From assembly GCA_021292105.1 (NCBI GenBank), contig CM037871.1, positions 53,117,261 to 53,181,260 of the forward strand: a stretch of DNA of 64,000 nucleotides, read 5' to 3'. Positions 1 to 64,000 of the stretch are shown piece after piece; the stretch's first letter is position 1; every line of letters starts with the position of its first letter. The notes below the pieces were generated by a model. It ran no database searches. It saw only the letters and a program-made list of their open reading frames with translations, and had not been told where the DNA came from. The position numbers and the translations under genes were made by a program. The DNA comes from Anadara kagoshimensis (taxonomy: Eukaryota > Mollusca > Bivalvia > Arcoida > Arcidae).

Positions 1-230
1 AATATGTCAAAAGAATGCAAAAAGAAATCAACAAGCAATGGTACATAGTTTGTGCACATTGGTATACCAAATGTTTGTTGGAAATTATATTACCAAACAC
101 AACAAATATGTCATAAGAATAAAAAGAAATAAGCAAGCAATAGTACATAGTTTGTGCACATTGGGATATCAATTTTTTGTATTACCAACACAACAAATAT
201 GTTGTCAATCAAAATCTCTAACATTTTGTT
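1..230. repeat. Partial tandem duplication, about 105 bp x 2
   Basis: Two neighbouring stretches share the segments around ACATAGTTTGTGCACATTGG and CACAACAAATATGT in the same order, with small differences. The first copy may begin before the window. No gene is visible; this is downstream of the BORCS8 stop codon. Confidence 0.7.
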
Positions 231-1228
231 TATACTATGTAAATACTTATGTCTAAATTTCATACAGGAATAAAAGAAACCAATTATCTGGCACAGAAAA
301 TAAAAAGAAACAAAAATATAATTTAAGATTTCTGTAACATTTTATAATTATAAAATATCAATTGATTTTAATATCACAAATTAAAAACAAATTCAAATGT
401 TAAATAACATTTACATATCATAACAATGACTATGGCCACACAAAATTAATCTTAAGTTTAAAAATAAGTACCATTCAATCGGGTCTGCCACTGTACCACA
501 TAATTTATACCTCTTAACGTTTGTGCAAAACCTTTTGGAAAGATAAATGTTGCAATTTCCTTTAATAATATTGCTTTAGAGAAAAACATCATCTTATGCG
601 ATTGGATAACAACTGGAAATATGTATTCCCCACAAATGATAGATGGTATCACATGGTACAACGGCTAACCCAATTACTTATTGTTTTAATTAGGAATCTA
701 CAAACATGGCCTTAGTTGACAATTAATGAAGAATATTTTCAGGTTTAGAAACTGTATTTTGTACAAGCTTCCTAAAAATATCAATTTTTAAGATAAAAAA
801 TCTCACTGTAAAATTAAAAACATGAATAACATGTAGTATATTGCACATGTCCAGGTATAATTACAATATATAAATATTGGCAAACACTGACCTGTCAGCT
901 CGACTCTCGTTAAGAATATTCATATAGAAGGGTCCATCCAATACATACGTTGTGTTAAGATTCAGTTTTAATACGTAGACAATGCATGTTTCCCCATGGT
1001 TTAGGCAAAATAAACACCTGTGTTCCCTGTACATAAATGTGTAATAAATATTTTCATTTAGGGTAAAACGGACAGGTCAATGTCGTTTGCCTAAATTTCA
1101 ACAACATCTTTATAGAAACATTTCTCCACATTCTAGTTCCATGAAGCTTACTATGTGTAACACTATCACGCATTGTTTTTGTTAAATAAATACATGATGT
1201 ACATGCTATACAAATAATATTATAAGTT
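231..1228. other. 3' flank of BORCS8, no gene seen
   Basis: AT-rich DNA downstream of the BORCS8 stop codon (minus strand). It should hold the 3' UTR and cleavage site, but I could not fix a polyadenylation signal. A 67-codon minus-strand open frame at 458-661 has no recognisable domain or splice context and is not called. Confidence 0.5.
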
Positions 1229-4200
1229 TTAGTTAATTGATACTACATTTTCTTGTGGTAGTGAAGCTGACTGGATTGTTTTAGCTGGATTGTTCTGGCT
1301 TGTAGTCTCTGGATTTATAACCTCTTCATCTGTGTCACTGAAATAAGAAATAAGACATAACTAGTGACATTTCATACAGTGTTACTCAAAATATATCTAC
1401 TGGCATTTTTATAAGTTTAGGGGTCATATAGTAATCACCCATGTCGCCCGGCAGCTCCAGCTGTCCATACCAATACTGTGTCTGCTCCATATCTTTAATG
1501 TTTATGGGGATATTTATCAAACTTGGAACAATCAACAAATGTACCCTAACACGAGATGATGTGTGTTAGCATTTAGGTGCATAGGTCAAGGTCAAATCTA
1601 GGAGATAACATTTTGGCAATGTTGAGGGTGGGGGGGGGGGCATTTATCTGTCAAAAAATTGCTCTTGTTGTAGTTACCTGGTATTTCAATTTTACTGAAA
1701 TATGTAAAATATAGTGATTGTATGTTTAGAAGAAATAAACATATTAACCGCAATATTCAGTTGACTTTTTAGCTCACCTGAGCTGAAAGGCTCAGATGAG
1801 CTATTGCTATCTATCACCGTCCTTCATCCGTCGTGCTTAAACTTTACATTTTAATCTTCTCCTCCAAAACTACTGAGCCAAATTTGATGAAACTTGGTGA
1901 TTATTATGCCTGGGTAACAGGCTTTCAAAATTGTGTTCAGGGTTTGACCACGCCCAACAATATGGCTGACGTTACTATAAATAACCAAAAGACAAAAAAA
2001 TCTTCTTCTCTGAAACCAAAAGATTTTTGGATTCAGGATACCTAGATACATTAAAATTGTGTTTTTCATGAAAATTGGACAAAAAATAGGTTACGCGTTT
2101 TTTGCGTAAAATTATGTAATTTTTAAAATGAGACATTTATTGTTTTAACTTCATAATGCCTGAAGATGATTGTATGGAGTTTTCACTGTTGATCTTGTCT
2201 TGCGATTTTCTTCCGATTGATGTCAAGGTCAAAGGTCAAGGTCATGTCCCAGTTTTTGACCTTTGATAAAAAAAGCTATTTTTAAAACATTTCTGGTGAT
2301 AATGACGTAGGATTTTTGGTTAATTGTAGGTATTGGTGTAACGATCATTTTGATATATCCATTAAGGTCATGGGTTCAAAGGTCAAGGTCACAGATGTAA
2401 AAGTTTACCAAAATAGTTAATTATCTGCAAAACTATGAACTTTTTGTATAGGCATGTATATTAGAATATTGTAGGTAATGGCCCAATGGTCATTTTGATA
2501 TATGAATAAAGGTCATGAGTTCAAAGGTCAAGGTCACAGATGCGAATGAATACCTGAATGGTTAATTATCTTGAAAACTGTTAACTTTTTGTATATGCAT
2601 GTATATTAGAATATTGTAGGTATTAGCCTAACAACCAGTTTGATATATGAATGAAGGTTATGGGTTCAAAGGTCAAGGTCACAGATGTGAACAAGTTCTG
2701 AAATGATTATTTATCTCAAAAACTATAAACTTTTTGTATAGGCATGTATATTAGAATATTTAGGTATTATCTTAATGATCATACTGATATATGAATGAAG
2801 GTCATGGGTTTAAAGGTCAAGGTCACAGATGCTAATGAATACCTAAATGGTTAATTATCTTGAAAATTATTAACTTATTGTATAGGCATGTATATTAGAA
2901 TATTGTTGGTACTGGCACAATGGTCATTTTGATATATGAATGAAGGGCATGGGTTCAAATGTCAAGATCACAGATACAAACAAGTACTGAAATGATTATT
3001 ATCTCAAAAACTATAAACTTTTTGTATAGGGATGTATATTAGAACATTGGCCTAATTATCATTTTGATATTTGAATGAAGCTCATGGGTTCAAAGGTCAA
3101 GGTCACAGGTGAGCGTTAAGGCCCATGGGCCTCTTGTTCATAATAGCCTAGGCAAAACTTTGCTTCAAACATCTGCTAAGAACAAACTTGTCAATGTTGT
3201 GATTTGAGTAATTTTTAAAAATGTCCTATATGAAGTTAAGGTTGTCATTTTGGGATGGTGGAGAAAACCAGAGTGCTCAGAAAAAACCACCGACATTCAG
3301 CAAGTGAAGTGGCAAACCTTCTTATACAAGGATCTAACCCAAGTGAGATTTGAACCTAAGGGGTGACAGGTTCAGTGATCTGGAAGTGTGTTTTAGACCC
3401 CCTCGACCACTGAGGGGTGACAGGTTCAGTGATCCGGAAGTGTGTTTTAGACCCACTCGACCACTGAGGGGTGACAGGTTCAGTGATCCGGAAGTGTGTT
3501 TTAGACCCCCTCGACCAATGAGGGGTGACAGGTTCAGTGATCCGGAAGTGTGTTTTAGACCCCCTCGACCACTGAGGGGTGACAGGTTCAGTGATCCAGA
3601 AGTGTGTTTTAGACCCACTTGACCACTGAGGGGTGACAGGTTCAGTGATCCGGAAGTGTGTTTTAGACCCACTCGACCACTGAGGGGTGACAGGTTCAGT
3701 GATCCGGAAGTGTGTTTTAGACCCCCTCGACCACTGAGGGGTGACAGGTTCAGTGATCCAGAAGTGTGTTTTAGACCCCCTCGACCACTGAGGGGCGACA
3801 GGTTCAGTGATCCGGAAGTGTGTTTTAGACCCCCTCGACCACTGAGGGGTGACAGGTTTAGTGATCTGGAAGTGTGTTTTAGACCCCCTCGACCACTGAG
3901 GGGTGACAGGTTCAGTGATCCAGAAGTGTGTTTTAGACCCCCTCGACCACTGAGGGGCGACAGGTTCAATGATCCGGAAGTGTGTTTTAGACCCCCTCGA
4001 CCACTGAGGGGTGACAGGTTTAGTGATCTGGAAGTGTTTTTAGACCCACTCGACCACTGAGGGGTGACAGGTTCAGTGATCCGGAAGTGTGTTTTAGACC
4101 CCCTCGACCATTGAGGGGTGACAGGTTCAGTGATCCGGAAGTGTGTTTTAGACCACTAAGGGGGGGGGGGCAGGTTCAGTGATCCGGAAGTGTGTTTTAG

Positions 4201-5224
4201 ACCACTGAGGGGTGACAGGTTCAGTGATTCAGAGTGTGTTTTAGACCCCCTCGACCACTGAGGGGTGACAGGTTCAGTGATCCAGAAGTGTGTTTTAAAC
4301 CCCTTGACCACTGAGGGGTGACAGGTTCAGTGATCCGGAAGTGTGTTTTAGACCCCCTCGGCCACTGAGGGGTGACAGGTTCAGTGATCCGGAAGTGTGT
4401 TTTAGACCCCCTTGACCACTGAGGGGTGACAGGTTCAGTGATCCGGAAGTGTGTTTTAGACCCCCTCTACCACCGAGGCCCCTTTTTCATTTCTAGACAT
4501 AACCAATGGAGACTCTTAAAGAAAAACATTTTAGAGGTTGCAAAATTATAAATGTGCGGTATAATGAGGTGAATTTACTGTGTATGCAAATAATATACAA
4601 CATCAACATAGGAGGAAAAAAACTTATAATAATATAGAAACAAACTAAATATAATCTAAAAATTAACACTGTTTAGATATGCTAGCTGCTAGATAAAATA
4701 GATGCAAAGTATATGCAATTTTAGGTGTTTGCACTCAATGTAGGCAAGCTAATTTTGTAACAACTATCTGAACATGCTGGTAAAAAGAAAATTATAAGTA
4801 TTCAAAGTTAACACAAAGTAACCATGATAAGGTCACAGATGGAGCAATATTTTACAGCAAACCACAGACAACACCTAAACTTACAGTGGTTGTGAAATAT
4901 TTGATTTGCCGGTAGCACTACTTTCTGTACAGGTAGAACTACTTTCTTGTGTAGTGATATTTGCAGCAATTTCGTCTGCAGTAGATGTTCTATACATGTT
5001 TGGTTTCATCTTTTCCTGCTCTCTGCATTTACAAACAGATTTCTGGTTACACTTTAAATCTCTCTTTTTCTCTCTCAGAGTGAAAAGAATTTTAGATGTA
5101 AGGTCACAATAGTCAGTCACATTCTATGATGATGCTATTAGTGAAATAATCTTGAAGTTGACAGTGACATAAAAACTTGGGCATTATTATTATTCAGTGG
5201 AGGACCAATTATCTAATAGTATTT

Positions 5225-5261
<37 letters not shown>

Positions 5262-7040
5262 AAAAGGACATAAGAACCTGCTAATGTGTTTTTTGTACAT
5301 GATCATCAATCATAAACAAAGATGTATTGTTATCATTCAAAAATGATTGTAATACGCAAATAACTTTTACTCTTACACGGATGTTTGAAAAATAACACAA
5401 ATGTTGTTGGACAGAGTTTAGCCCATCAAAATATCAACATCTAAAAGGACCAGAGTTAAATGTAGAAGATCTAATTAACCAACTGTATAGAGAAATTAAA
5501 GATTTTTAAAATCTGGATTAAATGAATTACATGCATAACTTACTTTTTCTCTTCTTTATAATCTATCTGTTGTTTCATAAACATGGCATTTTTCAGTAAA
5601 TCCTGAATATTTTGAAAATGTACTGCACTTTTCTGCATTGTTCTCACTGTACTGTTGTAGAAAACAAAACGCTGTGGTGAGTCAAACTTTTACATGTTTT
5701 ATAATCAAAAACAAACATACCAATCCATGTCCAATTCACAATCCCAAAGCAAAGTAAGAACAAACATACCAATCCATGCCCAATTCACAATCCCAAAGCA
5801 AAGTAAAAACTTTGAAACAAACAAATTAGATTAACCACTTAGTTAAACAAAATTTATATTTTGTGTTTTAGGCAATATTTCTGAAACTTCTGTTCAAAAG
5901 CTAAAGCACACAATACAGTCTAACCTGCCTTAAAGGCCACCTCTATATAAGGTCCACTTGCTTATATACACCAGTAGAATTGTATCCCAATTGTTCTTTA
6001 TTCATATTATTTGAACCTGTATATAAAGGCCACCTGCCCATAAAGGCTGACTGTTACTGGTTCCCTTAGGTGGCCTTTATAGACAGGTTTGAGTGTAGTT
6101 AATTGTTATTATCAAATAGAACTCAGTAGGATAGCCAAGTCCAAATTGTGCGTTGGTTTTAAAATTTGAGACCTTCCGCGGTAAATAAAAAGGGATTACT
6201 TTTTGGCAAGTGTCTGAACCCGAAAAAAATTCGCCATTTTCAGAATCGTTTTTATACCATAAAATTAACATTTCTAGCTACGAATATGATGCAAGCGTGT
6301 GAGGAATTAACTAAACTTTCTACATGTATCAAAAAGTCCGAGATAAAACGCCACATTTACTTAAAATTACTGATATCCCGACGATAACCGATTTCTTTGG
6401 AAATCAACAGAAATTTCTTCTCCATTTTTGAAACTGGTACGTTTTTTGTGTAAAGAATACTTTTCCAAGAAATTTTAATACAATGTCAGAAAATTATTGT
6501 ATTATACGCCAGTAAATTATCGTACCTGGTGCATGAGGGTTAAATATGCGAAAATCGCAAAAATCCAACAGCATGATTTCAGTACGTCTTGTTGTCAATG
6601 AAAACAAATATGGCTGCGACCTTGATAAACATTGTTCCAACGTAATGACGTAAACAACGTTCCCCGTGTCAAATATATAGGTCAACTGTCTACTGTATAC
6701 ACAGTACACGCAATGTACAGTACAGACCTGTCGAAAGTTTAACACTAAGCAAACCAAAAGAAGTCAAAGCTCGACTGCCGAGTGCCCAAGGTATGGAAAG
6801 GTAGCGGTCGAAAAGCTGCTGAGAGATAGATGGCAACTGCTGTCGATATAAACACCAAACGAGGAACCAATATAGGCTGTCTGCGTTAGCTGGGTGCTAA
6901 ACTTTGTACATGTCTGTACTGTATTTATCGATTTTTTTTCAACAGGCATCCTCATCTGGCACACATCATATGACATGTGTTTGTTGATGGAGATACTTTA
7001 GGACCCCAACAGGAATAAATAAATAGGGCCTACATAAATA

Positions 7041-7079
<39 letters not shown>

Positions 7080-7423
7080 GAAATTCTACAGAGAAATAAG
7101 TTAGAGCTGGGACACAGTATGTTGAGCAGGTTACAAAATGTCTAGCAGCATGAGCAGGTTAGAGATGATAAATAAATAAATTAATTATTAGAAATAAATA
7201 AATAAATAAATAAATCAGAAATTGTTCAGAGAAATAAGTTAGAACTGGGACACAATATGTCAGCAGTTAATAAATAAATAAATAAATAAATTCTACAGAG
7301 AAATAAGTTAGAGCTGGGACACAATATGTCAGCAGTTAATAAATAAATAAATAAATAAATAAATAAATCAGAAATTGTTCAGAGAAATAAGTTAGAACTG
7401 GGACACAATATGTCAGCAGTTAA

Positions 7424-7470
<47 letters not shown>

Positions 7471-10400
7471 GAAATTCTACAGAGAAATAAGTTAGAGCTG
7501 GGACACAATATGTCAGCAGTTAATAAATAAATAAATAAATAAATAACCAGACATTCTACAGAGAAATAAATTAGAGCTGGGACACAGTATGTTGAGCAGG
7601 TTAGTGATGATAAATAGGGTAAATACATAAAAAGAGATCAAAATAAGTTTCATTTTGTCTTTCCTCAAGGTACTAACATGAAATGTGGCATGGGTACCAT
7701 GGAAAGCAACCTCAGATATTTTTTGGAAAAATAAAACAAATATTTTTATATGAACAACATTAACATTTAAAAAATAAAAGATATTGAATTACTAAAAAGT
7801 TAAAAAAATTATGAACAGGCAGATAGTTTTTGTCATATTGTTGTTTGTTAAATGAATGACAAGTGGGCCATAATAGCATTTAAAAGGACTAAAATAGTCT
7901 AAATTATCAAATATAATTTAGAAACTACACAAATAGGTGATTTTATGGGGAACAGGTACTTTCTAGTTGTTCTGGCTGTGATAAATAGATAAATCATTTA
8001 CAAATAAATCAAAAACTATGGGATCATATGGCAGTGTTCATTCTAGAAAGGGGCTGTTGATCCTTTATTTTGCCAAATGTCACCATTGTAAAGGCCATAG
8101 TGGGCCACATTTGAAATTAGATTTCAAATGCAAGTTCAAAATATTTGATAGCATTGTCATATATAAAAGCTACATTATATGAAACTTTTAAATACTTCAT
8201 TACAAAAGCTTTTACATCAGCCTAAAAGACTACAAGTCACATCAAACATTAGATGTATGCAAATTTATTGATGTTATTAAACTTGTTATTAGAGGAAATT
8301 TATTAGAAATGAACCCATCTGAAAAAATCCTAGAATGAACACTCATGGTTATTACTGTTTACACATAATGGAACATTTTACAAAGAAAAATGTATTATGT
8401 GTGACTAAATCAACTTTGTAAATTGTAATAATGTTGAATGTCTCATTTCATGTAAAATTAAAACATAACAATATCTTTAATACACTAGGAACTAGATATC
8501 ATCAGACATTTATGAATGTTTCATTTTATATAGAATTAAAAAATCAACACATAGCAATATCCTTAACATACTTGGAATTATATACCATTACACATTTATG
8601 AATTGAATGCTTCTCTTGATACTGAATACCTCTTTTTTTACCACATGAAATGCTTTTCATGCACCCTTGTCTAAAGTGTGGCATAAAGGTAACAGCATAG
8701 GTTAAAATCTTACTATGTCAGAAAGTTTGCCAGTTCTCTTGTTGAGGGGTGTTTTACCTCAGGGATGAAGCCTAACTATTTTGAGTTTGGGGCCAGCTCA
8801 CTTCATAAAAGAATTTGTAACAGTAATAAATGGCTTAAATGTGTAAACATTAAGTGACCCACACTGGATTTTAGAAGCCATTGGCTACTGGGCCCCTGCA
8901 AATCTTCATCCCTGTACTTAGTTTCCCCCTTAATCTCATTTACCTGATTATAAGTGAAATAATCTTGAATGGAGTGTGTATACCAACCAATCAATTCTAA
9001 ATTTAACTGATAAATCAATAAATCTGGAATAGGCCCGTGTGTTACAATTATTTTGAATTCGTTCAAACTAATAATGCCCATTTGGATCCACTGTGTCATG
9101 GATTTCACTGCATTTGCATCAACTTATTTCTTAATGTTATTATCAAACCAGTTCCCATGAATTTTCCTGAAAGAAGGTGGTATTTATTTATCAGAATTTT
9201 ACAATTTTACAGAAATTACTGAAATTCCTAAATATTTTACAGATCTGTATTTAATAATTATAATAAGGAGTTAAATTTTTAACCAAGTCATGATTAGTAT
9301 TAACTTTTCCTATTCCCTACTTCCACATAGTCTATTTTAAATGTTATTTGTGCTATGTCAAGTTGACTTAAACTTTTAATGAAGCAAAATAATCAATTTT
9401 TCATGTCTAAATTGTACCAAAATAATAATGCCGGGGTTATTGGCATCAGAACAGAAACAAAAATTTAAATAATAAAGACCAATGTTGTGTTGACTCTGGC
9501 TAAACTAACATGGGAGATGTTTCCTCATTTTGGGAAATATTTCATAAAGAAAAATCCAGTCTAACCCTTTTTTCGGATGTTAGCTTATTTATCCAATGAT
9601 ATGTACTGATATGACAGACAGGTCCTGTTTATATTTTGCCAGCAAAGCAAAATCAGTTGGTAATTTTCAGTAATTCTGAGTCCCTAACTAGCCCTACATG
9701 AGCAGGTTGCACTGTACACTGTATTGGCACAGATCCCGAGTCCATATGGGTAAAATTAGAACACATGCGTATCTAATGTGTTCGACAGCCATGCAGATCG
9801 ATCATACATGACAAATAAGGCAAAAAAGCTTGACTATTTTGTCCAAAATACACAATGACATTTTCTGTATGCTAAAATTGTGATCGAAGCGGGACGAAGG
9901 CTAATCAAATATGTCCGACTGGAAGTAGTTCCAAAAAATCGGCAGATTAGACGAGAAATGGAGCGAAAATACAATATTTTTAAGGAAAAACTTACTTTAT
10001 TTCAACAAAAATATCTCCACAGCGTCTCTCGATTATCAAATTTATACATTACATACAATAAGGAAGCTGTCTTAGCATTTTTTCTGTGTCAAATTAGCCG
10101 GAAAGGGGGCGGCCCATGATCGAGAATCCGGCAATGTCATCGATTTTTTCGACATTTGAAACTGGTACGTTTTTTGTGTAAAGAAAATTATTTGACAAAT
10201 TATACATCAAAATAACCGTGAGAAAAAGTTCTTTCCGTTCATGTAAAAACATTTTTGGTGCATGAGGAACTGTGTACACAGAATGATATTTTTTAAAGTT
10301 TCAATTTTCAATTTTTCGCCGGTGCCTCACATTCAATTACGATTTAAATTGTTAAATTCTCACCGACTTTGATAAAAATCGTCTTTAATGACTTATTTTT

Positions 10401-13400
10401 GTCCTCAAAAGACGATAAAATACTACAAATAGTATTAAAAACTCGCAGTGAAATAAATATTATGTAATTTTACCGCCTCGAGTGAATTCAAATTTTTGAC
10501 AATTTTTTCACTTTGTCTGCGCGTGAAATTTTGTTTGATGAATCAATGCGCTGGCCGGGTTGGCTATCCTACTGACTAGATTAAGTTAAAACTGTATTTT
10601 TATATCAAATATTTTTAATTTTATAATTTCGACTGGGATAAAATAACACCTTTACTTCACTCATTTGTCAAACAATCCAGATTTGAGCAAATACGTAACA
10701 GCATGTACTTGACCATTCCATGCTGCATATAAAGATGGTCTCAATTTTTTAGCTCTTTAAAACATACCTAATGTCCTGCTGATTTATCAGAGAACAATTT
10801 TAACTAAGTGGTATGATTTTGCTAGAGTTTCCTGTTTGAGTATGATTGCCAAAATTTGTGCAATTAGTTAGCTATTGTAATGGTGTTGTATTTAAATATC
10901 TGTACCATTTTTTGTAGAAATAAATTTCAAACTAGGAAGTCTTCTATTATGGCCACAATACATTTTAAAGACTTACTTTGCTGCATATTCTGTGTCAAAC
11001 CCAGCACCCTGTACATTTTGCTGTAAATTTTCCACTTCATGCTGTAAAATACCAACAAGCAGAGATACAATAGAAAAAAACCTTTTTCTTTATAAAGATA
11101 GTCTCTATTTGTTCAACTAGCTATTCCTGCTCCCTCCAACTTCCAAAGACTGGCTGCCTTGAAATAAAACATCTTGACTGTAGTGTTCCAGTCAGGATTT
11201 CAAAATGGCAGGTTGCTAATGCAGAAAAAAGAGCAACTTTTTCACACTAAAATGTTCTAAAAATACATTGCTAACTTTTGAATATTACCATGAGGAAAAG
11301 TACACAAACAACATTTTTAGAATGAGAAAAAATACTGATCATTAACATTTTGTACCTAGATCTATACTATACTTAAAACAATAGTACTTATTATATACAT
11401 TTGTACCAATAAGAGAAACTTACATCATTATTTTGTTACAATTTATCTTTTATTGTTACCATGGTTCATGGTTACCAATATTTAATGTTAATTTAAAGCC
11501 ATACTGGGTCATAATTATTAATCACCATTAATCCCCCTTCAGCAATGATTTTTGTTTTTTCAGCCTTCCTCTTGGAAATGGTCCTCACCAACTAGGACGA
11601 GGAGGGACAAATTTCCAACTTTCTTAATTTATCAAGTTTCAGACAAATTTGTTTATGAGTTTATACCTTACCTTTTGTTCTACAAGCTGTGGTAACTATG
11701 AGTTTATACCTTATATTTTGTTCTACAAGCTGTGGTAACTATGAGTTTATACCTTACCTTTTGTTCTACAAGCTGTGGTAACTATGAGTTTATAACCTTA
11801 CCTTTTGTTCTACAAGCTGTGGTAACTATGAGTTTATAGCCTTACCTATTGTTCTACAAGCTGTCGTAACAATGAGTTTATAGCCTTACCTTTTGTTCTA
11901 CAAGTTGTGGTAACAATGAGTTTATAGCCTTACCTTTTGTTCTACAAGCTGTGGTAACAATGAGTTTATAGCCTTACCTTTTGTTCTACAAGCTGTGGTA
12001 ACTATGAATTTATAGCCTTACCTTTTGTTCTACAAGCTGTGGTAACTATAAGTTTATAGCCTTACCTTTTGTTCTACAAGCTGTGGTAACTATGAGTTTA
12101 TAACCTTACCTTTTGTTCTACAAGCTGTGGTAACAATAAGTTTATAACCTTACCTTTTGTTCTACAAGCTGCAGTAAATGAGTTTATAGCCTTACCTTTT
12201 GTTCTACAAGCTGTGGTAACAATGAGTTTATAACCTTACCTTTTGTTCTACAAGCTGTGGTAACTACGAGTTTATAACCTTACCTATTGTTCTACAAGCT
12301 GTGGTAACTAGGAGTTTATAACCTTACCTTTTGTTCTACAAGCTGTGGTAACAATGAGTTTATAGCCTTACCTTTTGTTCTACAAGCTGTGGTAACTATG
12401 AATTTATAGCCTTACCTTTTGTTCTACAAGCTGCAGTAAATGAGTTTATAGCCTTACCTTTTGTTCTACAAGATGTGGTAACAATAAGTTTATAACCTTA
12501 CCTTTTGTTCTACAAGCTGCAGTAAATGAGTTTATAGCCTTACCTTTTGTTCTACAAGCTGTGGTAACAATGAGTTTATAACCTTACCTTTTGTTCTACA
12601 AGCTGTGGTAACTAGGAGTTTATAACCTTACCTTTCGTTCTACAAGCTGTGGTAACTACAAGTTTATAGCCTTACTTTTTGTTCTACAAGCTGTGGTAAC
12701 TATGAGTTTATAACCTTACCTTTTGTTCTACAAGCTGTGGTAACTGAGTTTATAGCCTTACCTTTTCTAGGTTTCCATAAATTTAAAATAATTAGTAGCC
12801 AAATTTCCAAAATTTGTGAAAATATAGTCCTTTTTAAAGTATTTTTCCACAAATTTGCTAAAATAGGTTACTTTTTGAAAGAATTCCTCAGAATTTAGTA
12901 GCCAATGGCGATTTTTGCTACCAGGAATGGAAACATAGCCTTTTGTTCTACAAGCTGTGGTAACTATAAGTTTATAACCTTACCTGTTGTTCTACAAGCT
13001 GTGGTAACTATGAGTTTATACCTTATATTTTGTTCTACAAGCTGTGGTAACTATGAGTTTATAACCTTACCTGTTGTTCTACAAGCTGTGGTAACTATGA
13101 GTTTATAGCCTTACCTTTTGTTCTACAAGCTGTGGTAACGATTTCCTTACGTGTTCTTGAACTCTAAAAAATGCCAGGGAAGGTTCATTTGCTATTATGT
13201 TCATGCTCTCTGATATTCTATCTGAAACTGTCCATTAAATAACACAAATGAATAAAAAAAAAAATATCATCATAATCACATGCATTTATTCAATACTACT
13301 TATAAACAAGGTTTCATTAAATTTAAAATTATTTGTAACATTTGTGAATAAATAGTCATTTATAATGATTTTTTTCACAAAAGTTCTAAAATAGGTTACT

Positions 13401-14030
13401 TTTTGAAAGAATTTCCCAAAAATTTGAAGCTAAAGGTGATATTGCCTACCAGGATGGAACTGTAATTATATGGGAAAAATTCTTACAAACAAGATAAATC
13501 TGATGATAATTACATGTATGTATTTCCATTATGACATATCTTAATAGAATTTGGAAAAACAAAAAATAACAGTTTTTAAAATGGAATTTTATTATAAATT
13601 TTATTATAAATCTTATTATGTGCGACACATCACCCTACAAAACAATGGTATAAACTGTATACAATCTAAACAAGTTCTTAATAATATGTCAGTAAAAATA
13701 AAACATGTTTGTGTACCGGTACATCAAACTTTGTAAATCATAATTCCAAAATATATACTTCTTTTCATAGGAAGCCTTCTATAACACATTCAATCCAGGT
13801 TCAGATCATTGCAATCCTCCTAAAATCTTCAATGTCACCATACAGCTACAGTGAGACATATGGTGTCCATATGATATGCCATAATTATGTATATGTAATA
13901 GGGAAATGAATTACCAGTATCAACTGTTGTTGGTTGTTACCTTTTTTAACTTTGTATTCAAACTCTGTATCCTGTGATTCTCTAAACATCTGATGTGTGG
14001 CAGACATTCTGTTATATAAAGAGTCACCAC
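1229..14030 (-). CDS. BORCS8: BORC complex subunit 8 (BORCS8), six coding exons
   Basis: BORCS8 is a subunit of BORC, the cytosolic complex on lysosomes that recruits Arl8 and links lysosomes to kinesin. Coding exons in transcript order: 13941-14007 (exon begins at 14030, ATG at 14005-14007), 13115-13227, 10977-11041, 5544-5651, 4885-5022 and 1229-1337 (stop at 1229-1231). All junctions are GT-AG and all phases agree (1, 0, 2, 2, 2). The product is 199 residues. Residues 21-117 match the vertebrate protein closely, including KKVSDRISES (21-30) and ANEPSLAFFRVQEHV (35-49). The last two exons add a hydrophilic Ser/Thr/Gln-rich tail, making it longer than human BORCS8 (about 119 aa). The 20 bases before the ATG are 5' UTR, so a further non-coding first exon should lie above 14.9 kb. 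Introns 2 and the 5' UTR intron carry arrays of their own splice junctions. The tail exons are less certain than the core. Confidence 0.87.
1380..1680. repeat. Degenerate interspersed repeat in BORCS8 last intron
   Basis: Contains phrases that look like the 3' part of a common molluscan repeat (CATATCTTTAATGTTTATGG, GCATAGGTCAAGGTCA, then a G run and CATTTATCTGTC). No ends or target duplications were found. The assignment rests on pattern memory only. Confidence 0.4.
1771..3138 (+). mobile_element. Repetitive element with AGCTCACCTG / CAGGTGAGCG ends and ~143-bp internal monomers
   Basis: The left end reads AGCTCACCTGAGC and the right end CAGGTGAGCGTTAAGGCCC, so the outer bases are inverted (GCTCACCTG against CAGGTGAGC). 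From about 2280 to 3110 it holds roughly six imperfect monomers of about 143 bp, each carrying AAAGGTCAAGGTCACAGATG and TATAAACTTTTTGTATAGGC. A shorter relative lies at 56303-56663 and loose monomers at 61575-62170. No transposase is seen; superfamily not assigned. Confidence 0.7.
3246..3360 (-). mobile_element. tRNA-derived SINE fragment (minus strand)
   Basis: On the minus strand this reads as a box-B-like GGTTCAAATCTCACTTGGG followed by a SINE body with GGTTTTTTCTGAGCACTCTGG, closely resembling the SINEs at 46994, 54032 and 54899. Its tRNA-like head continues directly into the 54-bp array at 3351-4480. Confidence 0.7.
3351..4480 (-). repeat. 54-bp satellite built from a SINE tRNA-like head, ~21 copies
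   Basis: The unit is 54 bp, seen on the plus strand as GAGGGGTGACAGGTTCAGTG followed by ATCCGGAAGTGTGTTTTAGA and CCCCCTCGACCACT. Read on the minus strand each unit starts AGTGGTCGAGGGGGTCTAAA, which resembles the A box of a tRNA-derived SINE head. The single box B lies only at the low-coordinate end. Because 54 is a multiple of three, both strands show long open frames (for example 3334-3969); these are artefacts. Units near 4140-4260 are shortened or carry a G run. Confidence 0.85.
5226..5260. repeat. (CT)n microsatellite
   Basis: Uninterrupted CT dinucleotides in BORCS8 intron 4, about 200 bp from the acceptor of the exon at 4885-5022. Confidence 0.9.
5708..5808. repeat. ~50-bp tandem duplication
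   Basis: Two copies of a unit beginning ACAAACATACCAATCCATG and ending CCCAAAGCAAAGTAA. It lies just upstream (in transcript sense) of the BORCS8 exon at 5544-5651 but does not include exon sequence. Confidence 0.85.
5914..6097. mobile_element. MITE with TACAGTCTAACCTG / CAGGTTTGAGTGTA ends
   Basis: Outer bases form an imperfect inverted repeat flanked by TA, with internal AAAGGCCACC and GGTGGCCTTTATA segments also inverted. Relatives lie at 50519-50697, 50741-51109 and 52265-52425. The TA boundary suggests a Tc1/mariner-type mobiliser, but no transposase is present. Confidence 0.65.
6124..10574. mobile_element. 4.45-kb non-autonomous DNA transposon, copy 1
   Basis: Begins CAGTAGGATAGCCAA and ends with its reverse complement TTGGCTATCCTACTG, a 15-bp terminal inverted repeat. 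It is flanked by ACT on both sides (6121-6123 and 10575-10577), a 3-bp target duplication. The second copy (41013-45541) has the same ends and is flanked by TTA on both sides, which confirms the boundaries. A 28-bp direct repeat starting GAAACTGGTACGTTTTTTGT lies near each end (about 6429 and 10157). The interior has AAAT microsatellite blocks (7020-7560) separated by a recurring spacer around TTAGAGCTGGGACACA, and a nested 155-bp MITE. Short open frames near both ends are conserved between copies but look like no known transposase. Three-base duplications occur in CACTA, Academ and Harbinger groups; I cannot assign one. It sits in BORCS8 intron 3. Confidence 0.9.
8760..8914. mobile_element. 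155-bp MITE, CAGGGATGAAG ends (hAT-like), nested in copy 1
   Basis: Starts CAGGGATGAAG and ends CTTCATCCCTG; flanked by TACCT and TACTT, an imperfect 5-bp target duplication. Identical length to the copies at 15779-15933 and 43710-43864. CAGGG termini and 5-bp duplications fit the hAT group sometimes called hAT5; this is family knowledge, not proof. Confidence 0.85.
11042..11650. other. Interior of BORCS8 intron 2, no feature recognised
   Basis: AT-rich intron sequence between the exon at 10977-11041 and the junction array. I see no open frame, inverted repeat or recognised mobile element here. Confidence 0.5.
11651..13138 (-). repeat. 44-bp minisatellite copied from the BORCS8 exon 2 splice donor, ~30 copies
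   Basis: On the minus strand each unit contains the end of the exon (TTACCACAGCTTGTAGAAC then AAAAG), a consensus donor GTAAGG, and about 20 intron bases (CTATAAACTCATAG). The functional copy is the outermost one: the exon ends at 13115 and the array runs from it into the intron. Units vary mainly as TTATAACC or TTATAGCC (plus strand) and as CTATG, CAATG or CTAGG spacers. The array is split at about 12770-12940 by an unrelated insertion. Most units keep a perfect GTAAG. Confidence 0.93.
12770..12945. repeat. Insertion inside the donor array, related to 13313-13460
   Basis: This block interrupts the 44-bp array. It shares long stretches with 13313-13460, including CTAAAATAGGTTACTTTTTG followed by AAAGAATT and a CTACCAGGA-like end. 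It is probably a small interspersed element; ends were not defined. Confidence 0.65.
13313..13460. repeat. Second copy of the small element in BORCS8
   Basis: Parallels 12770-12945 over its whole length with about one mismatch every few bases, including the motif AATAGGTTACTTTTTGAAAG. It lies in BORCS8 intron 1. Confidence 0.6.
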
Positions 14031-14890
14031 CTACAATGTAAAATGTTATATAAAGAGTCAACACCTACAATGTAAAACATTATATAAAGAGTCACCACCT
14101 ACAATGTAAAATGTTATATAAAGAGTCAACACCTACAATGTAAAACATTATATAAAGAGTCACCACCTACAATGTAAAATGTTATATAAAGAGTCAACAC
14201 CTACAATGTAAAACATTATATAAAGAGTCACCACCTACAATGTAAAATGTTATATATACTCACCACCTAAAATATAAAATGTTATATAAAGAGTCACCAC
14301 CTACAATGTAAAATGTTATATATACTCACCACCTAAAATATAAAATGTTATATGGAGTCACCACCTACAGTATAAAATGTTATATAGAGTCACCACCTAC
14401 AGTGTAAAATGTTATATGGTGTCACCACCTACAATGTAACACGTTATATAGGGTCACCACCTACAACATACTGTAAAATGTTATATATAGTCACCACCTA
14501 CGTGTAAAATGTTATATAAAGAGTTACCATCTACAATGTAAAATTTATATATAGTCACCACCGAGAAAATAAAACGTTATATAGAGTCACCACCTACAGT
14601 GTACTGTAAAATGTTATATATAGTCACCACCTACAATGTAAAATGTTATATAGAGTTACAACCTACAATGTAAAATGTTATATAGTCACCACCTACAATG
14701 TAAAATGTTGTAGATAGAGTCACCACCTACAATATACTGTAAAATGTTACATATAGTCACCACCTACAATGTAAATGTTATATAGAGTTACCACCTACAA
14801 TGTAAAATGTTATATAGTCACCACCTACAATGTAAAATGTTGTAGATAGAGTCACCACCTACAACATCAAATGTTATATAGAGTCCATTT
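14011..14890 (-). repeat. 34-bp minisatellite copied from the BORCS8 splice acceptor, ~25 copies
   Basis: The minus-strand unit is ATTTTACATTGTAG (intron, ending in AG) plus GTGGTGACTCTTTATATAAC (start of the exon, 5' UTR). The functional copy is at the low end: the exon begins at 14030 and its 5' UTR is followed by AGA and the ATG. Copies extend up to about 14890 into the intron. Between 14041 and 14230 two variants alternate, giving a 68-bp higher-order repeat; distal units are more degenerate (GAGTCACC, TAGTCACC). Confidence 0.92.
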
Positions 14891-15778
14891 CACTGTCATA
14901 TATACCAATTTTCACTGGAATTCCATTCCAAAAGAGATGTGTAACAATTTTCTGGAATTCTAGTCACTAGTGTACTAGTGTCATCAACAGTCTATACCAA
15001 ATTTTACTGAAAATCAAAAGAAATTTAACATTTTTATGGAATTCGAGGGTCATCCATACCAAATGGAATTCCAGAGGGTTAGTAGTAATATTTTTGGTGA
15101 ATTCTGCTTTTATCCATAAGGGAGGTGTATGGAGTAAATCTGGAATAGCTCTAGGAGTAGAATAGCTCATTATCTTAGACAAGGTGTTAAATTAAACATG
15201 TAAACAGTTGGTTTGGCAAAGGTGGTATTATCATTACCAATCATTTTCTTGTGTTGTGCATATACGTAGCTTAATGCATGATCCATTAATTGATCATTTA
15301 GACAAATAAATGACTAACAATCTGCTAAAACTCATCCTAGTGAATAAACACGGAAGTAAATACTCGTGGATAAAATACAAATGGGACAGAGTAAAACGTC
15401 AACCGGAACTTTCAATTTTTTAAAATTTTAAAATGAAATAGTGGCATTTGGTTTTTTGTTGACGTTGTTTAAAATGTGCCTATCAAGCGGGTTAAATATC
15501 ATAGGTTATCACGTAAAATCAGATGTCGCTGGTAAAATTTATCCTATTCACACAGGTCACATTTACAGTTATCTCCCTGTGACAGAATTCTCCTGTTTTG
15601 TTTGATTTTACCACAGCACAGAGTAGGGCTACGCATTGCTTCACAACCAAATTCTGATTCAATCACACTGCCCGACTACAGGTTAATATTTCCTCATAGC
15701 AGTGTTTGTTGGGGGTGGGGGGCACTCATACTCTATGGCATATATAATATAGCCAGTGGAAACAACTACTTCACAGTT
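14891..15778. other. 5' flank of BORCS8; probable promoter and first exon zone, not resolved
   Basis: A non-coding first exon of BORCS8 (minus strand) is expected because the ATG exon has an upstream acceptor. I could not fix its donor or a transcription start. 14915-15075 contains repeated GGAATTC-type phrases, probably a small repeat. Confidence 0.35.
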
Positions 15779-15933
15779 CAGGGATAAAGCTTAACTATTT
15801 TGAGTGAGGGACCGAGCTCACTTCAGAAAGGAAGTTGCAATAGTAATAAATAGCTAAAATGTGTAAACATTAAGGGCCCAGACAGATTTTTAGTAGCCAT
15901 TGGCTGCTGGGCCCCTATTAATCTCCATCCCTG
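15779..15933. mobile_element. 155-bp CAGGGAT MITE, third copy
   Basis: Starts CAGGGATAAAG and ends CTCCATCCCTG, with a perfect 5-bp target duplication CAGTT at 15774-15778 and 15934-15938. Same length as the two copies nested in the 4.45-kb transposon, though more diverged, so the family moved independently of that host element. Confidence 0.88.
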
Positions 15934-15938
15934 CAGTT

Positions 15939-16904
15939 TTAATAAGTATTTATGTGAAATGTTCACCATACTATTGTTCATCTTTAATGTTTAGAGACAG
16001 TCGTTTTCATAAACAATTTTTATACCTTTTAAATTTTTGAAACCTAACAATCATATTTTGTTTTGGAAACAAAAAGCGCATCTAAAAATATTTTTAGTTT
16101 TATTTTTACTTTTTCCGTTATTCTCCTACATAGAGAAAATTATATATTTTCACTAAAATTCAGCTGTAGTATGTTCCCTAGGTAACCCCATATGCATATA
16201 TTAAAAGGTTCAACTAAGGTCAACAATTACAATGTAAATCACTTATATATCACAATTACTATTGGCATCAGTTTTGACAAAATCATGGAGAAGAAATATT
16301 TAAGATGACTTGAAGTATGTAGTTTTAAAGTGTTTTTATTTGTGAAAAAGCATTAGGATCACATTATTTGAAAGTGGACAAACTGATTAAGTCTATGACA
16401 CAGGCGTGATTCAGGCGTGAATATCAAAGGTTTAGAACATGGGGTCCATAACGGGTGTTTTAGTTCTTAGTCTAATCGCGATATTTGTAAATTTGCTGAT
16501 TTTTTCTCTATATACAGAAATATATGTAATTATTTCCATTTTTTGTGTATTTTTCCTTGTTAGTATTTTTGTTTTTAAACACATATGTTGTAATTATTTT
16601 ATGAGACATCAAATGATACTATAGCAATTTTAATTAAGGACTGTCTCTAAGTATAAAAGACGAACAATAATATCTTGATACCATCTTTATTTCACCAATT
16701 TTACCACAGCCATTTAGGAAGTTAATAGTTTATTCACAAAAGATTAATAAAAAAGTCTCCCGAGAGTACTACTAAAGCATCTGAGGAATCAATTCAGAGG
16801 TTATAAAAGTCATCATCACATTTTCCATAATAACAAAAACGATTTTCCAGTGTGTATGTAACATATGTAATATTGAAACATTAACACATTGAAGAGTATA
16901 TAAT
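15939..16904. other. Intergenic, nothing firm
   Basis: AT-rich. A 61-codon hydrophobic open frame at 16439-16624 begins at an ATG but shows no signal of being a gene (no splice or family evidence). No repeats recognised. Confidence 0.4.
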
Positions 16905-18086
16905 ATACTTATTATATAATAACAAATAATGGCAATTTGAATGCAAGCTTAACAGATTTGGCCAAAAAGGCAAAGAAAGCTCTTTTCTCGATAAAATCAC
17001 ATTCAATCTCCTTTGGTAACTTCCCTATAAATGTGATATGCACCTTATTTGACTCTCTTGTTAAACCTATTTTGTCGTATAATGCAGAAATATCATTCAT
17101 GGACATTTATCACTCTTATTATAAAGCTGTAATCAGATTAAAATCTCCAAATAAAGAGATAGATACTTTCCAATATTTAGACAAGACACCCTTTGAAAAG
17201 GTACATATTAACTTCTGTAAATATACCCTAGGTACTAAAACAACATCCTCAAATCTAGGTGTCAGAGCTGAACTAGGAAGACCACCAATAGAAAAACGTA
17301 TTATAAAACAATCTATTTTATATTTAGCAAGATTAAATACTACAGAAATAAATCCACTGTTAAAAGAATGTCTTACTTTGAACAAACACCTCGACTATCA
17401 AGGTATTTATACTTGGTACACATTCATCAAACACTCTACAGGAATAAAAATACAGATCTAAATACAATAACAAATTGTCAAAATATTAAAGATGTAAACC
17501 GTTTGAAAACCTCAAAAATATCTTGAATATTTTTTACTCTGACCAGTTAGAAAATAAAATTAAAACTAGATGAACACAATAAACTTTTTCTATATAAATT
17601 TATTAAACTTAATAATGAACAAGAATATTACTTGAAGTACCCAAATTTTGAAACACACTGCTTGTTTACACAAATTAGAATTAGTGACCATCGCCTACAA
17701 ATAGAAAAAGGTCGTTATCTGAAATTACCACGCGAACAAAGAATATGCACATGTGAAACTATTGAAGATGAAAAACACTTTTTATTATATTGCAGAATTA
17801 ATGAAAACTTGAGAAATACTTTCTTTGATGATATATCATTTAAAATACCAAACTTTACAAACCGATATTGAACCTGCTAAATACTACAGACTTTTGTCAA
17901 GTAAAAAGAACAGCCTCCTTCATTAAACAGTCGTTGGAACTGAGGACAGGAGACTCTTAGTTATTTTTTTACTTTGTATTCGATATATGCCAGACTTATA
18001 GTATATTTTTTATGTTCCTTGCTTGTTTGTATTGTATTTGTCACAATCTGTCATCTGATTATATGACAATAAAGTTTGAATTATAT
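16905..18086 (+). pseudogene. 3' end of a non-LTR retrotransposon (LINE), dead on arrival
   Basis: The frame 16937-17461 encodes the region after the reverse transcriptase core seen in Jockey/CR1-like LINEs, with LTDLAKKAKKALFSIKS and LFDSLVKPILSYNAEI. After stops and frame changes, 17632-17871 holds the C-terminal region with ISDHRLQIEKGRYLKLP and a zinc-knuckle-like CTCETIEDEKHFLLYC. The 3' UTR ends in TATGACAATAAAGTTTGAAT at about 18085. It is truncated at its 5' end, as is usual for LINEs, and lies 85 bp upstream of the next gene start, so its end could contribute to that gene's promoter or 5' UTR. Confidence 0.85.
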
Positions 18087-18171
18087 TCATCAAATGTTTT
18101 GTTTATTGTAGCAAACCTAGCAACAAATATAAATTGTAACCATGCGCACTAATAGATAACCAGACGTAACC

Positions 18172-20599
18172 ATGGAAATAAAGGTCAAACAGAGATCACA
18201 GGAATGGTTTGATCAAAGGTCATCAGTAACTTTAACTGCTTCAAGATTTGGAGATGTTTTAGGCCTTGGAAGAGGGAAACCTTATGATTTCTTCATGTCA
18301 GTGATATCAGATGATAATGGAGATCCTGAACAAACTGATTCTATAAAACATGGTATTGAAATGGAGTCTGTAATTCACGAGGCATACGAGTTGTTGACAG
18401 GAAACAAGACTAGAGAATCAGGATTCTGGTTACCCTGTCTAGATAATACAATGAAAGATCTGATTGGTGCTTCACCAGACGCTGTTGTTTATGATGTCGT
18501 TGACAGTAAGAAGGAGGTAGGATTGTGTGAATTCAAAGCTCCGGTCTATAGGATGTATAACAAAGAAAATAGCATTGGTGGTATACCACGGTATTATATT
18601 GCTCAGATTCAGGGACAAATGGCAGTCACTGGTTTTTTGTGGTGTGATTTTATGGCAGTTTGTGTGAAAACAGAAGAAATTATGTTGAAAAGAGTGTTTT
18701 TCCAACCAGACTATTGGCAAAAAATTTCTACTGTTATCAGACAGTTTTGTTTTGCAGTTCAGGTATGATTTATATGGAGGGTGTAGGCCTGTAGGGTGAA
18801 ATATTAAACTCTATGTCTTGTACCACATTTTTAAGTTCAGTACTTGTTCTGTAAATGAGGCATTGTAGTTGGAATCTTTGCTGGGTCAGTTGCTATAGCA
18901 GAAAATTGGTAATCTCTAGTGACTGTTATATTGCCAATCATTCTGTCAGAGACTTGAAAATTGTTGGAATCTATAGTAATTAGCCATAAATGTACTAATT
19001 CATGTTCAAATCACAACCATCGAAGTTAAAACTTTTAAAACTTGGAGATTAAGATAAGTAAAGCATGTGAACTTCCATCAGGGAATTGATGCCCGGTGCT
19101 CCGGAAAGTGAAGCGCTTCTTGTTTTATTGCCAAGCACTTCATTCATTTGAATAATGCTGTTAATATCATTGTCTCCACCACAGTATGTACACCCAACTT
19201 TTTGTTACATTTTTTTAAACTACCTTCTGCCGTTGTAATTGGGGAAAATTTGAAATTCTGAAATACAGCAAACTGCATTATGACATGCTTGCAATAACTC
19301 AGGATCCTCATTGCAAAGATGTTATATTGTAACAATATCTAACATGTTGTGGGTAAGGGCAACTATAGTACGGTAGATTTAATTTGCAGGTATATCACTG
19401 TATTGAGAATTTTAGTGGTCAAATTGGGAAAATTTAGTCATTTTTTCCCAGGGGTAACTATCATTTTAGGCAAACAAAATCATTGTACACAAGTCATGAA
19501 AAAAGGACTTAAGTACTTATTGTCATTTAAAGGTGTTGCTGCAACATTACCCTTAACAGGTGAAGTGCTTGACTTGTAAAGTGCATGACTGGTGAAGTGC
19601 TTGATTGGTGAAGTATTTGATTGGTGAATCACTTGACTGATGAAGTGCTGGACTAGTGAAGTGCTTTACTGGAGAAATGCTTGATGGGTGAAGTGTGTGA
19701 CTAGTTAATTGTTTTACTGGTGAAGCGCTTGTTTGATAAATCTTTTGACTAGTGAAGTGCTTGACTGGTGAAACACTTGAATGGTTAAGTTCTTGACTGG
19801 TTAGATGCTTGACAGATGAAATGCTTGAATGGTGAAATGCCTGACTGATGAAGCACTTGACTAGTGAAGCACTTGACTGGTGAAGTTCTTGATTGATGAA
19901 GCACTTGATTAGTGAAGCACTTGACAGATGAAGTGCATGACTAGTGAAGTGCATCACTTGTGAAGCACTTGACTGGTGAATATAAATAAAATCATCTTTT
20001 TGTTAACTGTTAAATTGATAACTAGTGATTATTATCATGGAAGGCATGACATAATCAAAAAGAACCCTTACAGATTGATAAATAAGGTAAAACCTTGTTT
20101 TAATGTCCCTCAATGACTTTTCCATCACACTTATAGCCATACATATGCTGCAATATCAACTTTGTAAATTAAAGTACACAGTTTACATTTAAAATGATTT
20201 TATGAATTAGTTAATAATAATTTTTTTTTTGTTTGACAGGAATCAAAACTCAGAAAACAAGTTCATAAAAACCCTTTAGACTTTGAAGGAGCCAGAAAAA
20301 TCAAGGAAATGTTGTTCCACAAAGACCTTTATCCTGGTGAAGATCTGATCATTATTCAGGATTTACTGAAGAGAAATATTCCTACAAAGACAATGTGTGG
20401 ACCATCTAAATTATGGTTATCATATGACTTTTTGATGGGAAAACCCTACAAACTACCTACAACATTACAATTTTATGCTCACAGTTTACTCTGGCAAGTT
20501 GATAGAGAGGTGGCCTTAAAAGAAAATCATTTGATTCAAGAACGGGACCTGCTTCAAAATTCAGAAGATAATAAATATATTTACCATATGAGTTTTTGA
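18172..20599 (+). CDS. YqaJ/lambda-exonuclease-family nuclease, two exons
   Basis: Exon 1 is 18172-18762 and exon 2 is 20240-20599; the intron has GTATGA and a T-rich tract ending GACAG, and the phase is 0. The 316-residue product has the PD-(D/E)XK fold signature of YqaJ-type viral recombinase/lambda exonuclease: SRFG (24-27), an acidic GIEMES (61-66), SPDAVV with D103, CEFKAP with E120 and K122, and QIQGQM (145-150). These enzymes degrade one DNA strand from ends during recombination. The second exon (from residue 198) is alpha-helical, charged and not recognised. The start has a good context (ACCATGG). Such genes occur in many molluscs and other invertebrates as lineage-specific families, probably acquired from a virus or mobile element; whether this one has a host role is unknown. 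No partner recombinase gene is adjacent. Confidence 0.85.
19210..19440. repeat. Interspersed repeat in the nuclease intron, paired with 47450-47640
   Basis: Shares ordered phrases with 47450-47640 (AACTACCTTCTGCC, TGGGAAAATT, GGATC(C/T)TCATTGCA, GGTAAGG.CAA, GAAAATTTTAG). Ends not defined. Confidence 0.55.
19558..19978. repeat. 16-bp minisatellite, ~26 copies
   Basis: Degenerate unit TGAAGTGCTTGACTGG inside the nuclease intron. It does not match either exon junction of that gene, so it serves as a contrast to the junction-derived arrays. Confidence 0.9.
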
Positions 20600-21099
20600 A
20601 AAAAATGTATTAATGATGACCTACATGTGGTAATAATTTACCAACCAGGCACTTCAAATTACCACAGAGATGATGTATGGATGTAATTATGTGCAGAATA
20701 GATTTGAGGATCTCTGTCAAATATTTCTATATCATTGATTATGGAACTAATGGGTAAAAATCCTGCATCATTGTTTACGCTTGATTGTATGAAGTACAGA
20801 AGAGTCACATGAGCATCAGCCCATCAGGTATAATACACACACTCCCTGTGTGAGTATATCTCACTCCATCTGTGTGTATGTTGTGTGAGTGTGTGTTGTG
20901 TGTGCATGCCTCAGTCCATGTCTCAGTGTATCTCACTCTTGTGTGAATATGCCTCACTTCCTGTGTGTATGTGTGTGGGTGTGTCATTCCCTGTGTGAGT
21001 ATGTCCAATACTATGTTAATCAAGTCATCAACATTGATTCAGTGTTGAAATTTACTATGGTATGCATTATTTTATCATGCTTACAGAAAACATTTAATC

Positions 21100-21705
21100 C
21101 AGATATCTTGAATGTTTAGGAGTGTGTCAACCTAGATATCATGGGACATTTATGAGTGTGTCAACCCAGATATCATGGATGTTTAGGAGTGTGTCAACCC
21201 AGATATCATGGATGTTTAGGAGTGTGTCAACCCAGATACTGTACAATGCTTATATTTCACTATGGTTTTATTTTCGCTATATTCGCGGTCAAGTGTATTC
21301 CCACGAAAATTAAACCACCGTGAATAGACACCGGTTTTACCAGCCCATTAATCTTGCTAGAGTCGTTTTCCTTGAATCGGATAAGACATGAAAATATGAC
21401 ACTGCGAATACACTAGTCATCGTCAAACCGCGAAATTTGGCACCTTGAAAATAAAGCAATATACAGTATCATGGACATTTATGAGTGTGTCAACCCAGAT
21501 ATCATGGACATTTAATGGACATTTATGAGTGTGTCAACCCAGATATCATGGACATTTATGAGTGTGTCAACCAACCCAGATATCATGGACATTTATGAGT
21601 TTGTCAACCCAGATATCATGGACATTTATGAGTGTGTCAACCCAGATATCATGGACATTTATGAGTGTGTCTACCCAGATACCATGGACATTTAGAAGTG
21701 TGTCA
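21100..21705. repeat. 32-bp minisatellite GAGTGTGTCAACCCAGATAT-type
   Basis: Unit of about 32 bp (GAGTGTGTCAACCCAGATAT plus CATGGACATTTA). Roughly a dozen copies, interrupted by a 228-bp MITE at 21239-21466. It lies downstream of the nuclease gene. Confidence 0.9.
21239..21466. mobile_element. 228-bp TA-flanked MITE inside the 32-bp array
   Basis: Begins CTGTACAATGCTTATATTTC and ends GAAAATAAAGCAATATACAG, an imperfect inverted repeat, flanked by TA on both sides (21237-21238 and 21467-21468). Neighbouring array units read CAGATATCATGG without it, which gives the empty site directly. Tc1/mariner-type by target and length; no coding capacity. A diverged relative may lie near 63010-63120 (ATTCGCGG and CGGTCAAG). 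Confidence 0.88.
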
Positions 21706-22214
21706 ACATCAATGTGTATGTTGAGTTTTAGAGTTCATTGTACACTTTTACACACTGAGCTTGAGACAGAGTGATGGCTATTTTTCTCACATCCAATTCT
21801 TTAGAAAACTATTACATAGACATTGTTATTTCAACTTATGTTATATTTTGTTTAATATTAATGCAGTTTTTGAAATGAATTTTAATGAATAAATTGTACA
21901 TTCTATTGTTTATTTTGTCTGTTAAGTAATATAAACATGCCCGACACTATGACACAGTTGTTCCAAGCTAGATTTGTTTTAATGATTGTTTAACTCAAAA
22001 TTTCAAAACCAGTAGAAACTAAAGCTTCATTATAAAATCTGAATTGAATTCTAGTCACTTATGATATATTAAGCAACTCTGTTGCTACAAAACTTTATAA
22101 TAAAGGCTATGTGAGAAACAGGTAATTAAACCAATTAAGCTTTGAGAAACTGGAAGATCATGTGACCTCATGATTTGTCCATGTGTACATCTGTAACACA
22201 CATTTTTCTACATC

Positions 22215-22515
22215 TACTCAGAAACTACCACTATGTGGCTCCCTTCTATGTTAGTTGTGAAATATGTAGTGACGGTATTTTCCCAGCACTCCCCATTTAG
22301 AAATGCCTTTAAGTAACAGTCCTTGGGAAGATACTTTAAAAACCGGTGACCTGTGTCATGGCAGTCTTGGCACCTTAAAAAAACCATCCCTGCACATTGC
22401 ACTGAAATGTACTGCAAAGGTGGAACCAGTTCACATATAGCTGATGATGTCTCGATATACAATATGTGAAAGATTCTTGACTGGGACGTAATTTAACCCC
22501 ATTCAATCAATCAAT
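22215..22515 (+). mobile_element. SINE body and tail, head missing
   Basis: Shares with the next SINE a body ending in CTGATGATGTCTCGATATAC, TTCTTGACTGGGACGTAA and CCATTCAATCAATCAATCC. No box A or B was found, so it is 5'-truncated. Confidence 0.7.
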
Positions 22516-22718
22516 CCTCTGTAACTACTTGACCAATATTCACCAAACTCCACAAGAAATTGGGGATTTTTCAAGTTTGACATTTTGGTTGTTGTAGCTA
22601 TACTCTGAGAGGATGTCATAGTATAAAACCTTCTCTAAAGCAGAAAATCCTAGATAAAACTGACTACATATCATCAACTTCCACCGACTAGAAGTAATTC
22701 ATAGAATAACACACTTTT

Positions 22719-23046
22719 ACGGTTTGACCACACCAGTTAGAAGAGTGCTCGCTTCGTATGTGGGAGGTCTAGGGTTCGAACTCCGATCAAGGTCAATACT
22801 TGAAAAGAGTAGATACAGTTCTTTTGCCTATCACTTGCCTTTTAGAAATGAAAGTCACAAGGTCCTTCGAAATCTACTTTAAAAAAATTCCTTTTGTATG
22901 TGTGGTACCTAAAAGAACCCTTCCTACACATTGACCTGAGCGCACTGCAAAGTCAAAATTTCTGCCACTTCATTTTTAGCTGTTGACGTGTCGATATAAG
23001 TGAAATAATCTTGATTTGGACGTAAAACCTTATTCAATCAACCCTT
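22719..23046 (+). mobile_element. tRNA-derived SINE, near full length
   Basis: The head resembles a tRNA, with box B as GGGTTCGAACTCCGA at about 22771. The body is shared with 22215-22515 and 35780-36092. The tail is GTCGATATAAGTGAAATAAT followed by CTTGATTTGGACGTAAAACC and ATTCAATCAA. Transcription would be by RNA polymerase III on the plus strand. Confidence 0.8.
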
Positions 23047-23702
23047 CGCTATTTATGTTGGACCTGTACAAAAACGTAATAGTAAGCCTTCATTAATTTG
23101 GTAAGCTTGCTTCCTTTCGGTATTACGTCTTGTTATTCCGCGTTGTTTCCATGTCGAATGTTTCTTAAGTTTAAAACTAATTTGGTAAGCATTTTAAACG
23201 CCAGTCGGAACGTTCGCACGTTCATTCATTATTTGTTCGTTAAGAATGTCGAACACCACAGTCGTTCTGGTCGGCTTTTATTAGTATCCGGCGATCAATC
23301 AAAAATAGGAAGTTTTAGTTAACATATCTAATATTTTGTCACATTTTTGTTTTGTACATGTTGGTTTATCTTTCCGAAGCACCTGGCCTCACTTCCCAGG
23401 TGGAAGTCCACGTGTTTAACTTAATTTGCCAGTTTCAAAGATTTTACTTTGCTTTTAGATTTGGACATGAATTCGATTTAAGCGAGTCTAGATCTGGCTT
23501 GTTGTATTGTCATTAGAGACTGGCTTGTTGTGGGGTTTTGGTAAGACTATCTTAAGCCTAAAGAACCATCAGTCAGACAGATTGTTAAAACTTTGATCAC
23601 GTTTCAACTGGTTCGTTATTTTGTATCTTGTGTATTTGCTATTTTTGTTGAAAACTAGGTGCATATAATTTTATAAACTTGAAGTGACTTATGACATTAT
23701 AT

Positions 23703-23938
23703 TTCTGGTCCCGGTTGTTCAAAGCTTCGTTACCTTAACCAAATGGTTAGTGAAAATTCATATTGTTATTGACATTAAAACTAGTAAAACTAGTTTTGAC
23801 TTTTACCGACTGCTTTTATTTTATAACAATTGTATGCATTTATATTTGAACCAAATTTTTCAGAGATATTGCCTAAAATACAAGATACAAAATTTTGACT
23901 TTCCAGTTGGTTAAGCCAGAGGTGCTTTGAATAACCGG
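23703..23938. mobile_element. MITE, (C)CGGTTGTTCAAAGC-type ends
   Basis: Left end GGTCCCGGTTGTTCAAAGC and right end GCTTTGAATAACCGGAA form an imperfect inverted repeat about 235 bp apart. The ends resemble the element at 39654-39882 (GGGCCCAGTTGTTCGAAGC), so both may belong to one diverged family. Confidence 0.6.
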
Positions 23939-24032
23939 AATCTGCAATGACTCTTGAAACTTTCTGTTAAAATGGTGTTTTCAATTTTCACTAAAACAAC
24001 TCGTTAAACTAACGATGCTTTATTTTAGGTGC

Positions 24033-24134
24033 CATGTGCTACTTTTGAGTTTTTATGAAATAATACATTCAAAAGTAATTGTCATGTGCTACTTTTGAAT
24101 GTATTATTTCATAAAAATTCAAAAGTAGCACATG
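24033..24134. repeat. Near-perfect 102-bp palindrome
   Basis: Arms of about 45 bp, CATGTGCTACTTTTGAGTTT onward and its complement ending AAAAGTAGCACATG, separated by a short loop. It would form a long hairpin. No coding frame. Confidence 0.9.
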
Positions 24135-24139
24135 ACATA

Positions 24140-24640
24140 GGCAACCGGCTGGTTCAGCAGACCCGGTACTTACACGGATGCTTGTTTCAGAATCTATATT
24201 AATACCAATATGTTGTGTGATAATGATAAAAATATATCGTTCTGTACCATATGGAGTGAACTAGTATGCCAAAGAACAATATTGTGACTTTTGGTACCGA
24301 TATCCCGTTTAACGTGAAGCGACTTGGGAGTACTGTGAATACTTCCGACCTTTTAATTAGGGTCTTCAATCAAGATATTCAACAAAAACGCGTTTACCAC
24401 TGCGTCCGTCTGTCTGGGCCTCAAATCTTGAGTGCGACCTTAACCTGTCGATCACGTGTCCACATCTTATTATTTAATAGTAGATTTTACACTTTAAACT
24501 GACCAGATACTAAAATAACCAACTCAATCTAAAGAATTTGACTCGCAGTGGTATAAAAAACACAGAACCGTGATCACGCGACACGATAACGTTTTCCGTG
24601 TCTCGGTCAGACTGGATCTATTTTACCTTTTTTAAGTTTC

Positions 24641-24674
<34 letters not shown>

Positions 24675-26078
24675 ATATATGTATATATTTAATTTGATTA
24701 TTCCATACATGCGCTGAAAATGATATTGCATTAATAATATTATAATAATAGTAATAATATTGATATCATTAATAATAATCTCACTACGAAAATACATGAC
24801 CTCAACTTTGAATGACTCTGATTGACAGGAATTCCATTCATATGTATGGAAATTTCTAGTAAATTTAAATCGCATAGTATGTCACGAGAGGATTGCGTTA
24901 CATTTGCGTTGTAGATATATATATTTATGATATGTTTAAATATCTATATCGGCAGAACAATTTTAACTGGATAAAGATATACACTACAGTAAGTTTAATT
25001 TCACAAAAGAATTTTATTGTATCAGTTAAAAATTGTTTAACTCCTCTTTAGATCAACTGTATTTATTTATTTATTATTTATTTATTTATGTTCAGTATTT
25101 ATTTATTTACGGACTATGTATTTCGGAATATATGCGTTGAATCGTTTTAAAAATACAATATATTGACATCAACAACAATAATAATAATAATAATAAAGGT
25201 GTTCAGAGAACACTAACCCACCCCCACCCCACCCCCCACCCGCAGTGAAGTGAAAGTTGTAAAATAAGTGGGTAGATTGGAAATCACACCACTGGTGACT
25301 GGGAATAATAAATTAATAACAACAGTGACGTGTTTTAAAGTGCGTACATAATTTTTAACTTTCTTATGTGACAGTAAATAAAAATTTAAGTAGTAGTAGA
25401 AGTAATAACGATAGTAGTAAAGCGCTTATTCAGAAGCACATGACTCTTGTGTATCGTCATGTGATTTTGAGTCGGAAACAACTTCCTGCTTTAACGGAAC
25501 AATACATTGTAGGTCTAAAAATACAAATATTTTCTGTACTTAATACCATGATCTTAATGAAAATATATATTTAAAAAAAATGGTTAAATATTTGGCACCT
25601 AAAAAGAGAAAATAAATGCCTTTTTTAGAAACAAAGCGAGATAATTATTTTAAAAAAGGGGACCCTATAAGACTACTGTTGTAAAAATAACTTTGAAACT
25701 GATTTATTTTCTTCAATAAAGTGTCACGTTAATTTAATATTTTGTTTAACCTACTTTTCTTACTTAAATGTTTGTGGTATTATTCAAATCTGCGTTTTCA
25801 AAACAATTAATCCCAAAATTCAACCAGTTCAGGCCATTTTTAGAGCTTTTTAAAATAAAAGTGAATTGAAATAAATGAAAACTTGTAAAATCGTACAGTT
25901 TTTACAGATAAAAATAAGAATGACCATCAAAGTTCCGAATAAAAACAGAATATGGAAGATCACTATCATAAATGGCATCATAAATTTCAGAGATTGGACT
26001 GTTAGTGGTTAGTTATCATGGAAACGATTTAAAAAAAATCTTAGTTGATAATTTTTGTCTTAGTTTAATATATGCACC
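24140..26078. other. Intergenic, low-complexity blocks, no gene recognised
   Basis: Contains ATT-type repeats around 24640-24780, TTTA repeats at 25060-25110, an AAT run near 25175 and a C-rich patch near 25215. Open frames at 24266-24502 and 25368-25574 match nothing known and have no splice support. Confidence 0.5.
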
Positions 26079-26084
26079 TATTGA
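26079..26084. repeat. Left target-site duplication TATTGA of the Polinton
   Basis: TATTGA immediately precedes AGTAGAGG, the left terminus, and is repeated exactly at 36315-36320. Six bases is the duplication length typical of Polinton/Maverick elements. Confidence 0.95.
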
Positions 26085-28060
26085 AGTAGAGGAAAAACCA
26101 GGGTTCTGGCCCACTTCCGGTTGATTTTCCCCGTTACTTTAATATGGGGAGCCTCGTCCCTTCGAAGCCGTCCCTTCCGTAGCGTAAGGTACAAGTGTAT
26201 TTTGTTTATATTTGTAGTTAATCGCCCGTGACATGATAAGTTCCTTCTCTAGTGTAAGGGACGGAGATACACCTGCATTTTGTTGATATTTTTAATTAAT
26301 TATCCATAAATTTATAGATTTACCTATAGCAGACGACAAACTTTAAAACCGGCGGTGCGGTAGAGTCAAGTACATTTTATTCAGTGTGTGTGTGTGTGTT
26401 AAATAAAATATTTTTTACAAATTTAAAAACGTTTGTACATAATTCCCTTAAATACAACCACATGCGTTATAGGGTGCATGCTCACACGCGACCTAAAGTA
26501 TTCTAGAACATTCTTTAAACAAGAGTCTATGATTGCAACTGATTGTGCAACAAAGGGGATTCCCCTAAAAATGTCCTAACTTTACCTATATAAAGACCGT
26601 AAATTTTCAAATTTTAATCATTATTGAGTTGACTCTTGATGAGGGTGTATGTAAAGAAGAGAAGCAGTGTTAATATAGAAATATTGTGGTATGATCTTTG
26701 TTAAATATTATCCTTACACTTCTTAGACAAAATACCTGTTAGTAGAGGAAAAACCAGGGTTCTGGCCCACTTCCGGTTGATTTTCCCCGTTACTTTAATA
26801 TGGGGAGCCTCGTCCCTTCGAAGCCGTCCCTTCCGTAGCGTAAGGTACAAGTGTATTTTGTTTATATTTGTAGTTAATCGCCCGTGACATGATAAGTTCC
26901 TTCTCTAGTGTAAGGGACGGAGATACACCTGCATTTTGTTGATATTTTTAATTAATTATCCATAAATTTATAGATTTACCTATAGCAGACGACAAACTTT
27001 AAAACCGGCGGTGCGGTAGAGTCAAGTACATTTTATTCAGTGTGTGTGTGTGTGTGTTAAATAAAATATTTTTACAAATTTAAAAACGTTTGTACATAAT
27101 TCCCTTAAATACAACCACATGCGTTATAGGGTGCATGCTCACACGCGACCTAAAGTATTCTAGAACATTCTTTAAACAAGAGTCTATGATTGCAACTGAT
27201 TGTGCAACAAAGGGGATTCCCCTAAAAATGTCCTAACTTTACCTATATAAAGACCGTAAATTTTCAAATTTTAATCATTATTGAGTTGACTCTTGATGAG
27301 GGTGTATGTAAAGAAGAGAAGCAGTGTTAATATAGAAATATTGTGGTATGATCTTTGTTAAATATTATCCTTACACTTCTTAGACAAAATACCTGTTATA
27401 AAGTAGAGGAAAAACCAGGGTTCTGGCCCACTTCCGGTTGATTTTCCCCGTTACTTTAATATGGGGAGCCTCGTCCCTTCGAAGCCGTCCCTTCCGTAGC
27501 GTAAGGTACAAGTGTATTTTGTTTATATTTGTAGTTAATCGCCCGTGACATGATAAGTTCCTTCTCTAGTGTAAGGGACGGAGATACACCTGCATTTTGT
27601 TGATATTTTTAATTAATTATCCATAAATTTATAGATTTACCTATAGCAGACGACAAACTTTAAAACCGGCGGTGCGGTAGAGTCAAGTACATTTTATTCA
27701 GTGTGTGTGTGTGTGTTAAATAAAATATTTTTTACAAATTTAAAAACGTTTGTACATAATTCCCTTAAATACAACCACATGCGTTATAGGGTGCATGCTC
27801 ACACGCGACCTAAAGTATTCTAGAACATTCTTTAAACAAGAGTCTATGATTGCAACTGATTGTGCAACAAAGGGGATTCCCCTAAAAATGTCCTAACTTT
27901 ACCTATATAAAGACCGTAAATTTTCAAATTTTAATCATTATTGAGTTGACTCTTGATGAGGGTGTATGTAAAGAAGAGAAGCAGTGTTAATATAGAAATA
28001 TTGTGGTATGATCTTTGTTAAATATTATCCTTACACTTCTTAGACAAAATACCTGTTATA
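26085..28060. repeat. Left Polinton end: three tandem ~658-bp units
   Basis: Units start at 26085, 26741 and 27402, each beginning exactly with the terminal AGTAGAGGAAAAACC and running to ATACCTGTT. They are nearly identical, differing in the (GT)n length, an A/T run and a few junction bases (CTGTT against CTGTTATAA). About 360 bp of the unit is homologous to the inverted right end. The units are direct repeats, so they could be mistaken for LTRs. Confidence 0.95.
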
Positions 28061-28297
28061 AATAACGATAAATCAGCTGTATACGTGTGTGTAATTTTAC
28101 GTGGCCGTTAAGGTTCACAAACCACAAATGTAAACATTTTAGACATATTTTATTGTTCACACTAATAAACTTAATTTATAAACAGAATTTTCCCGAGCAT
28201 TAAGTTCTAGAAGATTCCATAAACTATAATTAGCCCATAGTATTGTTTTAAATTTCAGTTTAACCGTGAATATTAAAGGGAAAGTATAATATTTAAA

Positions 28298-31200
28298 ATG
28301 GAACCACAACCGAAGAAGTGTAGGATTCATTATAAGTGTGATAGATGTAAGAAGTGTTTTCAACAAAAGCAGCATTTAACAAGACATATTCGATCCATCC
28401 ATGAAAGTGGCCCCAGACTGAAGTGCCCAACCTGTTCATTAGAGTTCAACAGGAGGGACAACCTAAACTGTCATATCAAGAGACATAGTCAGACAGGCGG
28501 TGCAGCGACACGACAGTCAGAGAGAAACCCGACAGATGAAGCAATGATTGAACCGCAAGCAGAAACTACACCAAAATCAGACGAAAGGGCCACAGATGAA
28601 GACTCTGATTGCATTTCTGAAGAAGAAGCCATTGAGGGTAATCTTAAAAAAATTACTATACCAGCAAGAGGTAAAACACAATTCAACCCAATGTCATTCC
28701 TCAAATCTCAAGAGGGCATAATAGAATCTATGTTGAAAGAAGCAGTACAGAAGAGAAAAAGTATTAAATTTTATCTAACATTACATATGAGATTCAGAAA
28801 AATTAAAGGGGAACAAGTTGAAGTTATGGAACCCCATTTTCACGGCAGATGTCACATTGTGCTCAAATTTGAAGATATACAAGAAGCAGTTATGGAGAGT
28901 ATTAAGAAGATGCTTACTTCCCTTCTAGAATTTCAACGTGAGGGAAGTAACTGGACAATGGATAAAGTTATGGGTATCAACATACACATAGTGACTTATC
29001 AACCATTGACGGGTTCGAACTACATACCTCTACCGGCCAAGCTTGCCAATAAGAAGGCTATTTTAAATGTCCAGAACACTGATCAGAAATGTTTTATGTG
29101 GTCCATTTTAGCAGCACTTCATCCTACAGGAAAACACGCACAGCGCGTTTCAAAGTATATACAATATCAAAACATGTTGGATTTTACAGATATATCCTTC
29201 CCTATGCGAGTTGCAGATGTCACTAGATTTGAAAAGAAAAACAATATATCCGTTAACGTCTTCGGTTATGAGAAACAGGAAGTATACCCACTCCATATTA
29301 CAAAACAAAGGGGGTTAAGACACGTCAATCTGATTGTTATCACTAAAGGGGAATCATATCATTATTGCTGGATCAAAAACTTTAACAGATTGCTGTCTGA
29401 TCAACACAATGACAGAAATCAATACCATTACTGTCACTATTGCCTGCATGGATTTACCAAAAAAAAGCTTCTTGAAAGGCATTTACCGTACTGTGAAATT
29501 CATGGCGCACAAAGGATTGAGATGCCATGCGACGAAGATGCAGTGTTGAAGTATACAGATGTATCGAAACAACTAAAAGTACCATTCGTAGTCTATGCCG
29601 ATTTTGAATGTATTTTGGAGAGACAATACGGATGCCAACCTAACCCAGAAAAGTCTTCAACCATCAAGTTGGCAAAGCATGTACCTTCTGGTTTCACCTA
29701 TAAAGTTGTGGGTTTGACAGAGGAGCTAACAGAAAACCACGTGACATATAGAGGTTTGAATGCTGCCGATGTGTTCATAGAACATATGGTACAGTTAGAA
29801 GAGCGATTGCTCGGAGTGCTACGTAATACAAAACCTATGGAGATGACAGAAAAAGACATGCATGATTTTGAAAATGCCACACACTGTCATATATGTAAAA
29901 GAGAATTAAATGGCGATGCCGTGCGCGATCATTGTCACGTGACCGGAAAGTATCGGGGTGCTGCACACAATACATGCAATTTAAACCTTAAACAAAGAGA
30001 AAGAATTCCTATATTTTTCCACAACTTACGAGGGTATGATGCACATCTCATAATGGAAGCCATTGGTAAAATAAAGCATAAGAAAATAAACTGCATTCCA
30101 CAGAACCACGAAAAATATATTTCTTTTTCACTGGGAAAATTAGATTTCGTCGACAGTTTTCAGTTTCTGTCCACTTCACTGGAAAAACTCGTCAACAACT
30201 TGGCCGAGGAAGATTTGAGTAAATTTCATCATCTTAGAACATATATACAATCTACACATCCAGGAAATGAACATATGAAAATGCAGCTGCTCAGCCAAAA
30301 GGGTGTGTATCCATATCGATACATGACTTCAACTAAGCGTTTTGAAGAAGAGTGTCTCCCTCCAATAGATGCTTTTTATAATGATTTGAATGAAAGGCAC
30401 CTAACGGATGATCTGTATTTACATGCTGAAACAGTTTGGAAGGTTTTGCACATACAGAATCTTGGACAATACCATGACCTGTATATGGAAACTGACGTTC
30501 ATCTTTTGGCTGACGTCTTTGAAAATTTTAGAGAATTGTGTATGAAGATATATAAACTAGACCCTGCTCACTTTTACACATCACCGGGCCTTGCATGGCA
30601 AGCTGCACTTAAAATGACAGGCGTAGAATTGGAACTGTTCACGGACCCTGATATGCACTTATTCATTGAAAAAGGCCTACGGGGTGGTATGGCCGTCATC
30701 ACCAAACGTCATGCCAAAGCAAACAACACCTACCTTGATGACTATACAGAAGGTCAAGAATCAAACCACATCATCTATCTGGACGCAAATAACCTTTATG
30801 GCTGGGCCATGAGTCAGTCTCTGCCAACGCACGATTTTCAATGGCTGTGTAGAGAGGAAGCCTGTAACCTTGACATACCGTCATTAACGGAAGATGGAGA
30901 GACGGGATACATTTTAGAAGTAGATTTAGAATATCCAGCAGAACTACATGATCTACACAATGACTATCCCTTGGCTCCGGAGTCATTTAACATTAAGCCA
31001 GAAATGCTATCACCTTACCAAGAAAAAATGGTGGAGAAACTTGGTTTAAAGTTTACAGGCTGTAACAAGTTGGTGCCCAATTTGTATGACAAGAAAAAAT
31101 ATGTGGTGCATTATCGGAATCTCCAGCTTTACCTGTCACTTGGCATGCGGCTTGAAAAAATACATAGAGTGTTGTCATTCAAGCAGAGTACCTGGTTGAA

Positions 31201-32041
31201 ATCGTACATTGACTTTAACACAAACATGAGAAAAAATGCAGAAAACGAATTTGAGAAGGACTTTTACAAATTGATGAATAACGCTGTATTTGGAAAAACC
31301 ATGGAGAACTTAAGAAAGAGGGTTGATATCCAGTTAGTACATCAGGAGAAACGACTTCATAAACTTACAAAGAAACCCGGTTTTAAATCTTTCAAAATTT
31401 TTAACAAAGATCTTGCATCTGTCGAGTTACAAAAACAAAAGTTGGTATTGAACCGCCCCATTTATGTCGGATTTTCCATTCTTGAGTTATCAAAAGTGTT
31501 GATGTATGACTTTCATTACAACTACATCAAAGCCAAATATGGACCCAAGGCTCAACTTTTGTTCACAGACACAGATTCACTTTGTTATGAAGTAAATACA
31601 GAGGATATCTATCAGGATATGGAAGTAGACAAGGATCTATTCGATTTTAGTGGTTACCCGAAAAAACATCCCCTCTATGACATCACCAATAAAAAAGTCA
31701 TTGGGAAAATGAAAGACGAAACTTCATCAGTTCCTGTAAAAGAATTTCTAGGTCTCAGAGCTAAAATGTATAGCCTAATTTATGGCGATGAAGAAAAGAG
31801 GACAGCCAAAGGAGTCAGCAAAGCCGTCATTGAATCAAAGTTACGTCATGACCTGTATAAAGAATGCCTCTTTTCCAGAGAAACCAGATGGAGTCTATGC
31901 ATCTTTTTAGAACGGACCGCCATGCTATTTACACAGTAAAACTAAATAAAACAACGCTATCTGCATACGATGACAAGCGATACATACTAGATGATGGAAT
32001 ACACACCTTAGCACATGGCCACTGGCGTATATATAAAGAGT
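28298..32041 (+). CDS. Polinton protein-primed DNA polymerase B with N-terminal C2H2 fingers; frame break near C-terminus
   Basis: The open frame is 28298-31939 (1213 residues). In order it has two C2H2 fingers (about 12-36 and 41-63), a Polinton-type N-terminal region, a Cys/His cluster near 379-395, and a family-B polymerase. The exonuclease motifs are YADFE (D435, E437), FHNLRGYD (around 576) and the TDVHL region (D733). An endonuclease-VII-like HNH zinc module (CHICKREL at 530, DHCHVTGKYRGAAH) is inserted. Polymerase motif A is LDANNLYG (D829), motif B KLMNNAVFGK (from 991) and motif C FTDTDS (D1091). All catalytic residues I looked for are present. A frame change at a T run near 31871-31874 moves the last ~50 codons into another frame, which stays open to a stop at 32039-32041. 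This enzyme replicates the element, with a terminal protein as primer in related viruses. Confidence 0.93.
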
Positions 32042-32089
32042 GAAACCAGTCATTTTTCTCATTTAACTATTGACAGTCGAGGTGTAAAC

Positions 32090-33150
32090 ATGTCAAACCA
32101 ATGCCCCGTTTGCGGTGTTTATCTCTCAAGAAGAGATGTAATGTTACGACACATGAGACTTAAACACAGTATATCATCACCACCACCGCCGCAGTTACCA
32201 CCGCAGTTGCCGCCAGCACCGCCGCAGTTACCACCACAGTTGCCGCCAGCACCGCCGCAGTTACCACCGCAGTTGCCGCCGCCGCCGCCGCAGTTACCAC
32301 CGCAGTTGCCGCCGCCGCCGCAGTTACCACCGCAGTTGCCGCCGCCGCAGTTGCCGCCGCCACAGTTACACCAGTTGCCGCCGCCGCAGTTACCGCAGTT
32401 GCCGCCGCCGCAGTTACCACCACCACCGCCGCCATCACACCAACAGGACAGCTCCCCGAGTTTAGATTTCTTCATCCATTTACGGCTATATGTTCAGGCC
32501 CCACGTCTTGTGGCAAAACTTTCCTCGTCAAAACATTGTTACAACAGAATCACTTTAGGATACGTCCGCCACCAGAGAGAATCCTTTGGCTTTACAGACG
32601 ATGGCAACCATTATATGATGTCATCAAAAATACGGCGTATCCAGCAGTCGAGTTTATCCAGGGATACCATTAGATTTGGATAAGGACAGTTTCTAGATCC
32701 TAAAGTGAGGAATCTCATTGTACTAGACGACCTCATGTCTGTCAAAGATGCTAGAATTAACGATTTATTTACCGAAGGAAGTCACCATAGAAACCTATCA
32801 ATCATTGCTATTAACCAGAATTTATATTTCAACAAAGATCCGACGCAAAGAAGAAACTGCCATTATCTCATTTTGTTTAAAAATCCTATAGATAAACAAC
32901 AAATCATGACTTTGGCAAGACAAATGTACCCTGGAAAAGCCAATTATTTATTAGACAAATTTGAGGAAGCTACCGCCAAACCGTATGGCTACTTGATGAT
33001 AGATCTTAAACCGGCAACATCCGAATCGCAGCGCCTGCAGTGTAATATATTGAACCAGAAAAAAGAAAAAAACAGAAACATACCAGACACAGGGGTTGAA
33101 GCTATAAAAGGACCAGGAGCAACAGATTTAATTCATTCTTCAGAAGATTA
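32090..33150 (+). pseudogene. Polinton packaging-type ATPase with C2H2 and proline-rich N-terminus, broken by frame changes
   Basis: The likely start is the ATG at 32090, just before a C2H2 finger (CPVCGVYLSRRDVM). This is followed by a long run of Pro-Gln-Leu and poly-Pro (about 32180-32440) encoded by CCGCAG/CCACCG trinucleotides. Then comes an FtsK/HerA/A32-like ATPase, with Walker A GPTSCGKT at 32497-32520 and Walker B LIVLDD at about 32714-32731. The frame changes near 32461, 32661 and 32690, all at short homopolymers, so no single open frame contains both Walker motifs. The antisense glycine- and alanine-rich open frames over the proline tract are shadows. In virion-forming relatives this ATPase packages DNA into capsids; here no capsid gene accompanies it. 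Confidence 0.85.
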
Positions 33151-33172
33151 TCAAAGCGAGCAGACGTGTGAC

Positions 33173-33803
33173 ATGGCTTCCTGCGACGATTGCGGCACTA
33201 TGTTTGCCGACCACCACGACTTACAAAGACACGTTAAAAAGTGGTGTCCAGAAAAATCAAACGGCGAATTGCCAAATCAATATGCGGAACTGAGAACGCT
33301 TGAACCACCGGATTATTATCAGCCTGGACAGTATGCCGAATTAAAAACACTTCAGCCTTTGGGTAAGCGCAAAATGGAAACCGATGAAGAACAGCAAAAT
33401 AAAAAGACCAGGTGGAATGAGGACCGTGAAGATGAAGCTTTCGAACATATTTTAAAATTAGCAAGAGAAGACACAGAAGAAGAGTGGGATAGAAAATATA
33501 AAAAGTACACAGAAATGGATTTTCCGACGAGGAGGCAAAAACCAAAGCAAACAAAAAATTAAAAAGTGAAGATTTAAAAGAGCTCATGGGTAAATATGGA
33601 CAAGTTATAAAATACATATTACAATACAAAATGGAAAGCTTCACAGAAAGGTCATGCAAAAGGTTCAGCAATTCATCGAAGAAGGATATGATTGGACCAG
33701 AGCCATAAAAACAACTGTGAGAAAATATAAACACGAACTGGAATCATTTATGGAAAATAAAGACAGTGGAACCGAAGCGGATACGGAGGAGGAAGAGGAC
33801 TAA
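33173..33803 (+). pseudogene. Polinton accessory protein with one C2H2 finger and acidic tail, frame-broken
   Basis: Starts MASCDDCGTMFADHHDL, a C2H2 finger, then a repeated QYAEL motif with LEP/LQP, then a charged Lys/Glu-rich region. The frame changes at a T run near 33520 and again near 33648, ending in an acidic tail (EADTEEEED) with a stop at 33801-33803. In the present assembly it is fused in frame to the ATPase C-terminus without an intervening stop, probably because of another indel. Similar zinc-finger proteins accompany Polintons and related adinto-type elements; function unknown. Confidence 0.7.
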
Positions 33804-33864
33804 TATATAATGATGTGGGATTTTGTAATTGAATCATTATTATCAGAAATTTTAAAGTGTAAAC

Positions 33865-34975
33865 ATGCCTCATTGGGAAGAGTATTTAAAAGAAATCTAT
33901 TTTAATCCGAAAACACCGGCTGCTTTCTCCGGTCCAGATAAATTATACAGATTTGTTAAAAGAGACGGTAAATATGTCTTAAGCAAATATAAAATTAGAA
34001 AATGGTTGCAAAGACAAGAGTCCTATAGCTTACAACGCCCTGTAAGAAGAACATTTAAAAGAAATAAGATTATGGTGACGGGGATCGATGACCAGTGGTC
34101 TGCCGATTTAATGGATATGGTGAAATTTGCCAAGTACAACGACGGTATAAAATACGTGTTGTTAGTCATCGACATCTTTTCAAAGTACGTGTGGTTGCGT
34201 CCCTTAAGAGACAAGAAGGGCGTCACAGTTGCCGAAGCATTCAAAGCTATTTTAAATGAAGGGCGCAAACCTAGCAGAATAAGGACAGATTCGGGACAAG
34301 AATTTAAAGCTAAAATAGTTCAAGCTCTGTTCAAAAGAGAGAACATACAACACTTACTAGCATATAACGAAAGTAAGGCGGCAGTGGCAGAAAGGGCCAT
34401 CAAAACCATAAAAAGTAGAATTTACCGTTATTTTACTTATAGACAGTCTTATGACTATGTCAAAAAATTACAGTCCTTTGCCGATAGTTATAACCAAACG
34501 TATCATCGTACTATCGGTATGGCTCCGGACAAAGTAACAAAAAAAAAAAGAAACTAATATCTGGTGGCGGATGTATTGGCCGAAAAAAGAAATATCTGTT
34601 AAAAAAGTTAAAAGAGTTCATAAACCTTTCAAATTTAAATTAGGAGACAAGGTAAGGATCTCTCACTTAAAAAATATATTTAGTCGCGAATACGATGAGC
34701 GGTGGACGGGTGAAATCTTCACCATTTCTCAAAAGATATTACGGGGTGGCTTACCTGTCTATAGAATCAAAGATTATGATGGAGATGAAATCAAAGGGAC
34801 GTTTTATCAATCCGAATTGCAAAAAATTGAGGTCAGAGACGATGATATGTGGAAGGTTGAAAAAATCCTAAAAACACGGGGGAAGGGTGCTAATAAGCAA
34901 TATTTCGTTAAATGGTTGAACTGGCCCAAAAAATTCAATTCTTGGGTCAAAGCTAATGATGTACAAAATGTGTAA
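33865..34975 (+). pseudogene. Polinton retroviral-type integrase with chromodomain, one poly-A frame break
   Basis: The first frame (33865-34557) carries the DDE core: D81 in SADLMDM, D142 in IRTDSGQEF and E176 in AERAIKTIK, the expected order for retroviral-type integrases. An 11-base A run at about 34541-34551 shifts the frame. The second part (34571-34975) has a basic linker, a segment typical of integrase C-termini (GDKVRI near the start), and a chromodomain (MWKVEKILKTRG to WLNWPKKFNSWVKANDV) at its end. The protein would join element ends to chromosomal DNA, giving the 6-bp duplications; chromodomains may steer insertion to marked chromatin. Confidence 0.92.
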
Positions 34976-35545
34976 ATAACTATTGTAAATATTTTTGTAA
35001 CTGTATGTATTTTATATGGAGCTCTGTAAAACCATTTATTTCAGCGGGAAAGGGGGTGGGGTGTTTAGAGAACGAACTGCTCTGGAAAGGCCATATATCG
35101 GGCCCTGCATGGAAGGAAAGGAGCGTACGTCAATGCAGATCGCAACGAATACTTCCGTGTAGGTAGTAGACGGTTCTCACGTTAAGGGCTTCAGTACTTG
35201 TTGTACATACTAGAGACAGATCAACCAGTACTGGGCACTCGATGTTATCTGTTAGGGCTGTATATGGGGATTATGTACAAACGTTTAAAATTTTGGGAAT
35301 AAATAGTTGTAAATAGAACTGATCGCATTTGTCTTTTTTGAAGCACACACACACACACACACACCACACACTGAATAAAATATATTTGACTCTACCGCAC
35401 TGTCGGTTTTAAAGTTTGTCGTCTGCTATTCAGGTAGACCTTATGACATGTCATGGGTGTAAATAAACCTCCCTCTTCGTGCTCATGCACTTAATAACCC
35501 CCCGGATCCATTCACCTGGATGGCGCCTTACACGTCTTTATTTGA

Positions 35546-35582
<37 letters not shown>

Positions 35583-35672
35583 AGCTGTATATGGGGATTA
35601 TGTACAAATGGTTTGACTTTTGTAAATAAATTGTTGTAAATAAACTGATCGCATTTGTCTTTTTTTGAAACC

Positions 35673-35713
<41 letters not shown>

Positions 35714-36136
35714 CAGAATACAACTTGACAAATGATATTATACTTGGTTGTCTGCATTAAGTAGACCGTATATATATATAAAGAGTTCAGCTGAGTGATG
35801 GTGTTTAACATCCAAGTCAAGAATATTTCACTTATATCGAGACGTCGCCAAAATGCAAATGTGTAGGTATTTTACCTGTGCGTTGCGTTGATGGCCTTAT
35901 ACATCCGAATTCTTTATCGGGCACCTATTTTTAGTTCCTATCCGAAACAACTGTGACTTTCATTTCGTAATAGTAAAACACAGTCCCTACCCACTTTCAA
36001 TTCTTGGAAGCCAGACCCGGTCGGAGTTTGAACCCACTCCTCTCACTTAAGGAGCTAACACTCTAGCCAATGAGCTACCGCAGTGGTTAATGAATTTATG
36101 GATGATTAATTAAAAAGCACCTGCAAACCTATCTCC
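34976..36136. other. Polinton right non-coding region with (CA)n tracts and interrupted terminal repeat
   Basis: Segments at about 35290-35440 match, in inverted orientation, the inner half of the left terminal repeat (GACTCTACCGCAC, AGTTTGTCGTCTGCTAT, GATTATGTACAAACG). CA tracts lie at 35344-35368, 35550-35582 and 35673-35716. A segment around GATCGCATTTGTCTTTTTT with TGGGGATTATGTACAAA is present twice (35271-35342 and 35587-35670), a local duplication. An insertion including a SINE separates this from the outer terminal repeat. Confidence 0.75.
35780..36092 (-). mobile_element. tRNA-derived SINE inside the Polinton right end
   Basis: On the minus strand the head reads GCGGTAGCTCATTGGCTAGA with box B GGGTTCAAACTCCGACC, and the tail has CTCGATATAAGTGAAATATT and CTTGACTTGGATGTTAAAC. 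Same family as 22719-23046. It splits the right terminal repeat. Confidence 0.82.
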
Positions 36137-36314
36137 GTCCCTTACACTAGAGAAGGAACTTATCATGTCACGGGCGATTAACTACAAATATAAACAAAAT
36201 ACACCTGTACCTTACGCTACGGAAGGGACGGCTTCGAAGGGACGAGGCTCCCCATATTAAAGTAACGGGGAAAATCAACCGGAAGTGGGCCAGAACCCTG
36301 GTTTTTCCTCTACT
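36137..36314. repeat. Right outer terminal inverted repeat of the Polinton
   Basis: 178 bp that are the near-exact reverse complement of the first 178 bp of the left end (TATCTCCGTCCC inside, CCTCTACT at the outer edge), followed by the TATTGA duplication at 36315-36320. Confidence 0.95.
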
Positions 36315-36320
36315 TATTGA
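36315..36320. repeat. Right target-site duplication TATTGA
   Basis: Exact copy of 26079-26084, directly outside the terminal CCTCTACT. Confidence 0.95.
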
Positions 36321-36429
36321 TTAGGTAAAATATTTTTAAAATCTGTGACATACGATTTCCAGGGCAATTTCGTCCCTACAAAGAATGACTTAATTACTTC
36401 TAACATACCTTAAGTTGTGCGCCTAAATA

Positions 36430-36535
36430 CATGTGTATACTTTCTGCCATTTCATCTATAGCTGGTGGCATGTCGATGTAAGTGAAATATTCCTGACTGT
36501 GACATTAAACCCCATTGATTCAATCAATCTTATAT
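36430..36535 (+). mobile_element. SINE tail fragment
   Basis: Contains CTGCCATTTCATCTATAGCT, GTCGATGTAAGTGAAATATT and CATTAAACCCCATTGATTCA with CAATCAATC, the 3' part of the SINE family seen at 22719. 5'-truncated. Confidence 0.7.
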
Positions 36536-36735
36536 ATACATGTATATTACATGTACTAATATGTCTCATTAACGTCTTCTACCTCATTTTACAGGGGACT
36601 ATAGCTGACTGGAGATGACGGCTGTACATTTATTTGGAGATACTAGATATTTGTGACAGTATTTTTCCGGTTCCGATTCTTGATCATAAATTCATATAGA
36701 CTATCTGTCTCGTTTTTCAAGTCGGCGCAATATAA

Positions 36736-38751
36736 ATGATTAAAGGGCAACCATTTCAGCCGATGTCCGGCCAGTCGTTTACCCTCTCGGTGGAACATGT
36801 GCAATCATTGAAGTGCGCAATTTGTAGGGATTTTTATAAAACACCAAGAATAGTAAAGTGTTCGCATATATTTTGCAAGGAGTGTTTAGATCAATATATT
36901 CGTATCAAAGGATGTAATTTCCCACCATGCCCGGTATGTCGACAAAGAATCAGCTATGTACCAAGTATGGGTGCCGATACGTTTCCTACTGTTCCGTTGT
37001 ACCCAGATTTAATCAGACAAATTAGTGAAATATCCAAAAATGTTCTGTGCGATGTTTGTAAAAAGTTGACAGACATTAAAACCGTATGTTTAACTTGTGA
37101 CAAAAGGTTATGTCAGAGTTGCTCAACTGCACATGCAACTTTCCTGCCAATGACAGACCATTACGTTATTACCGCAGAAGAATACAACAACGCCAAAGTT
37201 AGTGAGATCATATCCCGCCGGACTGTGGCATGTGCTGAACACGGACAAACTCTTAATTTGTATTGCTCTAGCTGCAATAGTGTTGTGTGCGCCCAATGCG
37301 ATCTTACAAAACACAATGGGCACAAAATAAGCGATTTAAAAGACCAAGCACAAAAATGTCGGAACAAACTTGAGTGTATCGATGCGGACTTGAACGTGTT
37401 TATTTGTGACGAAGATAAGAAATTACAGGATGTTGAAAGAGCAATGGCGACATTTAAGGAAAGCAGTGTCAACGCGGAACAACGTATAGTTCAGGATTTT
37501 GAGAGTAAAATTAAACAGTTGGAAAGCCAAAGAGACAAAGTGCTTAAAGAGTTTAAATGCAAAGAAAAGGAAGTCAACCGACATTTTGTAGCAGAAAAAG
37601 ATGTCATGACTGGGCGTAAGGCTGAGGCAGAAAGTATTCGTGATTTTATCCGTGCTGTAAACCGATACAGTTCCGATTTAGAACTTATTAAACAATCAGA
37701 TGTCATTGAAAAGAGATGGAAGGAAAATGATACAGGATATCAAGGATTGGAGAGCTTTGAAATTGCATTCAATTATGAACCGTATCAAAATACGGACATG
37801 AAAGAAGACACCATTATTGGGAACCTCACAGTACAGCAAACGGTTCCTGTCATTTCTGCGTTTAAATCGTCCAAATCTTCCGTAGCCGGAAACATTATCT
37901 CCTTAAGTGCTAGTTCAAACAGGATCGCAGTAGTTTCAGAACTTGCGTCATTCTATGGAACAGAACGTGAAATTGGAGTGTATGATTTCAACGGAAAACT
38001 ACTACAGAGGAAACCAGATTTCAATTACAATGATGATTCGGCTTTGTTAACTGTTTTAAGAAATGATGCAAACGAATTCCCTTCTAATATATTTATGGTA
38101 GACTACCATGAGGGTAGATCAAAGGCTACCATAATGTCGGATACAGGACTAATCCTCCATCAGTTCTTTATCAATTCCATCCCATCATGCATTGCGGCTA
38201 ACCCTAATGGCGGTATATTTCTGTACAACTCTTGGCAAGGAATCCGAGCGTATAACTTAGGAGGTTGTCTTGTAAATAAGATTAGTTCAGTTTCTGGTAC
38301 ACCTGCTTTAAAGCACATGGCTGCAAACAGTCTCGGAGAAATAGCCGTAACCGGGGAATCTCAAAATGGAGATGTATTCGTTAAAGTTCTGAATTGTGAG
38401 GGCGAAGTCATTCTCGAACACGAGATTGACAAGTTTGGTGGTCCGTGGACGCCATCAGTTGAACCTAAAGCAGTGGCTATTGATAATTCTAGTAATGTTT
38501 TATTGTGTCTTCAGTGTTCTACAAGAGAAACTAGGTCAAAGTTTATTTTCAAAACTGAGAAAATTACGTTTGAAAGACATCTGTATCTTCTCTCAAAAGA
38601 TGGACTGAGGCGTGAAAATCTGACATTGCCAAAATCCCTAGGACGTTTGATAGATGTTCAGAATATGGCTATCAAGAATGATGGTCAACTACTTCTTGCC
38701 ATTAAATCAAATTCCTCCACAAACATCGTCACTGTTCGATATCTTGCATAG
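36736..38751 (+). CDS. TRIM-family protein (RING, two B-boxes, coiled coil), single coding exon
   Basis: The 671-residue frame has a C3HC4 RING (C27, C30 to C65, C68), a B-box-1-like zinc module (from C105), a B-box 2 (from C166, with CSSCNSVVCAQCDLTKHNGH) and a Lys/Glu-rich coiled coil at roughly 205-330. The C-terminal ~300 residues have no SPRY signature; spaced hydrophobic stretches suggest a beta-propeller, as in TRIM2/3/56-type relatives. RING TRIMs are E3 ubiquitin ligases, and large TRIM families in bivalves are associated with innate defence. The first ATG is at 36736; a second at 36763 is a possible start. A splice acceptor-like CATTTTACAG near 36594 suggests a 5' UTR intron. The gene is intact and starts about 420 bp beyond the Polinton right end. 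Substrate unknown. Confidence 0.92.
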   Translation: MIKGQPFQPMSGQSFTLSVEHVQSLKCAICRDFYKTPRIVKCSHIFCKECLDQYIRIKGCNFPPCPVCRQRISYVPSMGADTFPTVPLYPDLIRQISEISKNVLCDVCKKLTDIKTVCLTCDKRLCQSCSTAHATFLPMTDHYVITAEEYNNAKVSEIISRRTVACAEHGQTLNLYCSSCNSVVCAQCDLTKHNGHKISDLKDQAQKCRNKLECIDADLNVFICDEDKKLQDVERAMATFKESSVNAEQRIVQDFESKIKQLESQRDKVLKEFKCKEKEVNRHFVAEKDVMTGRKAEAESIRDFIRAVNRYSSDLELIKQSDVIEKRWKENDTGYQGLESFEIAFNYEPYQNTDMKEDTIIGNLTVQQTVPVISAFKSSKSSVAGNIISLSASSNRIAVVSELASFYGTEREIGVYDFNGKLLQRKPDFNYNDDSALLTVLRNDANEFPSNIFMVDYHEGRSKATIMSDTGLILHQFFINSIPSCIAANPNGGIFLYNSWQGIRAYNLGGCLVNKISSVSGTPALKHMAANSLGEIAVTGESQNGDVFVKVLNCEGEVILEHEIDKFGGPWTPSVEPKAVAIDNSSNVLLCLQCSTRETRSKFIFKTEKITFERHLYLLSKDGLRRENLTLPKSLGRLIDVQNMAIKNDGQLLLAIKSNSSTNIVTVRYLA

Positions 38752-39653
38752 ACATTGTCGCAATATGACGCGAGGACACCGGTGTACTTAGTCGAAACGC
38801 TATGTTTAATATTCCTATCAGGGCTACTTATTACCAAAATTGTTTTAACATTGATTGTTGTTACACTTGTTAAGTTTATTTTATATCAGTTAAATTATTA
38901 AACTGTATTTATTTATTTCATACCCTTTACTTGTTATTATATTGAAATAAACATTGGCAAATAAATAAGTTAGCATGCAATGTTCTCTATCATTCAAAAG
39001 CGTTCCAATATCTAGTTAGTAATTTAATTTCATAATGAATCATTAACTTGAAACCGTTTAGTTGTTTCGTGAAATGACGGCCTGCAACAAATGTTCGAGT
39101 CTTTCATATTTCCCCTCTATTTATTACAACCGTCTATGATTAATACACTATACCGGTATCGGAGAATACCTAGTCTTGTTCCAACGTTTTAAATTATGTC
39201 CTATTTGGTGTGAGAATTTTATTTTATAGTTGTAATGCTGTTTAACATCACATCGGCAATTTTTCGGGTATTCACTACAAGTTATTCTATTATGATTAAT
39301 CAAAGAAGAAACCCTATATGAAGTGCCAGCGTGTTTTGTGATCTGTACTACCTCACAGAGGCGGTACGCCGTAGACAATCATACCCCCCCCCCCCTGCAC
39401 TGACACTAGAGTTAAGTGAATTCTGTCCATTTCATACCAAGCATTAGGAGAGGAATAACTATGACTCGGTCCTCTCTCGAGGCGGACTCGTTACCTTTGG
39501 GCCTCCGATGAGTCGCAAATTAAATTTGATGGTCATGTTTGGGTCAATTATTGGCGGAGGGGATCGTAAATTATCTTCCAATCAGAACTACTTCACTTAC
39601 CGTTGGATTTAATCACATATATATGCGAGGGTACAGTCATTACACCGACATCT
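38752..39653. other. TRIM 3' flank with polyadenylation signal
   Basis: AATAAA at 38946-38951, about 195 bp after the TRIM stop, is a good polyadenylation signal. A C run lies at about 39386-39397. No other gene seen. Confidence 0.65.
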
Positions 39654-39882
39654 GGGCCCAGTTGTTCGAAGCTTGATTAGTTTAATCAGTTGATCAGTCA
39701 AAATTTGATTATTGCATTATATCAAATGTTTTGTTTAAAACACGAAAAATTGAATAGAATTTCATCAAATTTAAACATTTTTTTTAAACTGTTGATTCAA
39801 TAATGGTATGTTAAGTTTTATAGAGGTTTTAAATTCGCGCTAATCACTGATTAAATTAATCAAGCTTTGAACAACTGGGCCC
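39654..39882. mobile_element. MITE with GGGCCCAGTTGTTCGAAGC ends, 229 bp
   Basis: Left end GGGCCCAGTTGTTCGAAGCT and right end AGCTTTGAACAACTGGGCCC form a near-perfect inverted repeat of about 20 bp, continuing as TTGATTAGTTTAATCAG-like inverted segments. A target duplication was not clear. Ends of this type recur in many invertebrate MITEs. Confidence 0.82.
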
Positions 39883-41009
39883 TGTATTATTACTGATCTT
39901 ATGGGTAACAACATTGGTCTAAAACAACTCGTTCAAAGGACCTTATGCAGTTTGGAATAAATAAAAATGTTCTATGTATAAATTGAAGCTAGGTAGTGTA
40001 AAATAATATTCTACGTACCGGTCAAGATTCTTTAACTTGCACAGAAGCGACCAGTCAGTAAAGCATGATGGAAGAAACCGGAGCGACGTGGAAAAAACTA
40101 GGGACAACCTGACAAACTTTCTCACTCTGGGATTATGGCTGCTCGAAGCTGGGATTCTGAAACGATAGGAATGAGGATGAGTGAAACACGGTGATCCGCA
40201 TTATCAATAACGGCTTGATCGAGCTCAGGGTCCCGGATTGTGTAGCCTGAAAACGCTAGCCGATTCTAAGTGATAAACTTTCTCGCTCAAGGATCTCGCG
40301 GATCGAGTGACCAGTAACAGTGGGATTCGAATGTTGGAAGTTGGGTGTAAAATATACAATTCATGTTAATTATGTTGATTAAATAATCCCGCTATGGTTT
40401 CGTGAGGAATCTTAGAACTTGAAATGCTTATCAATGGTATTTGAAAATCAAATGATATTCATCTTCAATTAAGATATCAAAGAAATGGCACAAGTGGTAT
40501 ATTTTCCCAGCAGCTAAATGTGTAAGATGGTGCTAACTTGTGTTTGTAACATTTTAAGACTGTTTCGTTTCCGTTATTGATATTTTCATCATTGGAATTA
40601 TTTTAAATTAATTGACTTATTACTGTAAGGAAACTTATCATTATTAATTGATCGATTGATTGATTGATCTGGCGATTTATTGTGTTTTTTTTACTGATTG
40701 ACTCGGATGGATTGACTGGTTGGTTGGTAAGTTGGTTGATTTTTTTATTTTATTTTATTTTATTTCATTTTTATTTTATTTTATTTTATTTTATTTTATT
40801 TTATTTTATTTTATTTTATAAATTTAACCAAATGATTTGAAAATTAAAGTTGAACTTGGAACTTGAAAAGAAGGCGGGGGTGGTTTAGGGCCATCCGAAA
40901 AGCGTATAAACTTGGTGATGTTCCGATATAATTGAAATATTCTAGACTGGAACGTAAAACCACATTCAATCAAATCAATTAACCGTATCATTCAAGAATA
41001 GTTACGTCA
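39883..41009. other. Intergenic with (TTTTA)n and a SINE tail
   Basis: (TTTTA)n pentamers at 40743-40818 and a SINE tail at about 40910-40985 (TTCCGATATAATTGAAATAT, TCTAGACTGGAACGTAAAAC, CAATCAAATCAATT). No gene recognised. The tail ends about 25 bp before the second 4.5-kb transposon. Confidence 0.6.
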
Positions 41010-41012
41010 TTA

Positions 41013-42236
41013 CAGTAGGATAGCCAAGTCCAAAATGTGCGTTGGTTTTAAAATTTGAGACCTTCCGCGGTAAATAAAAAGGGATTACTTTTTGGCAAGT
41101 GTCTGAACCCGAAAAAAATTCGCCATTTTCAGAATCGTTTTTATACCATAAAATTAACATTTCTAGCTACGAATATGATGCAAGCGTGTGAGGAATTAAC
41201 TAAACTTTCTACATGTATCAAAAAGTCCGAGATAAAACGCCACATTTATTTAAAATTACTGATATCCCGACGATAACCGATTTCTCTTGAAAATCAACAG
41301 AAATTTCTTCTCCATTTTTGAAACTGGTACGTTTTTTGTGTAAAGAATACTTTTCCTAGAAATTTTAATACAATGTCAGAAAATTATTACAGTATACGCC
41401 AGTAAATTATCGTACCTGGTGCATGAGGGTTAAATATGCGAAAATCGCAAAAATCCAACAGCATGATTTCAGTACGTCTTGTTGTCAATGAAAACAAATA
41501 TGGCCGCGACCTTGATAAACATTGTTCTAGCGTAATGACGTAAACAACGTTCCCCGTGTCAAATATACAGGTCAACTGTCTACTGTATACACAGTACACG
41601 CAATGTACAGTACAGACCTGTCGAAAGTTTAACACTAAGCTAACCAAAAGAAGTCAAAGCTCGACTGCCGAGTGCCTAAGGTATGGAAAGGTAGCGGTCG
41701 AAATGCTGCCGAGAGATAGATGGCACCTGCTGTCGATATAAACACCAAACGAGGAACCAATATGGGCTGTCGGCACTAATTCGTTAGCTGGGTGCTAAAC
41801 TTTGTACAGGTCTGTACTGTATTTATCGATTTTTTTTTTTTTTGCAACAGGCATCCTCATCTGGCACACATCATATGACATGTGTTTGTTGATGGAGATA
41901 CTTTAGGACCCCAACAGGAATAAATAAATAGGGCCTAAATTAAAAAAAAAATAAATGATAAATAAATAAATAAATTTATTTATAATAAATCAGAATTTCT
42001 ACAGAGAAATAAGTTAGAGCTGGGACACAGTATGTTGAGCAGGTTACAAAATGTCTAGCAGGCTAGAGATGATAATAAATAAATAAACAAATAAATAAAT
42101 CAGAAATTGTTCAGAGAAATAAGTTAGAACTGGGACACAATATGTCAGTGCTCAGTTAATAAAAATAAATAAATAATTAAGAAATTAATTTGAGAAATAA
42201 GTTAGAGCTGGGACACAATATGTCAGCAGTTGTTAA

Positions 42237-42295
<59 letters not shown>

Positions 42296-42382
42296 ATCAG
42301 AATTTCTACAGAGAAATAAGTTAGAGCTGGGACACAGTATGTTGAGCAGGTTACAAAATGTCTAGCAGGTTAGAGATGATAA

Positions 42383-42470
<88 letters not shown>

Positions 42471-45400
42471 AAATAAATAAATAAATAAATAAATCAATAA
42501 ATCAGACATTCTACAGAGAAATAACTTAGAGCTGGGACACAATATGTTGAGTAGGTTAGTGATGATAAATAGGGTAAATACATAAAAAGAGATCAAAATA
42601 AGTTGCATTTTGTCTTTCCTCAAGGTACTAACATGAAATGTGGCATGGGTACCATGGAAAGTAACCTCAGATATTTTTTGGAAAAATAAAACAAATATTT
42701 TTATATGAACAAAATTAACATTTAAAAAATAAAAGATATTGAATTACTAAAAAGTTAGAAAAATTTATGAACAGGCAGATAGTTAGAAATTTTGTCATAT
42801 TGTTGTTTGTTAAATGAATGGCAAGTGGGCCATAATAGCATTTAAAAGGACTAAAATTGTCTAAATTATAAAAATTAATTTAGAAACTACACAAACAGGT
42901 GATTTTTGGGGGGACAGGTACTTTCTAGTTGTTCTGGCTGTGATAAATAGATAAATCATTTACAAATAAATCAAAAACTATGGGATCATATGGCAGTGTT
43001 CATTCTAGAAAGGGGCTGTTGATCCTTTATTTTGCCAAATGGCACCATTGTAAAGGCCATAGTTGGCCACATCTGAAATTAGATTTCAAATGCAAGTTCA
43101 AAATATTTGATAGCATTGTCATATATAAAAGCTACATTATATGAAACTTTTAAATACTTCATTACAAAAGCTTTTACATCAGCCTAAAAGACTACAAGAC
43201 ACATCAAACATTAGATGTATGCAAAATCATTGATGTTATTCAACTTGTTATTAGAGGAATTTTATTAGAAATGAACCCATCTGAAAAAATCCTAGAATGA
43301 ACACCCATGGTTATTACTATTTACACATAATGGAACATTTTTCAAAGAAAAATGCATTATGTGTGTCTAAACCAACTTTGTAAAATGTAATAATGTTGAA
43401 TGTCTCATTTCATGTAAAATTAAAACATAACAATATCTTTAATACACTAGGAATTAGATATCATCAGACATTTATGAATGTTTCATTTTATATAGAATTA
43501 AAAAAATCAACACATATCAATATCCTTAACATACTGGGAATTATATACCATTACACATTTATGAATTGAATGCTTCTCTTGATACTGAATACTTCTTTTT
43601 CACCACATGAAATGCTTTTCATGCACCCTTGCCTGAAGTGTAGCATAGGTTAAAATCTTACTATGTCAGAAAGTTTGCCAGTTCTCTTGTTGAGGGGTGT
43701 GATTTACTTCAGGGATGAAGCCTGAATATTTTGAGTTTGGGGCCAGCTCACTTCATAAAAAAATTTGTAACAGTACTAAACAGCTTAAATGTGTAAACAT
43801 TAAGTGGCCCATACTCGAATTTAGAAGCCATTGGCTACTGGGCCCCTGCAAATCTTCATCCCTGTACCTATTTTCCTCCTTAATCTCATTTACCTGATTA
43901 TAATTGAAATAATCTTGAATGGGGTGTGTATACCAACCAATCAATTCTAAATTTAACTGATAAATCAATAAATCTGGGATAGGCCTAGTGTGTTACAATT
44001 ATTTTGAATTCTTACAAACTAATAATGCCCATTTGGATACACTGTGTCATGAATTTCACTGCATTTGCATCATCTTATTTCTTAATGCTATTATCAAACC
44101 AGTTCCCATGAATTTTCCTAAAAGAAGGTGATATTTATTTATTAGAATTTTACAATTTAACAGAAATTACTGAAATTCCTAAATATTTTACAGATCTGTA
44201 TTTAATCATTATAATATGGAGTTAAATTTTTAACCAAGTCAAATAAAATCCACATGATTGGTATTCACTTTTCCTATTTCCACATAGTCTATTTTAAATG
44301 TTATTTGTGCTATGTCAAGTTGACTTAAAACTTTTAATGAAGCAAAATAATCAACTTTTAATGTCTAAATTGTACTAAAATAATAATGCCGGGGTTATTG
44401 GCATCAGAACAGAAACAAAAATTCAAATAATAAAGACCAATGTTGTGTAACTTGTGTTGACTCTGGCTAAACTAACATGGGAGATGTTTCCTCATTTTGG
44501 GAAATATTTCATAAAGAAAAATCCAGTCTAACCATCTTTAATGATATTAGCTTATTTATCCAATGATATGTACTGATATGACAGACAGGTCCTGTTTATA
44601 TTTTGCCAGCAAAGCAAAATCAGTTGGTAATTTTCAGTAATTCTGAGTCCCTAACTAGCCCTACATGGGCAGGTTGCACTGTACACTGTATTGGTACAGA
44701 CCCCGAGTCCATATGGGTAAAATTAGAATACATGCATATCTAATGAGTTCGGCAGCCATGCAGATCGATCATACATGACAAATAAGGCAAAAAAGCTTGA
44801 CTATTTTGTCCAAAATACACGATGACATTTTCTGCATGCTAAAATTGTGATCGAAGCGGGACGAATGCTAATCAAATATGTCCGACTGGAAGTAGTTCCA
44901 AAAAATCGGCAGATTAGACGAGAAATGGAGAGAAAATACAATATTTTTAAGGAAAAACTTACTTTATTTCAACAAAAATATCTCCACAGCGTCTCTCGAT
45001 TATCAAATTTATACATTACATACAATAAGGAAGCTGTCTTAGCATTTTTTCTGTGTCAAATTAGCCGGAAAGGGGGCGGCCCATGATCGAGAATCCGGCA
45101 ATGTCATCGATTTTTTCGACATTTGAAACTGGTACGTTTTTTGTGTAAAGAAAATTATTTGACAAATTATACATCAAAATAACCGTGAAAAAAAGTTCTT
45201 TCCGTTCATGTAAAAACATCTTTGGTGCATGAGGAACTGCGTACACAGAATGATATTTTTTAAAGTTTCAATTTTCAATTTTTCGCCGGTGTCTAACATT
45301 CAATTACGATTTAAATTGTTAAATTCTCACCGACTTTGATAAAAATCGTCTTTAATGACTTACTTTTGTCCTCAAAAGACGATAAAATACTACAAATAGT

Positions 45401-45541
45401 ATTAAAAACTCGCAGTGAAATAAATATTGTTTAATTTTACCGCCTCGAGTGAATTCAAATTTTTGACAATTTTTTCACTTTGTCTGCGCGTGAAATTTTG
45501 TTTGATGAATCAATGCGCTGGCCGGGTTGGCTATCCTACTG
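41013..45541. mobile_element. 4.5-kb non-autonomous DNA transposon, copy 2
   Basis: Same termini as 6124-10574 (CAGTAGGATAGCCAA and its complement) and flanked by TTA at 41010-41012 and 45542-45544. The two copies align over their full length with scattered substitutions; the main difference is expansion of AAAT microsatellite blocks (41940-42500). It contains the same nested 155-bp MITE. The right end lies 164 bp upstream of the MRPS27 start codon. Confidence 0.92.
43710..43864. mobile_element. 155-bp CAGGGATGAAG MITE nested in copy 2
   Basis: CAGGGATGAAG to CTTCATCCCTG, flanked by TACTT (43705-43709) and TACCT (43865-43869). Position within the host transposon is the same as in copy 1, so the MITE was present before the host element was duplicated. 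Confidence 0.87.
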
Positions 45542-45544
45542 TTA

Positions 45545-45705
45545 CACGATAATAGAACAATTAAAATTGGTTGATTAGAAAATACGGAATTAATATGTCC
45601 AAAACGTTTTCCTATTTTACAATTACATTAGCTTTATCTCTAAAATGTTTTACATAAGGCGATTTTATACTTCGTGTTGAAGCAGCTTTGTTACATTGAC
45701 TAAGC
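45545..45705 (+). promoter_or_regulatory. Likely MRPS27 promoter and 5' UTR zone
   Basis: Only 161 bp separate the transposon's target duplication from the MRPS27 ATG. Core promoter and 5' UTR must lie here or inside the transposon end. I see no clear TATA box with an initiator. Placement is inferred from gene position only. Confidence 0.35.
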
Positions 45706-48700
45706 ATGTCGAGGACATTTTTACGAACTGCTTGCCGCTGTAAAAATGTACAAAAGCATCATGTTCTCAGAGGTAAGCATGATGATTTGAATATCTCTAT
45801 AACATATTTAGTAAATATATTCAATTAGACATGTCACAGTTATCTAATCAATGCATGTTTCTTCAAAATAACGCACCATCCTGCAAGGAAGGTGTCCTAC
45901 AGTTAGGCCTAGTGCCTCCCTCAATCATGGGTCTATTATTGGTTGACAGCGGAAAAAAACTATTCTATGTACAATAAAAATATCCAATATGTACTATTAA
46001 AACCATATACAGTTGTTTAGTTGTCGAGTGTTTTCCTTGTTGCCAGAGTTGAACTGAAGGTATCCAGGTTTAGAATTTTAGTATGGATTACCTTGGAATT
46101 GCAGAAAAATACACAAACCTTTGGAGTTGCAGTAACATTTTGTATTGATGACACTGAAATTCCAGATAAAAGTTACCATAAGCAGTGGTTTCCCTAAAGT
46201 CACAAGGTGACAATAGTTGTCTTTTTATTTTTCGGATTTGGATTGATAATTTGTTGCCTACTGTCTGATACTCCACCATTTATTGTGAATATGTTTTTGC
46301 AATACATATTAGTATTATTACTGCCTAATTTAAGAAAGTCGTCTTCTGCTTTAAAATTTACTGAAAGGGCCGCATAATGCTAAAAATTTCAGGGAAAAAT
46401 ATTTCATTAAGTTGTCATCCGGAGTGTGTATGTGTGTGGGTGGGGGGATATGGAATGTCCCATTTGTACTGGCTGTGGTCTGAGGGAGGTTATTCAGCAA
46501 ACATATGCATAGGAAGAAGGAAAATTGTAAAGATTTTATTCTGGTATGTGGCTGTAGAAATTTGAAGTTGTGAAGATGTATTTAAATAGAATCCTTTGCC
46601 CATTGAAACATCGGCATCTTAAATTATCTGTGGATTTCAGCAGTAGTATAGTAGTAGCATATTCTGTCAATGTGATTTGTGGCTTCTAAAGGCAACTTGA
46701 TCAATAATTTACGGTAGTCAATATACCCGTAGACAGATTTGCAAGCTTTGTCACAAGACTTGGTACATTTCCATGATCAATGAAAGTAAGAATCAATGCT
46801 TTTGACTAAATTTTTTGAAGTTACAGCTAACACTGAATATTTTTATTTATTTTTTTATATGCAATAAATTAATATCATGCTGTCAATATGGTTACCCACC
46901 AATAGTTCAGACAGGTTGGCTAGCTTATCATTTATGAAATCCTTAACTTCATTGAGATTTGAATTAAACAGAGTTATCCGGGGTGGGGGGGGGGGGCTCG
47001 GTGGCTGAGTTGTCTATTAAAACACATGGTAAGGGAACACAGCCCCTCTCACTGTGTAGGTTCGAATCCCACTCAGAACAGATTTTAGTGCAAGAAAGTT
47101 TGTCAGTTTGCTTGCCAAAGGTTGGTGGTTTTCTCTGGATGCTCCAGTTTCCTCAACCACTCCCAATCTGACTACCTCCATTTAAGTGGAAAAAAGAAAA
47201 CATTCTACAATGCCTTGATAATCATAATGGTATTTATATTGATTTATTTGACAGCATTTAAGAGATATTTATTATCTGATGCATACAAGTGTGAAGATGC
47301 CTGGATAAAAAGATTAGATTCACCTGTAATGAAATTGGTAGAATTTAGTAAGTAATAAAGGATTCATTGTTGTAACAAATTGTACTAAGGTATAGATTGA
47401 CAACTAGCAGGAAACAAAATGATGCTGTTTAATGATTTTATTACATTTTGAAAAAACTACCTTCTGCCTTTAAGATTGGGAAAATTCAAAATTGAAATTC
47501 TAATGTATATACCGGTATACCAGCTGCATTACAATAGGATCTTCATTGCAGAGGTTAATATTATGACAATGTGTTTTAGGTAAGGACAATAAGATCAATT
47601 TTGCTATTGTGTTACTGTTGATTGAAAATTTTAGTTGTGAATAGGCCAAACAAAATCACTTCTGTTTACCGGCACTAAATAACTGGACTGGTACTTAATA
47701 ACACAGATTCAGATTGGCTAGAATATTAGCTATATGACAGTTTTACAGACATAATTTTTCTATCTCAATGATTCAGCGCTTAAACATATTGATCCTAAAC
47801 AAGATGATCACCATTCTTTTTAATTTCAAATTCCTGCCTTGTTCAGTATCAAAACTTATTGTTTCAGCTTATGTAACCCAAAAAACTGTCAAACCTCTTT
47901 CGAAATTTCTGTAGAAACAATCTTTCGCTGTTAAATTGTAGTTGATCACCTTTGTCGTTTACGTCATATCCACAGATTTAGATTGTACTACTGCAATTTT
48001 TTTTTTAATTTCATTTTAAAAAAATTTCATAAAGGATAGTTCAAGGCACAAAATTTGTCACAAATTTAAATTCATTAATGTTTATATTATTACAGCACCA
48101 CTTTCCATACAGATGTTTGAAAAACTGAATGAATATAACAGAAGTAGTCTTATTGATATGGATATTGTAAGTACACAATGGTCATCATTGTAGTCTTATT
48201 GATATGGATATTGTAAGTACACAATGGTAATCATTGTAGTCTTATTGATATGGATATTGTAAGTACACAATGGTAATCATTGTAGTCTTATTGATATGGA
48301 TATTGCAAGTACACAATGGTAATCATTGTAGTCTTATTGATATGGATATTGTAGGTACACAATGGTCATCATTGTAGTCTTATTGATATGGATATTGTAA
48401 GTACACAATGGTAATCATTGTAGTCTTATTGATATGGATATTGTAAGTACACAATGGTAATCATTGTAGTCTTATTGATATGGATATTGCAAGTACACAA
48501 TGGTAATCATTGTAGTCATATTGATATGGATATTGTAGGTACACAATGGTCATCATTGTAGTCTTATTGATATGGATATTGTAAGTACACAATGGTAATC
48601 ATTGTAGTCTTATTGATATGGATATTGTAAGTACACAATGGTAATCATTGTAGTCTTATTGATATGGATATTGTAAGTACACAATGGTAATCATTGTAGT

Positions 48701-51700
48701 CGTATTGATATGGATATTGTAAGTACACAATGGTAATCATTGTAGTCTTAATGATATGGATATTGTAAGTACACAATGGTAATCATTGTAGTCTTATTGA
48801 TATGGATATTGTAAGTACACAATGGTAATCATTGTAGTCTTATTGATATGGATATTGTAAGTACACAATGGTAATCACTGTAGTCTTATTGATATGGATA
48901 TTGTAGGTACACAATGGTCATCATTGTAGTCTTATTGATATGGATATTGTAAGTACACAATGGTAATCATTGTAGTCTTAATGATATGGATATTGTAAGT
49001 ACACAATGGTAATCATTGTAGTCTTATTGATATGGATATTGTAAGTGCACAATGGTAATCATTGTAGTCTTATTGATATGAATATTGTAAGTACACAATG
49101 GTAATCATTTTGTTCCACATTGGAAAACTACCCATAAGGTTAGCTTACCAATTTTTGAAAATTTGACCATTTTTACCTACATTAAGGCTATCTTACTACA
49201 AGCATATAAAACTGGGTTTTAGAGTGGGGAGGGTTAGCTTCCCACCTTTGTATTTATTAACAGTTTTGCTAGTTTTTTTACGAAAAAATAGATTTTTGTG
49301 GATTTTTTACTGTATCCTTTTTTGTTTAGAATTTTTTCCTTACATTTTTCGAATAAATGACCTTATTTTTTCCAGAGGAAACTATCTTTATAAAAAGTAG
49401 TCATTTAAGGAAAAAGTACGCTAGTTTTAGTTTGTATCGTCAGATCATTGTTAATATATTTAGTTGTTGTAAAATTTGCTATTAAGACACAATGACACAT
49501 CATCCAATATTGAGAATTTTTATATATTTATTACTTTGATTTGTCTCATATCCTGATCCTGATCTTTGGGACTCTACATTACATAAGAATCACATACTTT
49601 CATTTCATTGACATCACTGAGCATCATTTGTGTTTCTTTTGGAACATGTTAGAAAGTATACTTATTATTTTTGTATTTAAGAAACATTCCAAAAATCAAA
49701 TTTGATACAGCTATAAAGGTCTGTTTTAAGCATGTGAATTTGCTTTTTTGTGAAACACACTTGATATTGTATTTTGATTAAGGAATGTATAATGATGTTT
49801 ATATTACTGTTTTCAGCTTGCAAACAAATTACAAGACATGAAACCAACAGAGGTAGAGTTTGCTGAGTCTCTGATTAACAGGTAAATATTATACAATTAT
49901 GGACTTTTTAGTTGTTGTATATGGTGTGATATTCACCGGAAAAATAAATATTGATCGAGGCGATAGCCGAGGTCAATATTTATTTTTCCGGTGAATATCA
50001 CACCATATACAACCACTAAAAAGTCCATAACTGTTTTATTATATAATTAAGTCACTGTGGCACTTCGGTTGACAATGTTTTCTCAAACCTGTGACCAGGC
50101 AGTCTATCTATTTTACCGATGTTAGATTTCCCTGCCCACCCTGGTTGATCACACTAAAATTATCCCACATTTGTTGGATCAATCTGACTTTCTAAGTCTG
50201 ATTCTATGAAAAAATAAATGGCATTCCGGATGAGACACAATCAATTACACACTACATTGTAAATTGATAATGCCATAACGTCGACGTTCTTTGAAAAAAT
50301 AACAAGACACAATCACTTGCGTACACCTAATTGATGATGTTCTTATCATTTTACGCAGAACGTCAACAAAAATCGATGACGTACACCAAATTCCATATTC
50401 ACCGGAAAATCTGTGGTATATGATGTGAGATCCGATGGTCACGTGTTACCGTTTTAGCCAATCATAAAGATGGAATTTATTAATTATATAATAATGTCCT
50501 GTATGCTATACACAGAATACAGTCAAACCTATCTGTAAAAGTCAGCCTTAGAAACCAGTAAATGTGGCCTTTATGGGAAGGTGGCCTTTGTATAGAGGTC
50601 CAAATAACATGAATTAAGCACAACTTATATAAAATTTAAATTGTCTGTTCAAAGCAGGTGGTCCTTGTGTAGAGGTGATTTTTAAGGTTCAACTGTATTA
50701 CCTATACAAAAATAAATGACACCTACATCTACATCATATGTACAGTCAACCCTGTCTATAAAGGACACCCAAGGGAAGCAGTAAAAGTGGCCTTTATGGG
50801 AAGGTAGCCTTTATATAGAGGTCCAAATAACAAGAAGTCCTTTGTATTACATGGTCTGGTTGAGTTGCAGCAAATTCTTGTCCAAGCGTAGTGACAAAAA
50901 CTTACTGTCTGAAATTAGAAGAAATTTTAAAATTATTGACAATTATTGAAATAAGAAGAAATTTTAAAATTATTAACATTTCAAAATTAGGTCAAAAACA
51001 TAAAAGGCAAAAACATTGAAGGATAACTAAATTTGGGCTTTACTTTTACTGGCCTATAAAACCAGGATGCCCTTATATAGAGTTTGTCTTTCAGGCAGGT
51101 TTTACTGTATTACCTATATAGAAATGACAAACACGTACATGTACATCATCATGATCATATCATATAATAAAACTTGATGACATGATATCTAGGAGTGGGA
51201 TATATTGATAATGGATTAATTAGAATTGCTGTATGCATATCAATAAAAGCTGTGAAAAAATCAATATAATATATGGGCACTTTAAATTCTGCAATTTTCC
51301 ATGTTTGGTTTGACTTTTATACATACCAAAAGCAATGGAATTGTGATGAGCAACAACATTTTAGGCACTGCTGATAGAATTAGAGATCTTATTGTACAAG
51401 CCAATATAAAGTGGTTTACAGCAAATGAATAATACTCATGATTTCAGACATTTTCACAGACAAATGAACAGAATTTTTTTTAATTTAGCACATATTTTCC
51501 TACAATGCAGTGCTCCAAGCAGGTTTTGAAAACTGGTAGCCACATGGCTAATAATTCAAAAATTTCAGTAGCCATTTTAAAATTTTTGTCGCCAGGTAAA
51601 ATTCTTGGTGGCCAAACCTTATAAATTCTTTCTATCACACCACTCGTCTCTACTACAGATTGAATGGTTTAGCGAGATCTTCGGATTGGTCCCACCATGG

Positions 51701-54700
51701 TAGGCAACTTTCAAGGCGGGGCGATGAGAAGACAATCAAACTTGATCATTTAAATGAAGTAAAAGTCATAACAAAACCCAAATCAAAAAGTGATTTTTGC
51801 TGTTTAGCTGTCATTATGCAAAATTAGATCACGGTCAGTTATGCGCTTTAAACTATAAAGTTACCTCCTTTGATTCAAGCGCTTTTAAGATATTATTGAT
51901 GGCGAGACTATTTGTCAGGTTGGGTGACGGGTCATGAACAAAATTTCCGGATTTCCCGATTTTTAGTGGCCAAACTCAAAAAATTATTTGACATAATGGC
52001 GATCGTCTGACAATTTGTAGTCGCAAAATCCGATTTTTGGTTGCAAATTTTGAGTATTTACTAGGCTACTTGGAGCACTGCAATGTTATAAATGATTTGT
52101 TTGATTTCAGATTTTATCACACACCAGATAGTGTTCCTGTCAGGGATTCCATGGTAACAGCAGTAATTAGAGCATATATAGATTTTCAATTAGAACACAG
52201 AGTTTTAGATATGATTAGAAAAAGGGTAAATATTTTATTGATATGTGCAGCCCATACTGTGTATAAATACCAGTAAAAGTGGCCTTTATGAGCAGGGGGC
52301 ATTTATACAGGTTCAAATAATATTTTTATATAATCATGATAATAAATGGGATGGAAATTAGTGGCCTTTATAAAGCAGTTGTTCTTTATATAGATGTGGC
52401 ATTTAAGACAGAGTTATTGTATATTGTGACACAGATTGAAAGATCAGGGACCAGGGCCCCACAAATCGCCAAAATCGGCTAAAAACCACCGAATTGGCAA
52501 ATAAATTGAAATTGAAATTCGGTCATTCGGTTTTTTTTCCACTAATAAACCTTTTAAACCTTTTAAATATTGTCTTGTCAATTAAGATTAGTTTACGATT
52601 GAGAAATCACACAAGACTGTAAGATTGAAGCCCAACTAATATTCTCCCACTTATGGAGAGAGCACTCTAACAACTTAGATACTGTGGCAATTTGAGTAGA
52701 AAAATAAAGTTGAATGTCATACTAGTAGTTTTTTAATGAGACAGTCAGTTATAAAATTGGCAGAAATCAGATATCCAGAGGAAACTGTGCAGAATGTTTG
52801 GATATGTCTATTGTCAATAGCTGACTAATTTTAAGATCATATACATGTAGTCTAACAATGTTATTTATAGACGGTGTGTGTGTGCATGCGCATGTGTGTG
52901 TTAATATATCAAAAGCCTCATCACAAAGGATGCTGGAAAAACATGCAAGTCAAAAAATTGTTAGTGGAATCTTTGACATGTAGACATCTACATACGAAGT
53001 TAATCCTACATGTATATTACTATTTTATGCGATAATCATTTTTGTCAAAGGAAATAAAGGTGCTCATACAAAAATTTTGAAGTTCAAAAGCCCTTAAAAT
53101 GTCTATATTTCTTTTAAATCTAATTATTTAACATCATTGACCCCCCGTGCATTCAAGATATACATATTGATATGTGTAGCATCTCATATTGGGGGGTACA
53201 TACATTTTATGCATATGGCAACTTACAATTCATATTTGACCTAATTCTCTAACTTATTTTAACTTCAATATTGTGTTTCAAGTAAAACGAATGAAATAAA
53301 CATGACCTCCAAAAAGGCAATCAGTTAAGTGGTAATCTACACCATCAGTACTTTGATTCTGTGCGTTAAAATGAGAATTTAGAATTTAAAGTACTCGAGT
53401 CAGTTCTTAAAACTGCCCTAAAGGCTTTAAATCAATTTACTGTCCATAAACCAGGATGTGGTCAACTATCAATTTAAATCTATTGAATTTCAGTTTCTTT
53501 TGGACCGCCTTATTTAAATAGCCTAGAACCTGACTTGGATGACATTTTTGGGGCCTGGCGTATAAGTGCAAACACTTTTCCCAATCCAATTAAGGAATGA
53601 TTGTAATTTTTTTACTGTCTATGGGTCATAGATAAAATTATTTGGTGCACACGGCATAAAACCACAAAGGGATTTATGCATACAAGTGTGCCAAATAGTT
53701 TTATCTATAACCCCATAGATGGAAAAAAATTACAATCATTTCTTTAAATTCAATTCAAATATAAGCTCAATATTCATAACATTGATGTAATCTTTAAATA
53801 ATACACATGAAACATTAAACCAGCACATTAAAAACAAAAAAAATGGTGCATTAATCTAAAAGCGAAACACAGCTGATTGCCAATGGCAACCGCCAGTAGC
53901 TAGCCTTGCATGAACATTTTCTGCACAATTTGATGTCAGCTAATATGACGTCAAAAGATTCTGTCTATGGGATCATAGATATAAAAAATTTACAACACTG
54001 GATAGTATTAAAATTTAATTATTGTTTTATAGCGAAGTTGGCCGAGTGGTCTAAAGAGCTAAGTTTGCAACTTGCCAGTCGTAGTGCCTCTTGCCATTCA
54101 GGTTCAAACCCACTATATCTTATTGGTTTTCTCTGGACATTCTAGTTTCCTCTACTATATTTTCTTGAATTGACCACCAATTAAAGTTGTTTTCATCTCT
54201 ATTTCATTTTAAAATAAAAAAAGTGCAAATTTGTTGATAATGGAATCGGACTATATTACTAGAACATCTACACACTTTCATGTCTCAATAAACAATATCT
54301 TACATTGAGTTTGAAACAAGAAATCCTGTTACACAATACTATTAGTTTGTATAAGAATGGCTTATAATTGAACGTATGATTTATTTCAGCTTGAGTATGG
54401 ACTTTTTCCAGATTTTTATTCTGCCAATTTGTTGATGGATGTGTTTATAAAGAAATCCAAATTCAAAGGTAACTCAAACTTTATTTTTAATAAGAGAAAA
54501 TATATACAGTGTACATGAAAAAAAAAGACATGATCAGCCAAGCCAGGGTTTGAACCCATAACCTTACCATGTAGGGATTCTTACTACGGGATGATTTTGA
54601 TGAAACTTTGGGAACATGATAAGCATGTGATCTTATTTTACATGCCAGATTTCATATATCTCCTACAGAAAGGAATCAAAAGGCATGTTTTATCGCTCAC

Positions 54701-57700
54701 AGACAATTTGCATGTGTGTGTGTGTGTGGTGGGGGGGGGGGGGGGGGGGTAATAATTGCATGCTCAATGTTAGTTTGTTATGTACTTCAAATGAAGGAAA
54801 GGGACATTAAGTGTTTATTTCATTTTTTCTGCCAACATTTTGTCTCCTGCTTTTCTTGAGGACTGCATTTTTATGGTGTAAACTAATGAAGTGTGATGCC
54901 TCGGTCAAAATTCTTTCAGTTATATCAAGGTGGTCAATTCTGTAATGGTGGAGGAAACTGGAATGTCCAGAGAAAACCACTGAACTTTGACAAGCAAACT
55001 GACAAACTTTCTCACTCAAACTAGGGTCTGTCCTGAGTGGAATTCAAATATAGGCAGTGAGGGTTGACATGTTCCATAAATGCAGACTGAAGACCATCTA
55101 GCCACTCATATATTAAGGAATTGTCACAAACAATTAACAAATCAAACAAAATCAGTTGAAGTTTGTTGTATAATGTTGATTGACTTTCTTTTAGTCTTGT
55201 AAAACAAATTTCTGAGAGTTTTAATGACACATAAATCCCTCAGGTTAGGTGATGTATTTTTACCCCCTTGCCACCCTCTTGTCTTCAGAGATAATGTTTG
55301 TTTATATATAAATTTTCAAAGGCGTTCCTCTTGGCTTCAGAGATAATGTTTGTTTATATATAAATTTTCAAAGGCGTTCCCTTTTGGCTTCAGAGATAAT
55401 GTTTGTTTATATATAAATTTTCAAAGGCGTCCCTCGTGGCTTCACAGAGGCAAATTTGTTTTATATATATTTTCAGAGGTGTCTCTCATGGCTTTAGAGA
55501 GAAATAATTGTTGTATATATATTTTCAGAGGTGTCCCTCATGACTTCAGAGAGAGATAATAGTTTTATATATATTTTCAGAGGCCCTTGTGGCTTCAGAG
55601 ATAATGTTTGCTTATATATATTTTCAGAGGCACCCATCGTAGCTTGAAATAATGTTTTTATATATTAATTTTCAGAGGCGTGCCTCATGGCTTCAGAGAT
55701 AATGTTTTTATATATATATTTTCAGAGGCGTCCCTCGTGGCTTCAGAGATAATGTTTGTTTATATATGTATTCAGAGGCGTCCCTTGTGGCTTCAGAGAT
55801 AATATTTGTTTATATATATGTTCAGAGGCGTTCCTCTTGGCTTCAGAGATAATGTTTGTTTTTATATATATTTGCAGAGGCGTCCCTTGTGGCTTCCAAG
55901 ATAATGTTTGTTTATATATGTATTCAGAGGCGTCCCTTGTGGCTTCAGATATAATATTTGTTTATATATATTTGCAGAGGCGTCCCTTGTGGCTTCAGAG
56001 ATAATGTTTGTTTTTATATATATTTTCAGAGGCGTCCTTCTTGGCTTCAGAGATAATGTTTGTTTATTATATTTTTAGAGATGTCTCTCATAGCTTCAGA
56101 GATAATGTTAATAATATATCTTTTCAGAGGCATCCCTCATAGCTTCAGAGATCATGTTACAAGAAGACATCAGTAATAAAACCTGTTATCTTATGTCACT
56201 GTATTCCTGTATAAAGTACTATAAACAGCACTATACAACAGTGGAGAATTTGATTACCGAAGATATTCCTCCTGATGTAAGTCTAAATGTCATATGAATT
56301 TTAGCTCACTTATACTACATCATTTTCATAGCAGATGAAAGTCAGAAAATCATGGATTAAAAAGGTCAATGTTACAGACCTTATAAGTATAAGAATACTG
56401 AAATGGCCAAGGATTTTACCTTTGTACTTTTTTCATAGCTATTTATATGTATACTTTAGCAACATATACTTTAGCTAGACCTTAGATATTTCAGATGTAC
56501 GGTAGCATGTTGAGGACAAGTAATAATAATTAACTTGCAAATATTTTGGCATTTGGCCCTTGTTGCTGAAATTTTTTACGGTCCCTATCAATAATGTAAT
56601 TGAACATTGAACTTCTGCATGAGATATGGCATATTCTCAGGTGAGCGTTAAGGATCTCTTGTTTTATTATACTCACTTAATAGCTTTTAATTTAAATATT
56701 CACCCAACAGAGAAGTTTTTACATATTTATTTATCTTAATTGTGCCTGCTTTTAATTTCAGGATGATGAAGAAGAAACATTTAAAGTAGTAGCTTTTATT
56801 CAACCTCCTTATTATGATGACCATTTTGATATCAAAAATGAAAAATTATTACATGGAAAAACCATGTATTTCCTGGGTAAACAGTCAGATGATGTCATGG
56901 GAAGATCTGTACAGCTGGTTGGATTAGGACTTTATGAAAAATTCCCCAAAGCTTTAAAACTTCTTCAAAAATGGATTAAAGAAAATGAAGATCAAGTTGT
57001 TATGAAAGAATCTGTAAGTTATATGAACATGTTTATAGCGTTTCTAGATATGGGACATATTTTATATGATAGGATGTTGTGGTGTGTATGACCATCTGTC
57101 CCTAATGGTGTGTCCAACTTCTCCAATACTGTTGATGATATTTTTTACTTGCTTTAGTATGCATGACTACCAGGATATTGTGTGACATTATGTGACTCAA
57201 TAGAGGAGATATCTCTGTGCCTTGTGCAGATATCTGAGATAGTTTTTTTTCTGTTTTGAAATTAAATAGATTTTGTATGTAAATGGGTCCTTCTTAATCT
57301 GCTTAGTGGTTCACTTCTTATAAGTGTGTTGGTAAACTAAAGATATAGCTTACTATGCAGGGGTTTAAGTGTGTTGGTAAACAAGATATATAGCTTACTA
57401 TGCAGGGGTTTAAGTGTGTTGGTAAACAAGAGATATAGCTTACTATGCAGGGGTTTAAGTGTTGGTAAACAAGAGATATAGCTTACTATGCAGGGGTTTA
57501 AGTGTGTTGGTAAACAGAGATATAGCTTACTATGCAGGGGTTTAAGTGTGTTGGTAAACAAGAGATATAGCTTACTATGCAGGGGTTTAAGTGTGTTGGT
57601 AAACAAGAGATATAGCTTACTATGTAGGGGTTTAAGTATGTTGGTAAACAAGAGATATAGCTTACTATGCAGGGGTTTAAGTGTGTTGGTAAACAAGAGA

Positions 57701-60700
57701 TATAGCTTACTATGCAGGGGTTTAAGTGTGTTGGTAAACAAGAGATATAGCTTACTATGCAGGGGTTTAAGTGTGTTGGTAAACAAGAGATATAGCTTAC
57801 TATGCAGGGGTTTAAGTGTGTTGGTAAACAAGAGATATAGCTTACTATGCAGGGGTTTAAGTGTGTTGGTAAACAAGAGATATAGCTTACTATGCAGGGG
57901 TTTAAGTGTGTTGGTAAACAAGAGATATAGCTTACTATGCAGGGGTTTAAGTATGTTGGTAAACAAGAGATATAGCTTACTATGCAGGGGTTTAAGTGTG
58001 TTGGTAAACAAGAGATATAGCTTACTATGTAGGGGTTTAAGTATGTTGGTAAACAAGAGATATAGCTTACTATGCAGGGGTTTAAGTGTGTTGGTAAACA
58101 AGAGATATAGCTTACTATGTAGGGGTTTAAGTATGTTGGTAAACAAGAGATATAGCTTACTATGCAGGGGTTTAAGTGTGTTGGTAAACAAGAGATATAG
58201 CTTACTATGCAGGGGTTTAAGTGTGTTGGTAAACAAGAGATATAGCTTACTATGCAGGGGTTTAAGTGTGTTGGTAAACAAGAGATATAGCTTACTATGC
58301 AGGGGTTTAAGTGTGTTGGTAAACAGAGATATAGCTTACTATGTAGGGGTTTAAGTATGTTGGTAAACAAGAGATATAGCTTACTATGCAGGGGTTTAAG
58401 TGTGTTGGTAAACAAGAGATATAGCTTACTATGCAGGGGTTTAAGTGTGTTGGTAAACAAGAGATATAGCTTACTATGCAGGGGTTTAAGTGTGTTGGTA
58501 AACAGAGATATAGCTTACTATGCAGGGGTTTAAGTGTGTTGGTAAACAAGAGATATAGCTTACTATGCAGGGGTTTAAGTGTGTTGGTAAACAAGAGATA
58601 TAGCTTACTATGTAGGGGTTTAAGTATGTTGGTAAACAAGAGATATAGCTTACTATGCAGGGGTTTAAGTGTGTTGGTAAACAAGAGATATAGCTTACTA
58701 TGCAGGGGTTTAAGTGTGTTGGTAAACAAGAGATATAGCTTACTATGCAGGGGTTTAAGTGTGTTGGTAAACAAGAGATATAGCTTACTATGCAGGGGTT
58801 TAAGTGTGTTGGTAAACAAGAGATATAGCTTACTATGTAGGGTTTAAGTATGTTGGTAAACAAGAGATATAGCTTACTATGCAGGGGTTTAAGTGTGTTG
58901 GTAAACAAGAGATATAGCTTACTATGCAGGGGTTTAAGTGTGTTGGTAAACAAGAGATATAGCTTACTATGCAGGGGTTTAAGTGTGTTGGTAAACCAGA
59001 GATATAGCTTACTATGCAGGGGTTTAAGTGTGTTGGTAAACAAGAGATATAGCTTACTATGCAGGGGTTTAAGTGTGTTGGTAAACAAGAGATATAGCTT
59101 ACTATGTAGGGGTTTAAGTATGTTGGTAAACAAGAGATATAGCTTACTATGCAGGGGTTTAAGTGTGTTGGTAAACAAGAGATATAGCTTACTATGCAGG
59201 GGTTTAAGTGTGTTGGTAAACAAGAGATATAGCTTACTATGCAGGGGTTTAAGTGTGTTGGTAAACAGAGATATAGCTTACTATGCAGGGGTTTAAGTGT
59301 GTTGGTAAACAAGAGATATAGCTTACTATGCAGGGGTTTAAGTGTGGTAAACAAGAGATATAGCTTACTATGCAGGGGTTTAAGTGTGTTGGTAAACAAG
59401 AGATATAGCTTACTATGCAGGGGTTTAAGTGTGTTGGTAAACAAGAGATATAGCTTACTATGCAGGGGTTTAAGTGTGTTGGTAAACAAGAGATATAGCT
59501 TACATGTACTATGCAGGGGTTTAAGTGTGTTGGTAAACAAGAGATATAGCTTATTATGCAGGGTTTTAAAGCTTAAGCATTTAATCCGATTTTTGATAAG
59601 TTTCATTCATGAATTGTGGTGTTCACCAGTTTACATTCAGTTAATTTCTTAATGGCTAATTTGGAACATACGTGAATTAAAGTGTGTACTGTAATGACAA
59701 CATACATTGTGTTTATTTTATAACAAACAGCAGAAGAATTACAATTTCTTAAGGATTTACATGTATACTTCTGCTGAGGACTCAAACAATTTCCTGCATT
59801 AAACTTTTTTCTGTACCTAAAATTTGGAAGGATATGACTATAGAACCACAATATATGAAGACAAAATCATATGGTAGTGCACCACTTTTTCCGTTAGGGC
59901 CATGTAAATATACCTGTATTTTAACAATTTTCCCTTTTTTGGCCTATTTTCACCCATTTTTGGGACATTTTTCTAGGAATTTCACATTTCCTGCATTACG
60001 CTTTTTTTCATACTTTCCAACTAGATCTCATGATTCTGAATAAATAAAGAACAAAAACACTATATGTTAGTGTTAGTGAAATTAATATTTAAAATTCTTT
60101 GTTGTCTTTCTTGGTCGAATTAATACCAGGTAATGAATTTTTGTTAAAAATTTGTTTTTTTTTCTATGTTTATCGAACAAAGAGGATTTAGATATAACTT
60201 TTTTTAGATAAATGATTGAAAAATGCATATCAAAGAATTTTGAAAAGCTAAAACAGATATTGGATATGTATTAATTTTGTAAAGTCAGTTTTTATAGACA
60301 TACCCCATTTTCTCCATTCTTTGGCTGACACCATTTGCCTTTTTTAATTCTTAAATTACAATACTCAAAAACTACTTGTTATAAGTACTGAATTTTTTTC
60401 ACAAAGTTTCAAGGCAACATAATAATTTTTAAGTAAATTACAATTTCCACGATTTTTACATATTTTGGAAATTATTTTCAAACAAGATTTCAACAAGACT
60501 GGAATATCAGAAGCATACACCCTTAATATTAAAGAACATGATGTTCAGGTGAGCCACAAATCTCTTCACTAACAGCTATTTTTATCAACTGCCTTTTGAA
60601 GAAAGAGGGAGATATTAAATTTGAGTTTAAGTCTGACCTTCTTTCCAACCTTCAGTCTGTATGTCACTCCATCTGTCCAAAATTCTTGTCTGCACAAATT

Positions 60701-62555
60701 CTCCAAAAGTAGGGAGCACTATTTCATGAAACTTGGTGCAAAGCATCAACATTGATAGAAGATGCACATATCATTAACCAAAGTTAGTTTGCTCATTTTC
60801 CTGGGAGTTACTGTCCTTTGAATATAAGTGCAAATCATAAAAAAGAACCTGTTGGCAGGAGATCCTAATTCACTGAATTTTCTTTTTAATTTCAGATTGA
60901 GGAGTTTAAAACTCAGTTAGAGAATGCACCAGTAAGAGATCCTGAAAAGAACATAGAACTGGCATTAAAAACTATAGATGATGAAATATACATGTTACGA
61001 CTTACTCAGGATGAGAAGGATAATTGTTTATTAGAATTAGAGGTACATGTGACCATCCATATCCAAAACGGGGCCCTTATGTCAAACATTTAAGATTTTT
61101 CACTTTAATGTTTTTGAAGCACCAGCATTTGGTTATACTGACATAGTAATGAATGTGAAATCCCTAAAAAAGCCACAACGTCATGTTTTTGTAACAGAAT
61201 ATATTTATTGCATTCAAAATCTGTTTTGTGCATAACTCAAGGCAGAGGTTTGAATCCCACTCAGGTGGATCCTTGTGTGAGAAAGCTTGTTAGTTGGCTG
61301 CTCCAGTTTTTGCTGGAAATCAGTGGTTTTCTTTTGGGTACTTTTACATATTAGTGAAAACATTTTAACAGATTTGCACAAATGAAGGAGTTATGTCTCC
61401 TTGGGGCCCCATTAAGGGAGGGAGGCGGGGGGATAGTGAAAATCTTTAAAAATGTTCTCCTCTGAACTTACAAGTGGTATAGGTTAAATATTTTATTTAT
61501 AGCATACTTAGGACACCTAGTTTCAGATTTGCACAAATTTTAGTGTAAGGCTAATATAAGAGAAATATGGCAAGGCACTTAAGGGGGATATTGCAAAAAT
61601 TACTATATTTTTCAATATATCTGGAAAACTATAAACTTTTTGTATACGCATGTATATTTGGAATACTGTAGGTATTGGCCTAACAATCATTTTGATATAT
61701 AGATGAAGATCATGGGTTCAAGGTCACAGATGCAAACAACTACCAAAATTGTTAATCATCTGGAAAACTATAAACATTTTGTACAGGCATGTATATTTAA
61801 ATATTGTAGGTATTAACTCAAGGATCATTTTGCTATATAGATAAAGGTCGTAGGATCAAAGGTCAAGGTCACAGATGCAAACAACTACCAAAACTTATAA
61901 TTATCTAGAAAACTAAACCTCTTGTATAGTATGTAAGAATATTGTAGGTATTGGCCTAATGATCATATATATATATATATATATATATAAAAAGGTCATG
62001 GTCACAGATGCAAATGAATTGCAAATGAATACCTAAATTGTTAATTATCTGGAATACTATCAAATTTTTGTGTAAGTACAATAATTAGAATATTATAGGC
62101 ATTTGCCTAACAATCATTTGATATATACATATGAAGATTATGAGTTCAAACTTTGAACTCATAATCTTCAATGTCTAAATTAGGAATTAATGAATGTATC
62201 TCTGGTTTTGTAGGATTTAATAGAAAAAATACCAGAAAGGCTATCATCAGATTGTTTGGAAAACTGTGTTGATATTTTTGTTAAACAAGAAATTGGTCAA
62301 TATGAGTCTGAAGACATTGAAAATCAGAAAAAACTATTTGTTAAATGGACTGCTGAACGTGAGGAGATGTTTGAACAACAATTACAAGACTACAAGAAGA
62401 AGGAGAAAGAGGATGAGGTGAAGCAGCGTTTGATAGAACTCCGGGAAAAAGAAGAGATCTTAAGTATGTTTGAACGGAAACACAAGCTGGATATCGCTGT
62501 AAATAAAGCAGATATGTGGAAAGTAGGAAGAAAACATGTTGATGCAAAACAGTAG
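45706..62555 (+). CDS. MRPS27: Mitochondrial small ribosomal subunit protein mS27 (MRPS27), ten exons
   Basis: mS27 is a pentatricopeptide-type protein of the mitoribosome small subunit. Exons: 45706-45772, 47255-47347, 48096-48166, 49817-49881, 52111-52225, 54390-54468, 56128-56276, 56762-57013, 60896-61042 and 62214-62555. All introns are GT-AG and the phases chain correctly to 459 residues (human protein about 414). The start is followed by a basic, acid-free presequence (MSRTFLRTACRCKNVQKHHV), typical of matrix import. Matches to the vertebrate protein include KRYLLSDAY (25-33), FYHTPDSVPVRDS, YGLFPDFYSANLLMDVFIKK (140-159) and MLQED. The C-terminus is a Lys/Glu-rich helix. Exons 3 and 7 are each bordered by an array of copies of their own splice junction. 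Exon 1 was chosen from presequence character, donor and phase; the others are well supported by family similarity. Confidence 0.92.
45773..46990. other. MRPS27 intron 1, 5' part, nothing firm
   Basis: AT-rich intron without recognised coding or mobile sequence apart from a G-rich patch near 46982-46996 just before the SINE. Confidence 0.5.
46994..47205 (+). mobile_element. tRNA-derived SINE in MRPS27 intron 1
   Basis: Box A-like GGTGGCTGAGTTGTC and box B GGTTCGAATCCCACTCAG, then a body with AAGTTTGTCAGTTTGCTTGC and GGTTTTCTCTGGATGCTCCA. Same family as 54032-54185 and 54899-55110. It ends about 50 bp before the exon 2 acceptor. Confidence 0.82.
47450..47640. repeat. Interspersed repeat paired with 19210-19440
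   Basis: Shares phrases in the same order with the nuclease intron repeat (AACTACCTTCTGCC, GGGAAAATT, GGATCTTCATTGCA). It lies in MRPS27 intron 2. Confidence 0.55.
48145..49109 (+). repeat. 46-bp minisatellite copied from the MRPS27 exon 3 splice donor, ~21 copies
   Basis: Each unit holds the last 22 bases of exon 3 (TAGTCTTATTGATATGGATA plus TT), the donor GTAAGT, and about 18 further intron bases (ACACAATGGTAATCATTG). The first unit is the functional exon end (48145-48166); the rest run into intron 3. Conservation is very high: variants are mostly TCATC for AATC, GCAAGT or GTAGGT for GTAAGT. Reading through any unit meets TAG at the start of the next in the exon's frame. Confidence 0.95.
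49110..49816. other. MRPS27 intron 3, 3' part
   Basis: AT-rich intron sequence with no recognised element. A patch with GTTAGCTTACC and GGGTTAGCTTCCCACC at 49136-49250 may be repeat-derived; no support beyond composition. Confidence 0.4.
49894..50495. mobile_element. Foldback-like element: 140-bp hairpin plus inverted AT-rich ends
   Basis: 49894-50033 is a nearly perfect hairpin with ~60-bp arms (TTATGGACTTTTTAGTTGTT onward) and a loop around TCGAGGCGATAGCCGAGG. Immediately after it, TTATTATATAATTAA (50037-50051) is repeated inverted as TTAATTATATAATAA at about 50480. The phrase ATATTCACCGG recurs at 50395. Extent is tentative; it starts 13 bp into MRPS27 intron 4. Confidence 0.6.
50519..51109. 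mobile_element. Two neighbouring MITEs of the TACAGTCAAACCTG family
   Basis: 50519-50697 (TACAGTCAAACCTATCTGTA to GGTTCAACTGTA) and 50741-51109 (TACAGTCAACCCTGTCTATA to CAGGTTTTACTGTA). The 43 bp between them resembles the bases following the second, so a local tandem duplication, not two insertions, may explain the pair. Related to 5914-6097. Confidence 0.7.
51508..52080. mobile_element. 573-bp DNA transposon remnant, CAGTGCTCCAAG ends
   Basis: Starts CAGTGCTCCAAG and ends CTTGGAGCACTG, with a perfect 5-bp target duplication CAATG (51503-51507 and 52081-52085). Interior repeats GTAGCCA and GTGGCCA phrases. Five-base duplications and CAG termini suggest a hAT-like mobiliser. The right end lies 30 bp upstream of MRPS27 exon 5, so it replaces most of the sequence where the branch point would normally lie. 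Confidence 0.87.
52265..52425. mobile_element. Diverged MITE of the TACAGTCAAACC family
   Basis: Contains AAAGTGGCCTTTATGAGCAG and TTTATATAGATGTGGCATTT with an end AGAGTTATTGTA, as in 50519-51109. The left end is eroded. Confidence 0.55.
52430..53590. other. MRPS27 intron 5 interior
   Basis: AT-rich intron, one short (GT)n patch near 52875-52900. No gene or defined element recognised. Confidence 0.5.
53592..53745. repeat. Long imperfect inverted repeat
   Basis: AAGGAATGATTGTAATTTTT to ATAGATAAAATTATTTGG is matched in inverted form by CCAAATAGTTTTATCTATAA to ATTACAATCATTTCTTTA, arms about 65 bp. A further copy of the CTGTCTATGGGATCATAGAT segment lies at about 53960-53980, so this may be part of a larger foldback element. 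Confidence 0.75.
54032..54185 (+). mobile_element. tRNA-derived SINE (Leu/Ser-like head)
   Basis: GCGAAGTTGGCCGAGTGGTC is a strong box A of the Leu/Ser type; box B is GGTTCAAACCC. The body follows at once (GGTTTTCTCTGGACATTCTA), so this is a SINE and not a tRNA gene. It ends in GAATTGACCACCAATT, shared with the minus-strand copy at 54899. Confidence 0.8.
54899..55110 (-). mobile_element. tRNA-derived SINE, minus strand
   Basis: The minus strand reads a degenerate head near 55100, then TTTGAATTCCACTCAGGAC, AAGTTTGTCAGTTTGCTTGT, GGTTTTCTCTGGACATTCCA and GAATTGACCACCTTGATATA. Same family as 54032. The G-run at about 54730-54750 lies between the two copies. Confidence 0.75.
55279..56155 (+). repeat. 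~51-bp minisatellite copied from the MRPS27 exon 7 splice acceptor, ~17 copies plus the real one
   Basis: Each unit has an intron part (TTTATATATATTTTCAG) ending in AG and an exon-like part (AGGCGTCCCTTGTGGCTTCA plus GAGATAATG). The functional exon at the distal end reads AGGCATCCCTCATAGCTTCA then GAGATCATG. The array lies wholly upstream, in intron 6. Conceptual translation of some units gives EASLVASDII or EAFLLASEIM, close to the true exon start EASLIASEIM, which confirms the origin. Units vary more than in the donor array. Confidence 0.93.
56303..56663 (+). mobile_element. Short AGCTCACCTG-family element
   Basis: Starts AGCTCACTTAT and ends CAGGTGAGCGTTAAGGATCT, the same framing as 1771-3138 but only 361 bp, without the 143-bp monomer series. 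It lies in MRPS27 intron 7. Confidence 0.65.
57337..59570. repeat. 45-bp minisatellite, ~49 copies, in MRPS27 intron 8
   Basis: Unit GGGGTTTAAGTGTGTTGGTA followed by AACAAGAGATATAGCTTACT and ATGCA. Copies are almost identical; a TGTAGGGGTTTAAGTATG variant recurs irregularly, and single-base deletions (AAACAGAGA) occur at four or so places. Because 45 is a multiple of three, both strands are open for hundreds of codons; these frames are artefacts. The unit does not match the exon 8 donor or exon 9 acceptor of MRPS27. Confidence 0.95.
59575..60895. other. MRPS27 intron 8, 3' part
   Basis: AT-rich. 60600-60860 has phrases typical of a molluscan interspersed repeat (GTATGTCACTCCATCTGTCC, ATTTCATGAAACTTGGTGCA). 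Nothing else recognised. Confidence 0.45.
61226..61345 (+). mobile_element. SINE fragment
   Basis: Box B-like GGTTTGAATCCCACTCAGG, then GAGAAAGCTTGTTAGTTGGC and CAGTGGTTTTCTTTTGGGTA, as in the SINE at 46994. Box A not seen. Confidence 0.7.
61575..62170. repeat. Monomers of the 143-bp GGTCAAGGTCACAGATG repeat plus a small palindrome
   Basis: Four degenerate monomers carry TATAAACTTTTTGTATACGC-like and GGTCACAGATGCAAAC phrases, with an (AT)n tract near 61965-61990. At about 62134-62171 GAAGATTATGAGTTCAAA is followed by its inverted copy. Related to 1771-3138. Confidence 0.7.
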
Positions 62556-64000
62556 GACAAAATGTTAAAATTATAAATGAAGAGACAATAGGTGTAGGAA
62601 AGGGCTATTGAAATACTAGTAGAAGGGCATTGTTAAAGTTACAGATGAACAGACTTGACCAAAGGAATCACTTTATTGTGTTGTGTGTTATAAGATAAAA
62701 AATGTGTGAAATTAGAATATCAAAATAGCAATACATTATGTAGTTAAACTTACCAAAACCCAAAACCTGAATACAAAAAATTGTATTTTTATAAAATACA
62801 ACATAATTTAGTTTCAACAAGTTGTTGGTATATAAGACTGCATTGTAAATAAAAAATAAATAATAATTATATTTTAAATTTCTAATAATTTCATTGGTTA
62901 AATGATGAAAAAGATGGGGTTATATTTCAATGGTCTGATTGCTTATTAGCATTGTCCACTCACATTCTAAATGACCTAAATTGATTGTGACATCATCATG
63001 GGTAATGCAATCATGCCGACATACTGTATAATGAGAAATATTCACCATGTATTAATATTCGCGGTTTTCACGGTCAAGTCTCAACCATGAAAATAAGTAC
63101 ACCCTAAGTTTTCTACATGTGAAGAAATATCAATGGGCCCCACAAACAACGCGGTAATTTTTACACCCCCCGGCCAGTGTTGTCTTTTATTGCATTCAAC
63201 TTACTGTTTGAAAAAAATATCAGCACAAAATGAACATGATGAATGGGAATTTATTAGTCTTGTTACCGTTTATTTCACATATTACTAAATCCATTATTTG
63301 ACACCCGAGGACAACTGAACAGCTATGTACCTTGACTTTCAGAGTGTTTACATGTAACAGGAAGCATGTTTATACTCAAGAACCAAACTTCTTAATGAAT
63401 AAAGTTCTACTTGTGTATAAAATTATATTATATATAAACTTTTACCGCATATATTTATATAATTAAAATCAAGAATTATAAAAATAAAATGGTTACTTCA
63501 TTTTATTTGGAATTTCGTGCCATTATAATCTCTCCATACTGAGCCATGTGTTAGCATCATCTGTGTATATTTTATCGTGCACTTAAGACTGACATTTATA
63601 GTAAATTTTGCGTGCGATATATTTTGAAATTTTGTGTTCATATTTTACTGTATTCCCTCATTGTTTTTATTAAAAATAACTTTAATATTGATGTACATTG
63701 TATCATTTTACCTGGATCAATCTTCACGTTTTTTTAACATAACTGTTGTCACGGTAAAGTAAGCATTTAGGAGGATTGGTGTGTTCCCCGAACGCCTACT
63801 CGCATAAAACAACACCTCATTAGAGATGGGGATTAAGGGGCCTTTCAAAGGTGCTTTACCTATAATTTTACCAATAATTTACCTGAATTTTAAGGTAAAT
63901 ATTGAAACTGAATTTTAAGGTAAATATTGAAACTTATGACAATTTTTTAAATGAAGTTTCTATGATGTTATTCAGATACTCTTAAAGTATTAATTTTAAC
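62556..64000. other. MRPS27 3' UTR and downstream flank
   Basis: AATAAA at 62848-62853, about 290 bp after the stop, is a likely polyadenylation signal. 63010-63120 shows ATTCGCGG and ACGGTCAAG phrases related to the MITE at 21239. No further gene recognised up to the window edge. Confidence 0.6.

Follow-up and report, generated by a model that had tools for sequence, protein, structure and literature searches.

The window analyzed here, a stretch of 64,000 nucleotides of DNA from the bivalve Anadara kagoshimensis, carries BORCS8 on its minus strand and MRPS27 on its plus strand. Models of both genes were built from homologues, and those of BORCS8 cover its coding exons. The relevant exons are as follows.

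15238..15286, minus strand: coding portion of BORCS8 exon 1 (MDHALSYVYAQHKKMI + G); aligns, once spliced, with a single homologue (tblastn E 0.48, weak alone)
13941..14030, minus strand: BORCS8 exon 2 (GGDSLYNRMSATHQMF...); acceptor at 14030 in the outermost array copy, phase 1; alignment to homologue P0023
13115..13227, minus strand: BORCS8 exon 3 (...LPQLVEQK); 3′ end at 13115 is the donor in the outermost array copy; homologue alignment
10977..11041, minus strand: BORCS8 exon 4; homologue alignment and tblastn
5543..5651, minus strand: BORCS8 exon 5, the final coding exon found; tblastn of homologue P0024, E 7e-26 over 5543-5689
48096..48166, plus strand: MRPS27 exon 3 (...SSLIDMDI); donor after 48166, phase 0; ungapped alignment across the junction into LANKLQDM
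56128..56276, plus strand: MRPS27 exon 7 (EASLIASEIMLQED...); acceptor at 56128 in the outermost array copy, phase 1; ungapped alignment

The spliced proteins cover their Pfam profiles nearly in full (MRP-S27, 4.5e-77; BORCS8, 3.6e-41), and BORCS8 is 98% identical to its Tegillarca granosa counterpart over the ∼59 residues compared, as fits DNA from a blood clam or a close relative of one. MRPS27 aligns with seven homologues without gaps at both junctions that bear arrays. The BORCS8 exon 3/4 junction is likewise ungapped against P0023 and P0024. Its exon 1/2 junction aligns without gaps to one homologue only, P0023, and the acceptor concerned is thus a coding, phase-1 junction. After the lysine shared at the end of BORCS8 exon 3, 16 of 19 homologues continue into a valine (GTN) codon, and this pattern points to intron 3 being old. 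The BORCS8 stop codon at 5543 overlaps a GTAAGT, such that another exon may lie beyond it, although both P0023 and P0024 terminate there. A search of viral contigs for relatives of BORCS8 or MRPS27 confirmed none.

Four minisatellites adjoin splice junctions of these genes. They were delimited with TRF and by alignment of their copies, where a clean copy is at least 80% complete and at least 70% identical to the consensus; other copies were dropped before dinucleotides were counted.

11654..13139, minus strand: BORCS8 donor array, exon 3 into intron 3; 44-bp unit, 34.0 periods by span, 30 clean copies
14015..14885, minus strand: BORCS8 acceptor array, intron 1; ∼34-bp unit, 26.3 periods, 26 clean copies
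48144..49109, plus strand: MRPS27 donor array, into intron 3; 46-bp unit, 21.0 periods, 21 clean copies
55274..56158, plus strand: MRPS27 acceptor array, intron 6; 50-52-bp unit (∼51), 17.5 periods, 17 clean copies

The span of the BORCS8 donor array includes ∼170 bp of non-repeat sequence at ∼12765-12940. Each unit combines the end of an exon with the adjoining intron: 25 exonic and 19 intronic bases in the BORCS8 donor array, 18 and 16 in the BORCS8 acceptor array (where exon identity extends to 21 bases), 23 and 23 in the MRPS27 donor array (mean column identity 98%), and ∼31 and 19-21 in the MRPS27 acceptor array. The real junction falls in the exon-proximal copy of all four arrays. Thus, TRF, the copy alignments, and exon ends supported by homology all bear out a preliminary description of the units as copied splice junctions with the functional site outermost. 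Use of that outermost site is itself inferred from the conservation of the protein across the junctions. The same description stressed that the arrays extend only into the intron. They do lie on the intron side, an arrangement that would result whenever a junction is duplicated and the exon stays intact. Both acceptor arrays also carry part of one extra exonic copy at their far edge.

Modest signs of expansion are visible within two arrays. The BORCS8 acceptor array is an alternating dimer (lag-2 identity 0.886 versus 0.842 at lag 1), and the MRPS27 donor array has a four-unit pattern (0.977 at lag 4 versus 0.967 at lag 1). Among the 25 junctions examined, 4 have a local copy at 80% identity or more, and the remaining 21 reach 65% at most.

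Other satellites in the window do not share this origin. The control among them is listed here.

57321..59569, plus strand: 45-bp minisatellite, 50 copies, MRPS27 intron 8; TRF; not exon-derived

Its unit has no match at E 0.1 to the 14 exons of both genes with 30-bp flanks. Six units from non-junction arrays were compared with the BORCS8 and MRPS27 exons and none matched, which speaks against an origin in these exons for the six. It had been proposed that other satellites in the same introns are not junction-derived. By the present models, only the array at 57337 is in an intron found here: that at 3351 (TRF 3359) lies past the BORCS8 stop codon (5543), and that at 19558 (TRF 19559) is located before the BORCS8 coding sequence begins.

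Junction-copy repeats are a known kind of repeat, the “mirages” of lancelets, here found in a mollusc. The preliminary description knew of no repeat class with such a property. However, the same arrangement is described in passages of two reports on amphioxus, in Adh3, troponin C, the globins BflGb6 and BflGb9, and PGBD5 (PMC3087553, PMC3902484), and a human gene, IFI6, offers a near case. Like mirages, the clam arrays are tandem, minisatellite-like repeats whose unit takes in the end of an exon together with the neighboring intron sequence of that gene, and the copy at the array edge appears to be the authentic boundary. According to the same passages, AG or GT is kept in many but not all amphioxus copies, and units at cluster boundaries escape homogenization. 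Units described there span 10-160 bp, compared with 34-52 bp in the clam, and two haplotypes of BflGb6 have six and three repeat units, whereas the clam arrays have 17-30 clean copies. The clam case also differs in that four arrays occur in two neighboring genes, and in being molluscan. In amphioxus, splicing is reported to be undisturbed and array length to be unstable, whereas the clam arrays are known from the sequence of one haplotype.

Two further systems offer partial parallels. In human IFI6 (6-16), a minisatellite provides multiple splice donor sites (Turri, Cuin and Porter 1995, as cited in PMC4526556 and PMC2572611). The AGGT model explains intron gain by tandem genomic duplication, and, as outlined in PMC3443670, it shares with the clam a short tandem duplication that yields extra splice signals. 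In that model a duplicated exonic AGGT segment creates a new intron, whereas in the clam the copied junction was probably there already, and its duplication would only have made the intron longer. A literature search that named bivalves or oyster led to the abalone TSSK1-like gene, which has an intronic 27-bp minisatellite, and the account of it in PMC6905558 carries, in the part relevant here, no statement that the minisatellite spans a junction.

Very probably, the four arrays are mirage-type minisatellites, that is, junction-spanning duplications that expanded intronward and were tolerated. A tandem duplication of a 34-52-bp segment straddling the exon–intron boundary would have been followed by slippage or unequal exchange, yielding the 17-30 clean copies. 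The exon-proximal copy would remain the working splice site, later copies would all be intronic, and the inner copies would be largely neutral decoys. On the best reading, the duplications are tolerated because the exon-proximal site remains in use. The initial event, its cause, and the neutrality of the inner copies are inferred, and the spliceosome presumably settles on the exon-proximal copy, perhaps through exon definition, given exons of 71-149 nt. The simplest explanation for so many arrays starting on junctions is tolerance combined with a local proneness to form repeats.

Whether the number of junction arrays exceeds chance was examined with the 10 TRF arrays in the window that have five or more copies and a period of 10 or more; the set does not include less repeated arrays (e.g., 5707, 7197, 21099, 50912, and 61618) or repeats of short period. 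A junction was matched when it lay no more than one period from the exon-side edge of an array. Within the two gene spans, four of five arrays fall on junctions where 0.21 are expected (P = 1.4e-5), and in the whole window the figures are 4 of 10 and 0.20 (P = 2.5e-5), both values being post hoc because the pattern itself led to the choice of window. To this extent, the four arrays in two genes do exceed random placement, as had been claimed (P ∼1e-5, post hoc). Counted by position, local copies occur at 16% of junctions (4 of 25) versus 25.4% of 3000 random positions in both genes, the latter figure being high because arrays occupy a quarter of the two genes; for random positions outside arrays it is 4.2%. 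Pure tolerance alone does not predict four of five arrays on junctions (P ∼1e-5).

The excess could nevertheless be fortuitous. Introns rich in minisatellites may have given rise to four arrays on junctions, in a window that was picked for that very reason. A bivalve genome comprises tens of thousands of such windows, and per-window probabilities of 1.4e-5 to 2.5e-5 could be reached somewhere among that many. Arrays away from junctions are also present (57321, 3359, and 19559 by TRF). In contrast, junction-spanning arrays recur in amphioxus genes that were studied for other reasons, which argues that they are not an oddity of one window. We regard chance as a somewhat unlikely explanation; it concerns the excess only, and the arrays would still be mirages.

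A mutational process linked to junctions would make them true hotspots; the duplications might be seeded, for instance, where transcription or splicing causes DNA to break or replication to stall at the ends of exons. Such a process is compatible with the mirage reading, and we consider it rather doubtful. The four of five arrays of at least five copies that start on junctions in the two genes (0.21 expected) and the like arrangement in several amphioxus genes speak for such a process. In each donor array the first and last units break off at one and the same phase, and the exon-side flanks of the two arrays have no immediate match to the unit ends, as expected of duplication without long microhomology. 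Direct repeats as seeds of the donor duplications were rejected on these flanks. However, the excess is a post hoc estimate from a single window, the comparison by position runs the other way, and no junction at a low-copy stage is found among the 25. An origin in R-loops, which the preliminary description had offered as an example, is not favored: the units are AT-rich (28%-38% GC), contain no G run longer than two, and have a G skew of 0.07-0.38. Unusual single-strand structure was sought in five doubled units and not found (z −0.57 to 1.15).

The preliminary description also raised selection favoring serial splice sites, which might be kept to recruit U1 or U2 factors, to buffer the junction against mutation, or to regulate splicing. 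GT or AG is intact in most inner copies: 27 of 29 in the BORCS8 donor array, 24 of 25 in the BORCS8 acceptor array, 18 of 20 in the MRPS27 donor array, and 13 of 16 in the MRPS27 acceptor array. Ranked among the adjacent base pairs of its own array, however, the dinucleotide stands at the 44th, 100th, 22nd, and 47th percentile, respectively. AG is thus the best-kept pair in the BORCS8 acceptor array, and in the other three arrays GT or AG is no better kept than other pairs. Overall, the inner sites are neither purged nor specially kept.

Predicted coding effects point the same way. Splice-site matrices were built from 10 donors and 11 acceptors. All inner donors scoring within 3 bits of the real donor (27 in BORCS8 and 18 in MRPS27) would place a stop codon 9 or 24 nt beyond the true exon end, and every AG farther upstream whose score comes within 3 bits of that of the real acceptor (57 in MRPS27; 29 in BORCS8, one of them just outside the array) would give a truncated protein. 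The acceptors at the arrays score low, ranking 11th and 13th of 13 with a small leave-one-out matrix. Therefore, the 3-bit cut is loose for acceptors, letting in many AGs that are unlikely sites, and score does not explain a preference for the real acceptors over equal or better upstream copies. In human IFI6, repeat units farther downstream are reported to serve as donors and to give rise to isoforms (PMC4526556), which speaks for serial sites kept by selection, whereas the inner clam donors tested would yield no translatable isoform. Every inner site tested would truncate the protein, and selection for serial sites seems very unlikely.

An assembly artefact that inflated short duplications is more improbable still: amphioxus PGBD5 assemblies do differ (seven versus two copies of 60 bp; PMC3902484) and the BflGb6 draft was aberrantly assembled (PMC3087553), but the clam copies differ from one another in their substitutions and form higher-order patterns, and such errors alter copy number and would not alone be expected to make junction-spanning units.

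Read as mirages, the clam arrays place junction arrays in a second phylum, a good reason to look for junction-linked duplication across whole genomes. We offer only tentatively the broader idea that a process coupled to transcription or splicing makes splice junctions genuine hotspots of tandem duplication across several animal phyla, with mirages as its footprint. Junction-linked duplication bears on the lengthening of introns and possibly on the birth of new ones. The spliceosome would have to choose the exon-proximal site among at least 12 near-identical decoys. Should these arrays prove common among bivalves, as has been suggested for lancelets, they would be natural test beds for the choice of splice sites.

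Four minisatellites that the preliminary description had proposed to be derived from splice junctions were recovered by TRF at the positions claimed for them. The models of the two host genes and the arrays themselves are as follows.

Gene models and junction arrays (window coordinates)
15238-15286, 13941-14030, 13115-13227, 10977-11041 and 5543-5651, minus strand: BORCS8 coding exons 1-5
47255-47347 to 62214-62555, plus strand: first and last of the nine MRPS27 exons located
11654-13139, minus strand: BORCS8 donor array; TRF 44 bp, 34.0 periods by span, 30 clean copies; unit of 25 exonic and 19 intronic bases; mean column identity 90.7%
14015-14885, minus strand: BORCS8 acceptor array; TRF ~34 bp, 26.3 periods, 26 clean copies; unit of 18 (to 21) exonic and 16 intronic bases; 93.5%
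48144-49109, plus strand: MRPS27 donor array; TRF 46 bp, 21.0 periods, 21 clean copies; unit of 23 exonic and 23 intronic bases; 98.3%
55274-56158, plus strand: MRPS27 acceptor array; TRF 50-52 bp, 17.5 periods, 17 clean copies; unit of ~31 exonic and 19-21 intronic bases; 90.5%

The inspected introns of both models begin with GT and end with AG. Against Pfam, the spliced proteins hit BORCS8 at 3.6e-41 (profile positions 1-105 of 112) and MRP-S27 at 4.5e-77 (positions 25-390 of 393); the first exon of MRPS27 was not found in the window. Both MRPS27 array junctions, SSLIDMDI/LANKLQDM and KFK/EASLIASEIMLQED, are gap-free in alignment to seven homologues, six molluscan and one non-molluscan (Lineus). 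The BORCS8 exon 3/4 junction (VEQK/HEVENLQ) is spanned in alignments to the homologues P0023 and P0024, whose ends coincide with the stop of the model. The exon 1/2 junction is spanned in a single homologue, P0023 (MIG/GDSLYN versus MQGGDIRYN), and this alignment is important because the array acceptor is otherwise supported by motif alone; the exon 1 match taken by itself is weak (E 0.48). The stop codon overlaps a GTAAGT, which makes an additional exon past it conceivable.

Within BORCS8, a V codon directly follows the same exon 3 lysine, with the frame open, in 16 of 19 homologues, and the other three appear spliced. Among the 16, P0034 has an intron of ~50 codons that is read through, with no second motif copy. 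The V codon would be consistent with an old GT donor at exon 3. A Tegillarca granosa protein is 98% identical over 73% of an 81-residue BORCS8 query (~59 residues), with one residue different within the shared exon 3-4 stretch. A blood clam, Tegillarca or a near relative, is on this basis the probable source of the window, in line with the bivalve origin assumed in the preliminary description. The public T. granosa prediction (P0024) has a start unlike the spliced model and retains a stretch ahead of exon 5 that is intronic in the window's model; by these features it looks misannotated.

In copy-by-copy alignment, the exon-proximal copy is the one that holds the real junction in all four arrays, as proposed. 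Extension of the arrays into the intron alone had also been put forward as an argument. All copies beyond the real one are indeed intronic, but this is not separate evidence, because tandem duplication of a junction in a gene that keeps its protein leaves one copy abutting the exon and the others intronic by definition. In the MRPS27 acceptor array the real copy stands apart from the others (76% identity to inner copies versus a mean of 83% over all copy pairs). In the BORCS8 acceptor array, three of the six copies nearest the real one have exactly its sequence, in an alternating dimer pattern. The BORCS8 donor array is split by ~170 bp of non-repeat sequence (12765-12940), parts of which are similar, by eye, to sequence at ~13320-13450.

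To estimate the chance of such coincidence, 25 junctions were set against the 10 TRF arrays that have five or more copies and a period of 10 or longer. Four of five arrays in the two gene spans are hits versus 0.21 expected (P = 1.4e-5), as are four of 10 in the whole window versus 0.20 expected (P = 2.5e-5), and P is 0.002 when the per-array probability is raised from 4% to 15%; these values are post hoc, since it was this pattern that led to the choice of the window. Counted by position, a local copy at 80% identity occurs at 4 of 25 junctions (16%) versus 25.4% of 3000 random gene-span positions, a rate reached because arrays occupy about one quarter of these spans; outside arrays it is 4.2%. 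No low-copy, early-stage junction was found, and the remaining 21 junctions reach at most 65% identity to local copies. Of the three satellites offered as same-intron comparisons, two (3351 and 19558) fall outside the coding spans as modeled here.

Inner sites were scored with small matrices built from other junctions of the same genes. Inner donors within 3 bits of the real one number 27 in BORCS8 and 18 in MRPS27, and each would run into a stop 9 or 24 nt past the real junction. Upstream AGs scoring within the same limit of the real acceptor (57 in MRPS27; 29 in BORCS8, one just outside the array) would all yield truncated proteins; these lists are permissive, since low scores are also obtained for the real array acceptors (11th and 13th of 13 in leave-one-out ranking, versus 1st and 4th of 12 for the array donors). 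Intact GT or AG is retained by 27/29, 24/25, 18/20 and 13/16 inner copies of the BORCS8 donor, BORCS8 acceptor, MRPS27 donor and MRPS27 acceptor arrays, corresponding to the 44th, 100th, 22nd and 47th percentiles among adjacent base pairs. Inner sites are therefore neither purged nor, overall, preserved, with the exception of the BORCS8 acceptor AG, which is at the top of its array's range.

The suggestion of an R-loop origin gains no support from composition (units of 28-38% GC, longest G run 2), and no unusual single-strand folding of doubled units was found. The best-supported account is that a short tandem duplication would first straddle the exon-intron boundary, that the array would grow by slippage or unequal exchange, and that the exon-proximal site would stay in use while inner copies drift. 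The exon-proximal site may be chosen by exon definition. Start and end unit phases are equal in both donor arrays, and neither has an immediate match between exon-side flank and unit end; these edges are compatible with duplication lacking long microhomology, with later edge remodeling possible. The far edge of both acceptor arrays carries part of one further exonic copy, for which simple duplication does not account.

The window holds other repeats and genes. A direct repeat of ~4.4 kb (6124-10574 and 41013-45541, 35 kb apart, ~92.5% identical by self-blast) has one copy within BORCS8 intron 4. The region ~18160-35000, which we take to be parts of a Polinton/Maverick-like mobile element, encodes a YqaJ recombinase domain (4e-20), a chromodomain frame (1.7e-7), and a 1220-residue frame whose start is C2H2-like, which matches endonuclease VII (1e-5) and which, by eye, resembles a DNA polymerase B. 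Between this element and MRPS27 lies a TRIM-like 671-residue frame with RING and B-box domains (36736-38748, plus strand). A ~232-bp stretch (26084-27632 and 36090-36315) occurs as three copies at ~660-bp spacing and one inverted 8.5-10 kb away, ~93.5% identical, and a 145-bp tandem unit family (~77-79% identical) lies near both window ends, at 2323-3108 and, inside MRPS27 intron 9, at 61618-62014.

The preliminary description knew of no described class of such repeats. Two papers (PMC3087553, PMC3902484) already describe amphioxus mirages, tandem repeats spanning exon-intron boundaries. PMC3087553 cites a previous report of mirages at other loci and, for two Branchiostoma species, in Adh3; by its account, duplication can affect the 5′ as well as the 3′ boundary, AG/GT signals are retained in many but not all copies, the data suggest undisturbed regular splicing, and length is unstable, for Adh3 even in soma. 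PMC3902484 adds PGBD5 and names troponin C. The clam arrays agree with mirages in all features examined here; undisturbed splicing and instability are reported for amphioxus. A human IFI6 minisatellite is reported to supply several splice donors (Turri et al. 1995, cited in PMC4526556, PMC2572611), and intron gain through tandem duplication is a neighboring idea (PMC3443670). Keyword searches of bivalve and oyster literature found no report of such arrays, which is weak evidence of absence given that few subscription papers were covered. The arrays are real anatomy of an already described kind, not a new class. What is new here is that they occur in a mollusc, reach high copy numbers, and are as dense as four arrays in two neighboring genes.
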